Part shown: in pieces, positions 1-64,000 of the stretch
Layout of the letters: every line of letters starts with the position of its first letter
Numbering within the stretch: position 1 is the stretch's first letter
NCBI GenBank assembly: GCA_024734495.1
Contig: JALMQS010000075.1
Span: 6,308,832-6,372,831, forward strand
Source of the DNA: Forficula auricularia
Lineage: Eukaryota; Arthropoda; Insecta; Dermaptera; Forficulidae
DNA length: 64,000 bases
Reading direction: 5' to 3'
Notes under the pieces: generated by a model
The model's database searches: none
What the model saw: only the letters and a program-made list of their open reading frames with translations
Told to the model about the DNA's origin: nothing
Translations under genes and position numbers: made by a program

Positions 1-91
1 TAGTAAATTATATAACGTGTCGATAAATATTTTAAAAATAAATAAATATTAAATAAGAGAAATCAAATAATGTTGATAATTTAATTTCCAG

Positions 92-198
92 TATCGAAAT
101 TCAAAGAAATTGATAATCTGGCCGGGCGACTTATCTCATTAACGGGCCTCAGTCAGCCGCCTGCTAACCCAAAAGAAGACATCACAGCGTTCAAGTAA
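92..198 (+). CDS. Candidate coding exon at the left edge, gene not recognised
   Basis: An acceptor (TTTCCAG, AG at 90-91) is followed by one frame open for 34 codons from 94, beginning SKFKEIDNLAGRLISLTG and continuing SQPPANPKEDITAFK. The codons are GC-richer than the flanks. A strong donor (AA|GTAAGC) lies at 195, but reading through gives AAG TAA, so this is either the last coding exon (stop 196-198) or is spliced on. If spliced to an acceptor at 399, the frame ends almost at once (N-F-N-stop), which also makes this the C-terminus. The peptide looks amphipathic and helical in its first half and proline-rich afterwards. I do not recognise the family. The rest of the gene would lie left of the window. 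A chance open stretch remains possible. Confidence 0.4.
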
Positions 199-399
199 GC
201 TAATTATTTCGCATAATCTAATTAATTTGATTAATTAAATATAATATTTACAATCCTATCTTCATTTCTCTTTCTCTTATATATCAATATCTTTAAATTG
301 AAAATATTTTATTATAAATATGATATTTTCTTTATAATGAAAGTAAAAAAAAGATTGTATTTATTTGTGAATAAACTAATATTATAATTTTCTTTTCAG

Positions 400-494
400 T
401 TTTAATTGAATTGATTGAACTGTGATGCTGAGGCAGACAACACGTTCTATTCATGCACTTTACGAGATTCTGTTTTCATCTCTCTGGACTCAAG
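400..494 (+). other. Possible untranslated exon
   Basis: A pyrimidine-rich acceptor TTTTCTTTTCAG (AG at 398-399) and a donor CAAG|GTAGCC bound 95 nt of locally GC-richer sequence. All three frames have stops, so if transcribed it is 3' UTR or non-coding. It could belong with the exon at 92-198. Support is splice-signal shape only. Confidence 0.15.
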
Positions 495-832
495 GTAGCC
501 TTTACATTTCTTTTTTTTTTTTTTTAATTTTAAGTCTTTTACTTTAAAACCGGTGTAATTTGCTTTCGAATGAAGGGTGTAATTTAAAAAAAATGCTTAT
601 TTTTAGTATTTTTATTCTAATTAAGTGTATATTATTTTCATATATTTTGAGGGTTTGCATGCAAGTTGATCAGCTTATACAAATGAAATGAAAACAGATT
701 GATATATACATAAGTGGTAATTTGATCTATACATAGTAATAACTTTTAAACACAAGGTTACAAATTTTTAATTACATCATTCATTCTAATTAAAAACATC
801 CAAATCCAATAAAAGTACATTGATAATTTGTT

Positions 833-960
833 TTAATTGAAAAGTTTTTATTTTGCCGAGAGTATACTAGATGCTATAACAGAGTTGTTGATTCATAAAG
901 AGAAACAAGGAGGTTGTCCTCTGCTTGATGCAAATAAGTATACACACATATATATCGAAT
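833..960 (+). mobile_element. Fragment of palindromic Penelope-like family, terminal arm only
   Basis: It carries the conserved outer arm seen at 9.1, 14.8, 45.0 and 63.6 kb: AATTGAAAAG, then GAGAGTA, then the AAAGAGAAACAA block, TGTCCTCTGCTTGATGCAAA and an AT-rich tail. A roughly 15-base interruption breaks the GAGAGTAGCAGAG block. The ribozyme and opposite arm are absent. An 83-codon open frame here is not a gene. Confidence 0.7.
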
Positions 961-1316
961 ATATATTATATTATAAAAAAATACAAATCTTTTTAAAACA
1001 ATCTTGGAACTTTTATTTTGAAACTAGACGTTTCAAGAGAAATTCTCCTTTTATCAATAGAAAATTTTCTATGCTGCTAAATGTATAATTATAATTATTT
1101 TTCTTCAATAATCAGCATGTTAAAAGCGCCCTTGTATAATTATAAATATTTCTTTTCAATAAATCATCAGTTCACTTTTGCCTTAGTCTACTAGTACTGA
1201 CATGTTTCGCTGCAAGTCGGGACAGGTTGCGGTGGTCAGGCGGTATCTATTCTTATAAACACGACCTTTCGTGAATTTATTATTTGTCCTTAACTTTAAA
1301 ATTATTTATTTATTTC

Positions 1317-1643
1317 TTCAAGCCCTTAGACCCATGAAATATATAGACACGCCCTCTGCTACTCTCCACACAGAGTGAAGTGAGGCCAACATCGCCTACA
1401 GATGACGTCACGTTCTCGAATAAATATTTGGTTATATTAATTTAATATTAATTTGCGATTATTGGAATCAAAATAAATAATCTAAACTACGATAAATTTA
1501 TCTCAATGTATAATAATTCCTATAGTGGCCATGCTATTTCTGGTTGTTCCTACCTACAGAAGACGTCAAGTTCTATAGGAGATGTTGGCCTCACCAAATC
1601 GACACCAGGGCGTGTCTATATATTTCATGCTCTAAGTTCAAGC
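1317..1643. repeat. Imperfect inverted repeat (foldback element)
   Basis: The left arm (1317-1415) and right arm (1560-1643) are reverse complements over three blocks: a CATGAAATATATAGACACGC block, GAGGCCAACATC and GACGTCA. About 145 bp of AT-rich spacer separates them. No transposase or clear target duplication was found. Confidence 0.65.
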
Positions 1644-1992
1644 CTATATGATTTGCGATAATCAAAATAAAATTGATTTTCTGTTCTATTAAATACATAT
1701 GATGTTTCTTAAAATTTTCAGTATTCTAAGGAAATTAAATCAATAAAAAATCAAATAGTTTTCGTTGACAAAGCTTTAGTTTTGACGAGAGCGTTTGTAA
1801 AGTCGAGGTTTTGAAAAAGTTTTTCATTTTCCTCCAATAAATTAATATTTTTTGGATATTTTTAAAATAATGTATTCTTTTTACTTATCACATTACATAT
1901 AAATTATTGTTTCATTGAAAACATTTATTTATTACTATATAGTGATACATCTACACAAGCTTTTTAAGTAATTTTAATTAATTTTTTTAAAG

Positions 1993-2152
1993 ATGGAGTG
2001 GCTAATAGACTTCGATCTTACTCGGGATCGAATCTGGCTTCAGCTAGATTAATTTGGATCGATGTCGAAAATATGAAACATTTAAATAAATCCAGAGCAA
2101 GACAACAGAACATCACTTTTTGTGAACAATTTCCCCTGGAATCCCCTCTCAG
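1993..2152 (+). other. Exon-like open segment, unrecognised
   Basis: It lies between an acceptor (TTTTTTTAAAG) and a donor (CTCAG|GTACG). The frame beginning GVANRLRSYSGSNLASARL stays open across the whole 160 nt, and codons are more balanced than in the flanks. The peptide matches no family I know. It does not join in frame with the next candidate exon at 4253. It may be an exon of a non-coding transcript, a chance ORF or old repeat DNA. Confidence 0.2.
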
Positions 2153-2159
2153 GTACGTT

Positions 2160-4250
2160 TTTATTACCTATATTTATTTCTATAATAGTAATTTCAAACT
2201 TAATATGTTTTTAGATTTTTCGCATTAAAGTGTTTTCTTTTCTTTTCCAATTAAATATTTAATTTTATATATAGATTGTTTAATTTCAAAATTTCCTCTC
2301 TCGATATAATATATATAGTATAATAATTATTCAATAATTTTCTTAAAGGTGACAAAATCACTTGAGCAACAAGATCATCGGCTGCCTGCGAGTTTAGGCT
2401 TTTCTTTTAACGACGAGGTTAGTATTTATTCTATAGGAATATCTCTAAGATCATGAATATTTCATTATTTTTAATTATCCTTCAAACCTCCTTGAGTTAC
2501 AAATTAGATCCCCCTTATTTCAGAGAATTCAATGCTCTATATTCAAAACTCTTATAAAAAATAATAGAGTAGAGTAAATTTCTCACTGATAAATTAAATT
2601 TCATTCAAATTTTTAATTCACTTCATTTAATATTATATTTATTTACTATTTATATAATTTCTAACTTATTTTTCTCTTCTTTTTCATGGATCCTTCACTT
2701 TGGTGATGTTTCGCTGCTGTCTTTTATCACATCCGACGCATTTATGTGCTTCATACCAAAAGCGCACCAAATATGAGTATGTTATATTTTTTAGCATGGC
2801 ATTTAGTTAAACCTTTCAAAGATTATAGTAGGCAAAGAATTAGGATGTATTTCTTTTACAGCATACCCTATAGCTACAATCAGTAAATGTAATACTTAAC
2901 TTATTTTTCATATTATATTAAAGTTTTTCCTTTCAATTATAATTTAATAAATTTTTAATTAAATAACTTGGCTATTAAATGTTTCATAAATGCAATTTTA
3001 TATCAAATTAATCTCAATCATAATTTAAATTGATTTTCATTTTCAATTTTTTGCAATTCTTAATATCAAAAATAAATTAAAATCACTCTAATCTTTTCCT
3101 TTTTCAATCAATTTTTTCTTGAAATTATTCAATTTTTAACGTAAAAGAAAAATCAGATTAGGAATTTTCAGATCCCCATTTTCACCTTCATCTGTAGTGA
3201 AGCAGAAAGAGAACCACTGGAAGAACTTCACAAAGGAGAATTTATAGAATAATAGATTTTGCGTAGGGATTTTCAGATTTCACCGCCTCGACCACCGATG
3301 GGATTCATCGCTATTTTAATATCATATTTAATTCTTAGATTCAAAATATGTGATAGAAAATTATTAAAATTAAATTCATATTTTAGTAGATATAGTATGC
3401 TATAGAGTATATAGTTTAGAGGGAGTGTGGGATGATATGCCATGCCAACGATGACGGGCTCTCTTTCTGTTTTGGGGACCTGCACTCTTCTCTTTGATTT
3501 CGTTCTTGGAAACAGTAAATGCGGTGTCGTCTATCTTAGGCCTCTTAGGGATATTTTGTTATGTGTTTCCCTCTCTCGTGCCCTCCAATTTAGTTTAAGG
3601 TTATTTTAGTATAAAGACCCACAAGAGAGCTAAAATCGACGCCACCCATTTGTTGGACCCATGAACGAGTTACAAGGGAAGTGACCGATTCGATCTGATT
3701 TCTAAAGATCGAGGTCCAGGTTCTTGTATGTGTTTGCATGTTTTGTGTCTTTCCGAAAAGTCGTCGCTTGACGCCTTGTTCAAATGGAACAATGGGGTGG
3801 TAATGAGAGTCTGGTGAGTTTGTGTCTTTGAGGACGGGTTTGAGGTGGCTCTATGGACTAGAACGAAGACCAGAAGGTTGTCCGTTGCTTCCTCTGGATT
3901 AGCCTAAGGAAGAAGAGCGGCTGCCTTGTGGCTAGGGACACGAAATTTTCGATAGGTAGGATCTCTTTCAGCTCGCCCTGGTCTCTCGTTCTATCCGTAT
4001 TCCAAAAAAGCAGGGCCACTCTCACTGATACATATTTCTTCAGACTCTCTCGAAGTCCGATTATAAGAATTCGAATTTTACTCTGATATTTCAAATTATA
4101 AGAATTTGATTTGGATGAAATAAAATTTGAATTTTACGCGAATTAAAGGGATTTATTTCGTTTACTACATACGTCTTGATTATTAAACTAGTATGTAGTA
4201 AAAGGAGGTGGGGGGGGGGGATTGCTACTAATGTTTATGTCTAGTGTTAT
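2160..4250. other. No recognisable gene
   Basis: AT-rich DNA with simple T and A tracts. From about 3420 to 4090 it becomes GC-richer and looks unique, with small open frames on the minus strand (3273-3485, 3858-4094) that lack homology or splice context. A run of G at 4210-4220 closes the stretch. Confidence 0.5.
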
Positions 4251-4252
4251 AG

Positions 4253-4338
4253 GTATTCATCCAAAAAGAATTTTTGAACATCTGGAGACAACGAGAAAGA
4301 TAAGAGATAGAACGATCCCCCAATGCATCCCATCGAAG
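4253..4338 (+). other. Exon-like segment 1 of 2
   Basis: It is bounded by GTTATAG and GAAG|GTGAAT and is open in one frame (IHPKRIFEHLETTRKIRDRT followed by IPQCIPSK), ending on a complete codon. Joined to 5141-5220 the frame stays open (KTIILSLWFRFF...). No family is recognised. Confidence 0.2.
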
Positions 4339-4932
4339 GTGAATATATTTATAATATTTCATAATTTATATTTCTCTTTATTTCTTAAATAATTGAGTGT
4401 TTGCAAAAATGATTCCCTACTAACTAAACAATATTTTAGCTAGGGCATTTGAATGATTCATTTTTCGATATTATATCATATATAATACAATTTTATTTTT
4501 TATTGTATTTGGTAATTTTCCAATCATTAAGTGTTTTCATTGCAATATTTAAATAAATTATTTTTGATCGGCTTAGAGTATGAAAATAATCTTGATGACG
4601 AAAAATCGCCGAATAGACGTATTAGAAATATTTAGAAACTTTTTTCTTCCCGATTCCTAAGAACCAATGCTTCAATTTGCATCATGGAACAAGAGTCAAT
4701 AATTTGATTAGTATTTATTTTTATTTTTAAATAGAGATACAATTTCATCAAATACATGTATTGAAATCATTAGCCTCTTTGAATACCTACTCTGCAATCA
4801 AAAATATTTTTTTTATACATTTCTGGAGAAGTTTGTCCTGTTGAAATTTATATTTAATGAAACAATCATTTTTGTTATTCAGCTCTATAATAAATATAAG
4901 ATATATCCATTTTTTTGAGGAAAAGGAAGAGC

Positions 4933-4967
4933 CTGAAGAAGCTGTAATAAAACACCGAAACGTGCCA
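4933..4967 (+). ncRNA. Decayed hammerhead-like motif
   Basis: CTGAAGA (4933-4939), an imperfect helix II (GCUGU with ACACC) and GAAA (4957-4960) appear in hammerhead order, then CGTGCC. The base after GU is G, which the NUH rule does not allow. It is likely a dead relic of a Penelope-type element; no arms are recognisable. Confidence 0.3.
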
Positions 4968-5140
4968 ATAGATAGTTCAATATAACACTTATTATTGTTC
5001 TTTTTCTTCTAAAAAAAATCATATATCTAATATTCTATATATTAAGACATTTGAAGTCCCAAACAGGAGACCCAATACGTCCGTGTTACGAAGTTTAAAT
5101 TAAAATAATAATAATAATATTTTGATTTTTTTCCTTTCAG

Positions 5141-5220
5141 AAAACAATCATCCTCAGTTTGTGGTTTCGATTTTTTTCAAAACACCAGTTGCCCAACAAT
5201 TCCGAAGACCAGATCCAAAG
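5141..5220 (+). other. Exon-like segment 2 of 2
   Basis: It has a strong acceptor TTTTTTCCTTTCAG and a weaker donor CAAAG|GTTTGT. It is open in two frames, one in phase with 4253-4338. No family is recognised. Confidence 0.2.
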
Positions 5221-5662
5221 GTTTGTACCGATTCTATTTCTTTTTCATTACTTAGTGAATTTTCTTTACTTTCAATCATCATTATTGAATATACAGTTTT
5301 AAGACTGGTTTGACGAAACCATCCTCTCAACTCTATCCCAAGCCAACTCTTATACTTCTCTAAAAGTCCGACATCCTATATCTTTCATCTGGAAAAATAC
5401 TCCTGGACTCCCCATTTCCATTTTCTTTCCCAATTAACCCTATAAAATATCCTTTAGCAATGTCACATATCTTAACTTGTGTCTTACCATATTCTCTTTT
5501 TAATTCAAATTCATTAATGGAAATAAAATCTAATAATAATAATAATTTAGAAATTTTTTTTATAATAGAAATTTCAAATTCTAATATTACCTAATTCAAA
5601 TCACGTCATTAGTTTTTTCAAATTAATGATATTAAATCTCTTATCTAAAATTTTTGAGTCTA

Positions 5663-5842
5663 GATGATTAAATTGTTTTGGGTTGGGCCATCAATGGTGA
5701 AATTATATAATTAATTAACAATTTCTATGGTTTTAAATATCTTTTTGTTTTTAATGATGAAATTGTTTGGGGTTGGACCATCAATGGTGAAATTATATAA
5801 TTAATGAAAAATTACTATGATTTTAACGATCTTTTTTTTAAT
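5663..5842. repeat. Tandem duplication, two units of 90 bp
   Basis: The block TTGGGCCATCAATGGTGAAA and its surroundings recur exactly 90 bp later (AATTGTTTTGG at 5671, AATTGTTTGG at 5761), with few substitutions. Confidence 0.85.
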
Positions 5843-5849
5843 GGTATAA

Positions 5850-7580
5850 ATAGCTTTCAAATCAAGTTAAATCATGGATCAAATTTGAACTTTAGTTAGC
5901 GAATCCATACCATTTCACCAAGTGAATTGATTTTATTATTTATTTTTAAATTTATTGAAATCAATACATATAGAAATAATATTTGTGAAACCTACTTAGT
6001 AATTTAAATATATTTTATATTTAAATTTTTAATTTGATTATCCTCTAAAATTATTATGAAAAAAACTTTGGTTTGAGATTTGCAGCTTAACCACTTTTTT
6101 CTAATGATTAATTAGAAGGTTTATTAAAACAATCCCTATGACCGAATTCACAAAAAAACGGGTTATCTGCTTCCAGAAGACCGATAAAACAAACAAAAAT
6201 GAAGCGGGTCACTGCATATTTTTGTTTATTTTACGATGCTTTCAAAAGGAATCGGGTAACCTGCTTTATTTTTGACGATACACCCAGTATTTATGTTTAA
6301 TGAATGATTAAATCCATTGATCTTGGCTGAAAAATAAACCTTATAAACTTTTGGTGATTTTGCATTGCAGTAATTATTCATTCGTTATTATGCATCAATT
6401 CAAATAAAGTAATGGGACTTAGAACCCTTATAGTAGAATCTTAGAGTTATGGGCAAAAACTGACTGTATTTCGTTGCTTTAAATGGAATAGATGGAAGAG
6501 ATTTATTTTAATTATCTAGTATTTCCATCCATGTATAATTCTGAATCAATATTCCCAACTGTCTCTTTCTTTAGCATAGTCAAGTCTTCCGGTTTATAGG
6601 CTATTCATTTGATAGTGAATTGATGACTCCAATTTGATCCAGGTTAACTGTTTCCTCTTTCGCTCATAAGAATGATGTCATTACTCTGCCAACGATGACA
6701 TCCATTTCAAGAGAAAATTTATTACTCGAGTCCAGATGATCTATAGGGAAAATCAAGATTCCAACACTTGCATTCGGATCATTATTAATTTTCATTCGAT
6801 TATAAATTTTATAAAAAAAGATGAAAGTAGCAATGAAAGAAAGAGTACTTTAGCTATATTACTTTCTTTAAATGAAAAAAAAATATTATTCTAATCAAGA
6901 AATAGAGTGATATTATTTGTTCATTAATTTATTTAAGCTAGTTCTTTCGCGACAATCCACACACAAAGTTTTAGCCTCGTAACCACTCTATACATATGAA
7001 CGGTACTAAAATTTTAGGTTATGTTTTTTTAAAGTGAATGTACTTCTCACACTACTATATCCTTATTATGAATGTATTGTTTCCAAGCGACGTTCTTATA
7101 TCCCCTCCACTCAAAATAATTGCCCAAATATGTTTTTTTTATTTTTACTTTATTTTAATCAAAACTACGAGGTTATTAATTCCAATTTTTTTTTAAGTTA
7201 CTCCGAATATATTATTCTACCAAATATTAGTTTTTCATCAAGATGGTGAAAGTCCTTCAATGAAAAAAATATAATAATGATCATTTTCCCACCCTTTCCC
7301 AATCAACCATTTGTAATAAATTTCATTTTTAATTGCAATTATTTCATGTTTGGTGTGGTAAATCGTCTTCAAATTTTAACAGTGTGTTTATTATGCTTTT
7401 AATCAATTATGTTTCAAGTTTCGAAGACTTCTTGAATTTTTGCATTTGTGAAAGAACTACCTTAAAGTAATTTGAAATTATTCAAACGCCTCCCAATTGA
7501 TCATAAACCCAAGGGTCGAAAATAATTTTTTCTCTTTGCCCCGGGGCGCAGTCACAACGAGGCCTCGTCGAAAGATAATT
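5850..7580. other. No recognisable gene
   Basis: AT-rich, apparently unique DNA without convincing ORFs, splice-bounded segments or repeat families, apart from a GGGGCGCAGTC patch near 7544 just before the foldback at 7586. Confidence 0.5.
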
Positions 7581-7585
7581 ATTAA

Positions 7586-7693
7586 TTAAATTAAATTAGG
7601 GAACGAAGAAAATATTTTTATATTAAGACAAACCCGGCTGATCCTTTTGTCTATAATATAAAAATCTTTTCTTCGTTCCCTAATTTAATTTAA
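7586..7693. repeat. Short foldback built from a SINE tail
   Basis: The AAATTAGGGAACGAAGAAAA arm on the left is mirrored by TTTTCTTCGTTCCCTAATTT on the right. The sequence between (CCGGCTGATCCTTTTGTCT) matches the SINE fragment at 16450-16512, so this looks like an inverted dimer of a SINE 3' end. Confidence 0.7.
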
Positions 7694-7699
7694 GTAATT

Positions 7700-8575
7700 T
7701 GAAATGTTTATTAATTTAGAATACAAAGTTTAGAATAAAAAATAATTTCGAAAGAATTTTTCTTCTTATAAAGGGTGATGAGCCATTTAAAGTTTACGAA
7801 TTTTTAGGGATAAAATCGGAATTTGTAGATCTTTTTAGAATGGAAACATTACAATTTTGGGAAAGAATAATAGGACAATATATTAAAATAAAATTCTAAT
7901 TATATATTTGAAAATTATTATAATTACTAACTATTTATAATGACTTCATTAAATTTTATAACTCACGATTTTGTACTTAATAATTTGGACTTTTCGAAAA
8001 TGGAAACTCACCTGAAACAAAAAGAAAAGCAAAAAATTAATTAAAAATTCTTAAAATCAATAATTTATTCCGTTTTTAAATAGATGCTAAATATGCTAAT
8101 TGGGTGTATTAATTTGAACAGAAAAAATATGTATTTTTTCAAAGAAATGCAACTTTTTATACAATTAACACAAATTAAATTAGAGAATATATAAAAGCTT
8201 TTATTATAGACCTTAGGGTCAGCCAGGGTTTGGTCGAATTGGAGTGTCATGATTAATTAAATGTGCTTATATACCTATATTTATCATACATGTTTCAACA
8301 TTTCTGTTTACCTCTATCTAAGAATTTAAATTTCCTAAAAAATGTGGCCTAAAATACAGGTTTTAATAATACTACTGAGAGTAGCTTTGTGTTAGCATGA
8401 TTCAAATTGATAAATCCCCTTGAAAATAAACTTAATTTAGGAATAGCCTGTAAATCGTTCTTTTATAAATACTTATTTATTTCCGATGTTTTGTGATTTT
8501 TTCTATTTTTTCAAAAATGATCTTTTATCTATTTATTTATTTTTGTCTACATTAATCATAAAATCATTTTATTTC
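7700..8575. other. No recognisable gene
   Basis: AT-rich DNA. The 61-codon minus-strand frame at 8065-8250 has no supporting feature. Confidence 0.5.
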
Positions 8576-8579
8576 CTTA

Positions 8580-8937
8580 GGGGCCGTCTATAAATTACGC
8601 CACACAAATTTCGTAATTTTTAGAACCCCCTCCCCTGTATTGTGACGTCACATTATCACTTTTATACCCAATAATTGTAAAAAAAATTTGTTATAAATTA
8701 AACTCAACTAAATGGAGTCTTTTTGCTAAAAATTGCTTGCTTACAATTTTTTATCTAGGTTTATTTTACCAACATATTCAGTTTGGAATAACCTGAAATC
8801 TAAAATTGAAAAAAAAAAATTATTTGACTTTTGTGACATCACAATTTTTAAGATCCCCGAGGCCCCCTGTCGCATTTTGTCACAAATCTGAGATGTCCCT
8901 CGCTCCTTACTCTGTGACTTCATTTATGGACGGCCCC
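8580..8937. mobile_element. MITE with GGGGCCGTC terminal inverted repeats
   Basis: The termini GGGGCCGTCTATAAAT and ATTTATGGACGGCCCC are inverted repeats matching at about 21 of 25 positions. GTGACGTCAC and GTGACATCAC lie just inside each end. It is 358 bp with no coding capacity, so a non-autonomous DNA transposon. No clear target duplication is visible. The open frame at 8741-8923 lies inside it. Confidence 0.8.
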
Positions 8938-9204
8938 TCATTGATGTTCAAATAAATGCGTTATTTTCAAAAAATATGCGAAAAATAGAAAATGGAGGTG
9001 GGTGGTTGCGTCAAACCATTCTTAAGACTGTATACTCAACGATGATGATGATTTATGTTATTTATTTAGTTTATTTAATTGAAAAGATTGTAGAGAGTAG
9101 CAGAAGAATCATAAAGAGAAACAAAGAGGTTGTCCTCTGCTTGATGCAAATAAACATACCTATAATATCAAATATGAATATATATATATACTTTATTTGT
9201 TTGA

Positions 9205-9239
9205 GACTATAGTTTCGAAGGCTTGGCCTTCATCATCAG
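9205..9239 (-). ncRNA. Hammerhead ribozyme motif, intact core
   Basis: Read on the minus strand: CUGAUGA, U, helix II GAAGGC-CAA-GCCUUC, GAAA, CUAUAG, UC. Helix II is six perfect pairs with a 3-nt loop. Helix III is the self-complementary ACUAUAGU, too small to be stable in a monomer. The cleavage site would be after GUC (NUH satisfied). Helix I beside the core is weak (GA with UC). Confidence 0.75.
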
Positions 9240-9400
9240 TCTTTTTAATTAGGAATATTTTATCTATTATTTCTCATAGGGTCAATCACCAATTGATATT
9301 GAAAATTTGTTATATATTTGCTATCACAACAAATTTTCAATATCCAATTGGGGGTTGACCCCATGAGAAATAATAGATAGAATATTCCTATTTAAAAAAA

Positions 9401-9435
9401 CTGATGACGAAGGCAAAGCCTTCGAAACTATAGTC
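9401..9435 (+). ncRNA. Hammerhead ribozyme motif, intact core
   Basis: CTGATGA (9401-9407), C, helix II GAAGGC-AAA-GCCTTC, GAAA (9424-9427), CTATAGTC, with cleavage predicted after 9435. It is the mirror partner of 9205-9239. Only A/T pairs are available for a distal helix I (TATTT with AAATA). Confidence 0.75.
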
Positions 9436-9763
9436 TCAAACAAATAAAGTATTTCATTCATATTTATATTTTATATAATATATTATGTATGTATGTTGAT
9501 TTGCTTCAAGCAGAAGACAACTTCTTTGTTTCTCTTTATGATTTAGATTATTGTCATGCTATTACATTTTATTTACCTTCTCTGATGCAAAGTAGTTATT
9601 TAAGAAATAATATTTTATTGCAACAAAATTTTCTCTAGAGAAAGACGGACTGGTAGAAATTTTAATTGAATGTAATGGAAGGCAGCCCAGGGGTAGTGAG
9701 GAAAGAAAAATTAACACATATCAAATAAGGTTAATTTATTGGAATCCTTCCTCCCTTCCTTTC

Positions 9764-9798
9764 AAACCGACGTTTCGGAGGATTTTTGTCTTCTTCAA
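9764..9798 (-). ncRNA. Decayed hammerhead of the ACGU family
   Basis: On the minus strand it keeps GAAACGUC followed by GGUUUG, but the core reads UUGAAGA instead of CUGAAGA and helix II no longer pairs cleanly (AGAC...CCUCC). It is the relic of an element related to those at 13.7 and 60.0 kb. Confidence 0.55.
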
Positions 9799-9799
9799 T

Positions 9800-11700
9800 T
9801 TATAAAAATTCTGCTTCTCTTGGCAAAAATAAACTTTCAATTTATATTTTGATTGTTATAAGAGAGCGTGCTCTGCACACGCTTGTTTTTATTATTATTA
9901 TTATTAGTAGTAGTAGTATTTTGGCCATAGACGTGTTATTCTACGTTGCTTAACTTCCGTGATTTAAATTCTCATTAAATAAATAAAATATAATTAATCT
10001 TGACTGATATTTACTTGTTCCGAAAGAGCTCACATTTCGTATAAATAGATCTGATTAGTAATCAAATCTAAAAAGTTTAGTCACTCTTTTGGACGTTTGG
10101 CCATGACAGAGAAACACACTTTCAGTCCATGGCTCAGACACAGGCACCCACCTATACATTCTCTTTTCCAAAAGAAAAAAAATCCAAGCTAATTTCACTT
10201 TAATAATAGCAAAGTTCATTATATAATAATTTCAAAATTCATTCCATTCAAGCATAGAGACTTGGAAATTAAATCAATTTCAAGAATAATAGTAAGAACA
10301 TAAAGATGTAGAGTTCAATTTTATTTATTTATTTATTTATTTTTATTATTAATCTATGTTGTAAGTTCAATTAAATGCGAATTTTCTAAATTAGCCTAGT
10401 CATTCTTTTCGACATCTTCTTAAGTGACATGTTATTAAGCATGTGGAAAAAGAACCAACTAGCCTTGAGTTCACTTTTATCCTTACATATTGCTTTTATA
10501 TAAGAATTCTTAATTAAGTTTAGATAATAATTTTTGCATTGAATGGCATAGATTGGAATGAAATATTCTAAACAAAAAATACAATTTATTTATTGATTAA
10601 AACATTGTATCTTTTTTTACTTCATTATATTCTACTCAACTATTATTAATCAGGCGGTTTTCTCGAGAAAATTAAGATTAATGTTACGAGTCATTTATCT
10701 ATATCAAGTTATCACGTTAAAATGTCTACATAAATAAATAATGGTCAACCGTTCATAAAATAAAAATTCTAAAAAAATACAATATTTTTGGTGTATATTT
10801 ACGCGTTGTTTGGTTATAAAATATTCCCCCAACGTTTTGTCTTCATTCTAGAGTTTTAATGTTGATAAATTAATATTCCAGGTCAGGTTGATTTTTTTTC
10901 AGTTAAAATAATGCAACTTGTATTTAGAACAAAATATTTTTTATTTAAATAAAAATAAAATTTTGGAGTCGTTATTACGGGTAGTTTGATATGAGTATTA
11001 AGTTAATAGAAGCTTTTTAATTACAATATGTAAATGACTTGTGGCAACTCTTTTATTACAATTTAACATTTTTATGAAAAAAAAGAATAATAAATAAATA
11101 AATAAATAAAATAAAATTTTTATAAAATGTAAATTAAGTAAGTAGTCGCTTCAATCCGGAACTAAGTAGGCGTGCAAATGCATAAAGTTTGAAATTATTA
11201 TTTTTTTTTTACTTTCCACTCAAAAACTTAAAAACTTGTATTAATTTTAACATTTTAATTATTTATTTATAAGAATTAACAAAGAAAGAATGAATTTCAA
11301 AAGCGCCTGTATATCGGCAACCAGAAACACAAAGCTTTTTAATTTTTTGTTCCGTTAAAACGCTAGGATCGTTTCTATGGATTTCGATAACTCCATATAA
11401 GCATTTTCCATTTCAAAAAATATTCTCTGCAGCTTATTTGTGAAAGTATAGTATTTTTTTTTACTTTTAAGTATTTAGTTATTAGTATTTATCTGAATAT
11501 TTGAACAAAAATGGCTAAAAACTTGAAAATCAGTCGAAGCAAACATTTAGTACCAAGTAAGGCCAATTTGGCCAAAACTTAGCTATAGAATTTTCAAATG
11601 GCTAAAATTTAAATTATATTCCAATGCAATTTAACGTTTTTAAGATTCATTTTATCCACCACAGACTATAATTTAACTCGATTAATTCATTCAATTCGAA
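9800..11700. other. No recognisable gene
   Basis: AT-rich DNA with simple repeats: ATT/AGT triplets at about 9885-9920, TTTA at 10320-10343 and AAAT at 11089-11112. No ORF or splice-bounded segment is credible. Confidence 0.5.
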
Positions 11701-12330
11701 TTTTTACTTTACCATACAGGGTATGGTCAAGTCTTGTAATCGTGAATGAAAAAAGTGGTTTTTTTCGTTCTTTTTTTCGTAATATCTCAAAAACTGCTGA
11801 AACTATTTTGATTAAAAAAATTGAGCAAAACCATGGCATTTCGGCCTACAAAAAACTCTAATAAGTAAACACCAAAAAATTATGTTATTTGAGATAATAA
11901 TTGTTTTGACAAAATGTCTATTAGTTAGTCTGTCTAGTTGTCTGTTAGTCTGTGCGTTACCAAATTTTTGTGGACGAGCTAGCTCAAAAACTAGTGTGAA
12001 TATCGAAACCAAACTTCACACGTAGTTTTGGTCCATTGAGATTAAGAGCTGGTTAGATTTTCGTGCATATCGACAGACGGGGGTGGAGGGGGTTAAAAAT
12101 TAAAAATCTAGGCCATTTGAGCAAACTAAACCAAATTTTGTATACATAATCACTGGGACCCCAGAAGTCTAAAAATGCAAAAACTAACCGCCCAAAATGG
12201 GGAAGGGGATTTAAGGATCAAAAAATGAAAATATAGGCTCTTGTACCAAACTCAACCAAATTTTGTATACATAATCAGTGGGCCCCCAGGAGTGTAAAAA
12301 TGCAAAAACGAACCCCCCTCCCAAACATGA
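11701..12330. repeat. Dispersed repeat family X, copy 1
   Basis: It starts at ACCATACAGGGTATGGTCAA and runs to the ACAAAATTTGGTT/TATACATAATCAGTGGGCCC blocks. Bases 11701-12125 are the reverse complement of 52855-53475, while 12130-12330 resembles the arms of the palindrome at 34294-34905. The open frames here (11812-12012 and the edge of 12252-12452) belong to the repeat; the same weak reading recurs in the second copy. This looks like an old DNA transposon or its derivative, of unknown superfamily. Confidence 0.7.
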
Positions 12331-12424
12331 TTATAAATAATTTTATTAAATATTAAATATAAGTGAAAGGCCAGGTTGGATGGTAAAATCAAATGGATGG
12401 CCACATCAGAACACGCCAGCTTAT

Positions 12425-12598
12425 TTTTTGACTTTTCGGCCCTTCTAGCCATCAGCCAATTTACGATACTGATATTAAATTAAGACTTCTATGAAGGGAT
12501 CAGATTTTTAGCCGGTTGCCTCGAGTAGGATTTTAACCCGGGTCCACTTGATTAGCAGGCTGGTGCGCCAACCCCTCGGCTAACCCGACGCCCATTAA
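12425..12598 (-). mobile_element. tRNA-derived SINE, copy 1
   Basis: Read on the minus strand, it opens with a tRNA-like head: a box A-like TTAGCCGAGGGGTTGGCGC, the spacer CCAGCCTGCTAATCAAGTGG and a box B-like GGGTTAAAATCC (one or two changes from GGTTCGAATCC). An unrelated body follows, ending ...CTAGAAGGGCCGAAAAGTC. A second copy with a better box B lies at 39181-39353, with matching ends. Confidence 0.8.
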
Positions 12599-12599
12599 C

Positions 12600-13655
12600 C
12601 TCGACTTATACATGAACTCAAATTCAGTCCTAGATTGTTAATAATATTCTCTTTGTATTCAAGAACAGCCTATTTCAGGAGTGTTTGGATTTAAATTTTT
12701 GAGACCTAAAAAATATTTCAGTTACCATAAATTATATATTATACACTTGGAAAATCAAGAGACCTCTTTAAATTCAAGCTTATAAATACCTTCATCTCCG
12801 ACCCAACTCTTAAATTTTATCTCTTTTTAAAAAGTATTTGGATAACTCTTTGATCTTAGATATCATTATAAAACAAATTGCGAAAAATTCTTCTGTTTTT
12901 AAAAGAAATCAATAAACATTCCCGGCCCACAATTAACAAATATAATTATAGAATTCTCAGCAAACAAATATTTGATTAAAGAATTCTTTTTGGATCACAT
13001 TTATATAATTATGTAATATTTAGTACGATTATTTTATCATAATATTAGACAAATAGTACCTATATTTAAAATATACCTTCATCCTAAAAGTAGGTATATG
13101 AATAGTTAATTTCCAAAAACAATATATTCTCCGAAATTGTACGCATACTTGTACATTGTACAATAATTAGTCTATAATTTAATAAAAGGGTTAAATTTAA
13201 TTCCAAGTATAATAATTATTAATATTTCAATTAAATAATATATTCTGGTTGAATAGTTTGATTCGTGATAGATAAATTCACTTACAAAGCCTATTCAACC
13301 GGTTAATCGCAATTTGTGGTTTAAGTAGAAAAATTCTAGTTTTTATTTTATTTGTTTAGTTATTTATTTTAAATTAATACAAATAAATTGAACAAGTGTA
13401 ATGATTTTTCGTTCTTATAAGACAGAGGATTTAGTGACCGAAAAATCAAAAAGTAAACATTTCAAAGTTTGAACATTAATAAGTTAAAAACTGTCTTTTC
13501 TGCTTGGGTAAACTTCTATTTAAGTTTAAGACTAGTTTCAATGAAGTATTCTATTTTTTCCAAAGAGTAAATTCAATTCTGACTAAAATTCTATTAAATT
13601 TACATCTATAATATTTCAATAAAAATTTCATCTATATATTATTATCTAAACTTAA
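12600..13655. other. No recognisable gene
   Basis: AT-rich unique DNA. No gene, repeat family or structured element was recognised. Confidence 0.5.
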
Positions 13656-13660
13656 TTAAG

Positions 13661-13903
13661 AATTGAGTGGATATTGATGAGGCAGTTCAAAAAAAGAAGA
13701 TAATTTATACTATCTTTTTATTCATAAACCGACGTTTCGGAGGCTTTCCCTCCTTCTTCAGTGTTTTGAAAAGTCAGTGAAGGAAATGTCGCATTGGATT
13801 TCTTTCACTGACTTTTCAAAACCTGAAGAAGTGAGGTTTATGAATAAAAAGATAGTATAAATTATCTTCTTTTTTGGACTGCCTCATCAATATCCACTCA
13901 ATT
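13661..13903. mobile_element. Palindromic element, ACGU-hammerhead family
   Basis: The ends AATTGAGTGGATATTGATGA and its complement are mirrored, as are AGATAATTTATACTATC and the TTTTCAAAAC inner arms. The left arm keeps a hammerhead (13731-13761). The right arm has CCTGAAGAAG joined directly to GAGGTTTATG, having lost helix II, GAAA and the cleavage site. A related copy is at 15815-16023. Confidence 0.75.
13731..13761 (-). ncRNA. Hammerhead ribozyme motif, ACGU type
   Basis: Minus strand: CUGAAGA, A, GGAGG-GAAAG-CCUCC, GAAA, CGUC. Position 7 of the core is free, so CUGAAGA fits CUGANGA. Helix I can form between AAAC upstream and GUUU downstream of the cleavage site, with one mismatch at the junction. 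Helix III is ACGU with no loop, which only makes sense in a dimer. Confidence 0.65.
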
Positions 13904-14370
13904 TCAGTTATCAGTCCATTTCCAAAAATTTCTCCAATCTTATTAATTAAGAATTCTTATATATAACAGAGTTTCAAAACTTTTTTTAATTCAAGTATTA
14001 TATTTGTATTTTAAGTATTATATTTGTCACTTTTATTTGAGAACCTTTGTATTCTCAAATTCTAATTAAAAAATCATCATTTTTATTTTAAAATAATTAA
14101 TAACGTAGCTATTTCGAAGAAATAAAAACTTTTGAAAAATTATAATCCCCGAGCATACAAATAATAGGTAAATTTTGAAATACCTACGCTTTCTAAAATA
14201 CAATTTTTGATACTTTCTGAAATACAACGGGAAATGTTATAAACTAAAAAAATGCAAATATTTATATTAACAAAGAGAAACAAAGAGGTTGTCCTCTGCT
14301 TGATGCAAAAAAACATACACACATATATATCGAAATTATATATCTGTATTTATATTATTTATTTGTTTGA

Positions 14371-14405
14371 GACTATAGTTTCGAAGACTTGGCCCTCATC
14401 ATCAG
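14371..14405 (-). ncRNA. Hammerhead ribozyme motif, intact core
   Basis: Minus strand: CUGAUGA, U, GAGGGC-CAA-GUCUUC (six pairs, two of them G-U), GAAA, CUAUAG, UC. The wobble pairs show helix II tolerating change while still pairing. Confidence 0.7.
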
Positions 14406-14653
14406 TCTTTTTAATTATAAATATTATTTTCGTTGGATCAATATCCACACGATACTGATCCAATGAAAAATAATATTTATAATTAAAAAGACTATAGTTT
14501 TAATGGAAGTTATCTTCTGTTTCTCCTCAAGATGGGTTAGTCACCAGAAATATATATATCGAGATTAAAGATTCTCCAAAAATAAATTCGTTTTATTTTT
14601 TATATCTTAATGTGAAACCTACCAAGTATTTTTATCTAATAATATTAAAAAGA

Positions 14654-14688
14654 CTGATGATGAGGGCCAAATCTTCGAAACTATAGTC
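14654..14688 (+). ncRNA. Hammerhead ribozyme motif, nearly intact
   Basis: CTGATGA (14654-14660), helix II GAGGGC-CAA-ATCTTC with the innermost pair lost, GAAA (14677-14680), CTATAGTC. The core and NUH are complete. Confidence 0.65.
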
Positions 14689-14967
14689 TCAAACAAATAA
14701 ATAATATATATATACAGATATATAATTTCGACATATTTGTATGTATGTTTATTTGCATCAAGCAGAGGACAACCTCTTTTGTTTCTCTTTGTGAATCAAC
14801 AACTCTGCTACTCTCGGCAAAAGAAAAACTTTTTAATTATATTTATATTAAGCTCTTTAATTGTTTTCCTTATAAATTACATTACAAATTCTTCTTTCTA
14901 GTCTCATCAAAGCAATCAATAAAAATAATTCTCCTAGAATATTTTAATTAATCATTTTTTCTTTCAG

Positions 14968-15037
14968 TCAAGATAACGCTGACGTCTTCTGAATTCTTCC
15001 AATGCATCATCTTCGAGAGGTCTCCACACATATAAAG
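14968..15037 (+). other. Exon-like segment with stops
   Basis: A good acceptor (TTTTTTCTTTCAG) and donor (AAAG|GTAAAT) bound 70 nt. Every frame contains a stop, so it could only be a terminal or non-coding exon. Confidence 0.2.
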
Positions 15038-15039
15038 GT

Positions 15040-15810
15040 AAATATCGTTTTCTTCGCGATTTTAATTTCTACGATATAATATCCTTATAATTTTAATTAA
15101 AATAATTGCAACGATAAATAAGTCCTTTGATTCCAATAAAAAAAAGATAAATTAAAATTCGTTTCGCTAAGGATAATTAAAAATATAATTTTTATATTGG
15201 GGTACTCAGTCGAGATGTGTAAATAAACTGGTGAATTTGTGCACGGTCATAAACACTGAAATTCATTTTATATTGTGGCTTCACACCATAACTCTTGAGG
15301 AAAACATAAAAAAAACTCTGACCATTACCCGAACGTTTAGATAAATTTCTAATGCGAGCTGCTTGACTCTCTACCAACCCCTCTACTCTATTATTAGGCA
15401 TATAATAAAAAGAAATATATTTTAATAGGCTAATAATTCTCGCTCCCACCTACGTTTAATAATATCTTAATTAAACTTTAATAACCAATAATAAAAAAAA
15501 ATCAGCCCTTAAATATAAGTAATCACTACATTGTACTATTTATATTATTTATTTGATGAAATATTTTTTTTTATTTATTTTTTTACTTTCACTAATAAGA
15601 ATGAAAATATTTTTCGACCAAAAATAATCGAATTCGACTTTTAACCTGATATAAGTTTTTAAGTTAACTGATTATTATTAATTTTTTAGTTGTATATCTA
15701 TGTTTCTATGAATAAAATTAGCTCTATCTAGATTACTACTTAACAAATAAAAACACCATGTAATTATTATTTATATAAGATTGGAGTAATTTTTGGATAC
15801 GGAGTGATAA
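15040..15810. other. No recognisable gene
   Basis: AT-rich. The 85-codon minus-strand frame at 15192-15449 is somewhat GC-richer than its surroundings but has no recognisable domain, start context or splice partner. Confidence 0.45.
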
Positions 15811-15814
15811 GTGA

Positions 15815-16023
15815 AATTGAGTGGATATTGATGAGTAAGTCCAAAAAAAGAAGATATTATAAATTATCTTCTTTTTTGGACTGCCTCATCAATATCAGTA
15901 AGTCACTGACTTTTCAAACCCATGAAGAAGGAGGGAATAGCCTCCCAAACGTCGGTTTATGAATAAAAAGATAGTATAAATTATCTTCTTTTTTTGAACT
16001 GCCTCATCAATATCCACTCAATT
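15815..16023. mobile_element. Rearranged palindromic element, ACGU-hammerhead family
   Basis: It has the same AATTGAGTGGATATTGATGA ends as 13661-13903. The left side is a shortened, locally inverted arm (AGAAGATATTATAAATTATC). The right side carries a mutated hammerhead at 15921-15953: CATGAAGA in place of CUGAAGA and CAAA in place of GAAA, with helix II (GGAGG/CCTCC) and GTCGGTTT kept. Confidence 0.7.
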
Positions 16024-16449
16024 ATTATTTATATTTAAGAAAATCAAACGTGGCTCAATTTACCATATACATGCTTCCCCGTTTATTTTATTTTCATTAC
16101 TACGCGACAAATAAGTATTAAATGAAATATTGTGGTTTCGCTAAAATTTGATGCTGTGATTTTTTAAAATCTAAACTTGAAATATCCATACTTAAAAACA
16201 ACACATTTTAACGTTCAAAACACTTTGAAACTTAAAAAAGAATAAACTTACTTCCCCATACTGAAATAGACCGCTCTCATTGCGTAATGTTATAGAAATT
16301 CACCTCATGTATTGGGACCTCCTTCTTACTTATTTAATTTATTATTATTCTTAATTTTATATAGTCAGAACTTTGAGTAGTAAATTTTTCTATGATATAG
16401 GTGGAGGTAATCAATAATTATACTTGAAAATTCAATTTGCAGTACACAT

Positions 16450-16512
16450 GCAAAGATCCCGGGTTCGAGCCCTGGCTGATCCTTTTTGTCTGTAATAAAA
16501 ATAATCTTTTCT
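16450..16512 (+). mobile_element. tRNA-derived SINE fragment
   Basis: The box B-like CCGGGTTCGAGCCCTGG is followed by the body TGATCCTTTTTGTCT...CTTTTCTTCGTTCTC, shared with the foldback at 7586-7693. The box A half is not recognisable. Confidence 0.6.
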
Positions 16513-16529
16513 TCGTTCTCTAAATTTAA

Positions 16530-16970
16530 CTTTACATAATATTTTTTTTATAAATATGGGATAACTTTTCGTCTCAACTCTTCTGACTTGCAAGAGGAAT
16601 TTTAACAATTCCATTAAGCAGAGAACACACACAAGTGATTTTCTCAATAACATCGAACTCTTCAAAATAAATCTTTTGATCCATGATTAAATTAAATCCA
16701 GACTTTTTTTCTTTTATTTTGTTTCACAGTCTGGTTCTTTGTTTTGTCTTTTAAAATAATGAATTTAATGAAAATTCTTTTATATATCTGATTAAAAAAT
16801 AATCTGGATTAGAGTTTTTTTTTTTTTTTTATTTAATGAATTTTATGCTTTATGAATCCATCGTGATAATAACAAACCAGTGATTTATATTTTGCGAAAT
16901 GAAGACATTTTAATTAGCAAGAAAGAGTCTGTTTTTCTGCAATCCTTCTTTTGCGCTGACAAGTTTTTAG
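16530..16970. other. No recognisable gene
   Basis: AT-rich DNA with a T tract at 16815-16831. The minus-strand frame 16432-16665 overlaps the SINE and is not a gene. Confidence 0.5.
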
Positions 16971-16974
16971 TTCT

Positions 16975-17360
16975 AGTATGAATTCCGAATCTAGCCAGAC
17001 GTACAGTCAGCAAGAGCAAACAGCGTCCGGTACTTTGTCGCGTCGTCTAAGACCATATATGGGAATGAACTGGCTGCCCGGGCCGGATTAATTAGCCTGG
17101 CTCTCCGTCTGGGGCCGATCACCTTCAGGTGCATCGCAGCACCTTAACAAGCTGATAACTGGTTGGAGAGAGAACCGCGGATGTTCCTATTTTCACCTGG
17201 GATCTTCTTTTTCACTTACGCGCCGTTATATACCGAGAAAAGATATGTTATGAAATTATCTCGTGACTGGAGGGTATTAGTCAGGGCCGTATCATACGAA
17301 AATAAACAAAAGTCAGCTGGAGCTGGAATGGTGATGGAAAACAAATTGCGCTTGGGTTAG
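16975..17360. promoter_or_regulatory. GC-richer unique island, candidate regulatory element
   Basis: Base composition jumps toward 50% G+C and the sequence matches no repeat in the window. It contains TF-site-like words close together: GGATTAATTAG (homeodomain-type), CAGGTG and CACCTT (E-box-like), and CTGATAACTGG (GATA-type). Open frames are short. Islands like this in AT-rich arthropod DNA are often conserved non-coding elements, but conservation cannot be tested here. Confidence 0.35.
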
Positions 17361-17364
17361 AAAA

Positions 17365-18125
17365 AAAATACAGGTATAAAAAAATAAATAAAAACTTCTC
17401 GTAGGAGATAAAGAAGGCAATGAAAAAGAGGAGAGTGTGAGTCATATCACGTTTCGTAGTTTATTTGCCAGCCATTAAAATGAAACTTGAGTATTTTTGA
17501 TGAGAAGCCCAAATTGTCTCGGTTGCCTAATATTCGCGGGGTTGGTTCGTAATTGAAAGTGAAACCAATTGAAAATGACTCTGATCATTCTCCCGATAAG
17601 CATATCGGTCAATCAAGCTAAAGGTGCTTTAATACAAAGTTGTTGCAAGCGATTGAGGTCAATTCAGAGACAATAAGGACTACACTAAGCACCTTGTAAA
17701 TGGATGCAAATAAAATTGCAAAAAGCGATAGTTAAAAGCATTTCCCAAATATGTTAAGCGATGATGATTCAAAATAGGGTCTTAATGGAAAGTGATTGCT
17801 TTCGATGAATTTGGGAAAATCCCCCTCGACCCCCCCCACATTCACCAATATTATAGATGCAACCGATTGATCTTTCATCATTAAATAATTCCTTTCCAAT
17901 GATTTTCGTTATATAAATTCTGAGCAGGCGTATTTTTTGGATATTCTAATAAACCAATCAGAATCAATTATTACTGAATTTGTTACTAAACCAAACCAGA
18001 ACATGATTCAAAAAATATCGATGCGTCACACTGGCGAGAAATTTATTATTATTATTATAAATTGACCTTACCCTTTAGAACATTAGATAATTATAAACAT
18101 ATTTATCATTTATCTATTAAGTATT
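17365..18125. other. No recognisable gene
   Basis: Moderately AT-rich and apparently unique. No credible ORF, exon or repeat was seen. Confidence 0.5.
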
Positions 18126-18127
18126 AA

Positions 18128-18280
18128 TTTGAAAGTTTATAATAGGAAAATAAGGACAAGTTTTTATGGGTGACATTTTTATTTATCAGCCAACGTTTCG
18201 TCGACTTTGCCGATTTTTTCAGGGCTTCAAATATGTTAGTCATGACACACACATTCGTCTAAATTTTCTTTTTATTCAAA
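18128..18280. mobile_element. Single-arm fragment of the 24-kb palindrome family
   Basis: It shares TTGAAAGTTTATAATAGGAA, AATAAGGACAAGTTTTTATG and the ribozyme region with 24190-24854. The minus-strand hammerhead (18192-18222) has CUGAAAA instead of CUGAAGA, a change at an invariant position, so it should be inactive. Helix II (UCGGC-AAA-GUCGA) is largely kept. Confidence 0.7.
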
Positions 18281-18432
18281 ATTACTATATTTATTAGTAG
18301 GCTGTGAGTTGACCGAGTCTTGAAATATATTTTCTTTATGATAAAAAATAAACTAGAAGCTTTCTTGATTTCAATCGTAGTTGACGCTGATACTTTTGAT
18401 AAATTTATTTTGTTTTCCAACGTTATTATTGT

Positions 18433-18583
18433 TAAAGTAAAGAAAATTTTGAAAAATTTAAGAAACTTTTTAAAATTTAAAATAAAAATACCTACTATAG
18501 GTAGGTTTCTTAAATTTTCAAAATTTTCTTTACTTTATTTAAAATGTTTCACCAAGAACCCACACCACTCTCTCTTAACAAAA
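18433..18583. repeat. Foldback repeat, TAAAGTAAAGAAAATTT family
   Basis: TAAAGTAAAGAAAATTTTGA on the left mirrors TCAAAATTTTCTTTACTTTA on the right around CCTACTATAGGTAGG. A conserved tail ACCAAGAACCCACACC...CTTAAC follows (18551-18579), also seen at 26490 and, inverted, at 31597-31625. Confidence 0.75.
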
Positions 18584-19061
18584 TAGTTATTATTATTATT
18601 ATTAAAATAGTTATTATTTTAATTATTTTAACTTTTTAATGAACATTTCTTTTCTGCACATGTTTGCTTATTTTTATTTCGATTTTTACTATTAATGAAA
18701 TATAAACGTTGTTTGTTGTTGTTGTATAGTTGATAATAATTACCATATTTGTTCTAAAAAGGTAAGGAGGAGGGAAAGCATTTTTCGGGATGCGAACAAT
18801 GGGCTCTTTTGAAGCAATGAATGAGCTGTTTATTTAGTTCCCCGAGTGAAATGTTTTGTTAATCCAATGAATAGAGAGAAGCTCAGTTATCTATTTTTTT
18901 CAAAAGAACATTAAAGTTGACTGGAATATAATAGAAAATTAATTTAAAATTTTAACTAACTATTGCATTATTCTATATAGGCAGTACCGATATTTGGGGG
19001 TGGCGATAATGACTGTCGCCAGAGGGCATTAAGTGTTTTGAGCAACCAATTTTTATGTCTT

Positions 19062-19254
19062 GGGGCCAGTTGTATGTCAGCTTGTAAAGTCTTTGTTAAG
19101 TTGACAAACGGTTAATCCTTAGTATTCACCAAGTGCCTGGTTGGCAAATCAGGTGAAAGTGCGTGTCATCTGATTGGGTATCCTGTCAGAGCACATGGCG
19201 AATACTAAGGTTTGACCGTTTGTTAACTTTACAAACCGACATACAACTGGGCCC
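19062..19254. mobile_element. MITE with GGGCCAGTTGTATGTC terminal repeats
   Basis: Terminal inverted repeats of about 60 bp run from GGGGCCAGTTGTATGTC inward through GACAAACGG to CTTAGTATTC, with the mirror ending CATACAACTGGGCCC. It is 193 bp and non-coding. A fragment is at 44361-44480. No clear target duplication. Confidence 0.75.
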
Positions 19255-19329
19255 TTAGCGATTCAAAAAAGTAAAGCTTAATCATAGCTATTTTTCATTT
19301 CTGAGTTAAAGTCTCTTGCATTTAAACAT

Positions 19330-20390
19330 GAATAACTTTTTTCTAATCTATAAAAAACAGGGGGGCCCACAGAGGGGGATTAGTTAAGACTCGGGGTGAA
19401 ATTTCTGAATGGGGAGGGGGTTGAAATTTGTTGCATTTTAGCATTAAATGCTAAAAAATAAAAAAGGCCAAGTCTTATAACTTCAATAAAAGGCAATAAA
19501 CCATCTTTCCTGCGACTTATAACCTTCAGCTACTTAAGACCCGTATCCAGAGATACCTTCGACCCCCACCCAGCCCATAAAATTCTTTCTTCTTCTTTTC
19601 ACGATGGAGGGGCCAACCCAGGCCTTTAGGGGTTGCACCTTTTGGTGTAACTCCTTCTCTCATCTTTTTTTCATGAAAAAAAGCTCTTCTAATTCTTTAG
19701 AAGTGAATAAAATGCTTGAGGGGTACTTTTCTTAAAACTGGGGAAGGGTACTTTTCATTAAACATGAGAGGGTGAGTCATGAAGCTGGGGGCTGCTACCC
19801 CTTTTAAAGCCTTAAATTAAAATACAAACATTTCTATTAAAAAATCAAATGTCTATAGAATTTACAAAATTTGTTTTGGATATATTTTATGTGTTTTGGT
19901 ACTAAAAATAAAATATTTATGTTTTCACATTTTAAAAAGGGCGCCATGAAAAACTTCGCGATACGCCAAGAGGGAGTGTCTTTTATAGGAAAGGCAAAAT
20001 TGTAATTTTTCAAAATATCAATTAATTATATAACTTGAACAGGAAGGACTGAAATAGAATCTCTATATTGATAGGGTGAGTCAGGGGTAAAAGCTTCAGG
20101 TGTCAAGGGTGGAGCATAAAAGCCCTCGATCGTTAAGATAAGCAGAGGCTTAATTCCCTAACACCCAAATGAACACATCCCAATGGAGATGACTGTGGGG
20201 AACTGGATTGTTTAATTAACTAAGTCGAAGAACTCAACCCTTATCCTTCTCACCACTTTTTTAATTGTCAGTCACTTTTAAGGACCTGGGAAATTATCCT
20301 ATAGTAAAGATATATAAAAATGCTATTCCGGTATCTTTCAATTACTTTACAAATAATTCAACTTTGTCTTCGATTGGCAGGGAAATTATT
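19330..20390. other. G-tract-rich unassigned DNA
   Basis: Several runs of four to six G or C (for example near 19362-19376, 19415-19425 and 19562-19570) in otherwise AT-rich sequence, in the manner of an old transposon, though no ends or second copy were found. Bases 20050-20250 are smoother, GC-richer and look unique. No gene. Confidence 0.35.
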
Positions 20391-20869
20391 ATTTTTTGCT
20401 TAATTTTCTTTTAATTCTTATAGACGGTTATTTTCAGCTTAATTTTCTTCTAAGGATAATCACCTTACTTTGCAAATCTTTTGTGGACATCCAGCCGGTG
20501 TTTTTAAGCTTATTGAATCTCACCTGGCTAATTTTGTATATCTTTCATTTAACATTTTCAACGTCTGCCTTTTTTACCTCATGGGTTTTCTAAGTAATCT
20601 GAATGGACTAATGCTTTATAAAAATTTTCCAGTTTTTTCATTTTTATTTCTAAAATGTTCGTTCAGCGCTGATTTCAGCTGAATCATTGCTGTCATCATT
20701 TCAGATATTCAGGGATTTCTCTCGTTTTCATAATTTTATTGAGTAGATACCTAACATAAATTATTTTTTGTTGAAGAACAAATAAAACAGCAATAAAACA
20801 GATTGTTTAAGAACTGATTAGTTTTTAGGTCAAAAAGAGTGAGAATTGAGTAGTACTTTGCATAAGTTC

Positions 20870-21235
20870 GCGAATTTGTAGAGTTCTATTTAAATTTACG
20901 GGACACTATTTGGGTCAATAACTGTCTGTCAGTGCATTACTAAATAAGATGCAAAGATTAAATTTGCAAATTATATGTATTTATTTTCTCTACTAATCGT
21001 ATGAAGACGGTGTAAGAGAGCCCCTAAATAGCATTTTTAAGTGGTTTTTATATCTTTTCGGCGTTCACTAGTGGCTAAACTTAAAAAAAGGAAAAATTCA
21101 AAAAAATTAAGTTATTCTATTCCTATCAACGACAAATAAGTATTGATTTAATATCTCAAGTATTTTGGATGGGATAAGATATGGAACCCTTGATATGCGA
21201 GCCCGACTCGCACTTGCTCGGTTTATTCTATAACT
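20870..21235. repeat. Dispersed repeat family Y, copy 1
   Basis: It ends in GAGCCCGACTCGCACTTGCTCGG and contains GTGGTTTTTATATCTTTTCGG and CTATTCCTATCAACGACAAA blocks that recur at 37060-37310. Repeats with this CTCGCACTTGGCCG terminus are widespread in arthropod genomes. No coding capacity. Confidence 0.65.
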
Positions 21236-21900
21236 TAGTATAACACTAGCTGCAAGGTCCACCTTTGGTGGGCCTCTTACTGACCAAGGTGTTTCGCCCC
21301 CTGGACCCCCGTCATTTCAACACTCCCTCTCCTCCATTTCCAACCACCCCCATCCCACTGACCTTATCCCCAACATTTATTTAGGCACAGGCACAAATGC
21401 ACTTTAGTAGCCCTCTGGACCCGGCACGGCTGGACCCCACCTCCCAACCCCTGAGGCGACGGACATAGATAGTTACAAACAGAGACACCACAAATGCCCT
21501 TTAGTAGTATGTGATGTATAAAGTACTTACTCTTAATTAATAATTTGACTTAGGTATAACCTGTCAATATGGTTATTAAGGTAAAGCATCAAAAATAAAG
21601 TCCGACACGGAAACTTTTTAGATTTTGTTTGAAATATTAGTTAGATTATTAATGAAATGAAAGTTGTGTGGCGGCCGCACATATACCATATGTTTTCCAT
21701 TTCCAACGACACGTTATAAATCTTGACTTTTATCAAAGTATGCAAATCAGGTTCTGAAATGAAGCAGGTGTCGGCCGCTGGTCTGCGCCACCCACGCACA
21801 CACTTTCCATCCGACTAAGATGGCCACCGGCAACCCAGCAACCCCACTTCTTAAATCACGATTAATTCTCAACTAGCAGCCTATAAAAACTTTTATTACT
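21236..21900. promoter_or_regulatory. GC-rich stretch, partly candidate regulatory
   Basis: 21236-21520 is C-rich with an internal duplication (CACAAATGCACTTTAGTAG and CACAAATGCCCTTTAGTAG). 21655-21860 is GC-rich and unique, with two GGCCGC sites (GTGGCGGCCGCAC, GTCGGCCGCTGG) and AAGATGGCC. No ORF. The second part may be a regulatory island; this is inference from composition. Confidence 0.3.
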
Positions 21901-22364
21901 CACCATTTTATTTATTTCTATTTACCGAATCCGTTTTATTTTATTTTAATGATGTAAACTTGGGAAATTCTTTGAAAATTTCATTGTTTTTAGTATAAAA
22001 AAGATACAAACAGGTTCAAGGTAACCAACGTATCACCATATATCAGGGATGGCAAAGTTCATGCTGGTAGAAGTCGCATATTACATTTTAGATATATTAA
22101 AGACCTGCATTAAAATTTATTGATATACTTGTTTATTATAATCAAAAATTTAAAAAATAGATTTCCAACAATTTTTCAATCAAATATTTGTTTAATAGAG
22201 AAATAAAAATATATTTTATTGGTAAGCATAAAGTATTGAATAGCGAATTTAATTGCAATTGCGTGTTTATATCTGTTTTTTCGAACTTTTTGATAATCCC
22301 AATTCAGGAAAGGGTGATGAAAATAACTATTGTCGATTTGAAATATTTAGTTTTAATTTTAGGG

Positions 22365-22690
22365 TCTACTACCGAAGGTAGCGCTCTCTTGTGTTTATTT
22401 ATTCAAATAATTTGGGAGATTTAGGGAAAATGTATTATAGTAGGATATATATAATAGAAATATAATAGATTATATAATAGATATATAATAGATATAAATA
22501 TAATAGATATATAATAGATATAAATATAATAGATATATAATAGATATATATAATAGGTAAAAGAGATCACGGAGCCTAGGAGGCCGTGAGCGAGTCTCTT
22601 TGCCTTGGACGTTTAATAAATCATCCCCCAAAGCTTACACTTTCGTCGCCAGTTGGCGCTAAAGTCGTGACGCACGGCTCTATAGTTGTG
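22365..22690. repeat. Dispersed repeat family Z, copy 1
   Basis: It matches 47688-47893 in reverse orientation through CTACTACCGAAGGTAG, TTTGGGAGA, GGACGTTTAATAAATCATCC and the CGTCGCCAGTTGGCGC palindrome-like block. The GCGCCAACTGGCGACG core is the best-preserved part. Confidence 0.75.
22434..22556. repeat. AT microsatellite, TAATAGATATA-type units
   Basis: Roughly ten degenerate units of ATATAATAGAT run in tandem inside repeat family Z. The counterpart in the 47.8-kb copy is much shorter (TATATACTACATATAATA), so this tract expanded after the copies diverged. Confidence 0.85.
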
Positions 22691-23039
22691 AGTAGAAATT
22701 TGTTTTATAAAATGCTTCTTGAAATATTTATTTTTTTGGATTAATTAAAACTCGTTACACTTGTGTTTGTCAAAAAACAGTGTGAGCTAAAAATTTACAT
22801 TAAGGCTTGTCATAACTCATCTTATTAATACAAACTTTTGGACCGAATTCGACCCATAATGCAGCTCGTGATCTGTAGATTGGCTATAGATGTACCTTTA
22901 GGATGAGTTAAAAAGGTTAAAGATATCATTTTATTAATATATAGGAATTATAATTAGAGAGCGAGGCCTTTCGGAATGTGTTTCACCATTCTAATATCTC
23001 CTTAATTGCAAAATAGACGAGCCTTTTTTATTTGACTTA

Positions 23040-23160
23040 TCAACTGTATGATTTCCGGGAGTCAAATTAACGGCGATTCATCAGATGCAGGCCTTCAGGC
23101 GTCCCTTCCCGTCTCCGTCCCGTACCCGTTCTGCCCCCTTCATCAGACCCAACTGTACCT
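23040..23160. promoter_or_regulatory. GC-rich island, candidate regulatory element
   Basis: A unique C-rich patch (GGCGATTCATCAGATGCAGG ... CCCTTCATCAGACCC) stands out in very AT-rich DNA. It has no ORF and no repeat match. Confidence 0.3.
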
Positions 23161-23164
23161 TTTG

Positions 23165-24185
23165 TTAGTAGCATGTCAAATAGACTCGCATATTAACATT
23201 ATATTTATATATTAATAAAAAAAAAAAAAAAATTAAACGGATGATATTAAACTATGAAATATAATATAAATTAAATAATTTAAATGAGTCGTCTAACGGG
23301 AAGCCCCTTAACCTATTTTCACTCGGATTATAAAAACAAATATAAACATTAAAGTTATTCATTATATGATATAATTATATCGTACCCAATTGGGAAATAT
23401 ATATTTACAATTATTAAACATTAAGTAAACTAGATTTTACTGAGGTAAATATCCTGAAGAAAAATCATATAAATAATTTTTTTTTTAATAAATCAACAAA
23501 TCGTTCACTCACGTCTGTCGACATTTTGAAAAAGTGACATTGAAAACCGCTTTCACAGTAAAAATGCTCACTAATAGACACTAATATTAGTCTAATAGGG
23601 TGGATGACACACACTCACGCCTGTCAATATATTTTTGTATGTTCAACTCAAATATGGATATTTATGACTATTAAAAAAATGGGCATGTTAACAAAAATTG
23701 GTATAAAATAAACGCGATGAATAAATAGATTGACCCCAAAAAAGATAGAAACATTAAATAAATTTTACGCGTTAATGTTTAATATTTATTTATTTTGTTA
23801 ATGGGTAATCTTACTGACCTATATATATTTAACGATTTTAAAATATGTAAAAGCAAATTTAGTTATTCATATAAATGTATGTCACAAATATTTATATTCA
23901 TTTATTTGCAAATATTTAATTATGTCATTAATTTAGATCGAAATGAATGTTGAATTGGTAATCATTTGAGGTGTTGCTGGTTATCATATTAAAAGTTTTT
24001 GGGGGTTTAGTGTACATAATTGTGATTTGTAAATAGTTAGGGAGCTACGCATGAAATTACCAGGATAGGAATTTTTAATGAAATATTGTCATTAGAAACA
24101 TAACGTTTTGATCTCTTATTCTGGATCAAGAACTGACTTCTATTTTACTTTAATCTTATTAATAATTAGTTCTTGAAATTAAAAA
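23165..24185. other. No recognisable gene
   Basis: Very AT-rich, with an A tract at 23216-23232. TCACTCACGTCTGTCGACAT and CACTCACGCCTGTCAATAT (about 23505 and 23612) form a short imperfect direct repeat. Confidence 0.45.
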
Positions 24186-24189
24186 TAGT

Positions 24190-24854
24190 ATGAAAGCTTA
24201 TAATAGGAAAATAAGGACAAGTTCTTAGGTCTGACTTTTTTATTTATATATATCAGCCAACGTTTCGTCGACTTTGCCGACTTCTTCAGGGCTTCAAATT
24301 CGTCTAAATTTTCTTTTCATCTTCGTTCCCATGAAAACCACCAGAAACACAAATTTCAAAAAATATTTGGCATATTCCATTAACAATTTGTTTTCTATTC
24401 TTTATATTAATAATTAATTACACTAGACAAAACAGAAATACATAGAATGAGGCAATACTATTTTTTAAAACAACAGAATAGAATCCTTTTTTTTATTGAT
24501 CTTTATATTTAAAAATCTCAAATTTTTTTTTTTTAATTTGAGACTTTTAATCAATAAAAAAGGATTCTGCTCTGTTGCTTTAAAACACAGTGTTGCCTCA
24601 TTCTATGTATTTCTGTTTTGTCTAGTGTAATTATTAATTTAAAGAATAGAAGAAAAAATTGTTTATGTGAATGTGCCAAATATTTTTGAAATTTGTGTTT
24701 CTGATGATCTTCAATGGTAACGAAAATAAAAAGAAAATTTAGACGAATGTGTGGCATGACTATTTGAAGCCCTGAAGAAGTCGGAAAAGTTGGCTGATAA
24801 ATTAAAAAGCCACACATAAAAACTTGTCCATATTTTCCTATTATAAACTTTCAA
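24190..24854. mobile_element. Long palindrome (about 665 bp), hammerhead-bearing
   Basis: The whole segment folds on itself around an A/T tract near 24520. Mirrored blocks include GAAAGCTTATAATAGGAAAA, AGCCAACG/GAAGCCCTGAAGAAG, GTCTAAATTTTCTTTT, GAAACACAAATTTCAAAAAT, ACTAGACAAAACAGAAATAC and GAATGAGGCAATACT. The left arm holds an intact hammerhead; the right arm lost GACGAAAC. Small open frames here (24551-24817) are by-products. A one-arm relative is at 18128-18280. Confidence 0.85.
24259..24289 (-). ncRNA. Hammerhead ribozyme motif with GUU cleavage site
   Basis: Minus strand: CUGAAGA, A, GUCGGC-AAA-GUCGAC (six pairs including one G-U), GAAA, CGUU. Helix I forms AGCC (24290-24293, minus) with GGCU just beyond GUU. 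NUH is satisfied as GUU. Helix III is the self-complementary ACGU. Confidence 0.7.
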
Positions 24855-24859
24855 ATTAA

Positions 24860-25495
24860 TACAAATTATAGACGGAAATGATAATAATAATTTAGTAATT
24901 TAGAGTGACTGGAACTCTCTTTAAGCAACTGACATATAATCTTTAGTCTTTTAAGACCCGCATCCACAGGCTCTGTTCCAATCCATGACATTTCTTTCTA
25001 TCATTCTCTTTCTTTTCAAGATGCAAGGCACTTTTTCGGTACATCTTCTTGCATCAATATCATTAAAAAAAAATTGTAAAAATAATGAACGTGAAAGAGG
25101 TGTTGGGTATGAAGTGTTGCCTCTTTTTGGAAGTGAAATAAATTTGCACAAGGCTTATAGAATTTAATCATCTTTTCAATTTATTATTTATAGAGCGATG
25201 ACGGAGATGTTCGATGATCAATCAATCCCATAAAAATCACGAAGCTACAAGCGAAAATCTCCCAAAAACAATATTCTGAAAAGCAATCTCTTTTTCTCTG
25301 TTCCTCCACGTCTCTTTTTCTCTTTGTCTTCCCGCCTTCTTGCAAATTACTTCCAATAAATGTCTGATTCAATATCTATCGATAACCGGAAATATTAATT
25401 AACCTTGAAAAAAGTCTACCTTTTTTTCCCCCACCTTTTGTTTGTACCAATTGGAATACACTTTACATACATTAAAAATTTCTCCTGATACCGAA
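24860..25495. other. No recognisable gene
   Basis: Overlapping small open frames on both strands (24951-25151, 24985-25167, 25184-25372) arise because this stretch is less AT-rich. None has a domain or a splice partner. Confidence 0.4.
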
Positions 25496-25499
25496 ATCC

Positions 25500-25800
25500 T
25501 AGTGCAACTCTCGAACGTTCGCCTACATATGATAATAAAGGTAAGATTGGGCAATACTGACTGACTGAGTACCTCTACTTGTGCATCCCAGCAAACAGAC
25601 GGACAGACAGACGGTGCTGGATACCCACGCGAGTCTGCCCACGCCCGGCTCTCACGCGCACCTGAATGAACCTACGCACCTGAGGAGAGCCAACCAAACG
25701 CCCACAAGCTCAATATTCAGACACCATGTCGCCGTCCCGTTTCGTTTATCAATGGACCCAAAAGATCAGCATCCTTGAGCTTTCGCCCAACATCTACTTC
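25500..25800. promoter_or_regulatory. GC-rich island, possible 5' exon or regulatory element
   Basis: Roughly half G+C, unique in the window. A donor-like AAAG|GTAAGAT sits at 25541. The plus-strand frame 25581-25778 (MHPSKQTDRQ...) is open but is composed of CAGACGGACAGACAGACGG-type repeats and lacks a domain. It could be an untranslated exon or a regulatory element. Confidence 0.3.
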
Positions 25801-25804
25801 ACTT

Positions 25805-26825
25805 TCTTTCTCGTTATCAAACAGTTAGGCAGTCGCATATTAATTAATAGAACCACCATTTGATTACTTTCATCATTGACAGATAATCGGTACTTCTAGA
25901 GTAGTAGAAGCTGTTCTTGTTATTGTTTTCAGCTATAAAGCTATTATCTTTAGTAACCACTCATTGGAACATAAATAGAAGAGAATAACGCTCTTTTTAT
26001 CAAACCACGCAATATTAAGTCTCTTGGAACTCTCTTATATATTTTGTAACGTGGGTATACATAATAAAGTGGAAAGAGATATGTTTTTATACCTATATTT
26101 CTCTATTTACCGATCTAATATATTGAAACCGGAATTAAGTATACCTAATCGCATTTTTTTCGTAACATAATGCCATAGTTTGATATCTACCATACCTATA
26201 GTGATCTGACGTTTTTTAAGCGATGACCATCATATATTTTACTGCACGAAAAAGCTCAAATTTGTAATTTGAACTTGTTTCAGAAGAATCCGTCTTGATC
26301 CAGTCTTTCAGATCTAATTTGGAAATTTTTTTTAGTTTTTTTGTAAGACTGGTGAAGACGAATATTTTTTCAAGTTGGACCAACTATAGTTAACAAAATT
26401 ATTTAAAATTTTCTTACTTAATCATTAGTAATTAGACTCAAAGAAATATTTAGTTAAAGTAAAGAAAAATTTTAAGAACTGTTTAACTAAGAACCCACAC
26501 CATTCTCCCTTAACAAAAATAAATAAATAAATATTTAGTTCATCAGATTACCACCAAAATCTCTATATATATTTTAAAAATTGTTGCTTTATGAATGAAT
26601 TCTAAAGCAAATTTATACTATCTAGTAATTTTAACTTAAATTAGAAAAACTGAAAAAATAAATAACGACGAATTGAATTCTCTATAAATACAAACCAAAT
26701 AGTCAAACATTTATAACGAGAATGCATAAATTTGGCATAGATTAAGTTAGTTTATAGATTTTAATGCCAGCTAAAAGAATTCAATACTTCCAAAGTGAAA
26801 GTATTCAATATGATATACTAGAAGA
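25805..26825. other. Mostly unique AT-rich DNA; foldback tail at 26455-26520
   Basis: No gene. Bases 26455-26520 hold TTAAAGTAAAGAAAAATTTT plus the ACCCACACCATTC...CTTAAC tail of the foldback family seen at 18433-18583, as a single arm. Confidence 0.5.
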
Positions 26826-26829
26826 GAAA

Positions 26830-26960
26830 AGAAATTGAGGGAAGATGAATTCGAATCGGACAAAGAGAAGAAGTGTCCGGCAAACTCCACGGGAGATGGA
26901 TTAGGAGTGTCTGTGTGGTCGAGGATTAATTACACACCAAGCCTAATTGTTTTCAACTAA
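26830..26960. promoter_or_regulatory. GC-richer unique island
   Basis: A compact block (AATTCGAATCGGACAAAG ... GTGTGGTCGAGGATTAATTA) with homeodomain-type TAAT sites. It has no ORF and no repeat match. Regulatory function is only inferred. Confidence 0.25.
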
Positions 26961-26964
26961 ACAA

Positions 26965-28775
26965 TCATCGATCATCAAATTCGTTTTACTGCACTGTAAT
27001 TTACTAACAACTGTTTTAAATGAACAATCAAATGGAAATCAACTTTTTAACTACAGCATCAAATCAAATTCAAGACAATAAAAAAGTACTTATTGTTCAA
27101 TTTGAAAAGTCAAATCGATCATTTATATTTACTTAATTACTGATTAATTTGATAGTTCAGGTATTTTAACGATTGAATAATAGTGGAATGTGAGTGTCGA
27201 ATTAGAACTTGTGCAGTTTCTATTCGTTAATAGCCACCCAGGACATCACATATACAGGTACAAAATTGAAGATTTTGTACTTTGATGGATGAGTTGTTTT
27301 TCAGCAGCAAAGTTCGTCTAAAACCATCAAAATCAGACATTTCCCATCAAAACACTACGTTTTCATCCCTTAATCTGAAGTTTAGAATGACTCAGGGACT
27401 GAGATTGCAATTCTAAACCACTTGTCGCATGTTTGGTAGAACAAACCAGCCATTGCTATGTCGAATGAGGGAAATTACTTTAAAGTTAAGTTTTATTTTT
27501 TGTGTTCTTGAGGAATATATTTAACAAGCTATCTCGCTGTCTAAGTATTGCATTCACTTAAAATTTTTTAATATTCTATGTTTATTCGGGATTTCGAAAT
27601 ACCTCTTTGAATTCCATTCTACAATAGCTTGAAACTTGTAGAGTTCGGTTTCCAAAATGCTTATAGTTTAAAAACAAAGAAGTAATTAGAATTTGGAATT
27701 TTCAAAACTTTCAGATGAAAAGTTTCAGCCCCATTTTTGAGACTGATTACTTAAATGATTTTTCATTAAATGAAGAAATCTTGAAGCCATTCTTGTGGTG
27801 ATAGATATTTAAAAAGAGGCGTAGGGAGGCTAAAATTCTAACAATAGACACCATTTTCAACACTGTTATCAGTAGGTCTCTTGAAATGAAGAAATAATCT
27901 TCCAGATCATTGATCACCAAAACATCAACAAAAAATATATTGGTATATATTTATTTATTCATTCTTCAGGTATAATCCAGCTTTTCGATGTAATCTTGTT
28001 GACGTTTCGACAGAATCTCGCCTGTAAATAAGAAGACCTGTTCTTTTTCTTTGATCTTTTAAGACACTGGAGGATGTATATTCATGTCCCTTCATCCGAT
28101 ATTAGGACCTATTATGAAAGGCCTTTTTTTCTGATAATTTTAGGGTCTGGATTTATTTGACATATAATTGAATCAATCATCTAATAATAGTACTTTCAAA
28201 CTTCCCATCCGATGTTTTTTCTGCCCCTTTGGCTAATAAAATCAAAGGAAATATTAATCCATCCATCGAATGAAGATTTATCACTTCGATCGAAGATAAG
28301 AGTTTTTTTATTCAATTCGACTAATATGACGAAATATAAATTCAATAATTCCGATGTAATGTGCTGGGTATTATTATTGAATATTGACTCGGGTTCAAGT
28401 CGTGTTTCTCTTCGGAAGACAATCAAGGTCTGTCCGATGCAAGAGAAAATGATTAACCTCGCCTGGCAATAGGTATATGTAAAGAAGCGGAGTCGATCAC
28501 ATTTGAATAGCTCATTTGCCTTTCGATGTAATTTACGTCTATTTTGTGTAAAAAATCAATAAATTAACTACGATGGAATTAATTTCAACTTAGCCATGAG
28601 CGAAGATTGTTCAAGTATTTCATTTCTCTTCCTACTACTACTTGTTAAAAAAAACTTCCTTAATTAATAATATTTTTTATTTTATTTACTGCTAAATTTC
28701 TCTCACGGACGTATTCAATTTCCACGCGTGGGTGAATATTTATTTTTTTATTTTCTGTATAAAAAGAAAAAGAAT
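26965..28775. other. No recognisable gene; one eroded Penelope-like motif
   Basis: Unique AT-rich DNA. Near 28001-28011 the minus strand reads CUGUCGAAACGUCAACAAG, like the 3' half of a hammerhead, but no CUGANGA precedes it. Frames 28196-28426 and 28212-28472 overlap on opposite strands without support. Confidence 0.4.
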
Positions 28776-28779
28776 TGTG

Positions 28780-28875
28780 AATGGATTAAGTATGCTAACC
28801 AGTTGTTTGTGAATTAGGTAGGTCTTAAATGAGGTCTGGCGCCTGGCGCCGTCAGAACTTCAATACACGTCATTC
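28780..28875. promoter_or_regulatory. Short GC-richer island
   Basis: GAGGTCTGGCGCCTGGCGCC contains a GGCGCC pair in a very AT-rich setting. Unique; function unknown. Confidence 0.2.
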
Positions 28876-29222
28876 TTATTAGTTGTAATTACTAGCTATA
28901 GTTTTTGCCTGCTTTTATACAACTTCGTTAAAGTCAAATTTTTTATTCCAATTTTGACTATCCTCCGAAAATGGACTTGAAATTTTGCCCATACCCAGTT
29001 AAAAATTTCTTATCTAATTTTACTATTAAAAAAAATGCCTCAAAACTTTTTAGTAATATTACCAGTATTGTAATCTTACACCATATTTATTACTAATACG
29101 TATAATACAAGAAAAAAGTAAAGTTATAATTTATTTTTGTATTTTTGCAATAGTTAATGTGATTTTACCATTATAATATAGCTTTTAACTTAAAATGTAA
29201 ATAAAATAAGTAAGTGCTCACT

Positions 29223-29325
29223 CTTTTATTTTTACTTTCACAATTATATTCATATAATATAATGTGGAAATATTGCGATGGCCTGATGGGTCTTGACTCT
29301 AAGATCTTGTTACTGTTCTGTTTAT
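29223..29325. repeat. Dispersed repeat family W, copy 1
   Basis: TTTACTTTCAC...ATATAATGTGGAAATATTGCG and TCTTGACTCTAAGATCTTG match 57610-57722 in the same orientation. The end TTTTTACTTTCAC looks like an element terminus. Confidence 0.65.
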
Positions 29326-29329
29326 GGAA

Positions 29330-31595
29330 ATTGTTTGGGAACTAAGAAAAAATTTATTTTCTGATTTTTAGTCTATTTTAAGAGAAAAGCTTGTTTTTTA
29401 AAACGAATTGTCAATGAATTTTTTCAAATGATTTCTCAATGACGTTTTATATTATAGTGGTAGCAGCATTTACCTTTAAAATGTCAAAGCATTCAATGAT
29501 TTTATTCAATTTTATATACGTTGTAGGTACATAAAAAAGATATCGTAAATTATCATTGAAATTTATTCATATGAGTTTTTTTTATTAATTAATGGTTTTT
29601 ATTCTTTATAATAAAAAATTAAATAAATATATGGCAAATTATTAACAAAATTATAGAATATAATTTATATGTAAAAAAAGTTGTAAATTGAATTTATTTT
29701 ATTATAATTTTATGTCTATCTAACTATAAAAGTATGATGAAGTCTTGATGAAATCATTTGAAACATTACGACTTTATGATTTATAATTCCATTTGAGTAG
29801 GATGCAAGCAACTTGCTTAAGATTAGAGAGACTGTTTTACACAGAACTAAACTACCGTTTCGAAATAGGGTGTGTTTAAAAATTTTAATTTAAAATTTTT
29901 AATATTAATCAATAGTTTAATTAAAAATTATTAACATTTATTTTTTGAGAATTTATATAATTAAAATACAGATATGATACCCGGAAGATGTTCATTTTTG
30001 GATAAAAATTTTCCATCCATTTTTCAAAAAAACAAGACAGTAAAATTTTCATATTCATTTTTTTTAAATATTGATCAATTAAAAAAATTAAGTCTATCAA
30101 AAACTGAAAAGCGATTGAATTAGCTTGACGTCAGAGATCTGTTATGATATTTTTTGGATTTCGTTAGTTGTTCCGCCAAATGAGTTTTCTTAGGATTTTT
30201 TTGAAATTTAGACAGATTATTATTTAAATACTTCTGTATCAAGTAGTGGCAAAACGAAATTTATGAACAATATAGTTCCTTAGATATTAAATTCCAAAGA
30301 TAGAGTTTTTCAGACTCTTTAACATTGCACTATACAGGATATCGGAAAGTTTACATACAAATTTAATGAATAATGAATAAATAATAAAAAATTTACACCA
30401 AAAACAAGCTGGCAACAAAGCATTTGTTTAACCTAAAAAGTGGATTAACTTTAGTAATTTTTTGACGTATTTTCGCTTCAGCCATTGTCGCAACAGCTTT
30501 CAACCGCTTATAAAGAACTTGTTGTTTTATAAATCTTCTTTTATAATGTACTTGTAATGATATTTCTAGGATAAAATATATACAAGCTCGGACAGTGTCG
30601 CCAAATTTGTTAAACGAGCTCGGGATTGGCTAGTAGTTGTACATAAACAGCAAAAAGTTTTGGGCTTATGAATTATGAATCCTTATTGTCTGTTCTATAT
30701 AAACTACCAATAACTTTTTGCTAGTATTGTCGCGAAACAACTATCTTAAAAGTAGAACTATTTGGGTCTATCTGTTTGCTTGTCTCTCCGCCCATCAGAG
30801 TATTTTAGTACGGAAACTTAATAAGATACATATAATCTAAAAAATAATATTATGTATTATATGTATATGTATTAATTTAAACCAAAAAATGACTACAAAA
30901 TTCGAGTTCGAAACGTTGCCAATGACATTGAAAAAACTTATTCTAGGTGTTTTCATGGGTAACTTTACAACCTCTATGAATTAAATTCATTATTATCTAA
31001 TTTTGAAAATTTTATTGCAATATTTATTATATATATATATATATATTTTTTTAAATAAATGATACATTCCAATTTTTCCAATCCATTAGATCTTATCTAG
31101 AGATATGTAAATTTATCACTCTTAAATCATTGTTTATAGGCGCTTGAGGTGATAGGTTTTAATATTTTTATTTATTAACTAAATTGATTTAACCAGTTCT
31201 GAAGTAAAAAACGAGTGTGTAGTTCGTATTTTTTCTATTCTTAAAACATAATCTTCTAACATTTGAATTAAGATTTCTATTATAATACTTTAGTTATCAT
31301 GTGGATGAAAGTTTATTTTCTCTCATATATTAATTAAAAAAATATTTGAAAATTTGAAATTTCGGACTAAATTTTACCTAGTATAAAAATAACTGAAATT
31401 CGAGGAAAAAGTAAAACCTTTTTCAAGACATGTTAATAAGTTTTCTGCAAATCATTTTGGTGATTTAGTATTTTTTTGCCACCGAAAATTTAGAGCTTAT
31501 TATTCGAAACTTTACACAGAAGTTAACTTTACTAATAGAAGCTTGTGTACCAAATTTCACCTCATTATAAGCATCATAAGCTTCTCACATAACAA
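29330..31595. other. No recognisable gene
   Basis: AT-rich DNA with a (TA)n tract at 31026-31046. GGATATCGGAAAGTTTACAT near 30338 and the following block look repeat-like but have no second copy in the window. Confidence 0.45.
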
Positions 31596-31596
31596 T

Positions 31597-31840
31597 TTTG
31601 TTAAGTGAGAATGGTGTAGGTTCTTGGAGAAACATATTTTAATAAAGTAAAGACAATTTAAAATTTTTAAAAAAATTTAAAAATAATGTAATTCTAGGTA
31701 GGTTTCACGAAAATAAAAGATAAGATGCTTATTAGCATGACTCTATATAATTTTATTTATACTATATACAGTACTTATAAACATCTCGTCTTTTATTTTT
31801 GTGAAACCTACTTAGAATTCTATATTTTTAAATTTTATTG
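31597..31840. repeat. Foldback repeat, TAAAGTAAAG/GGTAGGTTTCAC family
   Basis: It opens with the inverted tail GTTAAGTGAGAATGGTGTAG, then AAAGTAAAGACAATTTAAAA and CTAGGTAGGTTTCACGAAAA, mirrored by TTTTGTGAAACCTACTTAG about 100 bp later. A close relative is nested at 32082-32300. Confidence 0.8.
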
Positions 31841-32081
31841 AAAAAAAAAAATTGTAAATTATAATTTTGAACGTTCTTGTAATATAATCTGTTACGTCAT
31901 AGTTTTTTACTCCCTTTCTGTCTGGATTTCGATACTAATGATAAAACAAGAACGAAATGATGTAGAAAGTTGCTTCTGGTGTCAAAAAGTTTGTATTTCT
32001 AAACCAAATGGGATTTGGGCTGTTCTAGCTTAAAAACTTCCGGTTTAAAAAGGCAAACAAAAAGAATCGATAATATTTTAT

Positions 32082-32300
32082 ATGAGATAAAAGTAAAGAA
32101 AATTTAAAAATTTTTTAAAAATATAGAATTCTAGATAGGTTTCACAAAAATAAAAGACAAGATGCTAATACTTTATATAAATAAAATTATATAGAGTCAA
32201 GCTAATAAGCATCTTATATTTTATTATTGTGAAACCTACCAAAATTCTATATTTTTTAAAAAATTTAAATTTTTTAAAATTTTCTTTACTTTTATCTCAT
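32082..32300. repeat. Nested foldback repeat
   Basis: ATGAGATAAAAGTAAAGAAA is mirrored by TTTCTTTACTTTTATCTCAT, with GATAGGTTTCACAAAAATAA mirrored by TTATTATTGTGAAACCTACC. It sits just inside the left arm of the 31845-33602 element. Confidence 0.8.
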
Positions 32301-32594
32301 ACGAGCTGCTCCAGGCGTGCCTTCGGCACGCCCTCTACAACTCGGCTCTCCGGGCAACATCTCGGCATGTGATTATTAGGTCTCCAAAATTCATTTAAAA
32401 AAAAGCTCCATTCCCAAAAAAGTATGTTTTTTTGTTTTTTGTTTTTTTTTTAATTATAAAACCTGGCAAAAAATTAACTTTTTCATTAAATTTAGCACGT
32501 AGAATTTTAACATTTTATTGTAGTTTAATAGATAGAAGACGCTATCTCTTGACATAATTTGGCTAGCTTATGAGTAACTCCACAATAAATAACT

Positions 32595-33060
32595 CAGTTT
32601 TCTAAAGAGTAAATGTACAAAAAAGCTAAAAATTTCTATATTTTGCCCCCCCCCTTTCGCCTCCATACAGGCAATTTTGATAGTTGATTTTTACAGGAAT
32701 AGTTTCTTAAAGTAATAAAGAATAACTCTACAAAATTTGATCAAGATCGGAGAGAGTTTTAATTTTTGCTCCCACTCACATTTTGATAGTTGAGGGGAGG
32801 GGGGTCGGATTACAAAAAATCTTGAAATTATTTTTTAGATATTTGCAAAGAAATAATCCACAGTTTTCTAAAGAGTAAATGTACTAAAAAGCTAAAAATT
32901 TCTATAATTTGCCCCCCCCCCCTTCGCCCCCATACAGTCAATTTTGATAGTTGATTTTTACAGGAATAGTTTCTTAAAGTAATAAAGAATAACTCTACAA
33001 AATTTGATCAAGATAGGAGAGAGTTTTAATTTTTGCCCCCACTCACATTTTGGATAGTTG
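32595..33060. repeat. Tandem duplication, 266-bp period
   Basis: CAGTTTTCTAAAGAGTAAAT at 32595 recurs at 32861, followed in both units by a C run, CCATACAG, CAATTTTGATAGTTGATTTT and AAATTTGATCAAGAT. Only a few substitutions and changes in C-run length separate them. Confidence 0.9.
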
Positions 33061-33765
33061 AGAGTAGAATTTCAAAAAATCCTGAAAATTCTTTTTGGAT
33101 ATTTGTATTTAGAATTTTATTAAGTAAAAATCAAGTAGATATCTTATCGTTCTTAATTGAAAATGCATAATTAGTGTAAACACATTGCAAAAATATTTTA
33201 CCCCTTTTGACCTCTTTAGGGGTCGAATTTCAAAAAATCCTTTCTTAGTGAGCCCCATATGTCATAGATGTAATATCCTCTCCCAATTTCATGTTTATAT
33301 GTCTAGTGGTTCTGGCTGTTTTGATGATGAGTGAGTGTATCGGACAAAGAATTTTATGTATACAGATAACATATTATCGGTTCTTTTTGTTTCCCTTTTC
33401 AAACCGGAAGTTTTTAAGCTAAAACACCCCAAATCTCATTTGCTTTAGAAATACGAACTTTTTGACACCAGAAGCAGCTTTCTACGACATTCCGTTCTTG
33501 TTTTATCATTGGTATAGAAATGCAGAAAGAAAGAGTAAAAAACTGTGACGTAACAGATTATATTACAAGAATGTTCAAAATTATAAATTACAATTTTTTT
33601 TCAGTTAAAGTGTCTCTCTTTAAACTGCAGAAAACTTCCCCACAAACATATTGTTTTTTAGTTTTCGTTTTTTATGTGAATTAAGTTATATATAATAGCA
33701 TAAATGTAAAACGATCTTGCGCGTTTGCCTTGGAGAATAATAATGCTATAATATAAATAATGTAG

Positions 33766-33955
33766 AAATGCGACTCCCGCTGAGATTGCAGCCGAGACCC
33801 TTGAACTTGTCAGTGCCTGGTGAAGTTCTAAAGCTCTTGTCAAAAGGAACCTGAGCATCGAGAATGACCATCCATCTTCAGGCACGAAGCTAGAATTTGA
33901 TTTAACCGAGAGAGAACATGCACTTCTACTTTTGATCATAGATAAACCAACTTGA
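33766..33955 (+). pseudogene. Possible degraded coding segment
   Basis: After TGTAG, one plus-strand frame reads NATPAEIAAETLELVSAW, then TGA at 33821, then SSKALVKRNLSIENDHPSSG and on to a stop at 33953: 62 codons with one interruption. Codons are well balanced and the peptide looks protein-like. A donor-shaped CTG|GTGAAG overlaps the TGA, so the first part could also be a spliced exon. The opposite strand is open too (33658-33939), which weakens the case. No family recognised. Confidence 0.25.
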
Positions 33956-34293
33956 GATGGAGATTTTATTTTTTTATTAATTATTCGTTAATAAATTAAG
34001 GGGAGATAATTTTATTTATGATTCTGTTGAAAGGTAAAATATTCTAGTGAAATTTTAATGAAGGAGATAAATATAAAAAAAAATTAACTTTCAGAAATTT
34101 TAAATTAATATAATTTTAAATTAGACAATTAGAAATTAGTATTCTGATAAAGTCCAAAAAAAAGGTGTAGTAGAATAAATTGGGATCCTCACTTAAAAAA
34201 TTTTTATTCTTAATAAAAAAATTTACATAATTGAAAAAAAGTCAAAGAAACTACACCTTTTCCATGTGTATTTCAGAAAACCCCAATTGTACA

Positions 34294-34905
34294 GGGTGGA
34301 GCCTAAAGATCTCCCACATTTTGAAAAGGTATAAAAAATGAAAAAATTTAACTAGAAATAAACTGAATATATTTTTGAAAAGAACTTAAAATATTTTTTT
34401 ATATCAGACAAAAAAAAAAGGGGGGGGGGGCAAAAATGAAAATTCTAGCCTTTTCGACCAAACTCAACTAAATTTTGTATACATATTCTGTGGACCTCCA
34501 GAAGGCTAGAAATGCAAAAACTAACCACCCGAAATGGGGGAGGGTCAAATATGAAAATTCTAGCACTTTCTACCAAACTAAATCTAATTTTGTATACAGA
34601 GTTTTGTCGAAAGGGTTAGAATTTTCATTTTAACCCTCCCCATTTTTGGTGGTTAGTTTTTGCATTTCTATCCTTCTGGGGGTCCACAGAATATGTATAC
34701 AAAATTTGTTGAGTTTGGTCGAAAGGGCTAGAATTTTCATTTTTGACCCCTCCCCCAATCCTCTTTTTTTGTCTTATATTAAGTTTAAAACACATTAAAA
34801 AGAATTATTTTATTTTATTTTCAAAAAATATATTCAGTTTTTTTCTAGTTAAATTTTTTCATTTTTTTATACCTCTTCAAAATGTGGTAGATCTTTATGC
34901 CCCAC
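34294..34905. repeat. Long palindrome (about 610 bp)
   Basis: It is mirrored around about 34592. GGGTGGAGC...AAGATCTCCCACATTTTG at the left end is complemented at the right. Inner arms contain GACCAAACTCAACTAAATTT, TTTGTATACATATTCTGTGG and ATGCAAAAACTAACCACC blocks, shared with repeat family X at 12130-12330. The minor frame 34743-35048 starts inside it and is not a gene. Confidence 0.85.
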
Positions 34906-34909
34906 ATGT

Positions 34910-35405
34910 CAATCGTGTAGTTAGTTGCTTATTTATTTATTGTTTATTTTCTGAAATACAATTTCCACTATCTGAAATAAATGTTAGATTTTCTAATATT
35001 CAATTGAGAATTCTGAATTACAATTGTGATTTTCTGAAATTAATTTGATATTTTCTGAATGTATAGGAGAAGAAATTAAAAACAGTAAGAAATATTTTTA
35101 TATAGAAACGACTAGATATTTCCTAATTTCTAAAACACAAATTCTTAATAGTGTCATTTGCATTCTTTCTAACAAACTTTTTCTTCTAGTTCTTTTAAAT
35201 TTCGAACATATTTTTGACTATATTGGAATTTAAGAATCCTCTTTTCCATTTCACTGATTCAAATTCCACAAATACCTAGAGATAGCAGAGAAAGTACTAA
35301 CCTTGACGTTTTAAATTAAGGAATTACGAAATATTCGGCTAAAATAAAATACGTCAATAGAAAACATTTTCTAGTAATTTGTGGAATTTATCTTTTTTCT
35401 AGAAA
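34910..35405. other. No recognisable gene
   Basis: Very AT-rich. Frames 34743-35048 and 35045-35233 are composed mainly of F, I, L, N and S codons, as expected of AT-rich noise. Confidence 0.5.
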
Positions 35406-35410
35406 TGTTA

Positions 35411-35770
35411 AGGTATAAATAGAATTGAACCTGTGAGCGAACGGAAGGAGGGTCGAAATGTTTTCAAGTTTCTCACAACTCAAGATTAAAAGCATTGCAT
35501 TAAAGTGTAGAGGGGACTTCTTTATAAAAGCTGCATTTGGCTTGAGTGTATATATATATGTGTGTGTATGTGTGTGTGTGCATTCTTCTTCTGTCCAAGA
35601 AGGAGAGTATGCACGCGTCCCTTCCGAACTTCTCTATCTCCTGGTCATCAGATAAAGTGAATTGCCCTCGGGGCTCAGCCTGCGATCGAAAGATGCTGTT
35701 TTTGCCTCTAAAGAAGCCGAAAAAATAGATGAGGATCAGCCTTCCCTATTCTCCGAGATTGAAAAAGAGA
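35411..35770 (+). promoter_or_regulatory. Possible promoter or regulatory island
   Basis: A TATA-box-like GTATAAATAG sits at 35411-35420, followed about 30 bp downstream by GC-richer DNA (GAGCGAACGGAAGGAGGGTCG). A (TG)n tract occupies 35555-35581 and a unique GC-richer block 35600-35760. Two overlapping frames (35458-35655, 35546-35728) cross the TG tract and have no recognisable domain. Confidence 0.25.
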
Positions 35771-35774
35771 AAGA

Positions 35775-36220
35775 ATAGGATTTTTGTTTGATAAGAGCTT
35801 GAAGAAAATATTGTAAAACTATAGCCAATTCCAATAATTGGATGAGGATCGAAAACACTTCTATCTGCTCATCTCCACTCTGGAGCAATTATTTTCACTA
35901 AGCTCGAGATAATCTTTATAAATCGTACAAAGAGGGCATTTATCAATAAGAAAGAAACGGCATTACTCCTTGAAAAATAATTATTAATAGGCTTATTAAA
36001 AGGAAAAGTTTTTTTTAATAAATTTTGTTCAATTAAATCTATAGAAAGCTATTTGTCAAAATAATATGGGATTAAAAAAAAAAATCGTGCTTTTTTAGGT
36101 ATCCGTTCAAATGTAAAGAGGGACCTTATTATCGCATTGTAGCTCAAAAACTAAATAATATACAAACTTGAAATTTGCAAATTATATTTATTCATTTTCC
36201 ATAAACAAAAATCATATTAA
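35775..36220. other. No gene; partial similarity to repeat family Y
   Basis: 36095-36190 (CTCAAAAACTAAATAATATA and TTTGCAAATTATATTTATT) resembles 20900-20990 and may be the separated upstream part of the family Y copy at 37060. Confidence 0.4.
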
Positions 36221-36235
36221 AATTGTAAATAGATT

Positions 36236-36612
36236 ATGAAAAATTTCAATTTGCTGATGCTAATAGATTCAAATTTTCTTAGAAAATCTTAAGATTATGT
36301 CATCTCTTAAATCCTGATGGAATGGATTATTTTTAATTATATGTCAGAAGGGTTGTTTTTCACCCCCTGGGAATCGAACCCGAGTGCCAGTAACAGCAAT
36401 CCGGGCTATCTGGCTCATCTGTGACTCTCTGATATATGACATATGATTGCTGTTACTGGCACTCGGGTTCGATTCCCAAGGAGGTAAAAAACAAACCTTC
36501 TGACATATAATTAGAAATAATCCATTCCATCAGGATTTAATAGATGACATCATCTTAAGATTTTCTAAGAAAATTTGAATCTATTACCATCGGCAAATTG
36601 AAATTTTTCATA
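36236..36612. mobile_element. Inverted dimer of a tRNA-derived SINE
   Basis: Outer arms (TATGAAAAATTTCAATTTGC, AGAAAATCTTAAGAT, CCTGATGGAATGGATTATTT) mirror each other. Each inner arm carries a tRNA-like head with box B (CGGGTTCGATTCCC) and CACTCGGGTTCG. The left (minus) half keeps more of box A (GATGAGCCAGATAGCCCGG); the right half starts later. A single plus-strand copy follows at 36792-36945. Confidence 0.8.
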
Positions 36613-36791
36613 TTCAATTAGGAAAAGACATTCCATTGTCCTTCGAATTTTGAATCTCTTCAAAATTCGAAACCCTAACGACCTTTATTTAAATTATATG
36701 GAATGGCTATATGTTTAAATTTAAAATCACTAGATCGCGAAATTTTACAAATTAAAATAACAATTTTTGAGTAAAATATTTAACGCGTTTA

Positions 36792-36945
36792 CATATGTCA
36801 GAGAGGTTTGAACCTCACAGGTGAGCCAGATGGCCCGGATTGCCCTTACTAGCACTCGGGTTTGATTCCCGACGAGGTGAAAAATAACCCATCTGACATA
36901 TAATTAAAAATAATCCATTCCATCAGGATTTAATAGATGTAATTA
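36792..36945 (+). mobile_element. tRNA-derived SINE, single copy
   Basis: Box A-like GTGAGCCAGATGGCCCGG, then CTAGCACTC and box B GGGTTTGATTCCC, then the body GACGAGGTGAAAAATAACC...CTGACATATAATTAAAAATA. A direct relative of the palindromic pair upstream; it ends at about the same internal point (TTTAATAGATG). Confidence 0.8.
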
Positions 36946-37059
36946 GATTAATAATTTAGGGGGACGAAATTTTTTAAGGGATCGAAAATGAAACATTTTT
37001 TATCTTGAGGTGTGATGTGTCTTTGTTAAAATACCTATCTTATAAATCAAATTAGGCTA

Positions 37060-37320
37060 AATATTTTCAAATTTAATTCACTCTAAAATGACGGCGTGAA
37101 GGTCCTAAAGTGGCCATTTTGAAGTGATTTTTGTATCTGTTGGGGTTCAGATGTGGCTAAATTTAAAATTATGAAAGAAATACCATAAATTTATTCATTC
37201 TCTCCTTATCGACAACATAAAGACCAATTTGATATCTCGATTAATATGGAAGATATTACGTACGAAACTGTCGGTATGAGAATTCAACTCGCACTTGGCC
37301 GTACTTTTAAATATGGATTC
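37060..37320. repeat. Dispersed repeat family Y, copy 2
   Basis: It shares AAGTGATTTTTGTATCTGTT, GTGGCTAAATTTAAAA, TCCTTATCGACAACATAAAG and the terminus CAACTCGCACTTGGCCG with 20985-21235. Non-coding. Confidence 0.65.
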
Positions 37321-37324
37321 GAAA

Positions 37325-39175
37325 GGTATTTGAACTTTTTAAAAAATTAATTAATGAGAACATTTTGTTATCTTTATTTGAAACTTTTTCAAGCCCTTAA
37401 AATTGTTACTCTTTTATTGCATATTTTTTTTGAAAATTTACACTCCAATTTTTGATCGATTATAGTGGGCAATTTCCAATAAATAATCTTTAATATAGAA
37501 ATATAAAACAAAGAAATTAAGAGCTTGAAAAAGTCTAAAATAAAAGAAATAAAAAGTCGTAATTAATTATTTTTTTTTAATTTAAAGTTCACTAATTTGC
37601 GCATTATTATTTTTTCCCTTAAAATAAATTTAAATCAACCAATCTCATTAAAAATCGTTCTAAAAGTTGTTGAAGTAATCAAGCATCTCGCACATTAATA
37701 TGATAATTCTCGTGGCTTTTAAATGAAAAAATGAAAGAAAATTCGTTATTCTATTATAGGTTCTATATTTTTTGAGTCCCATACCATTTTCTGCAATTTT
37801 TCGACAAAAGACTCCATGATATTTAATATGTATTAAAAGTTTTCCTCCCAAAAGACCCTGTTTGTTTAACAAATAAATAGCAATATATTATCAACATGAA
37901 TTGGGTACTAAACAAGCATCCGACTTGCCCAGATGTTACTCTGCATTCAGATTATTTTATCAATAGCAGCGATCTTAGCAGATTCCTAGTACGTCCGGTT
38001 GCATACATTCAGGCGCTTGGAAGAATACATTAATATTTCCTTATTATTCTTATTAAATTATTATAAAAATTCATTATTTCTAGAATTGTCCTGAATAAAT
38101 ATATAATACTAATTAAAACAGTCTTTCTTATTTCATGAAAATGTGAAATATAATATCTTTTAATGATTACATTTTTTTAAGATCAAGTTTTGTTTGTGTA
38201 ATTTAAGATCAGTTTTTTGTTACGAACAAAATAAGAACGTTATCTTAGAGATTGTTTAACTTTTTAGTTGGCGCCACAAGCCAAGGACTTTTCCCGATAT
38301 AATTAAAACTATGATACTTGACATTTTTAATTTTTAAAACTTTATAATTTAAAGAATCTTTTCTTATTTTACCATAATTACATATGGGGGAATATTCATT
38401 ATAATTATACTAATAAAAAAATTACGATATACATATAACTTTTTTTAAGACTCACGATTTATCATTTATAAAGAGGCTTCTTGAAAATGATAACTCACCT
38501 GAAACAAAAAAGAAAAAGAAAAATAAATTATTATTTTTTTGAAATTATTGTTTTATTAAAATATTATTTATATTATATAGATATCATGATAATTTTTTGA
38601 AAAAAACAAACTTTTATCACATCCTAGAAAATAGTTTAAATGCAACGTCAGTATTGAATTTTTCACTAAAGAATACGGGTATCATGGTAGAATTTTTGCT
38701 GGTTTATTTGGAAACATAGGTATTTATTTATTGATCTGACTCTGGAGTGTTTGAAAATATGATTATAGAAAGATGGATTTATGGCTAATATTTGGGCTCT
38801 TTTGTTGAGAACGTAATGTATACGACTTAAATAGATTATGTCTATGAATGATGAAATATTATTTCTGTTAACTATTTGAATTGCTAAATAAAACTATTGC
38901 TATCTTATTATTTATTTGATAATTTTGATAACTAATTACGGCCTAACAGATATTTATTTAACTGAAAAAAATTGTTTTGCATCTGTTTTATTAATTTGAT
39001 ACCCGAGTTATCTGAGAATCAAATTAATAAAAGCAGAACGTGATCCAAAATTTATATGTGCTATTGAATCTTTGAAAAATCTTAAAATTGTATAATAATA
39101 TCCACATCATTGCCTAAATACCAAAATTGAATGATCAAATAGTGAAAAATGTTTTCAAAAATTTAAAATGCTGAA
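37325..39175. other. No recognisable gene
   Basis: AT-rich unique DNA; small frames such as 37660-37872 are unsupported. Confidence 0.5.
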
Positions 39176-39180
39176 AGAAT

Positions 39181-39353
39181 TTTTTTTTTACTTTTCGGCC
39201 TTTCTAGCTATAAGCCAATTTAAGATACTTATTTTTTTTTATTATTTTTTTCTACTCAGGAATCATATTTTAGCCGAATCCTTCGAGTAGGATTCGAACC
39301 CGGGTCCACTTGGTTAGTAGGCTGGTACGCTAACCCCTAGCCTAATCCGACCC
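39181..39353 (-). mobile_element. tRNA-derived SINE, copy 2
   Basis: Minus strand: GGATTAGGCTAGGGGTTAGC (box A region), CCAGCCTACTAACCAAGTGG, and a perfect box B GGGTTCGAATCC, then the body to CTAGAAAGGCCGAAAAGT. It has the same length as the copy at 12425-12598 (173 and 174 bp). Confidence 0.85.
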
Positions 39354-39499
39354 CAGAAAAAATTGGAAACTCAATTTGTCCCTTTCTCCATTGTTTATTT
39401 ATACTACAGGCAGGTTTTATATATAATATAAAGTCGATGTGGTCTTAATTGGCATTCATTTGTTAAGTGACTAGCTTAGTACATATAACAACAAAACGA

Positions 39500-39690
39500 A
39501 TTTACATATATCCAATGGAGTATTTGACCCCATTAGAAATAACACATAGAATATGATGAAGATGGTCAAACCTTCGAAACTATAGTCTCTAACAAATAAA
39601 TTATAAATCTATTTGTTATATATATGTATAGGCTTATTTGCAATAAACAGAGGGACAACATCATTGATTTTTCTTTATGGATATTTATTT
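39500..39690 (+). mobile_element. Decayed one-arm Penelope-like fragment
   Basis: TATCCAATGGAGTATTTGAC and CCCCATTAGAAATAACA match the inner part of the 9-kb element. A decayed hammerhead follows at about 39552-39588 (ATGATGA, helix II eroded, GAAA, CTATAGTC), then the outer arm (CTTATTTGCAATAAACAGAGG). Confidence 0.7.
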
Positions 39691-39699
39691 GTCCATCTT

Positions 39700-41515
39700 G
39701 GTCAGAACCAATGCAGTTTTTGTATTTTGCTTTTATGTGCACGTAAATGTGTATGTGAGTATTTTATGTAAATAAGTGTAGGAGCCAGATTATAGATGGT
39801 TAAAGTTGTAAACAGGGTGCTCAAGACCCAGCTGTAAAAACGTGAATGATTTAAATCGACCAACCAGGCCCCCAAATAAAGCTATTATTATTATTTATGT
39901 GAGATTTTAATTACTTTTTTCTTCTACGTATTGTTGTTATACAATTGAAGGTCTTAACTTGGACCACCCAGAGAAACATTTTCCACTTAAGAATAATTCT
40001 TAGAAATAATATTAATTTCAAATAAAAGTAAAACGAGTATTTTCTTTGAAATTTATCAAAATGCGTTTCAAGATGAAATTTAATAAATCTTACTTATCAG
40101 TCTGTAGTATATCCCCTTGTCGGTCGTTTTACGTTATCTCCCCCTGTCTACTCCTTAATAAGAACCCAAGGAAAGAAAAAGAACAAGACAAGACAAGTTC
40201 CCAACTGTGTGTGTTTAAGCTATCTTTTCGAAATGAGCTCCTGGATATGAAATTTCTCCAGGATCATTAAACCCAAAGCGTTTTAAGATAATAATAATAC
40301 TAACGAAAGTGAGTGACTAAACTTTCATCAATCAAGACACCATCCTAATCACCCAGCGTGTCGGCTCCGGCCATTTTGGATTCAGTAGCTTGGGAACTTG
40401 AAATCATTTTTATACTAGTTCATTTAATGTTCCAAATATAGTCACGAGGAAAGAATCACAAAAAAATTTCATTTTACATTTTTAAATTTCAACCGGGCTC
40501 GAGAAAAAAAATGGGCGACGACGTGAGTGGCTAAGAAAAAGAAAGATTCACATTCATAGGCTAATAAATTTATTTTATTTTTTTATTCTAAAAATCTAAA
40601 CTTCTCTTTAAAAGATAATTAATAATATAGGTAGTTGTGAATTTTTATTTTTCAACGTCTTAAATTATACAACATCTGTCCCGAACAAACTTGACTAACA
40701 GCAGAATAAAATTTTTAATTGAAAAAAAAATTACCAATTGGTTAAATTAAAAATATAGATTCTATTTTAATAATTTTACCATATTAAGAAAATTTCGATT
40801 TAATCTTTTTTAGTCAGATGATATTAATGAAATTTATAATATTTTCAATCAAGAAATATTTATTACCCCTGGTTATGTCTTAATTAAAATATCAGATATA
40901 TGAATGAAAAATATTCAAGATATATTAATATGTGTTAGAATGAAAGAAAGACCTTATATTATAGTATTTAGCAATGACATTGGTGGTTTTTGTTAAGGTC
41001 AGATTTAATGCATCTACATTAAATTTGCTTTTATTTTGAATGGTGTCTTCTCCCAAAAGTACTGTTAATTCAATTTCTTAGGCTAATCCTTATAGTTTAA
41101 TTAAATAAAGCTACTAGATAGCTTATATTCTAAACGCAGGAAAACTTATTTTGGAATCGAAAAAAAATTAATTAAAAACGAAGCGTTTGATTGAGTAGCT
41201 CATAGATATATATGCTCGTAAATTAAATCATTAGGTAGAATGCTAAATCTTGGCACAAACATGCGGCTTGTTTATTCATATATTCCCAGCAAATGTCTAC
41301 TCATCAGCTACATTGCCCAAGAGTTCTCCATATAGGATTTTTTCGATTTTGAAGTTCTATCGAGTCTAAAATCTAATCAGTTCTTTTCAACGGCAATATT
41401 TTGTCACCAGAATAAACTTTATACGATCCCCGTTTTCAATTTATCGTGGGTATCAGATCTTGGATTAAATAGGTTCTTTGTCATACAATTAAAATAAATT
41501 CAATCATTATTTCTA
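39700..41515. other. No recognisable gene
   Basis: AT-rich DNA with a slightly GC-richer patch at 40310-40390 (CACCCAGCGTGTCGGCTCCGG). Frame 40046-40270 lacks any domain. Confidence 0.45.
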
Positions 41516-41522
41516 TTTTAGA

Positions 41523-41736
41523 CATTTCGAAAATTTTCTTGCCGAATTGGCCTCCATTGGCCTTACCCAAAGGCTCCGCAAATGGTTTGAAAGCTTTCCT
41601 TCAAACCGACGAAGTAGGTGCATATTAAGGCAGAGATTGATTAAATATCATTCTCTCTGTCTACACTAATGCTGGAGTTTCTCAGGGCATGGTCATTTCC
41701 CCTACGCTCTTCCTTATCTATTCAATACTCCTCTAA
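41523..41736 (+). pseudogene. Non-LTR retrotransposon reverse-transcriptase remnant
   Basis: Two frames together resemble the middle of a LINE-type reverse transcriptase. Frame one (41523 to about 41660) reads HFENFLAELASIGLTQRL, then RKWFESFPSNRRSR, matching the usual L..GI...L..WF.SFL.NR spacing. Frame two (41671-41736) reads AGVSQGMVISPTLFLIYS, the GVPQGSVLSPxLFLxY motif, then ILL-stop. The frame shift between them, the stop, and loss of everything else show a dead, much truncated copy. The following catalytic YADD block is not seen. CR1/jockey-type clades are likely, but this is too short to assign. Confidence 0.75.
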
Positions 41737-41739
41737 ATA

Positions 41740-42055
41740 TGCCCTTTTATAAACATTAAAAAATACGAGCAATATGATAAATTACTTATAGGAACTCAGT
41801 AACGTTCATTCGAGGCCTTCGAGATTATATTATATATTCCAAAAAATATGCCTATTGATCGCAATAGCTTTTAATTCAAATGCTTAAAAACAATAGCCTA
41901 TATATTCTTTTTTCAGTTCTATTTTAATTATAAAATTTCATAATTAAAATAGAAATTCTCTTTTCATCCGCCTGCTTTTATATGGAATTCGTATGTAAAT
42001 TAGACATATAAATGGACAAAAAGGTAATAAATATTTCCCCATCCTAAATTGATTT
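41740..42055. other. No recognisable gene
   Basis: AT-rich DNA downstream of the reverse-transcriptase relic. AACTCAGTAACGTTCATTCG may still belong to the dead element. A short inverted repeat (TTTTAATTATAAAATTTCATAATTAAAA) is centred near 41940. Confidence 0.4.
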
Positions 42056-42059
42056 TAAA

Positions 42060-42330
42060 TGTTTTTCTATTTCGTCCCTATCAGCTGAATCGTTTTATGG
42101 TAGTGGCTCACTTTCAATTCCTTTGATGTTTTTTTCAAAGCCAGGTGTAAACATCCCTTAAAAGTAGGGTTGATAAAATAGCACTTAATGGAACGTTTGG
42201 GCTTAGCTGGATGGTGAGAGGCAGCCCTTTGCAGAAAATCACTCGAAAAAAAACATGCCCAGGTAAAATAATCAGCCGGCCTTTTTCAATTAGCCCAAGT
42301 AAAGCGCCCGGGGCAAACGAAAATGTGACA
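42060..42330. promoter_or_regulatory. GC-richer island, candidate regulatory element
   Basis: Unique sequence with dense site-like words: TCCTTTGATGTTTTTTTCAAAG (TCF-type CTTTGA in both orientations), CAGGTGTAAAC, GCTTAGCTGGATGG, and AATAATCAGCCGGCC...AATTAGCCC. No ORF. Its composition and lack of copies resemble conserved non-coding DNA. Confidence 0.35.
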
Positions 42331-42334
42331 ACAT

Positions 42335-43240
42335 GAGTGGAAAAATAAGATTAGAAACAAATCGTTAATTTTCGACAACTTCTCGAGAGATAATGGCCCA
42401 TCAATGGAAATATTTCTTATCGTGTTATTAACGAATTCGATATTTAATAAGCCTTATATAATGATCAAGCCTATTTATTTATAATGATGGCAATATAGAA
42501 ATAAAAAAAATATATGAATGAACGGAGAGGAATATTTTTTATTTGAATATTCTCTTCTTTACTATTTATGATGATGAAGGAGCTCGTGCGCGCAGACTGA
42601 CTTCTATGACCCCATTAAACCGCCTGAATCCATATTTACATTTTACTTCGCGTTTCTGCAAACAATATCGTCGAATTAAATGCAGCTTCATAACTACACG
42701 TCTAAATTATATGCCAAACTTAAGATTAAGATGGTTATACAAGCAAAATTCAACATACTCCAAAAATAATAATAAGCATTTTCAAAAATTAAATAAACAA
42801 ATTTGTTTGTATCCGGTAAAAAAATAATTATCAAAAAAACAAAAAGTGATTACTATGAAAAGTAGCTAGATATCTATATACTAGTGGCGTTAGTGACTTT
42901 TCAACCAGGGGATGCTGTCCAAAAAAGTATTCTTTTTTGAAATTTTATTTTAATCTTTGATTTTTTTTTGCAAATTTCAGCAAATACGGCATCATTTTTG
43001 TTATTTTTCAAATTTAACATTAGATTTTTTAAAAGTATATTTTGGGACCTTAGACCCAAACAGATACTACTTTGTGTGAGTGAGGGTAGGAGTCAGAAAT
43101 TAATTTGTGACAAAAATTCCCCAGTCCCTGAGATGGAAATCGACCATCTTCCACAATGAATCAGCATGTCCTATAAGAAAATCTTAAATTTTTCCTAATT
43201 CTATTGCTATAATCAAGCTATGACTTGCCTATGGCATTCT
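42335..43240. other. No recognisable gene
   Basis: The 94-codon frame at 42543-42827 is rich in N, K, R and Y and has no domain. The rest is AT-rich. Confidence 0.45.
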
Positions 43241-43246
43241 TAGTTA

Positions 43247-43770
43247 TCTCCGATCTTATATATTGAAAGTTGTTAGAAATGGATTAGTCCAAAGATTCTC
43301 GAATCATCTTTATTTATTTATTTTTTTGTATTATTTCTATTCTAATATTAAAATTTAGGGAACGCGGTGTTCGTTTATAGTGAAACATTGTTAAAATTAA
43401 CCAACTCCAACCTAATTTAATTTTATTCTAATATTTCCTCAACGAGAACAATTTCTATTCGACTAAAATTCGTCTGACATGCTTGAACTGAAAGATACAC
43501 CAGGGACTTCATAAACCTTCTATCCGCGCCCTTTTCGGAAAATCATTTATTTGAATTGCCCCTTGAAACTATGCAACAATTTTAGAAGAACCAATATACT
43601 TTTCAAAACAAAAAAAATGTTTTTTATAGAAATATTTTAAATAACGGATGAAAATTTGAAAATTTAAAGATCCGCCTGAAATTTTAAAGTCGATATTTAT
43701 GAAAATGTTCTAAATGTTTGAAATTTTATAGGGATGCACCGCATCCACAGCATCCATGGACCGCCCACCA
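43247..43770. repeat. Dispersed direct repeat V, copy 1
   Basis: It matches 61561-62012 in the same orientation over about 450 bp: ATTGAAAG...TTAGAAATGGATTA, CCCTTTTCGGAAAATCATT, CCTTGAAACTATGCAACAAT, GAAAATTTGAAAATTTAAAG, and the end CATCCACAGCATCCATGGAC. An insertion at 43350-43423 interrupts it. Confidence 0.85.
43350..43423 (+). mobile_element. 74-bp mini-element with 12-bp target duplication
   Basis: TATTCTAATATT flanks it on both sides (43338-43349 and 43424-43435). The insert begins AAAATTTAGGGAACGCGGTG and ends with AACTCCAACC...TTTAATTTT. Related sequence occurs at 54466-54525, 63487-63569 and 63879-63965. At 54.5 kb it sits directly upstream of a Penelope-like coding fragment, so it is probably a non-autonomous piece of that element. 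Confidence 0.7.
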
Positions 43771-43824
43771 CTGCTATATACGTAAAATAATATTGTGAAA
43801 TTCAATAAAATAGAAGCTAATTTA

Positions 43825-44060
43825 CTAGTAGTTTTTAAGGTGCCGTACAAAATATACATGGGACCCTAACTTTATTGTCCCCACATTATCTGTATGTCCG
43901 TTTGACTGTCCGTCTCTCAAAGGATAGTACCTCGTAAACTAAATAAGACTCTTCTTCAAATTTTTATGTTACAAATTTTTAAGGATTGAAATTTTATTTA
44001 AATCACAGATAATTAATTATAATTATTTATTGAACACGAACAAATAATATTATACAATAT
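43825..44060. repeat. Repeat-like block, possible 5' part of family Y
   Basis: AGGTGCCGTACAAAATATAC, GGGACCCTAA and TCTGTATGTCCGTTTGACTG followed by CTCGTAAACTAAATAAG resemble a widespread arthropod repeat whose other end carries the CTCGCACTTGGCCG terminus seen in family Y. No internal copy confirms it. Confidence 0.4.
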
Positions 44061-44166
44061 AATTACTAAGTTTCGATCGGCTTATTCTGCAATCGTTCTC
44101 AATTATGAGCACCCACTCTATTTTAGGTTAACAGGTTAACTGAATGTGATGTATAATTGGCCATTT

Positions 44167-44514
44167 ATATATCGTCGTTTTGCAGGTAAAAGTCACTAAG
44201 TACAAATTTTCAAAATTAAATTTTTTGTGTTATTTTTGTTTTATGTTATTAAAACAAAACGTATATTAATTAACATTAAAACAACAAAGAAACATTAATC
44301 TTTATTATATCTCTGAATTTCAATTACAAAAAAATATATTGATCGTAATGTAAAATTTTGATTTTGCTGCTTAGGTTCAGATGACACGTACTTCATCTGA
44401 TTGGCCATCCTGCTGGGCACAAGGTGAATTCTAAGGGTTCAACTTTTACAAAGAATTTACCAAACGACATACAACTGGCCCTTAGTGAGTTTTACCTGCA
44501 AACCTACGATATTA
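44167..44514. repeat. Inverted repeat enclosing a MITE fragment
   Basis: TTGCAGGTAAAAGTCACTAAG (44180-44200) is mirrored by CTTAGTGAGTTTTACCTGCA (44481-44500). Inside, 44361-44480 matches the right half of the MITE at 19062-19254 (TCATCTGATTGGCCATCCTG, CATACAACTGGCCC). Confidence 0.7.
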
Positions 44515-44801
44515 TAGTACAGTTAGGTCTCAAACCTAGGAAACTGATGAGCCCAGCGCCACCTATGTCTGATGGATCATTAATTCTATTAACATACCAC
44601 ATATATTTATTTTATCAAATTTTTCGTGGGGTGGAAAATAGACAAAATCTTTTTTAATTTGGGGTAGAGATATCTTTTTTTAAGTATTAATAAGGCTCAC
44701 AAAGAGAAACAAAGAGATTGTCTTCTGCTTGATGCAAATAAACATATACACATATATATCAAGATGATATATCTGTATATATATATTATTTATTTGTTTG
44801 A

Positions 44802-44836
44802 GACTATAGTTTCGAAGACTTGGTCTTCATCATCAG
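44802..44836 (-). ncRNA. Hammerhead ribozyme motif, intact core
   Basis: Minus strand: CUGAUGA, U, GAAGAC-CAA-GUCUUC, GAAA, CUAUAG, UC. It has the same architecture as at 9.2 kb, but the fifth pair of helix II is A-U instead of G-C, a compensatory change. Confidence 0.8.
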
Positions 44837-44921
44837 TCTTTCTTCAATTATAAATGTTTTTCATGGAGTCAATATCCATATGATATTGACTCCATGAAAA
44901 ACATTTATAATTGAAGAAAGA

Positions 44922-44956
44922 CTGATGATGAAGACCAAGTCTTCGAAACTATAGTC
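44922..44956 (+). ncRNA. Hammerhead ribozyme motif, intact core
   Basis: CTGATGA 44922-44928, GAAGAC-CAA-GTCTTC, GAAA 44945-44948, CTATAGTC; cleavage predicted after 44956. A distal A/T helix I (ATTTAT with ATAAAT) is possible beyond an internal loop. Confidence 0.8.
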
Positions 44957-45119
44957 TCAAACAAATAAATAATATATATATACAGATATATCATCTTGAT
45001 ATATATGTGTATATGTTTATTTGCATCAAGCAGAAGACAATCTCTTTGTTTCTCTTTGTGAATCAACAACTCTGCTACTCTCGGCAAAACAAAAACTTTT
45101 CAATTAATAAGGCTGTTTT

Positions 45120-45440
45120 TTACTTATGGAAAGTGGTGTAGGTTTCCCTGGGGTACTTTGTTCAGCATCTGAATTGAGATCAGCAAACAAAGATGAAGTA
45201 AATTTTTATGTGAATAAAATTTTATAATTTAGCAGGATATTTTAAATTGATCCCTTATCAAATATAAACCTATCTATACTTTTTTTCATCATGGCGCCCC
45301 AATGAAGGACATCTTAGCTTATCATAATCGCAGCCAATGATAATAATTTCTATTTATTCCTTTTATATTGGAAAATTATCATTATGTAAATAATATTTTT
45401 ATTTTTTACAAATAGACAAACTCAATATAACGGAAATAAA

Positions 45441-45475
<35 letters not shown>

Positions 45476-45980
45476 TCAATGACCCTGACCAAGCTTAGCT
45501 TAGATTGATCGCGTGTGTCCATGATGAAAATATTTTTTAATTCACTGTCATGTTAAAAATACTTCATTTAATAATCGCTGTAAAATAATTAACACTTTCG
45601 AATCTTAATTTATGAGTGGCAAGGTATTATGTTGTGTTTCCTAAAAAAATTCAATGCTAAATACCTACAATATTCAATGTCTGAGTTGTGATTTCCAACT
45701 CCTAATATTTATCAGATTTATTAATATCTATTTTCTTTTGTTTCTTTAAGTGAATTTTTTAGAATAAAATAATAAAATTTCTTTTTAACATTAGTTTTGC
45801 AATAAGAATAGTAGGTATATTACTTATTTATAAAATAGGTGCAATTTTTTTAACTTGATATGGGATTATTTTATTGGCTAATATATTAGTTAATAAATTC
45901 TTTTTTTATTACACATTTCTATGTTTGAAAAGCTCTCAATATCTTGATTCGCCTCGCCATCGAAAGAGCAATACACTATT
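45120..45980. other. No gene; (TA)n tract
   Basis: AT-rich DNA with a (TA)n tract at about 45444-45470. GGAAAGTGGTGTAGGTTTCC near 45127 is a small hairpin. No credible ORF. Confidence 0.5.
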
Positions 45981-45989
45981 TGATTTATT

Positions 45990-46092
45990 TGGTTTGTTTA
46001 GCCTAAAGGGTATGCAACCAAACGTACCCCTGTATTCGTTTACAAATTATGTTTATTTAAGAATATATCGCTAAACATGAATAAACAACTTT
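45990..46092. repeat. Direct repeat, copy 1 of 2
   Basis: GTTTAGCCTAAAGGGTATGC, TTACAAATTATGTTTATTTA and AAACATGAATAAACAACTT recur at 46749-46846. The copies differ by about 10% and small indels. Confidence 0.85.
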
Positions 46093-46279
46093 TTTACATT
46101 GCCTTACTTCAAAAAAATAAATATTCAATTGGTCCAGCGGTTTAAAAATTTTAATTTTTTCTTTCTATAATTTTTATTGAATGTGTAGTAATGGAAATAG
46201 GTATTATATAAATGCCAGAGGACTAAGTTTGTAATTAATAGAGATATTGGTGTTGATGCAAGGTGAAACATCTTTAATA

Positions 46280-46415
46280 AAGATAAAAGTAAATAAATAT
46301 TATATGCAATATTCATTTACTATGAGTTAAGATTTCTAGGTCACTTGTTTCATAATAATTTTAATAATCATAGTAAATGAATATTGCATATAATATTTAT
46401 TTACTTTCACCTTTA
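46280..46415. mobile_element. Palindrome, same family as 63175-63444
   Basis: TAAATAAATATTATATGCAA and TTCATTTACTATG are mirrored. The preceding AATAGAGATATTGGTGTTG and GCAAGGTGAAACATCTTTAA blocks are shared with the element at 63.2 kb. The inner arm here is shorter and less matched. Confidence 0.8.
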
Positions 46416-46748
46416 CGACTGAGTTTGGTAAAATTACGGTATTGTCACGCCATATTTTTTATTTGTACTTTTATATTCCTACTTTTGCACTAATTAATTA
46501 TTATTAACGAATATTAATTTAATTTGACTTCTTTAACTAATCATATCTCTAACACGTATATCACAAAAGCTTACATTATAACAGCTTAGAAGTTATTTTT
46601 TTTATGAGATTTTAAGGCGAATTGTTAAAATATAGGCATAAATGAATAATTTATATTTAAGTTTTCTCTTTTTTTATTATTTAATAAATGTGAGGGCAAG
46701 CAATTCTTTCATTAGAATCTAATCAAAAAAAAAAATTACTATTTTTGG

Positions 46749-46846
46749 TTGGTTTAGCCTAAAGGGTATGCAACCTAACGTACCAGTACAGGCGTTTACA
46801 AATTATGTTTATTTAATATTATCACCAAACATGAATAAACAACTTA
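46749..46846. repeat. Direct repeat, copy 2 of 2
   Basis: Second copy of the 45990-46092 repeat. A further pair of similar blocks (CACGTATA...CACAAA...GCTTA...GATTTTAA) lies near 46551-46616 and 46866-46918, so a segment of several hundred bases appears to have been duplicated. Confidence 0.8.
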
Positions 46847-47089
46847 ATATGTTATCATCACTCAAACACGTATACCTATCACAAATGCTTAGTAGATATT
46901 TTTTGATGAGATTTTAAATTTTTTTATAATGGGCTGTCGGGATTTTGATTTTTGGTATTTTGGCTGTCGAGATTTTGGGTGCCACCCGTTAATAATATAG
47001 GCATGCAAAATACGAGTTTCGATCTGTTTCATTTTTTCGTTCAATTTATGATTTCAATTAAACTTTAAAATGAAATTGTTTAATGCTTC

Positions 47090-47400
47090 CCTTGCTAGTT
47101 CAGAAAAATACAAAAGGTTGTCCGAAATTTCCGTTCTGGATTGGCTAATAGAGAGCCGCATGGAAGGCTGTTGTGCATTGGACAAGTAAATTGGCTGGAT
47201 GGCGTCGCATGAGAAATGTAATTAGCCGGTGTCAATCGGCCTGTTGCTTCACCTCTTTCTTGAAAGCGCCTCGACCGAGACTCGAACTCGAGTGACCATG
47301 ACCGAAACATTCCACATTCGTTCCAGCGTCCTGTCCAAATGAAAACAACCACCTTCTTCCCCCTAAAATATAATAAACGTGACAAAAGAAGAGAAGAACA
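47090..47400. promoter_or_regulatory. GC-richer island, candidate regulatory element
   Basis: Nearly half G+C and unique. ACAAGTAAATTGGCTGGATG, GAGAAATGTAATTAGCCGG and GTGTCAATCGGCC have the look of a developmental enhancer core (TAAT and TGTCAA-type sites). Two overlapping minus-strand frames (47095-47385, 47232-47444) are open only because the composition is balanced; neither has a domain. Confidence 0.35.
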
Positions 47401-47687
47401 AGGAAGGGGAACCCAAAAACAGGGACTTTAAAATGTGTAAACAAATATTATCTAGTAAGTTAGTAGAAAATGCATAAAATAAATAATAAAGAAACAATTT
47501 CATGGATTTTATGAAAATCTTCTTCGAGAATTAATTGAATTCTTGTGATTTTGACTTTAGAGTCAGAATGGAAGAGGCTACATAAAATGATCTTACGGGT
47601 TTCTAGCACATTCAACTCAGGCATCCCCTTAGTAACGGGGTTTTCACTATTTTATTAAAAATGACTAATTAAAATATATATATATGG

Positions 47688-47893
47688 ATTGTGCGTCACG
47701 AGTTTAGCGCCAACTGGCGACGAAAATGTAAGTTTTGGGGGATGATTTATTAAACGTCCAAACAAAGAGACATCTATGATCCGTGTACTCTTTTATCTTT
47801 GATATATACTACATATAATAAAATATTTGCCACAATTCTCCCAAAATAATTTTAATTCGTTGCACTACCTTCGGCAGTAGCCTATATGTTTAA
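47688..47893. repeat. Dispersed repeat family Z, copy 2
   Basis: Reverse complement of 22365-22690, without the expanded microsatellite. TTGTGCGTCACGA...TAGCGCCAACTGGCGACG marks one end, and CTACCTTCGGCAGTAG the other. Confidence 0.75.
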
Positions 47894-47899
47894 CACACG

Positions 47900-49035
47900 G
47901 TCTCTATAACACATTACAGAGAGATCTTGATATAAATAGAAAATTAATTAAAAAAGAAAGTATTTGATGGCCAAAAACCTATCAAAACTTTGAGGGTTAA
48001 TCCCTCAGAATGCTACAAATTGCATGTGTTTGTTTTTCACTAAATATAATTTTCTCAGAGAATTGCAACACCTATAACCCAGTTTTGACTCTCGCATTCT
48101 AGAATAATAAGGAAATAAATTTATACCCCGACACCTAAGTTATTTGAGGAAGAAGGACATCTAGAATTAATTGGGATCGACAAATTGGCGAATGTGTTTT
48201 TTAATTTGTATTTAATTTGGTCGGAAAGGGCGATGTATGTTTTCAAAATTATGGGTTTCGTGTAAATAAGCCAACAGTGAAAGTTAGATCGAAATTCTGA
48301 TAATTTACTGACCTATCCTTATTTTTCGTTCACCTAAACTAATTGATTATATCACTATAATAAATAAAATAATCGTTTTTTTCTGAAACTGGTGAATTTA
48401 AATAATGATGACTAACTGTTCTTATCAATGACCATTTGTACAGAAACCAGTTTCGGCCGCCTTTTTTCTCTCTTTCTCTCTGGAGATTAAGTTCGTTCCA
48501 GTTTGCATTCTCAACGAAAGCAAAATTCAAAACAAAATTGTTTCTCGACATTGAATTGATAAAAAACTAAGGAGTGTACCAAATGTACAATTCAAATCAA
48601 CAAATTTGAATAATAACATTTATATTATTGAGGCCAATGCAAATACTTTCATTTACTTTTGGTAAAATAAAACTTTTATCCTTGTAAAAAACATTCTAAG
48701 ATAAAAGTTTTTCATGCTCATAATATATTATAAAAATTTATAAGACATTAATCAATTTCTTTGAGAAATTCAGGATAACAAAAGATTTGATAAACCGTTA
48801 AAAAATTCTTTATAAATATAGAGTGATTGATTTTCTCTTGAGAGGTCCAGAGAATAGCATCCTCGATTTCTTTATACCTAATTTCCTAAGAATCAGATGA
48901 AGCCTTCTACCAGTTTCATCATAGCTGCTTTAGGAAGAACTTGTTTCGCAAGAGACGTATTTAAGTTTTCATAGGTAACTACAGTTAATGAGGAATAATT
49001 GGATCCTCTAGAGAGAGAAATAATCTAATAAAAAA
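47900..49035. other. No recognisable gene
   Basis: AT-rich unique DNA. The frame 48339-48551 (minus) covers a GC-richer patch at 48430-48500 and has no domain. Confidence 0.5.
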
Positions 49036-49041
49036 TAATTA

Positions 49042-49140
49042 GCCAACCCCATTGGCATGTTGAAAGGACCTGACTCCAAAGATCTTGGAAGTTAAGCAAC
49101 ATTAGGACCTGGATACAAAATTGTCTAGAACACTGGTATC
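49042..49140 (+). pseudogene. 5S rRNA-like pseudogene
   Basis: GCCAACCCCATTGGCATGTTG, then GACCTGACTCC, then the hallmark GAAGTTAAGCAACAT...GG.CCTGG of the 5S internal promoter region, then ...GTCTAGAACACTGGTAT near the end. Order and spacing follow 5S rRNA, at about 99 nt against the usual 120. The helix-forming positions and the TTAGTACTTGGATGGG segment are badly changed, so it is not functional. Either a retrocopy or the head of a 5S-derived SINE. Confidence 0.75.
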
Positions 49141-49144
49141 CAAT

Positions 49145-49615
49145 TAGTTAAGATATGCTAAATCAAAGATCTGTTAGTTTTTGAAAGTTCTGTTATACCT
49201 TTTAAAATAGTGTGGAGAGTAGCTGAATTCAAGGTCCTCAGAACTCTAATTAAAGAACCTTATTTAGAATTGAGAATTCAGAAATGTTATCAAAGATCTT
49301 ATTAAATAAACATAGTTCTAGATGAAATGAAATATGCTGTAGACTTTTTACATCCGAACACATCTCAGTCACATGTTGCTAACATCTTACATCCATATGG
49401 AATTGATTAGTGAAACATGAAGGTATTCTTTAGAAATATCTATACTCATTAAAATTTGGGTGTATAGATTGATTGTCTTATATTTTTTTACTAATTTAAT
49501 TTTGTTTTGAAAATTTTAGAATAATTTTTTTGAGAGTGAAACATGTTAGGCCGCAGTCATAAGAATAATCCCTAAGATATACGATAAAACAAAAAAAAAT
49601 CATGATGAATCCGTT
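49145..49615. other. No recognisable gene
   Basis: Moderately AT-rich DNA between the 5S-like pseudogene and a hAT element. Part of it could be the body of a 5S-derived SINE, but no second copy is present. Confidence 0.35.
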
Positions 49616-49619
49616 AGAT

Positions 49620-50018
49620 CAGTGTTCCTCAAACTGGGTTCCGCGGAATCCCAGGGTTCTACAAAGGGAGGTTTGGGGTTCCCCGCGCCTAGAGGTCAAT
49701 AAAAGAAAAAAAAGAAAAACAAAAATAGGAGTTACCTCTCAAAAAAATTGTAATCTAAAGAAAAAAACAATTAAATTTGGAGTCTAAGTATTACCTTATA
49801 GTCAAATAAAACCATTGATACTTAAGAATTTTTTGAGAGATTAATATATTATTTTGTTCTTATAGATGTTTTTAATTTTCTATATTTGGAATCTATAAAA
49901 GTAGCATGCTGTTTTTACGAAAAGTTAAATATCTCATATTTTAATGCTAAGGGGGTTCCTCAGAAATAAATATAAGTACTCTAGGGTTCCTCGATCTACA
50001 TAAGATTGAGAAACACTG
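49620..50018. mobile_element. hAT-family non-autonomous element
   Basis: Terminal inverted repeats CAGTGTTCCTCAAACTGGG and CTAC...AAGATTGAGAAACACTG, with 8-bp flanking repeats CGTTAGAT (49612-49619) and CGTTAAAT (50019-50026), one mismatch. Subterminal GGGTTCC repeats occur at both ends. It is 399 bp, non-coding; the frame 49602-49787 crosses its end. Confidence 0.85.
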
Positions 50019-50029
50019 CGTTAAATGGT

Positions 50030-52735
50030 TCAATATCTGTTATTTAAAAAAGTTTTAAAGTTTCATCTTTTGTGACAATTTTAATCAAGTCAACTTTGTA
50101 AATGATATAATTATTTAGTAACATCTACAGTGTCAGATTTGAAGCTTTGGTGATTGAGTTGATATCTCATTTCCAATCTAGGCGGTGTTTCAAACTAAAC
50201 TTTTTCTTTAGATAAAATCTTCAGATTTTAATTAACTGTTAGGGTGTCTATTTCAGACTTTAGATCAGAAAGAAAGCTCACATGGAAATAGCACCCTATT
50301 TTATTCTAAAAATGGCTAAAAGGATCCGGGGTAACTTCGCCCTAAAAGATCACATAAATCGTCTTGTCTTCATGTTTTTTCTCGCTATTTGCTATTGATT
50401 CAGCCGTATAATAAAGTCCTTTTCGTTTCTTTCATTAGTTAATTTTAAATTATTTTTCAATCACTTCACTATTCCCATTTCAATATTATAATACTCTGAA
50501 TATACATGAACATTTTTGGCTATTTATCTGTCTATATGTCTATTCAAACAGAAAACCTTTCAAAATCAAATTTTGTTAAGCTATCTTAACCGCATCAGGT
50601 ATATAAAAATCGAGGGGTGAACCGAGGTTGGAATTAGATGTACACCTCTTTGGGATTATGTGGAATTATTTTGGAATTCATTAGATAATGCCCCTTCATC
50701 TATTGCCTTCTACTTGGAAATGAAAGTGGAAGTAGGTGTACACGATATTAGGTCGCAGTTCACCCCTCGATAAAAATTATCACTACTATAATTAGAAAGT
50801 TGCCAAATGAGAAATAACAAGCATTTTTCGCCCATTTTTATAGTATAAATCCAACCGCTTGGACAGATGGAAAAGACTAGAATTTTTTCTATATTTCGGT
50901 AACAGTAGTCTAGTAAAAGCAAGTTTTTAAGTGAAATATCTAATGGAATTTTTTGTTAGCAATTTGTCCACATTTTTTACTCAGCACAAAAGGGTTGAAT
51001 CACTGTGTTTCACCATAGGTACTCAAGAAAGAAAATCTGTAGATAGTTCATTTGGAAGCAAACTATGTTTGTATTTCTAAAATGAAGAACTAGTTGATTT
51101 TGGGCCTTAAATCTCTAGAGTTTCCGGTTTAAAAATAAGAAAAATGAAAAAAAAATTATGTATAGAAATGAGTTATCAAACATAAATTAATGATTTGAAA
51201 TTTGGCACGCATATTTGTATTTATATTATTAAGCTGAACCGCTGTGACAAGATTCAACTTTCGATCTCAAACCGTTCGGTGACAAAAAATTGTTCAATTT
51301 CAAAAATTTGAAACAAAATGTATAAAAGTCATGACATTTTTTTAACATTTTCCTTCAATTTTTTTATTACTATAATTATTATTATAAATTAAATGAGTTC
51401 ATTGTATATACATTTTATTTCGATAACTATAAGTATACCTATATGGTAGATACACTAAGATGTTTTGTATTTAATTTCCAATTTCAAGGTTTCATAAAAG
51501 AAATCGATCCTTTAATTGTATATATTAAAAATCATAAAAAAATTCCTTTTTTTGCTTATAAATATAATAAGTATAGCTTGTTTAAAAACAATATTTAAAG
51601 ATTAAACCATTAAATATAATTTACTCTTATTTGAACTCGTCAATTGAAAATAATTGCATATAGATGTTGGATAATATTTGCCCTTTCTTTATAAAAAAGA
51701 TGTAGTAAACTACCTTCGATTCCCATATAGGAATGCTTAAAGGTGATTTTAAATATACGATAAATTAAATAATGCAGATTAAAGTAGAGGATTAATGGGA
51801 AGGATAAAGAAAATGAAAAAAAAGAACAAGACAATAACTGATTTGCCTAGCTAATTTTTCATTTCTTGATCTAATGATATAATTATTAGCAGAAATTAAA
51901 TAAATCCAAATTTGTAAGTTAATAAAAACATTATTAAATAACGTAAATTATTAATTTTATAGTGAAAGCAGATTTAAGTAAATATCTAAGATAAATTCAT
52001 TTATAAGTAAATTATTAAATTCTTGTTTTTTTTTTTTATAAATTTTATTAAACCAATTATTTTACATTAATTAATGTATACCTTGTATTTTAGCTTCGAT
52101 TTCGGAGATTGCTTCTCCACCATCGAGTGTCCTTATTCATATTTAGTCCGTGTTTTTAATAAGAGGAAAAATCTAATTAGATAAAAAAAACCTCTTTTCC
52201 GATAATTATTTAATTCCATTATTCCCCAATCAAGTCGATTGGTTAATCTTCCTTCTATTAAATTCTTGTTTCAGGGAAAATGCAAATAAATACTTTTTCC
52301 TCTTAGGCTATTGCGAGATATTAATATAAAAACTAAATATTATTATATAATTTCCAAATGAATTACAAATTGTACTAGCGGTGCATCTCTAAAATCTCAG
52401 ATCGTCAAGAGTATCTTCATACCGTGTCATATATGAATATCGTTAAGCTTTATTTAGATTTAATTTAAAAGTGATGGAACTTTTTAACTTTAGTATGTGA
52501 ATAGAATTTTCCAAATTTAATATTTAAATCATTTTCGCAATCTTATGGAAAATATTTTGATTTTATGAGGTTGAAAGTAAATTAGTTTACATCTACACAA
52601 CGTCTGACTTTCATTTAAAATGTATAAATTGAATAAAAAAAATTAATTGTGAATGATGAACCAAAAGATATTTTGGCAGAAATATTTGATTGCACATAGC
52701 CGCTTTTTTAATTAATATTTTGTCTACATTATTAT
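50030..52735. other. No gene; one diverged arm of the 31-33 kb element
   Basis: AT-rich. Around 51055-51140, GTTTGTATTTCTAAAATGAA and GTTTCCGGTTTAAAAA resemble the arm of the 31845-33602 element. No coding feature. Confidence 0.45.
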
Positions 52736-52854
52736 AAATCAATTATTTGACCCCCCTAATTTTAGCGCTAGAAAAAAAATATTTTCGTTAATTTAGGTTC
52801 ATTTTATAGTATATTTCATTTTTCTTGTTTTTTTTAGTTAGAAAATATTATAAT

Positions 52855-53475
52855 TTTAACCCCCCGCCCCTCCCCCTTAATTTTCGGTCGATATGCACCA
52901 AAATCTAATCAGCTCTTAATCTCAATGCACCAAAACTATGCGTGAAATTTGGTTTTGATATTCATAGTAGTTTTTGAGATAGCTCATCCACAAAATTTGG
53001 TAATACACAGACTAACAGACATTTTGACAAAACATTTATTATCTAGAACAGTGTTTCTCAAACTTTTTGAATGCGGAACCCTTTTCCGTTTGGAGGGTAA
53101 GCGTGGAGTTAAAGCGTTGTTATGGGAATGGGATTCACATAACTAATCCAAAATTGCACCTTCTTTTTGAACGCTAGAATTTTTTCACCTGCCGTGAATT
53201 TTTTTGCAGAACCCTTGGCGAGTTTTCATGGAACCTCAGGGTTCCTTGGAACACACTTTGAAAAACACTGATCTAGAAAAACTAGAAAAATATAATTTTT
53301 TCGATCTTCACTTATTGGAACTTTTTTGTAAACCGAAATGTCATGGTTTCGCCCAATTTTTTTTTATCAAAATAGTTTCAGCAGTTTTTGAGATATTTCA
53401 AAAAAAAGAAGCAAAAAACCCCACTTTTTTCATTCACGATTACAATACTTGACCATACCCTGTATGGTAAAGTAA
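52855..53475. repeat. Dispersed repeat family X, copy 2 (interrupted)
   Basis: Reverse complement of 11701-12125: ACCCCCCGCCCCTCCC, GTCGATATGCACCAAAATCT, CGTGAAATTTGGTTTTGATA, then a 222-bp hAT MITE, then AACCGAAATGTCATGGTTTC ... ACTTGACCATACCCTGTATGG. The copy at 11.7 kb lacks the MITE and so shows the empty site. Confidence 0.85.
53049..53270. mobile_element. hAT-family MITE with exact 8-bp duplication
   Basis: CAGTGTTTCTCAAACTTTTTG at the left end and TTTGAAAAACACTG at the right are inverted repeats. ATCTAGAA flanks both sides (53041-53048, 53271-53278). 222 bp, non-coding, inserted in repeat family X. Confidence 0.95.
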
Positions 53476-53639
53476 AAATTAATGTTAAATTTGAAAAATT
53501 ATATTAAGAGGTTATCAATGAATTTTGCGAAGAATAGAATAACCTTTACAAAAATGAAGGGTCCTTTTTTGGGCAACATCCTCTGACTGAAAAGTCACCC
53601 CCGCCCCTTCTACATAATTATATTCATTATATTTATGTA

Positions 53640-53740
53640 TATGTTAATTTGGATCAAATGGAGGACAGCCTCATTGATTTCTCTTTATGAATCAATAACT
53701 CTGCTACTTTCAGTAAAACGAATATTCTTTCAATTTCGGT
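53640..53740 (-). mobile_element. Terminal fragment of Penelope-like palindromic family
   Basis: Contains the outer arm in the orientation of the right end at 45.0 kb: GATCAAATGGAGGACAGCC, TTTCTCTTTATGAATCAAT, AACTCTGCTACT, ending TTCTTTCAATT. No ribozyme. Confidence 0.65.
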
Positions 53741-53744
53741 TTCT

Positions 53745-54440
53745 TTTTAATTTTGCATCCTAATCATAAAAAATTCTTTTCCACATATCTAGGAATTTCC
53801 AAACATATACATATGCTAATTTCTATACTATTAATAAATAAATTGCAAATATATTCCTTGATCGGATCATTTGTTTTACTAATCATTCTATGAATTGACA
53901 CCAGATGATGGATAGAAATGCTCATTGAATTGAAATCAAGACTGAGAAGGGAGAGAGAATGAAGGACTCTAGAGTACTCAGATGGGTAGACGAATGCAAG
54001 TTTCCCTTTGTCAGTCGGAAACTTAGATAACAATATCCATTCCGGTGAATTTATATTCATAATCAAAGTGGAAGAGAAGGCATATTGGTTGAGGAACTAA
54101 CTTTTCATTATCAACGAGAAACTTTCCAAAATTAATTTCATACACACAGAACAGAGGAACATATATAAAAAAATACTTTCTAATTTTCTTTGTTATTTTC
54201 TATCGAAAAATAATTAAATATAGAAGAAGAATTTCTTAAGAAAAGTCACAAAAAACTTTAATCTTATTTCTATTAAGGAATTCAATTATATTTTTTCTTA
54301 TGATATTAAGTTTGAATTACATCATTTATAATTAAAGTAGTATTAACTTGTTCTAAGTTTAAAAATTTATTTAAGATAAAATAGAAATATTACCGATTAC
54401 ACAGAAAAAAAATAAAAATTTTGGATATCTCTGCGGATTT
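53745..54440. other. No recognisable gene
   Basis: The 100-codon minus-strand frame at 53764-54066 sits in a GC-richer patch (GACTGAGAAGGGAGAGAG) but shows no domain or splice signal. Confidence 0.4.
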
Positions 54441-54465
54441 CTATAATTTCAAGTACACAATTGAA

Positions 54466-54525
54466 TTTAGTGAACGCGGTGTTGGTTTATACTGAAACCT
54501 TATTAAAATTATATTAGGTTGGAGT
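54466..54525 (+). repeat. Copy of the AGGGAACGCGGTG mini-repeat
   Basis: GTGAACGCGGTGTTGGTTTAT and AACC...TTATTAAAATTA, then TAGGTTGGAGT. It matches the 74-bp insert at 43350 and the minus-strand copies at 63.5 and 63.9 kb, and forms the 5' end of the Penelope-like insertion. Confidence 0.75.
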
Positions 54526-54623
54526 GCATCAAGAAGAAAATTTCCCCAAATTACATCAATATCAAATGCAAATCGTCTTCACTAAAGGCCGTCAAAGCTG
54601 TCTCCCTAGCCAAAACATCTTGA

Positions 54624-54894
54624 ATTAAAGGAGATTTAAAAGACTGGTGGAGTAGACGAGATGCTTTGTTCCTTCACCAAAAATATGTTCATCAATCTTT
54701 GACGAAACAACTACATCCTTTGCACTTTGACACTATTCATCAGGAAATATCCGAAAAAATATCACACCTCAGACTAGATTTGGCTAAAAAGAAACAAAAT
54801 AAACTTAAAAAACTTACTTCACAATCAATTTTCAAGAAACAACATCAAATCAACTCACCAATTCACGAATTTCACTCCAGAATTGTCAACCTGA
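54624..54894 (+). pseudogene. Penelope-like reverse transcriptase, N-terminal remnant
   Basis: The open frame runs from just after a TGA at 54621: IKGDLKDWWSRRDALFLHQK, then YVHQSLTKQL, DTIHQEISEKISHL, LAKKKQNKLKKL, and FHSRIVNL at the end. A basic helical segment with KKxxNKLxKL followed by (F/H)xxRxxNL is the usual lead-in to the reverse-transcriptase domain of Penelope-like proteins, where the next residues are typically a short polar stretch and a conserved LLxKG block. That block, the RT core and the GIY-YIG nuclease are all missing. Identification rests on remembered family pattern, not on alignment. Confidence 0.55.
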
Positions 54895-54914
54895 TATAAT
54901 TTCAAGTACACAGT

Positions 54915-55745
54915 TTACGAATATATTCATGAAAGTACTGAATTGGCTTTGGTTTTTATGATTTTGTTGTACCTTACCTATAATATTTAAATTAAGCTTA
55001 TAAACAACTTTTTTCTAAAGTATAACATGGTTTTTGCTAATTTTTCTCTTTTTACATCTATATAAATTAATGAAACACTAGAACAAAACAATTAGTAATA
55101 TTTTTCAATAAAAAATTGATATTATAGTATATATGTTGCAGTAAAAGCCCGTTTTTAGTAAGAACGAGTTCTTATACTAGTTAAAGCGCGTTTCACTGAA
55201 TACATTTGTGGCAACTAGAATTTACTGATGTTGATTGAGTTTGGTTCAAAGGTCTAGAATCTTTATTTTTGGCCTTTCTTTTCAAAAAATTTTAAACAAA
55301 AATGTTAAAAATTACATCCTATACAACTTTGCTTCTAATGAGAATGTAAAATTTTGAAAATAAACAGTGAAATGCGTTTTAACTAGTAAGAAACTGTTCT
55401 TACTAAAAAGCGGGTTTTTATTGCAACATATACATGCTTTTTTCTTTTTTATATTTACTGCTTTTAATAGTGTAATATGAAAATGAAGATTAAAAAAAAA
55501 CTAGAGCCAATATTCCAAAATAATTCATAGTTTCATTAATTGTTTTCATAAAATTACTCGAAATTTTTGTTATATCAAGGGCAACAAAACCACTGTTGAC
55601 CAGTGTTATTCTTAGATTAAATTCTTATAAAATATCTTAAGCCCAGAATATTTTAAAACTCTTCACTTATTTATAAGACATGATATTAGAAAGTTAGTAT
55701 TGCCGTGAGTAGCAGAAATTCTTTTCTAAGAAAAAAATCAATGAG
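54915..55745. other. No recognisable gene; short inverted repeat
   Basis: AT-rich DNA. TATATGTTGCAGTAAAAGCC and GAACGAGTTCTTA (55130-55175) are mirrored near 55390-55435 (AAGAAACTGTTCTTAC ... TTGCAACATATA), enclosing TAAAGCGCGTTTCACTG/AGTGAAATGCGTTTTAACT, so 55130-55435 is an imperfect foldback of about 300 bp. Confidence 0.55.
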
Positions 55746-55747
55746 AG

Positions 55748-55850
55748 GGTCATCTTGATCTAAGATAGATAATTTTGATTATATGTCACGAGAGCAGTCG
55801 TCCCTTCAGGTATCGAATCCAAGTGCCAAAAAAGCCATCCGGGTCGGATG
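55748..55850 (-). mobile_element. Diverged tRNA-derived SINE (36-kb family)
   Basis: Minus strand: CCGACCCGGATGGC, then GGCACTTGGATTCGATACC (box B region), then ...GACATATAATCAAAAT. It matches 36792-36945. Part of its mirror (ATCTATCTCTACCCGATCC, TTTTGGCACTT) appears at 56640-56690, beyond the hAT insertion, so it was a SINE palindrome later split. Confidence 0.6.
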
Positions 55851-56054
55851 GAGATAGATGGTAGAAGAGTGAATACCTATATAGAGATGAATGCCTAACC
55901 CTAGTGGTCAGTGGTTCTTAAACTATGTTTCGCGACCCAAAATCATATAAAATTGAAAGTTTTTGCAGAGAGTAGCAGAATTTTTATATATTGAAGGAGA
56001 CAATAAAAAGAGTGTGCTTCTGCTGGAATTATAAATTTTATTTATTTATCACGA

Positions 56055-56089
56055 GACTATAGTTTCGAGGGCTTTGCCCTCTTCATCAG
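56055..56089 (-). ncRNA. Hammerhead ribozyme motif, intact core
   Basis: Minus strand: CUGAUGA, A, GAGGGC-AAA-GCCCUC (six Watson-Crick pairs), GAAA, CUAUAG, UC. Two helix II pairs differ from the 44.8-kb copy, both compensated. Confidence 0.8.
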
Positions 56090-56156
56090 TCTATTACAAT
56101 GATTCACAGGAATTAATTAATGAATAAATTAATTCCTGTGAATCCATTGTAATAGA

Positions 56157-56190
56157 CTGATGAAGAGGTCAAAGCCCTCGAAACTATAGT
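56157..56190 (+). ncRNA. Hammerhead motif, probably inactive
   Basis: CTGATGA, A, GAGGTC-AAA-GCCCTC (one mismatch), GAAA (56180-56183), CTATAGTG. The cleavage-site base is G, which breaks the NUH rule, and helix II has one lost pair. Its mirror partner is intact. Confidence 0.6.
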
Positions 56191-56699
56191 GTCGTAATAA
56201 ATAAATAAAATTTATAATTCCAGCAGAAGACACACTCTTTTATTGTCTCCTTCAAAATTATATATTCTTTGGGTCGCGCAGAGTCGTTAACCAAATATTT
56301 TACTACGTTTATTTTCAATAAATTTAAAAATATTGTATATTTTAATTAATTCAATACTACCGTATTAAAAGAAAAAATATTAAAAATAAATACTGATTTT
56401 TCATTAAATTTTCCTTGGATCGAAAAGTACCTACCTTAGTTATCTTAAATGTTAAAAAAAATTATATGTGAGTTAAAAAGGGTTATCATTGTAAAATTGA
56501 AGAACATTTTTTAAGTATGATCTATAAAAAGTTAATGAAAAAATGTTGTCTTATTTTGGGGTCGCGATATAAATATATTTCTCAAATTTAGGTCACTACT
56601 TAAAAAGATTAAGAACCACTACTATAGGTAATCACTTTTCCATCTATCTCTACCCGATCCAGATATCTTTTTTGGCACTTCTGGAGAGAATTAAAAAGC

Positions 56700-57085
56700 A
56701 AATGAAACATAGACTCCTTCTTTAGAAGTGATAGTCCTAAGACTAGTTTGACGTTGCGAATGCCATCCCAATTACCCCTTGATGATTTAAAATATTTATT
56801 TTATTTATTTTCATAACCTACTAAAAACCGTAGTATTAGGTTTCAATAATAATTGCACAATATTTTCTTTAAATTTACATATTGAACCAATTTGGACTCA
56901 ATCCACGAAATAAATTAATTCAATTAATTTAATATTGAAAATTTTGAAATTGGATACTCTGGTCTTTACTTCTCTTGATGATATGAATAAATATAAATTC
57001 AGATGATATTTTCTTAGCTCTGATAAAATATCTTCTTTAATTTCAATATTTCTTTAGACTATAATTTCTATTCATTTTTATGCAA
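56700..57085. other. No recognisable gene
   Basis: AT-rich DNA between the split SINE and the next GC-richer island. Confidence 0.5.
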
Positions 57086-57089
57086 ATTC

Positions 57090-57260
57090 AAAATGCAGCC
57101 CCTCGGTCGGTTATTTTATTTATTTCAAGTGAGTGTGGCGCCCGGCAGCCACGCCCTGACAACTGATTATCGTTAATCGTGTACTGATATTTAATTAACT
57201 CTGTCAATGGTGTCAGTTATCAGAGCCTGGAAGGTGGGACTCGGCTGGCGTTTACGACAG
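57090..57260. promoter_or_regulatory. GC-richer island, strong candidate regulatory element
   Basis: Unique block with closely packed site-like words: CAACTGATTATCGTTAATCG, GATATTTAATTAACTC, TGTCAATGGTGTCAGTTATC and GTGGCGCCCGGCAGCC. TGTCA and TTAATTAA-type sites are typical of TALE and homeodomain factors. No ORF or repeat match. The minus-strand frame 57220-57420 overlaps its edge. Confidence 0.4.
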
Positions 57261-57609
57261 GAAACGACATCGACACCTTGCTGATGTCACAGATTTTTTT
57301 TTCTTGTGTCATTTGCTCTCCTTTAGTATGCATTTCGAGAGACAGAAAGTCGAAACATCCTATAAAAAGATAACCGAGATTGTCCTCTATTCCATTGTAC
57401 CCATTTTCTATTGAAAACATTATGTCATAAACACAAGTTTAATTACAGGGGTAAAATTAGCTCTAAAATATAATCAACCTCAGAGAGGTTAAAATAAAAA
57501 ATAAAACACATCGAGAGACACAACCAGTCCCCAGGCAAATTAACTTCCAAATCACTCAAATTTGAGTAGTGAGTTTGGAAAAATCTTCACTCTTCCCCAC
57601 CAATTTTTA

Positions 57610-57722
57610 GTATACTTATTTTTACTTTCACATTTATATTCCATAGAATATAATGTGAAGTATTGCGATCGCCTGTCTGTGTCCTGACTCTTTGAGATCT
57701 TGCACCTTAGAGATAAAAAAAT
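57610..57722. repeat. Dispersed repeat family W, copy 2
   Basis: TTTTTACTTTCACATTTATA, ATATAATGTGAAGTATTGCG, CTGACTCTTTGAGATCTTG match 29223-29325 in the same orientation. Frame 57552-57833 (minus) crosses it. Confidence 0.7.
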
Positions 57723-57724
57723 TA

Positions 57725-58745
57725 ATTTCATTTTGTAATTTCTAGATGGAAGGAATCGATCGATGCCCTTAATATAATAGTTGGAAACCAGATTTAGGAC
57801 ATAAAACCGGTTATTGTGATCCCCAGGGGCCAAAAAGGGGCCAAAAATCCATTGGTCAGTGCGTGTGTACCCCCCCCCTCTGCAGTTGACATTTACATGA
57901 CAGATTTTTCGTTTTTTTTGTTTTGTTTTTTTTTATTTTCTCAAAAACGCCACTAAAGTTTTTTTTAAATTGATGTACTTATCAAGTCTCATGAGTTATT
58001 AGTCCTGTATAAATTTTAATCTGTTTGAAATAAAATAAGGGGGTGTAAATTAGGAGTGTCGCGTTGATTGCAAATAAGTGAGAATGTGAAATTCGTGTGG
58101 TGACCACACCAGTTGATTATTTTATGTTTTCCTCTTTAAAATGTTTCAATTTTTAACTACTCCCTTGCCATTCAGCTCTCGGTACGTTAAACACCTTGGC
58201 GTTGTTTGGAATACAACAACAACAATGTGGATTCTACTAATTAAGACCTAGGTAATACGACACTAATCCCAATCCGTCCTACCCCAACAACATTCTTAAC
58301 AAATTATGTCAGAGGGTCAACAGCATTATTGATACAACAAACATAACCACCAACAAACCGATTCATATACTTATTCCCCTCCATATACGGGTCACCGTAC
58401 ATTAAGGCCAACCCCGAAATTAAAGTGAAGGCCTCCGATATGAAACTACATGAGTTATTCATTTAATAGTTTAAGATTTAATTAAAAAGCAAAAATTAAT
58501 TAAAAAACACAAACAAAACTCAAATTCCCTTTATTCCTTGAAATGCTTTTAGAAAGGAAGATCTCTTTGTCACTTTAAATAACATTTCTTTTGAACTGAT
58601 TCTTTGGTTCTTCATGCTAAGAATAAGATTTTGTTCTACGAATATCTCTTCCAAAGAATTTCTTTACACCAGACAATCAAGTGTATAATGTTATTTTTCT
58701 TGTTTCGATTTTTTTTTTAGAAGTAGTAAAGTGACAATTTTTATT
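57725..58745. other. No recognisable gene
   Basis: A C-run at 57870-57879, T tracts, and a moderately GC-richer patch around 58150-58450. No ORF or repeat assigned. Confidence 0.45.
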
Positions 58746-58751
58746 TTATAG

Positions 58752-58850
58752 GCTGTCTCGGAACGGTGGAAATGAGGAGACAGCATGCGTTGTCTCTCGA
58801 TTCTCCTGCCACTGCAGTTGAAACACAATCCTGACTCCTGAGTCAACAAC
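58752..58850 (+). other. Exon-like segment, possibly untranslated
   Basis: A strong acceptor context (T tract, TTTTATAG) and donor (CAAC|GTGAGTAAC) bound 99 nt of balanced composition. A short reading ATGAGGAGACAGCATGCGTT... encodes about 20 residues to a stop; no frame is open throughout. It is the best splice-bounded segment in the right half, perhaps a 5' UTR or non-coding RNA exon. Confidence 0.3.
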
Positions 58851-59145
58851 GTGAGTAACACTTTCGATTATTTCAATCATTGGAATCAACAGATTCTTAT
58901 ATATATTCTCATTGTCCTTATATAGTCATAGTAAAACTGTTGATCAGATAGTTTGATATTGCACTTGTGTCTATCTAGTTTGAACTAATTTTTCTTAAAA
59001 TGACCGAATTCATGCAACTTCCACTAGAGATGGCGATTCTCTCCTGAAAAGATCGATTTTTAAATCGATTCGAATCGAAATCTGATGAATCGATTTACAA
59101 AAAAATCGGGGTCTAAAAGATCGGTTTCTCAGAAATCGATCTTTT

Positions 59146-59885
59146 TAACCGACTTCAAAAAAGGAGAAGGTTCTCTATTCGACGGAATTTTTTTTTTTTT
59201 TTTTTTTTTTTTTGTTCCTATGTTACCTCATATCTCCGCCAATTGTGAACCGATTTTGAAAAAAAAAATTTGCTTTGGATTCAGACCACCTTTCGATTGG
59301 TCCCATTTTTTTTTCATAGGTATTAGACCTTTTTTATTAGGTTTTTTTTAGACATAACTTCATTGTTTATGAACCGATTTCGATAGTTCTTTTTTTTATC
59401 CGATAGGGGGTGTCTTAGGGATGGTGTCATATTAATTTGGTCAAGTTCTGATGATATCATCACTATTAATAACATCACTAAAAAGAGAACAATAAAAATA
59501 ATTTTTAAGAAAAAAATAAAAACCGACTTCAAAAAATTAAATGCAACAAATAAAATACACTAAAAGGTAGACAATAATTATTATCTTATTTAGTTACAAC
59601 TAAACGACGAAATATTAACATGAAATTACTTTTGAAGTTGGTGCCAAACATATACCTTTTATGAATCGCACTCGACGGATCTTTTTAGTACGTTTGGTGG
59701 GTACTCTCGCTTATAGGTATAGTTTGTTTGGCACCCACTACAAAAAGTAATTTCATGTTAATATTTCGTCGTTTAGTTGTAACTAAATAAGATAATAATT
59801 ATTTTATACCTTTTAGTGTATTTTATTTGTTGCATTTAATTTTTTGAAGTCGGTTTTTATTTTCTTCTTAAAAATTATTTTTTTC
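59146..59885. mobile_element. ACCGACTTCAAAAA-type element with foldback end
   Basis: It opens TAACCGACTTCAAAAAAGGA then GAAGGTTCTCTATTCGACGG, a start seen widely in arthropod repeats, and ends in the mirror TTTTTTGAAGTCGGTTTTTAT. The right part (59483-59690 against 59730-59885) is a long inverted repeat including ACTAAACGACGAAATATTAA and GGTGCCAAAC. A poly-T tract is at 59190-59213. Frame 59085-59351 is mostly poly-F from that tract. Confidence 0.7.
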
Positions 59886-59939
59886 GATTTGTTTTTCGAG
59901 TTTGTATTACCGTATAAATATAAATCTATATTAAGTAGG

Positions 59940-60060
59940 TTTTAATGAAAGGCAGTCCATAAATTATTTAATTTTATTCAATTTCTGACGTTTCGGAGAC
60001 TTTTTTCTCTCCTTCTTCAGGGAATTGAATATTTATTGATGGGTAAATATAACTCGGTTC
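59940..60060 (-). mobile_element. Penelope-like fragment with single hammerhead
   Basis: A single-arm insertion within the hAT element, recognised by the ribozyme at 59987-60020 and a flank AAAGGCAGTCCATAAATTAT that resembles the flank of the 13-kb family (GGCAGTTC). No opposite arm and no clear target duplication. Confidence 0.6.
59976..60030 (-). ncRNA. Hammerhead ribozyme with long helix I
   Basis: Minus strand: UAUUCAAUU, CC, CUGAAGA, A, GGAGA-(GAAAAAAG)-UCUCC, GAAA, CGUC, AGA, AAUUGAAUA. Helix II is five perfect pairs and helix I nine perfect pairs beyond a small internal loop, so all three helices can be drawn (helix III is ACGU). Structurally the most complete hammerhead here. Confidence 0.75.
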
Positions 60061-60500
60061 CCATTTGTCTCTCCTTTTAGTGATAGCAACAATATTACAA
60101 TATTCTCCAACATTATACCATAAGTCTAGTTGGTTCGCTTACTCGTCCGTCTTTCTAAGAAAATAAATAAAATTAAATCTAAATTATGGAAAACAAAAAG
60201 GACACCATTATTATCGACTTTTTATTAATTTTAACTAATTAAACGTGTTAAAACATGGAAATTATATGGTTTATACACAGTTCCCAGTGCTCAATATCCA
60301 AGCTTTTCAGGAAGAAATATCTGTCCAGTTTACTGGGATCCAAGCTCAACAAATACAACAAAGCACAGATTACAAATGAATATTTTTTATTTCTTTTATC
60401 TATTAAGAAGAGGCGAAGGAAACTGAGTAAAAAACTGTCGTTTCTACATGTATTTGGGTACATTCAACTAATTGTAAATAATTTTATGGTTCTTATCAAA
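60060..60500. other. Interior of hAT element, nothing recognised
   Basis: Overlapping frames on opposite strands (60248-60463 and 60255-60578) give I/K/L/S-rich peptides with no transposase motif. Confidence 0.4.
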
Positions 60501-60649
60501 ACAAAAAAAATCGAATCTCGATTTTCTAGGGTGAAATATCGATTCGATTGGATTAATTCAGTACTATATATTGATTAAAAAATCTATTTTTTTGGATCAA
60601 GAAATCGATTTTTCGAATAATCGATCTTCCATCCATAACTTCCACTCCT

Positions 60650-61555
60650 TAATTGAAAATTAGTCGGTACGCCCTGAAGGCAGGTGAAGCCGGAAATTTT
60701 TATTGAGTTTTTCAATCGTTGTCATGATAAAACTATTGTATTAACTAAGAAACAGATGTTTTTACCCAGTATTTTGTTCACCTGCCTTCCGAGCGTCTTT
60801 AGTAATAGTTTGAATTCCATTTTTTAAACCATTATAGTTTAACAATAATTATATTTCAAAGTTGATTAAGAATTTAAATTTACTCTATATTAATTAAAAA
60901 AAATTCTTAATAGTTTATTAAATTTAAATTTATTACTAGAGCAGGTCTAGACTTTTATTATTAAAATTGCTTCTTTTCTATATTCATTTTTTTTCAATAA
61001 TTATTATAATTACTACTTCAATAAAAGATGCTCATTTTCAAGTGCACATGTTGATTTGATATCTCTGTTGTTATTGACGCTTCGAGGTCGGTTAAACAAA
61101 ATAAATAAACCTCCTGTTTTTGCCTATTTCTTCCATTTAATTACTTTATATTACTCACCAAGCGAAACTTTCTCTTAAAATTTATTTTCGCATAAGTTGA
61201 AGAAGAATCATTTGCAAATATCATTTTTTCATGCGCCTATCTACATATATCTCGAGAATAGAGACTTGTAGAAATTTTATTCTAGTATCGTAATGTTTAT
61301 ATTTCTATTGCGAAGAACTGATTAAATTTGGGGTTTATATTTTCTTAGTTTTCAGTTCAATTACAGGAAATCAGAACAATAATCCAATCATTAACATTTC
61401 TACCAGCTAATGAGCTGAAATGTGGCACAAAATCTTGTTTTAATAAATCTCCTTTAAACCAAGTTTCAGCATGATTAATTAAGCCATTTTGACAAACAAC
61501 CACTGATTTTTCAGACAGCGTACCGCATTTTAGTGAAATAATTAGAGCGAACATT
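60650..61555. other. No recognisable gene; short inverted repeat
   Basis: CCTGAAGGCAGGTGAAGCCGG (about 60673) and CACCTGCCTTCCGAGCG (about 60779) form a small inverted repeat. ACTATTGTATTAACTAAG and TTTAGTAATAGT extend it, so a decayed foldback of about 150 bp is likely. The remainder is AT-rich. Confidence 0.4.
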
Positions 61556-61560
61556 GGATT

Positions 61561-62012
61561 TCCGATTTTATATATTGAGAGGTCTTAGAAATGGATTATT
61601 CTAAAGATTCTCGAATTATCTTTATTTATTCCTTTTTTGTATTATTTCTCACCGAGAACAATTTTTATTCGAGTAAAACTCGTCTTGACTTGTCTTTGAC
61701 ATGCTTGAACTGGAAGATATACCAGACAGAGACTACAAACTTTCTTTCTATCCGCACCCTTTTCGGAAAATCATTCGTTTCAATTTCCCCTTGAAACTAT
61801 GCAACAATTATATTTCATTTTGAGAACCAATATACATACTTTTCAATATAAAAAAATGTTTTCTTATAGAAATATTTGAAATAACAGATAAAAATTTGAA
61901 AATTTAAAGATCCTCCTGAAATATGGAAGTCGACCTTATATATGGTATTTATGAAAATACTTGATATGTTTAAATCGCATCCACAGCATTCATGGACCGC
62001 ACGCCACAGTAT
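61561..62012. repeat. Dispersed direct repeat V, copy 2
   Basis: Uninterrupted partner of 43247-43770. It lacks the TATTCTAATATT mini-element insertion. Frames 61591-61794 and 61815-62042 lie in it and carry no domain. Confidence 0.85.
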
Positions 62013-62014
62013 TG

Positions 62015-62485
62015 TACACATTAGGAATATTGGGGTATTCATTAATTTAATTTAATCCTTTTTTTACTTTCACTTTTTGGAAAAATCAAGCTACTCTCAA
62101 AAGTTTGAGTGTTTCTAACAAAAAAATCATCCCTAAATCCAATTAGAAAAAATTTATCCAATTATCTCTCTGTCTGTGTAGCAACATCTTAAAAACAGTA
62201 ATTTGTTGTAAAAGTTTTTACCGTTTATTTCACACCAAACCAATTGTCCAGATGGTCATTCAGTTGCAAGTTTAATTTATTTTTAAAAAATGGTTTATTT
62301 AGAGAAGTTAGTCTTATTTTATTTTGAAATATTCTTTAATTTTATTTATAAAAATATTGCAATTAGAAACAGGTAATAATAATTATTATTGGCAAATGAA
62401 AGAAAAGTGCATTTTATAACCGCTAATAAAAGTATTAAAAATAAAAAGCTTGGCATATTTTTTTCAACTTTTCCTTTCAATTTTT
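62015..62485. other. No recognisable gene
   Basis: AT-rich DNA with no credible ORF or repeat. Confidence 0.5.
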
Positions 62486-62489
62486 AATC

Positions 62490-62800
62490 GAATTGCTTGG
62501 CTTCAATTAGTCTCGGCTGAAGTGATCAGGATCCTGGAGACTCGAGGGCAGAATCAATTAGATGCTCAGCAAGATAATGTCAGGCTCATTTGCACAGACA
62601 GACAGACCCACGCCTGGCAGTTTTGCCTCTAATGAAATGTGAAACAGCCAACCAAATGACCAGTTTGACATTTTATATACTCGGGCATTCTTCTCTTCTC
62701 TGTTGCTCTCAAGATAGCAATGCGATTTGATATCATTTGGCGCTATTACTATAATAATCATTCCAACAACATTTTGTACCAAGTTCAATTTGACATCATC
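62490..62800. promoter_or_regulatory. GC-richer island, candidate regulatory element
   Basis: Unique block with AATTGCTTGGCTTCAATTAG, GAGGGCAGAATCAATTAGAT, GCTCAGCAAGATAATG and GACAGACAGACCCACGCCTGG. TAAT-core (CAATTAG twice) and GATAA sites cluster. Overlapping frames on both strands lack domains. Confidence 0.35.
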
Positions 62801-63105
62801 AATATGTTAATCAGAATCCATTGACTCGAAAGAACATTGCTAAATGACATTATATATTTATTTATAAGGAGATCGAAAATTTTACGTTTAACTATTATCA
62901 CTAACTTATTAATTTATAGTTGGTCATTTGTTTTTGAATTATTGTTATCCAAATATCTTTCTGAATCTTTAAACACTTGTTATTATACACACTCAAAAGT
63001 TATATTTCTATTAACCTTTAACTAAGCTAAAGTTACACAGTGTTTAAAAAAATAATTATGACACTAAGGAACTGATTATGACCAGTTTTTTGTAAACTCA
63101 AACTC

Positions 63106-63137
63106 CTGATGATGGGCTAAAAACCCGAAAAATGTAT
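63106..63137 (+). ncRNA. Hammerhead-like motif, uncertain
   Basis: CTGATGA (63106-63112), T, GGG-CTAAAAA-CCC, GAAA (63127-63130), AATGTA. Helix II is only three G-C pairs and helix III is not formed as usual. ACTC before and GAGT after could pair as helix I. It may be a remnant next to the palindrome at 63175. Confidence 0.35.
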
Positions 63138-63174
63138 AGAGTAATTAAAATAAAACTCCAAAAATATATAATTA

Positions 63175-63444
63175 GTAGAGATTGTGGTGTTGGTGCAAGG
63201 TGAAACATCTTTAATAAAGATAAGAATAAATAAATATTATATTTAATATTGATTTACTATGAGTTAAGGATACTAGGTCACTTATTTCACATTAAAATTA
63301 AAAAATTAAAAGATATAAAAGATATAATTTTTTTTTTTTATATCTTTTAATTTTTTAATTTTAATGTGAAATAAGTGACCTAGTATCCTTAACTCATAGT
63401 AAATCAATATTAAATATAATATTTATTTACTCTTATCTTTATCC
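63175..63444. mobile_element. Near-perfect palindrome with 13-bp target duplication
   Basis: AAATATATAATTA lies at 63162-63174 and 63445-63457. Inside, GTAGAGATTGTGGTGTTGG...GCAAGGTGAAACATC leads into arms of about 113 bp that match almost base for base around 63328 (ATAAAGATAAG...CTTATCTTTAT). Only the left side has the extra non-palindromic leader, the same asymmetry as the Penelope-like palindromes. No hammerhead inside. A relative is at 46280-46415. Confidence 0.9.
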
Positions 63445-63486
63445 AAATATATAATTAAAATAATTTTTTAATTTTTATTTTTATTT

Positions 63487-63569
63487 GCGAAACACCACTA
63501 TAACCCGTTAAAAATTCCTGTGTTTAATATGTTTCACTATAAACCAACACCGCGTTCCCTAAATGTAAC
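63487..63569 (-). repeat. Copy of the AGGGAACGCGGTG mini-repeat
   Basis: Minus strand: ACATTTAGGGAACGCGGTGTTGG, TTTATAGTGAAACATATTAAA, and GGTGTTTCG at the far end. It directly abuts the left target duplication of the palindrome at 63583. Confidence 0.75.
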
Positions 63570-63582
63570 TGATTATGAGTTT

Positions 63583-63781
63583 AATTGAAAAGTTTTTATT
63601 TTGTTGAGAGTAGCAGAGTTGTTGAATCATAAAGAGAAACAAAGAGGTTGTCCTCTGCTTGATGCAAGCAAGAACACATATCTATATATTAAATATATAC
63701 ACATATCTAAATTTAATATATATAGGTATGTGTGTATGTTTATTTGCATCAAGGAGAGGGCATTCTCTTTGTTTCTCTTTA
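63583..63781. mobile_element. Penelope-like palindrome lacking ribozymes, 13-bp duplication
   Basis: TGATTATGAGTTT flanks both sides (63570-63582, 63782-63794). The left end has the full terminus (AATTGAAAAGTTTTTATTTT, GAGAGTAGCAGAGTTG), then the AAAGAGAAACAAAGAGGTTG arm mirrored by GGCATTCTCTTTGTTTCTCTTT. The inner part is a short AT-rich hairpin; the ribozyme region is absent, so this 199-bp copy is a minimal form. Frame 63601-63876 is incidental. Confidence 0.9.
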
Positions 63782-63878
63782 TGATTATGAGTTTGTTTTC
63801 AAGTTTTAGTGCTGATAATGATTATAACCCGAAATATATAGAGTATCCATTAAACTCAAACTATTTCAATTTTTAATT

Positions 63879-63965
63879 TGTTAAACACCACTAATTCCAA
63901 CCCTTTATAATTTTTTTTAATATGTTTCTCTATAAACCTACACCGCTTTCCCTAAATGTTACTGA
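63879..63965 (-). repeat. Copy of the AGGGAACGCGGTG mini-repeat
   Basis: Minus strand: AACATTTAGGGAAAGCGGTG, GGTTTATAGAGAAACATATT, GGGTTGGAATTAGTGGTGTTT. It is in direct-repeat relation with 63487-63569, the whole palindrome lying between them. Confidence 0.75.
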
Positions 63966-64000
63966 TAATGATTAGTTAAGTTAAGATTTTTCATGGTTTC

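Follow-up and report, generated by a model that had tools for sequence, protein, structure and literature searches.

Penelope-like elements of the earwig Forficula auricularia carry hammerhead motifs, and some insertion arms begin exactly at the predicted cut

The window, a 64-kb stretch of contig JALMQS010000075.1 of Forficula auricularia (GenBank assembly GCA_024734495.1), contains insertions of two families, A and B, whose arms carry hammerhead motifs. Both strands were scanned for CTGANGA, 0-2 nucleotides, a stem II of at least four pairs, GAAA, the 15.2-16.2 pair and UH. This pattern matches 11 times, compared with a mean of 0.22 and a maximum of 2 in 200 dinucleotide-preserving shuffles. 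A first scan, which required stem II directly after A9, gave no match in the window, because one extra nucleotide lies between A9 and stem II in all 11 motifs. An insertion after A9 is tolerated by some natural hammerheads. The type I order of CUGANGA, GAAA and UH, together with stem II, is present in the window motifs. The features are the following, where (+) and (-) give the strand and entries without a sign have none assigned.

9107-9543: family A insertion, head-to-head pLTR arms, tail left to about 9076
9205-9239 (-): hammerhead, left arm of the 9.1-kb insertion (scan; stem II 6/6)
9401-9435 (+): hammerhead, right arm of the 9.1-kb insertion (scan; stem II 6/6)
13661-13903: family B palindrome (B13a), tail right, geometry score 13
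13731-13761 (-): hammerhead, left arm of the 13.7-kb insertion (scan); right-arm copy without hairpin
14266-14796: family A insertion, tail right to about 14838
14371-14405 (-): hammerhead, left arm of the 14.3-kb insertion (scan)
14654-14688 (+): hammerhead, right arm of the 14.3-kb insertion (scan; stem II 5/6)
15807-16032: family B palindrome, hammerhead decayed (about 15920-15951, +), geometry score 8 only
18089-18276 (-): single family B arm, hammerhead decayed (about 18192-18222; by eye)
24139-24904: family B palindrome (B24), geometry score 0, right-arm motif without hairpin
24259-24289 (-): hammerhead, GUU triplet, 4-bp stem I (AGCC/GGCT) (scan, fold)
39495-39682 (+): single family A arm, hammerhead decayed (39553-39587; sequence similarity, by eye)
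44697-45061: family A insertion, two 180-nt arms, 5 nt apart, 100% complementary
44802-44836 (-): hammerhead, left arm of the 44.7-kb insertion (scan)
44922-44956 (+): hammerhead, right (tail) arm of the 44.7-kb insertion (scan)
55977-56268: family A-like palindrome (A56), geometry score 0
56055-56089 (-): hammerhead, left arm of the 56-kb palindrome (scan)
56157-56191 (+): hammerhead-like, right arm of the 56-kb palindrome, GTG in place of an intact cleavage triplet, stem II 5/6
59987-60020 (-): hammerhead of a family B arm (similarity 59818-60042) (scan); adjoins an unrelated palindrome
63625-63786: short family A palindrome (A63), arms end before the hammerhead, tail left

A preliminary description had reported ten intact-core hammerheads here. 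All ten coordinates are exact as left motif ends, but the motifs are the arms of seven insertions from the two families, and there are fewer than ten independent ribozymes because most motifs are opposite-strand pairs within one palindromic insertion. The word intact also needs qualification, since the extra nucleotide lies next to the core in every motif and stem I of family A has only two base pairs. The eleventh motif, at 56157 (+), was absent from that list; it reads CTATAGTGTC, and its GUH triplet is therefore broken. About seven decayed versions had also been described, and seven were found by eye. Five of these lie at 4956 (+), 9777 (-), 15920 (+), 18200 (-) and 39575 (+); in the other two, the right-arm motifs of the 13.7- and 24.2-kb elements, the hairpin is deleted.

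Many family A insertions consist of two pLTR arms arranged head-to-head, of unequal length and with palindromic junctions. The sense arms end about +144 to +156 after the cut, the inverted arms mostly at +98 to +110, and a tail is present on one arm only, in line with the extension of about 30-47 nt expected of Penelope-like elements. The 14.3-kb insertion (A14) is flanked by an exact 13-bp duplication (14258-14270 / 14839-14851) and has a geometry score of 13, whereas 0 of 400 random places reach 12. Exact duplications also flank the 44.7-kb insertion (A44; tail to about 45102; 44686-44697 / 45103-45114, 12 bp, score 12), A63 (63570-63582 / 63782-63794, 13 bp, score 13) and B13a (13652-13664 / 13943-13955, 13 bp). 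For the 9.1-kb insertion (A9), the 12-bp duplication contains one mismatch (9064-9075 / 9541-9552), and its score of 9 is reached by 2% of 400 random places. Taken together, A14, A44, A63, B13a and the hammerhead-less p63a have 12-13 bp duplications in the tail geometry, which 0 of 400 random places show. The family B palindrome at 15807-16032 has a possible duplication (15763-15776 / 16021-16034), and no target-site duplication was found for the A56 or B24 palindromes. Arms in inverted orientation, target-site duplications of 12-13 bp and a tail on one side make up the anatomy of a Penelope-like element; the preliminary description was silent on all three.

The stem II pairings come from visual inspection of the sequences; in the MAFFT alignment the 60.0-kb row was misplaced. 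Stem II is fully paired at 44.8 and 44.9 kb (GAAGAC/GTCTTC, 6/6), at 9.2 and 9.4 kb (GAAGGC/GCCTTC, 6/6), at 56055 (GAGGGC/GCCCTC, 6/6), at 14371 (GAGGGC/GTCTTC, 6/6 including two G-U pairs), at 24259 (GTCGGC/GTCGAC, 6/6 including one G-U), at 13731 (GGAGG/CCTCC, 5/5) and at 59987 (GGAGA/TCTCC, 5/5), and one pair is broken in each of 14654, 56157, 39553 and 18192. The compensated changes in helix II described earlier are confirmed for the listed pairs, with the one G-U noted above, and stem II is also compensated between families A and B. Next to the core, stem I is broken at 13731 and 59987. Stem III is palindromic, with ACUAUAGU in family A and ACGU in family B, and in the minimum-energy fold of family A pairing runs through the core. 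Given the palindromic stem III, cutting would, judging from the literature, probably need paired motifs or an element protein.

Pairwise differences were computed over 20 aligned arms. They are smaller in the core (0.032), in GAAA (0.0) and in CTATAG (0.032) than in the upstream flank (0.116) or in stem II (0.139-0.171, including compensated changes). The low core values and compensated stems partly support the earlier proposal that the RNAs were under selection for self-cleavage while the families were active, but the TC before the cut differs by 0.097, +61 to +100 is also low (0.056), and so is the tail, whose 0.063 is biased because the copies were chosen by the tail word.

The covariance-model search that had been proposed did not recover the motifs. 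Rfam (E up to 1) gave no hammerhead family in the window and 22 matches, all to miRNA families, which we rejected and read as long palindromes fitting hairpin models. A genome search with RF00163, in which 73 of 118,820 candidates were scored, gave no match, but the control did not match in any genome either, and absence does not follow from this result. The Rfam covariance model may miss minimal hammerhead forms of Penelope-like elements (PLEs). No match was found in phages, nor in viral contigs searched with one exact word; the tandem-repeat list of the window contains no hammerhead array, and Pfam on 130 window ORFs gave a single weak match (Jiraiya, 0.00061).

Family A is a PLE, as judged from its own reading frame, which bears out the earlier assignment of the motifs to the minimal type I hammerheads of that kind. 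In copy L032 a single frame of 686 residues matches RVT_1 (1.6e-15) and GIY-YIG (6.5e-6) and ends 217 nt upstream of the cut, so that the order is RT and GIY-YIG ORF, pLTR with hammerhead, tail. A homologue search (E up to 0.001) returned 729 proteins; among the best 120 listed, the named ones are from insects, apart from one with a bacterial MAG label. Hammerheads in PLEs are already known. As in the published cases (Cervera and de la Pena 2014; Lunse, Weinberg and Breaker 2017) that a review describes, the motif is a minimal type I hammerhead in the pLTR with little or no helix III (PMC7761336); family A may differ from them in its palindromic stem III and the extra nucleotide after A9. The Poseidon element PAc of Anolis carolinensis likewise combines an RT and GIY-YIG ORF with a pLTR hammerhead, but its ORF starts at stem II, whereas the short frame opening at that ATG in family A meets, by eye, a stop in stem III (PMC11167929). 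Penelope families of the rotifer Adineta vaga also have inverted pLTRs with palindromes at the inverted junction, an optional 31-bp tail and 8-10 bp duplications, but far fewer copies than here, and the paper on them does not contain the word "hammerhead" (PMC3846280). Type I hammerheads in AT-rich mobile repeats are shared with metazoan non-LTR retrozymes, which are tandem non-coding monomers with circular RNA (PMC7229834). We rejected a retrozyme reading, as the arms here are inverted, a coding PLE frame is linked and there are no short non-coding tandem repeats.

What is new here is that insertion arms begin exactly at the predicted cut. In the 9.1-kb insertion the cut in the left arm is predicted between 9205 and 9204, and in the right arm of the 44.7-kb insertion, which served as the reference arm in genome searches, after 44956 (GTC|TCAAAC). 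The tail word of family A has 7,891 exact copies genome-wide and about 15,000 arms reach the cut. Among 79 insertions sampled by their tail and then read, 38 sense arms pass through the cut and five begin exactly at the predicted first base after it (L045, L064, L066, L074, L086); these five were read directly, and their flanks are unlike. Inverted arms end at the cut in L066, L086 and L112, and in 0 of 21 cases among 30 hammerhead-selected copies. Genome-wide, the base before +1 is non-consensus in 1,087 of 15,007 arms, compared with 360 of 13,920 (2.6%) one base upstream, that neighbouring base being the only usable control. A 16-mer control was set aside because its background was too high (1,485 versus 772 reversed).

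Two clusters of arm ends, at -88 and at +10 to +40, are joints at internal palindromes and did not enter the tally of RNA ends. An apparent cluster at -112 is partly an alignment effect between subfamilies: compared with other copies, these arms reach AGTTCC or near it. The sense arm of L070 still aligns only to -112.

The exact position of these ends suggests ribozyme cleavage of PLE RNA in vivo, with the cleaved RNA occasionally serving as a template. On balance we think that the genome records in vivo cleavage, with several hundred PLE cDNA arms ending at the scissile bond and both the longer and the ribozyme-trimmed RNA copied.

The ends could instead mark places where the reverse transcriptase halted, at the folded ribozyme or at another pause, in which case the motifs would still be PLE hammerheads. 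In 4 of 79 insertions (L043, L090, L101, L107) ends do recur at GCATCAAGC near +68, a place with no known ribozyme, and ribozyme mutants of PAc had no effect on insertion in vitro (PMC11167929). A stop at the folded RNA would, however, be expected where a stem begins, either 1-2 nt further 3' (stem I) or 12 nt further 5' (stem II), whereas the ends sit at the exact predicted bond, and we regard this explanation as unlikely. The excess before +1 could also be mostly mutation of the cleavage C, for example to T, in arms running upstream, plus a few chance ends. T accounts for 43 of the first 100 listed cases, and the neighbouring base is itself mutated at the rate given above; the full composition (A41 G16 T43) nevertheless fits that of the flanks (chi-square p 0.98) rather than a transition bias, and the five directly read ends have unlike flanks, which makes mutation quite improbable as the main source. 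A chance or neutral origin of the hairpins, with no ribozyme function, would be in keeping with the few independent elements in the window, the extra nucleotide and the weak stem I, but is very improbable in view of the excess over shuffled sequence, the same core with compensated stem II in two unlike families, and the lower variability of the core relative to the upstream flank. We also rejected a reading of the palindromes as terminal-inverted-repeat DNA transposons (MITEs) with an acquired hammerhead-like hairpin, which would account for the small size and long inverted repeats, but hardly for a one-sided tail, arms unequal within one insertion, 12-13 bp duplications and, in family A, a linked RT-GIY-YIG ORF.

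The explanation that we consider probable as a whole is a PLE with a pLTR hammerhead, copied by priming at two sites from a mostly uncut template, a minority of which was cut in vivo. Nicked target strands would prime copying of element RNA from two internal start sites, and the two cDNAs would be joined where each stopped, often at an internal palindrome. The two 3' arm limits resemble PAc, in which two internal RT starts define the tail and both target strands are extended (PMC11167929). Judging from the arm ends, the commoner template would be RNA uncut by the ribozyme, often starting near an Inr-like AGTT(G/C)C that precedes the cut by about 126 nt, and the minority of arms ending at the first post-cut base would be copies of a second, ribozyme-trimmed form. 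No RNA reads of PAc end at the cut, in contrast to some family A insertions (PMC11167929).

For PLE hammerheads, the review takes action as dimers to be probable and calls their in vivo activity and role a mystery (PMC7761336). The preliminary description did not raise the point that dead copies preserve the end positions of the RNA from which they were made. If the reading is true, trimming would strip the leader and could split tandem read-through transcripts into units, a role that is not established for PLE hammerheads. Should the insertion ends at the bond prove to be cleavage products, large PLE families in any genome would make it possible to ask whether the ribozyme worked, and in which subfamilies.

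A motif scan of the window, which has a GC content of 29% and a longest stop-to-stop frame of 126 codons, reveals 11 hammerhead-like motifs; 200 dinucleotide shuffles average 0.22 and never give more than 2. Ten lie exactly where the preliminary description placed them, and the eleventh, at 56157 (+), has lost its cleavage triplet. One nucleotide sits between A9 and stem II in all 11 motifs; a window scan with strict spacing, where stem II directly follows A9, gave no matches. By eye, seven decayed versions were found. The intact motifs belong to two insertion families, family A (7/10; 9205, 9401, 14371, 14654, 44802, 44922 and 56055) and family B (3/10; 13731, 24259 and 59987), which has motif and anatomy in common with family A. 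They are not ten independent ribozymes, but parts of seven insertions.

Six insertions, four of family A and two of family B, are palindromic, both arms carrying a motif or a remnant of one, on opposite strands. In A14, A44, A63 and B13a (insertions are named by position in kb), a direct repeat of 12–13 bp abuts the palindrome on one side, and on the other it is set off by ~40 nt. The same duplication geometry is found for p63a, a palindrome without a hammerhead, and the score of these five was attained by 0/400 random places. A9 scores 9, reached by 2% of random places, and B15 and the palindrome p46 score 8, reached by 23/400; A56 and B24 score 0 in the duplication search. The stretch beyond the palindrome is a one-arm tail like that described for Penelope elements of a rotifer (PMC3846280). 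Inverted repeats are very abundant in the window (78 pairs), and other repeats are listed here.

Repeats in the window other than the hammerhead-carrying insertions
36228-36619, palindrome with 144-nt arms (92%), tRNA-derived look by eye (GGTTCGATTCCC)
34296-34905, 31644-32292 and 59467-59909, long palindromes with arms up to 167 nt at 92%; no hammerhead or duplication found
32619-32785 and 32886-33052, two 167-nt copies in direct orientation, 90% identical and offset by 267 nt, outside the Penelope-like families
63214-63442 (p63a), hammerhead-less palindrome, 13-bp duplication in tail geometry, score 13
46278-46415 (p46), related hammerhead-less palindrome, score 8

Because 63214-63442 has its 13-bp duplication in the tail geometry, a third, ribozyme-less Penelope-like family may be present.

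The genome (1.06 Gb, 845 contigs) contains at least 47 matches to the right arm of A44 (40/576 candidates scored), and a 30-base tail word occurs in 7,891 exact copies (reversed control, 0). Six longer loci carry ORF pieces on the upstream side. One of these copies, L032, has a natural 686-residue frame with RVT_1 (1.6e-15) and GIY-YIG (6.5e-6) domains; the stop codon of this frame precedes the predicted cut, GTC|TCAAAC, by 217 nt. A frame in L033 contains GIY-YIG at 7.6e-7. There are 729 protein homologues at E 0.001; among the best 120, the top identity is 59% and the named organisms are insects, plus one bacterial-MAG label. Judged from this upstream frame, family A is a Penelope-like element, and from the homologues its host is probably an arthropod.

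Arm limits were compared in 30 copies picked for the hammerhead region (extending to -57) and 40 picked by the tail alone. Numbered from the first post-cut base, sense arms reach ~ +144..+156 and inverted arms mostly +98..+110, with L001, L013 and L051 as exceptions. The two limits match the two internal reverse transcriptase start sites reported for PAc, the Poseidon element of Anolis carolinensis, in which extension takes place on both target strands (PMC11167929). Upstream ends often differ between the two arms of one insertion, and junctions often fall on palindromes inside the element, either near -88 or within an AT stretch around +10..+40. In the hammerhead-selected set, 12/30 sense and 7/21 inverted arms have their upstream end between -117 and -135, close to the Inr-like AGTT(G/C)C. 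Arms of L009, L019, L024, L029, L052 and L076 begin at or beside AGTT(G/C)CTAGC, ~ -126 from the cut, perhaps the transcription start of the promoter in the hammerhead-bearing arm.

Among 20 aligned arms (15 loci, 5 arms from the window), pairwise differences are low in the core (0.032), GAAA (0.0), CTATAG (0.032) and loop II (0.033), and higher upstream (0.116) and in stem II (0.139-0.171); +61..+100 is also low (0.056), and the value for the TC preceding the cut is 0.097. The proposed compensated changes in stem II are borne out across families. The suggested covariance search left the motif unrecognized by Rfam models (window, E up to 1; genome, 73/118,820 candidates scored, a search in which the control was silent too and which therefore does not argue for absence). 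Weak points of family A are a stem I of two pairs and a minimum-energy fold that passes through the core. Stem III is a palindrome, so help from a dimer or a protein is likely; the PAc ribozyme required its protein (PMC11167929).

To examine arm ends, 80 of the 100 listed tail places were read (30 + 10 + 40), and L061, an exact duplicate of L060 and the only pair checked for duplication, was dropped (n=79). A sense arm begins exactly at TCAAAC, the first predicted post-cut bases, in 5/79 (L045, L064, L066, L074 and L086); the C preceding it in L064 is taken as chance. Inverted arms end at the predicted cut in L066, which has three extra bases between its arms, L086 and L112. No such end was seen in the 21 inverted arms of the hammerhead-selected copies (0/21) or, by reading, in the window's own insertions. 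In L045, where the start occurs twice in tandem, and in L086, the first post-cut bases are repeated, in tandem or partially, inside a single insertion, a pattern resembling double copying of the cut end by the enzyme. Of the 35 sense ends that the first 39 insertions have between -150 and +100, 4 lie at 0 or -1, with 0.28 expected if uniform; the Poisson value of 2e-4 is optimistic because arm ends are not uniform.

Pausing of the reverse transcriptase is a live rival explanation for these ends, since arms also end recurrently at GCATCAAGC near +68 (4/79; L043, L090, L101 and L107), where we know of no ribozyme. Insertion ends at the hammerhead bond are not reported in the portions of PMC3846280, PMC7229834, PMC7761336 and PMC11167929 consulted; such reports may exist elsewhere.

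Genome-wide, the base before the 17-base word that begins at +1 is C in 13,920 places (reversed control, 1) and another base in 1,087 (reversed control, 14). One base further upstream, the consensus T is replaced in 360/13,920 (control, 1). The non-consensus share is thus 7.2% directly before +1 versus 2.6% at its neighbor, the one base usable as a control (Fisher 4e-77, ignoring relatedness among arms). The first 100 listed non-C bases (A41 G16 T43) fit the window base composition (chi-square p 0.98). A second control was set aside, as its background was too high (1,485 versus 772 reversed). At C4:8515256, one of the 20 unread places, the word is found 98 bases upstream, preceded by a T, which may be an arm end or a mutation. 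From the difference between 7.2% and 2.6%, we estimate that several hundred arms end at the bond. Sense arms run through the cut in 38/79 tail-sampled insertions (16/39 + 22/40), and therefore uncut RNA is the commoner template.
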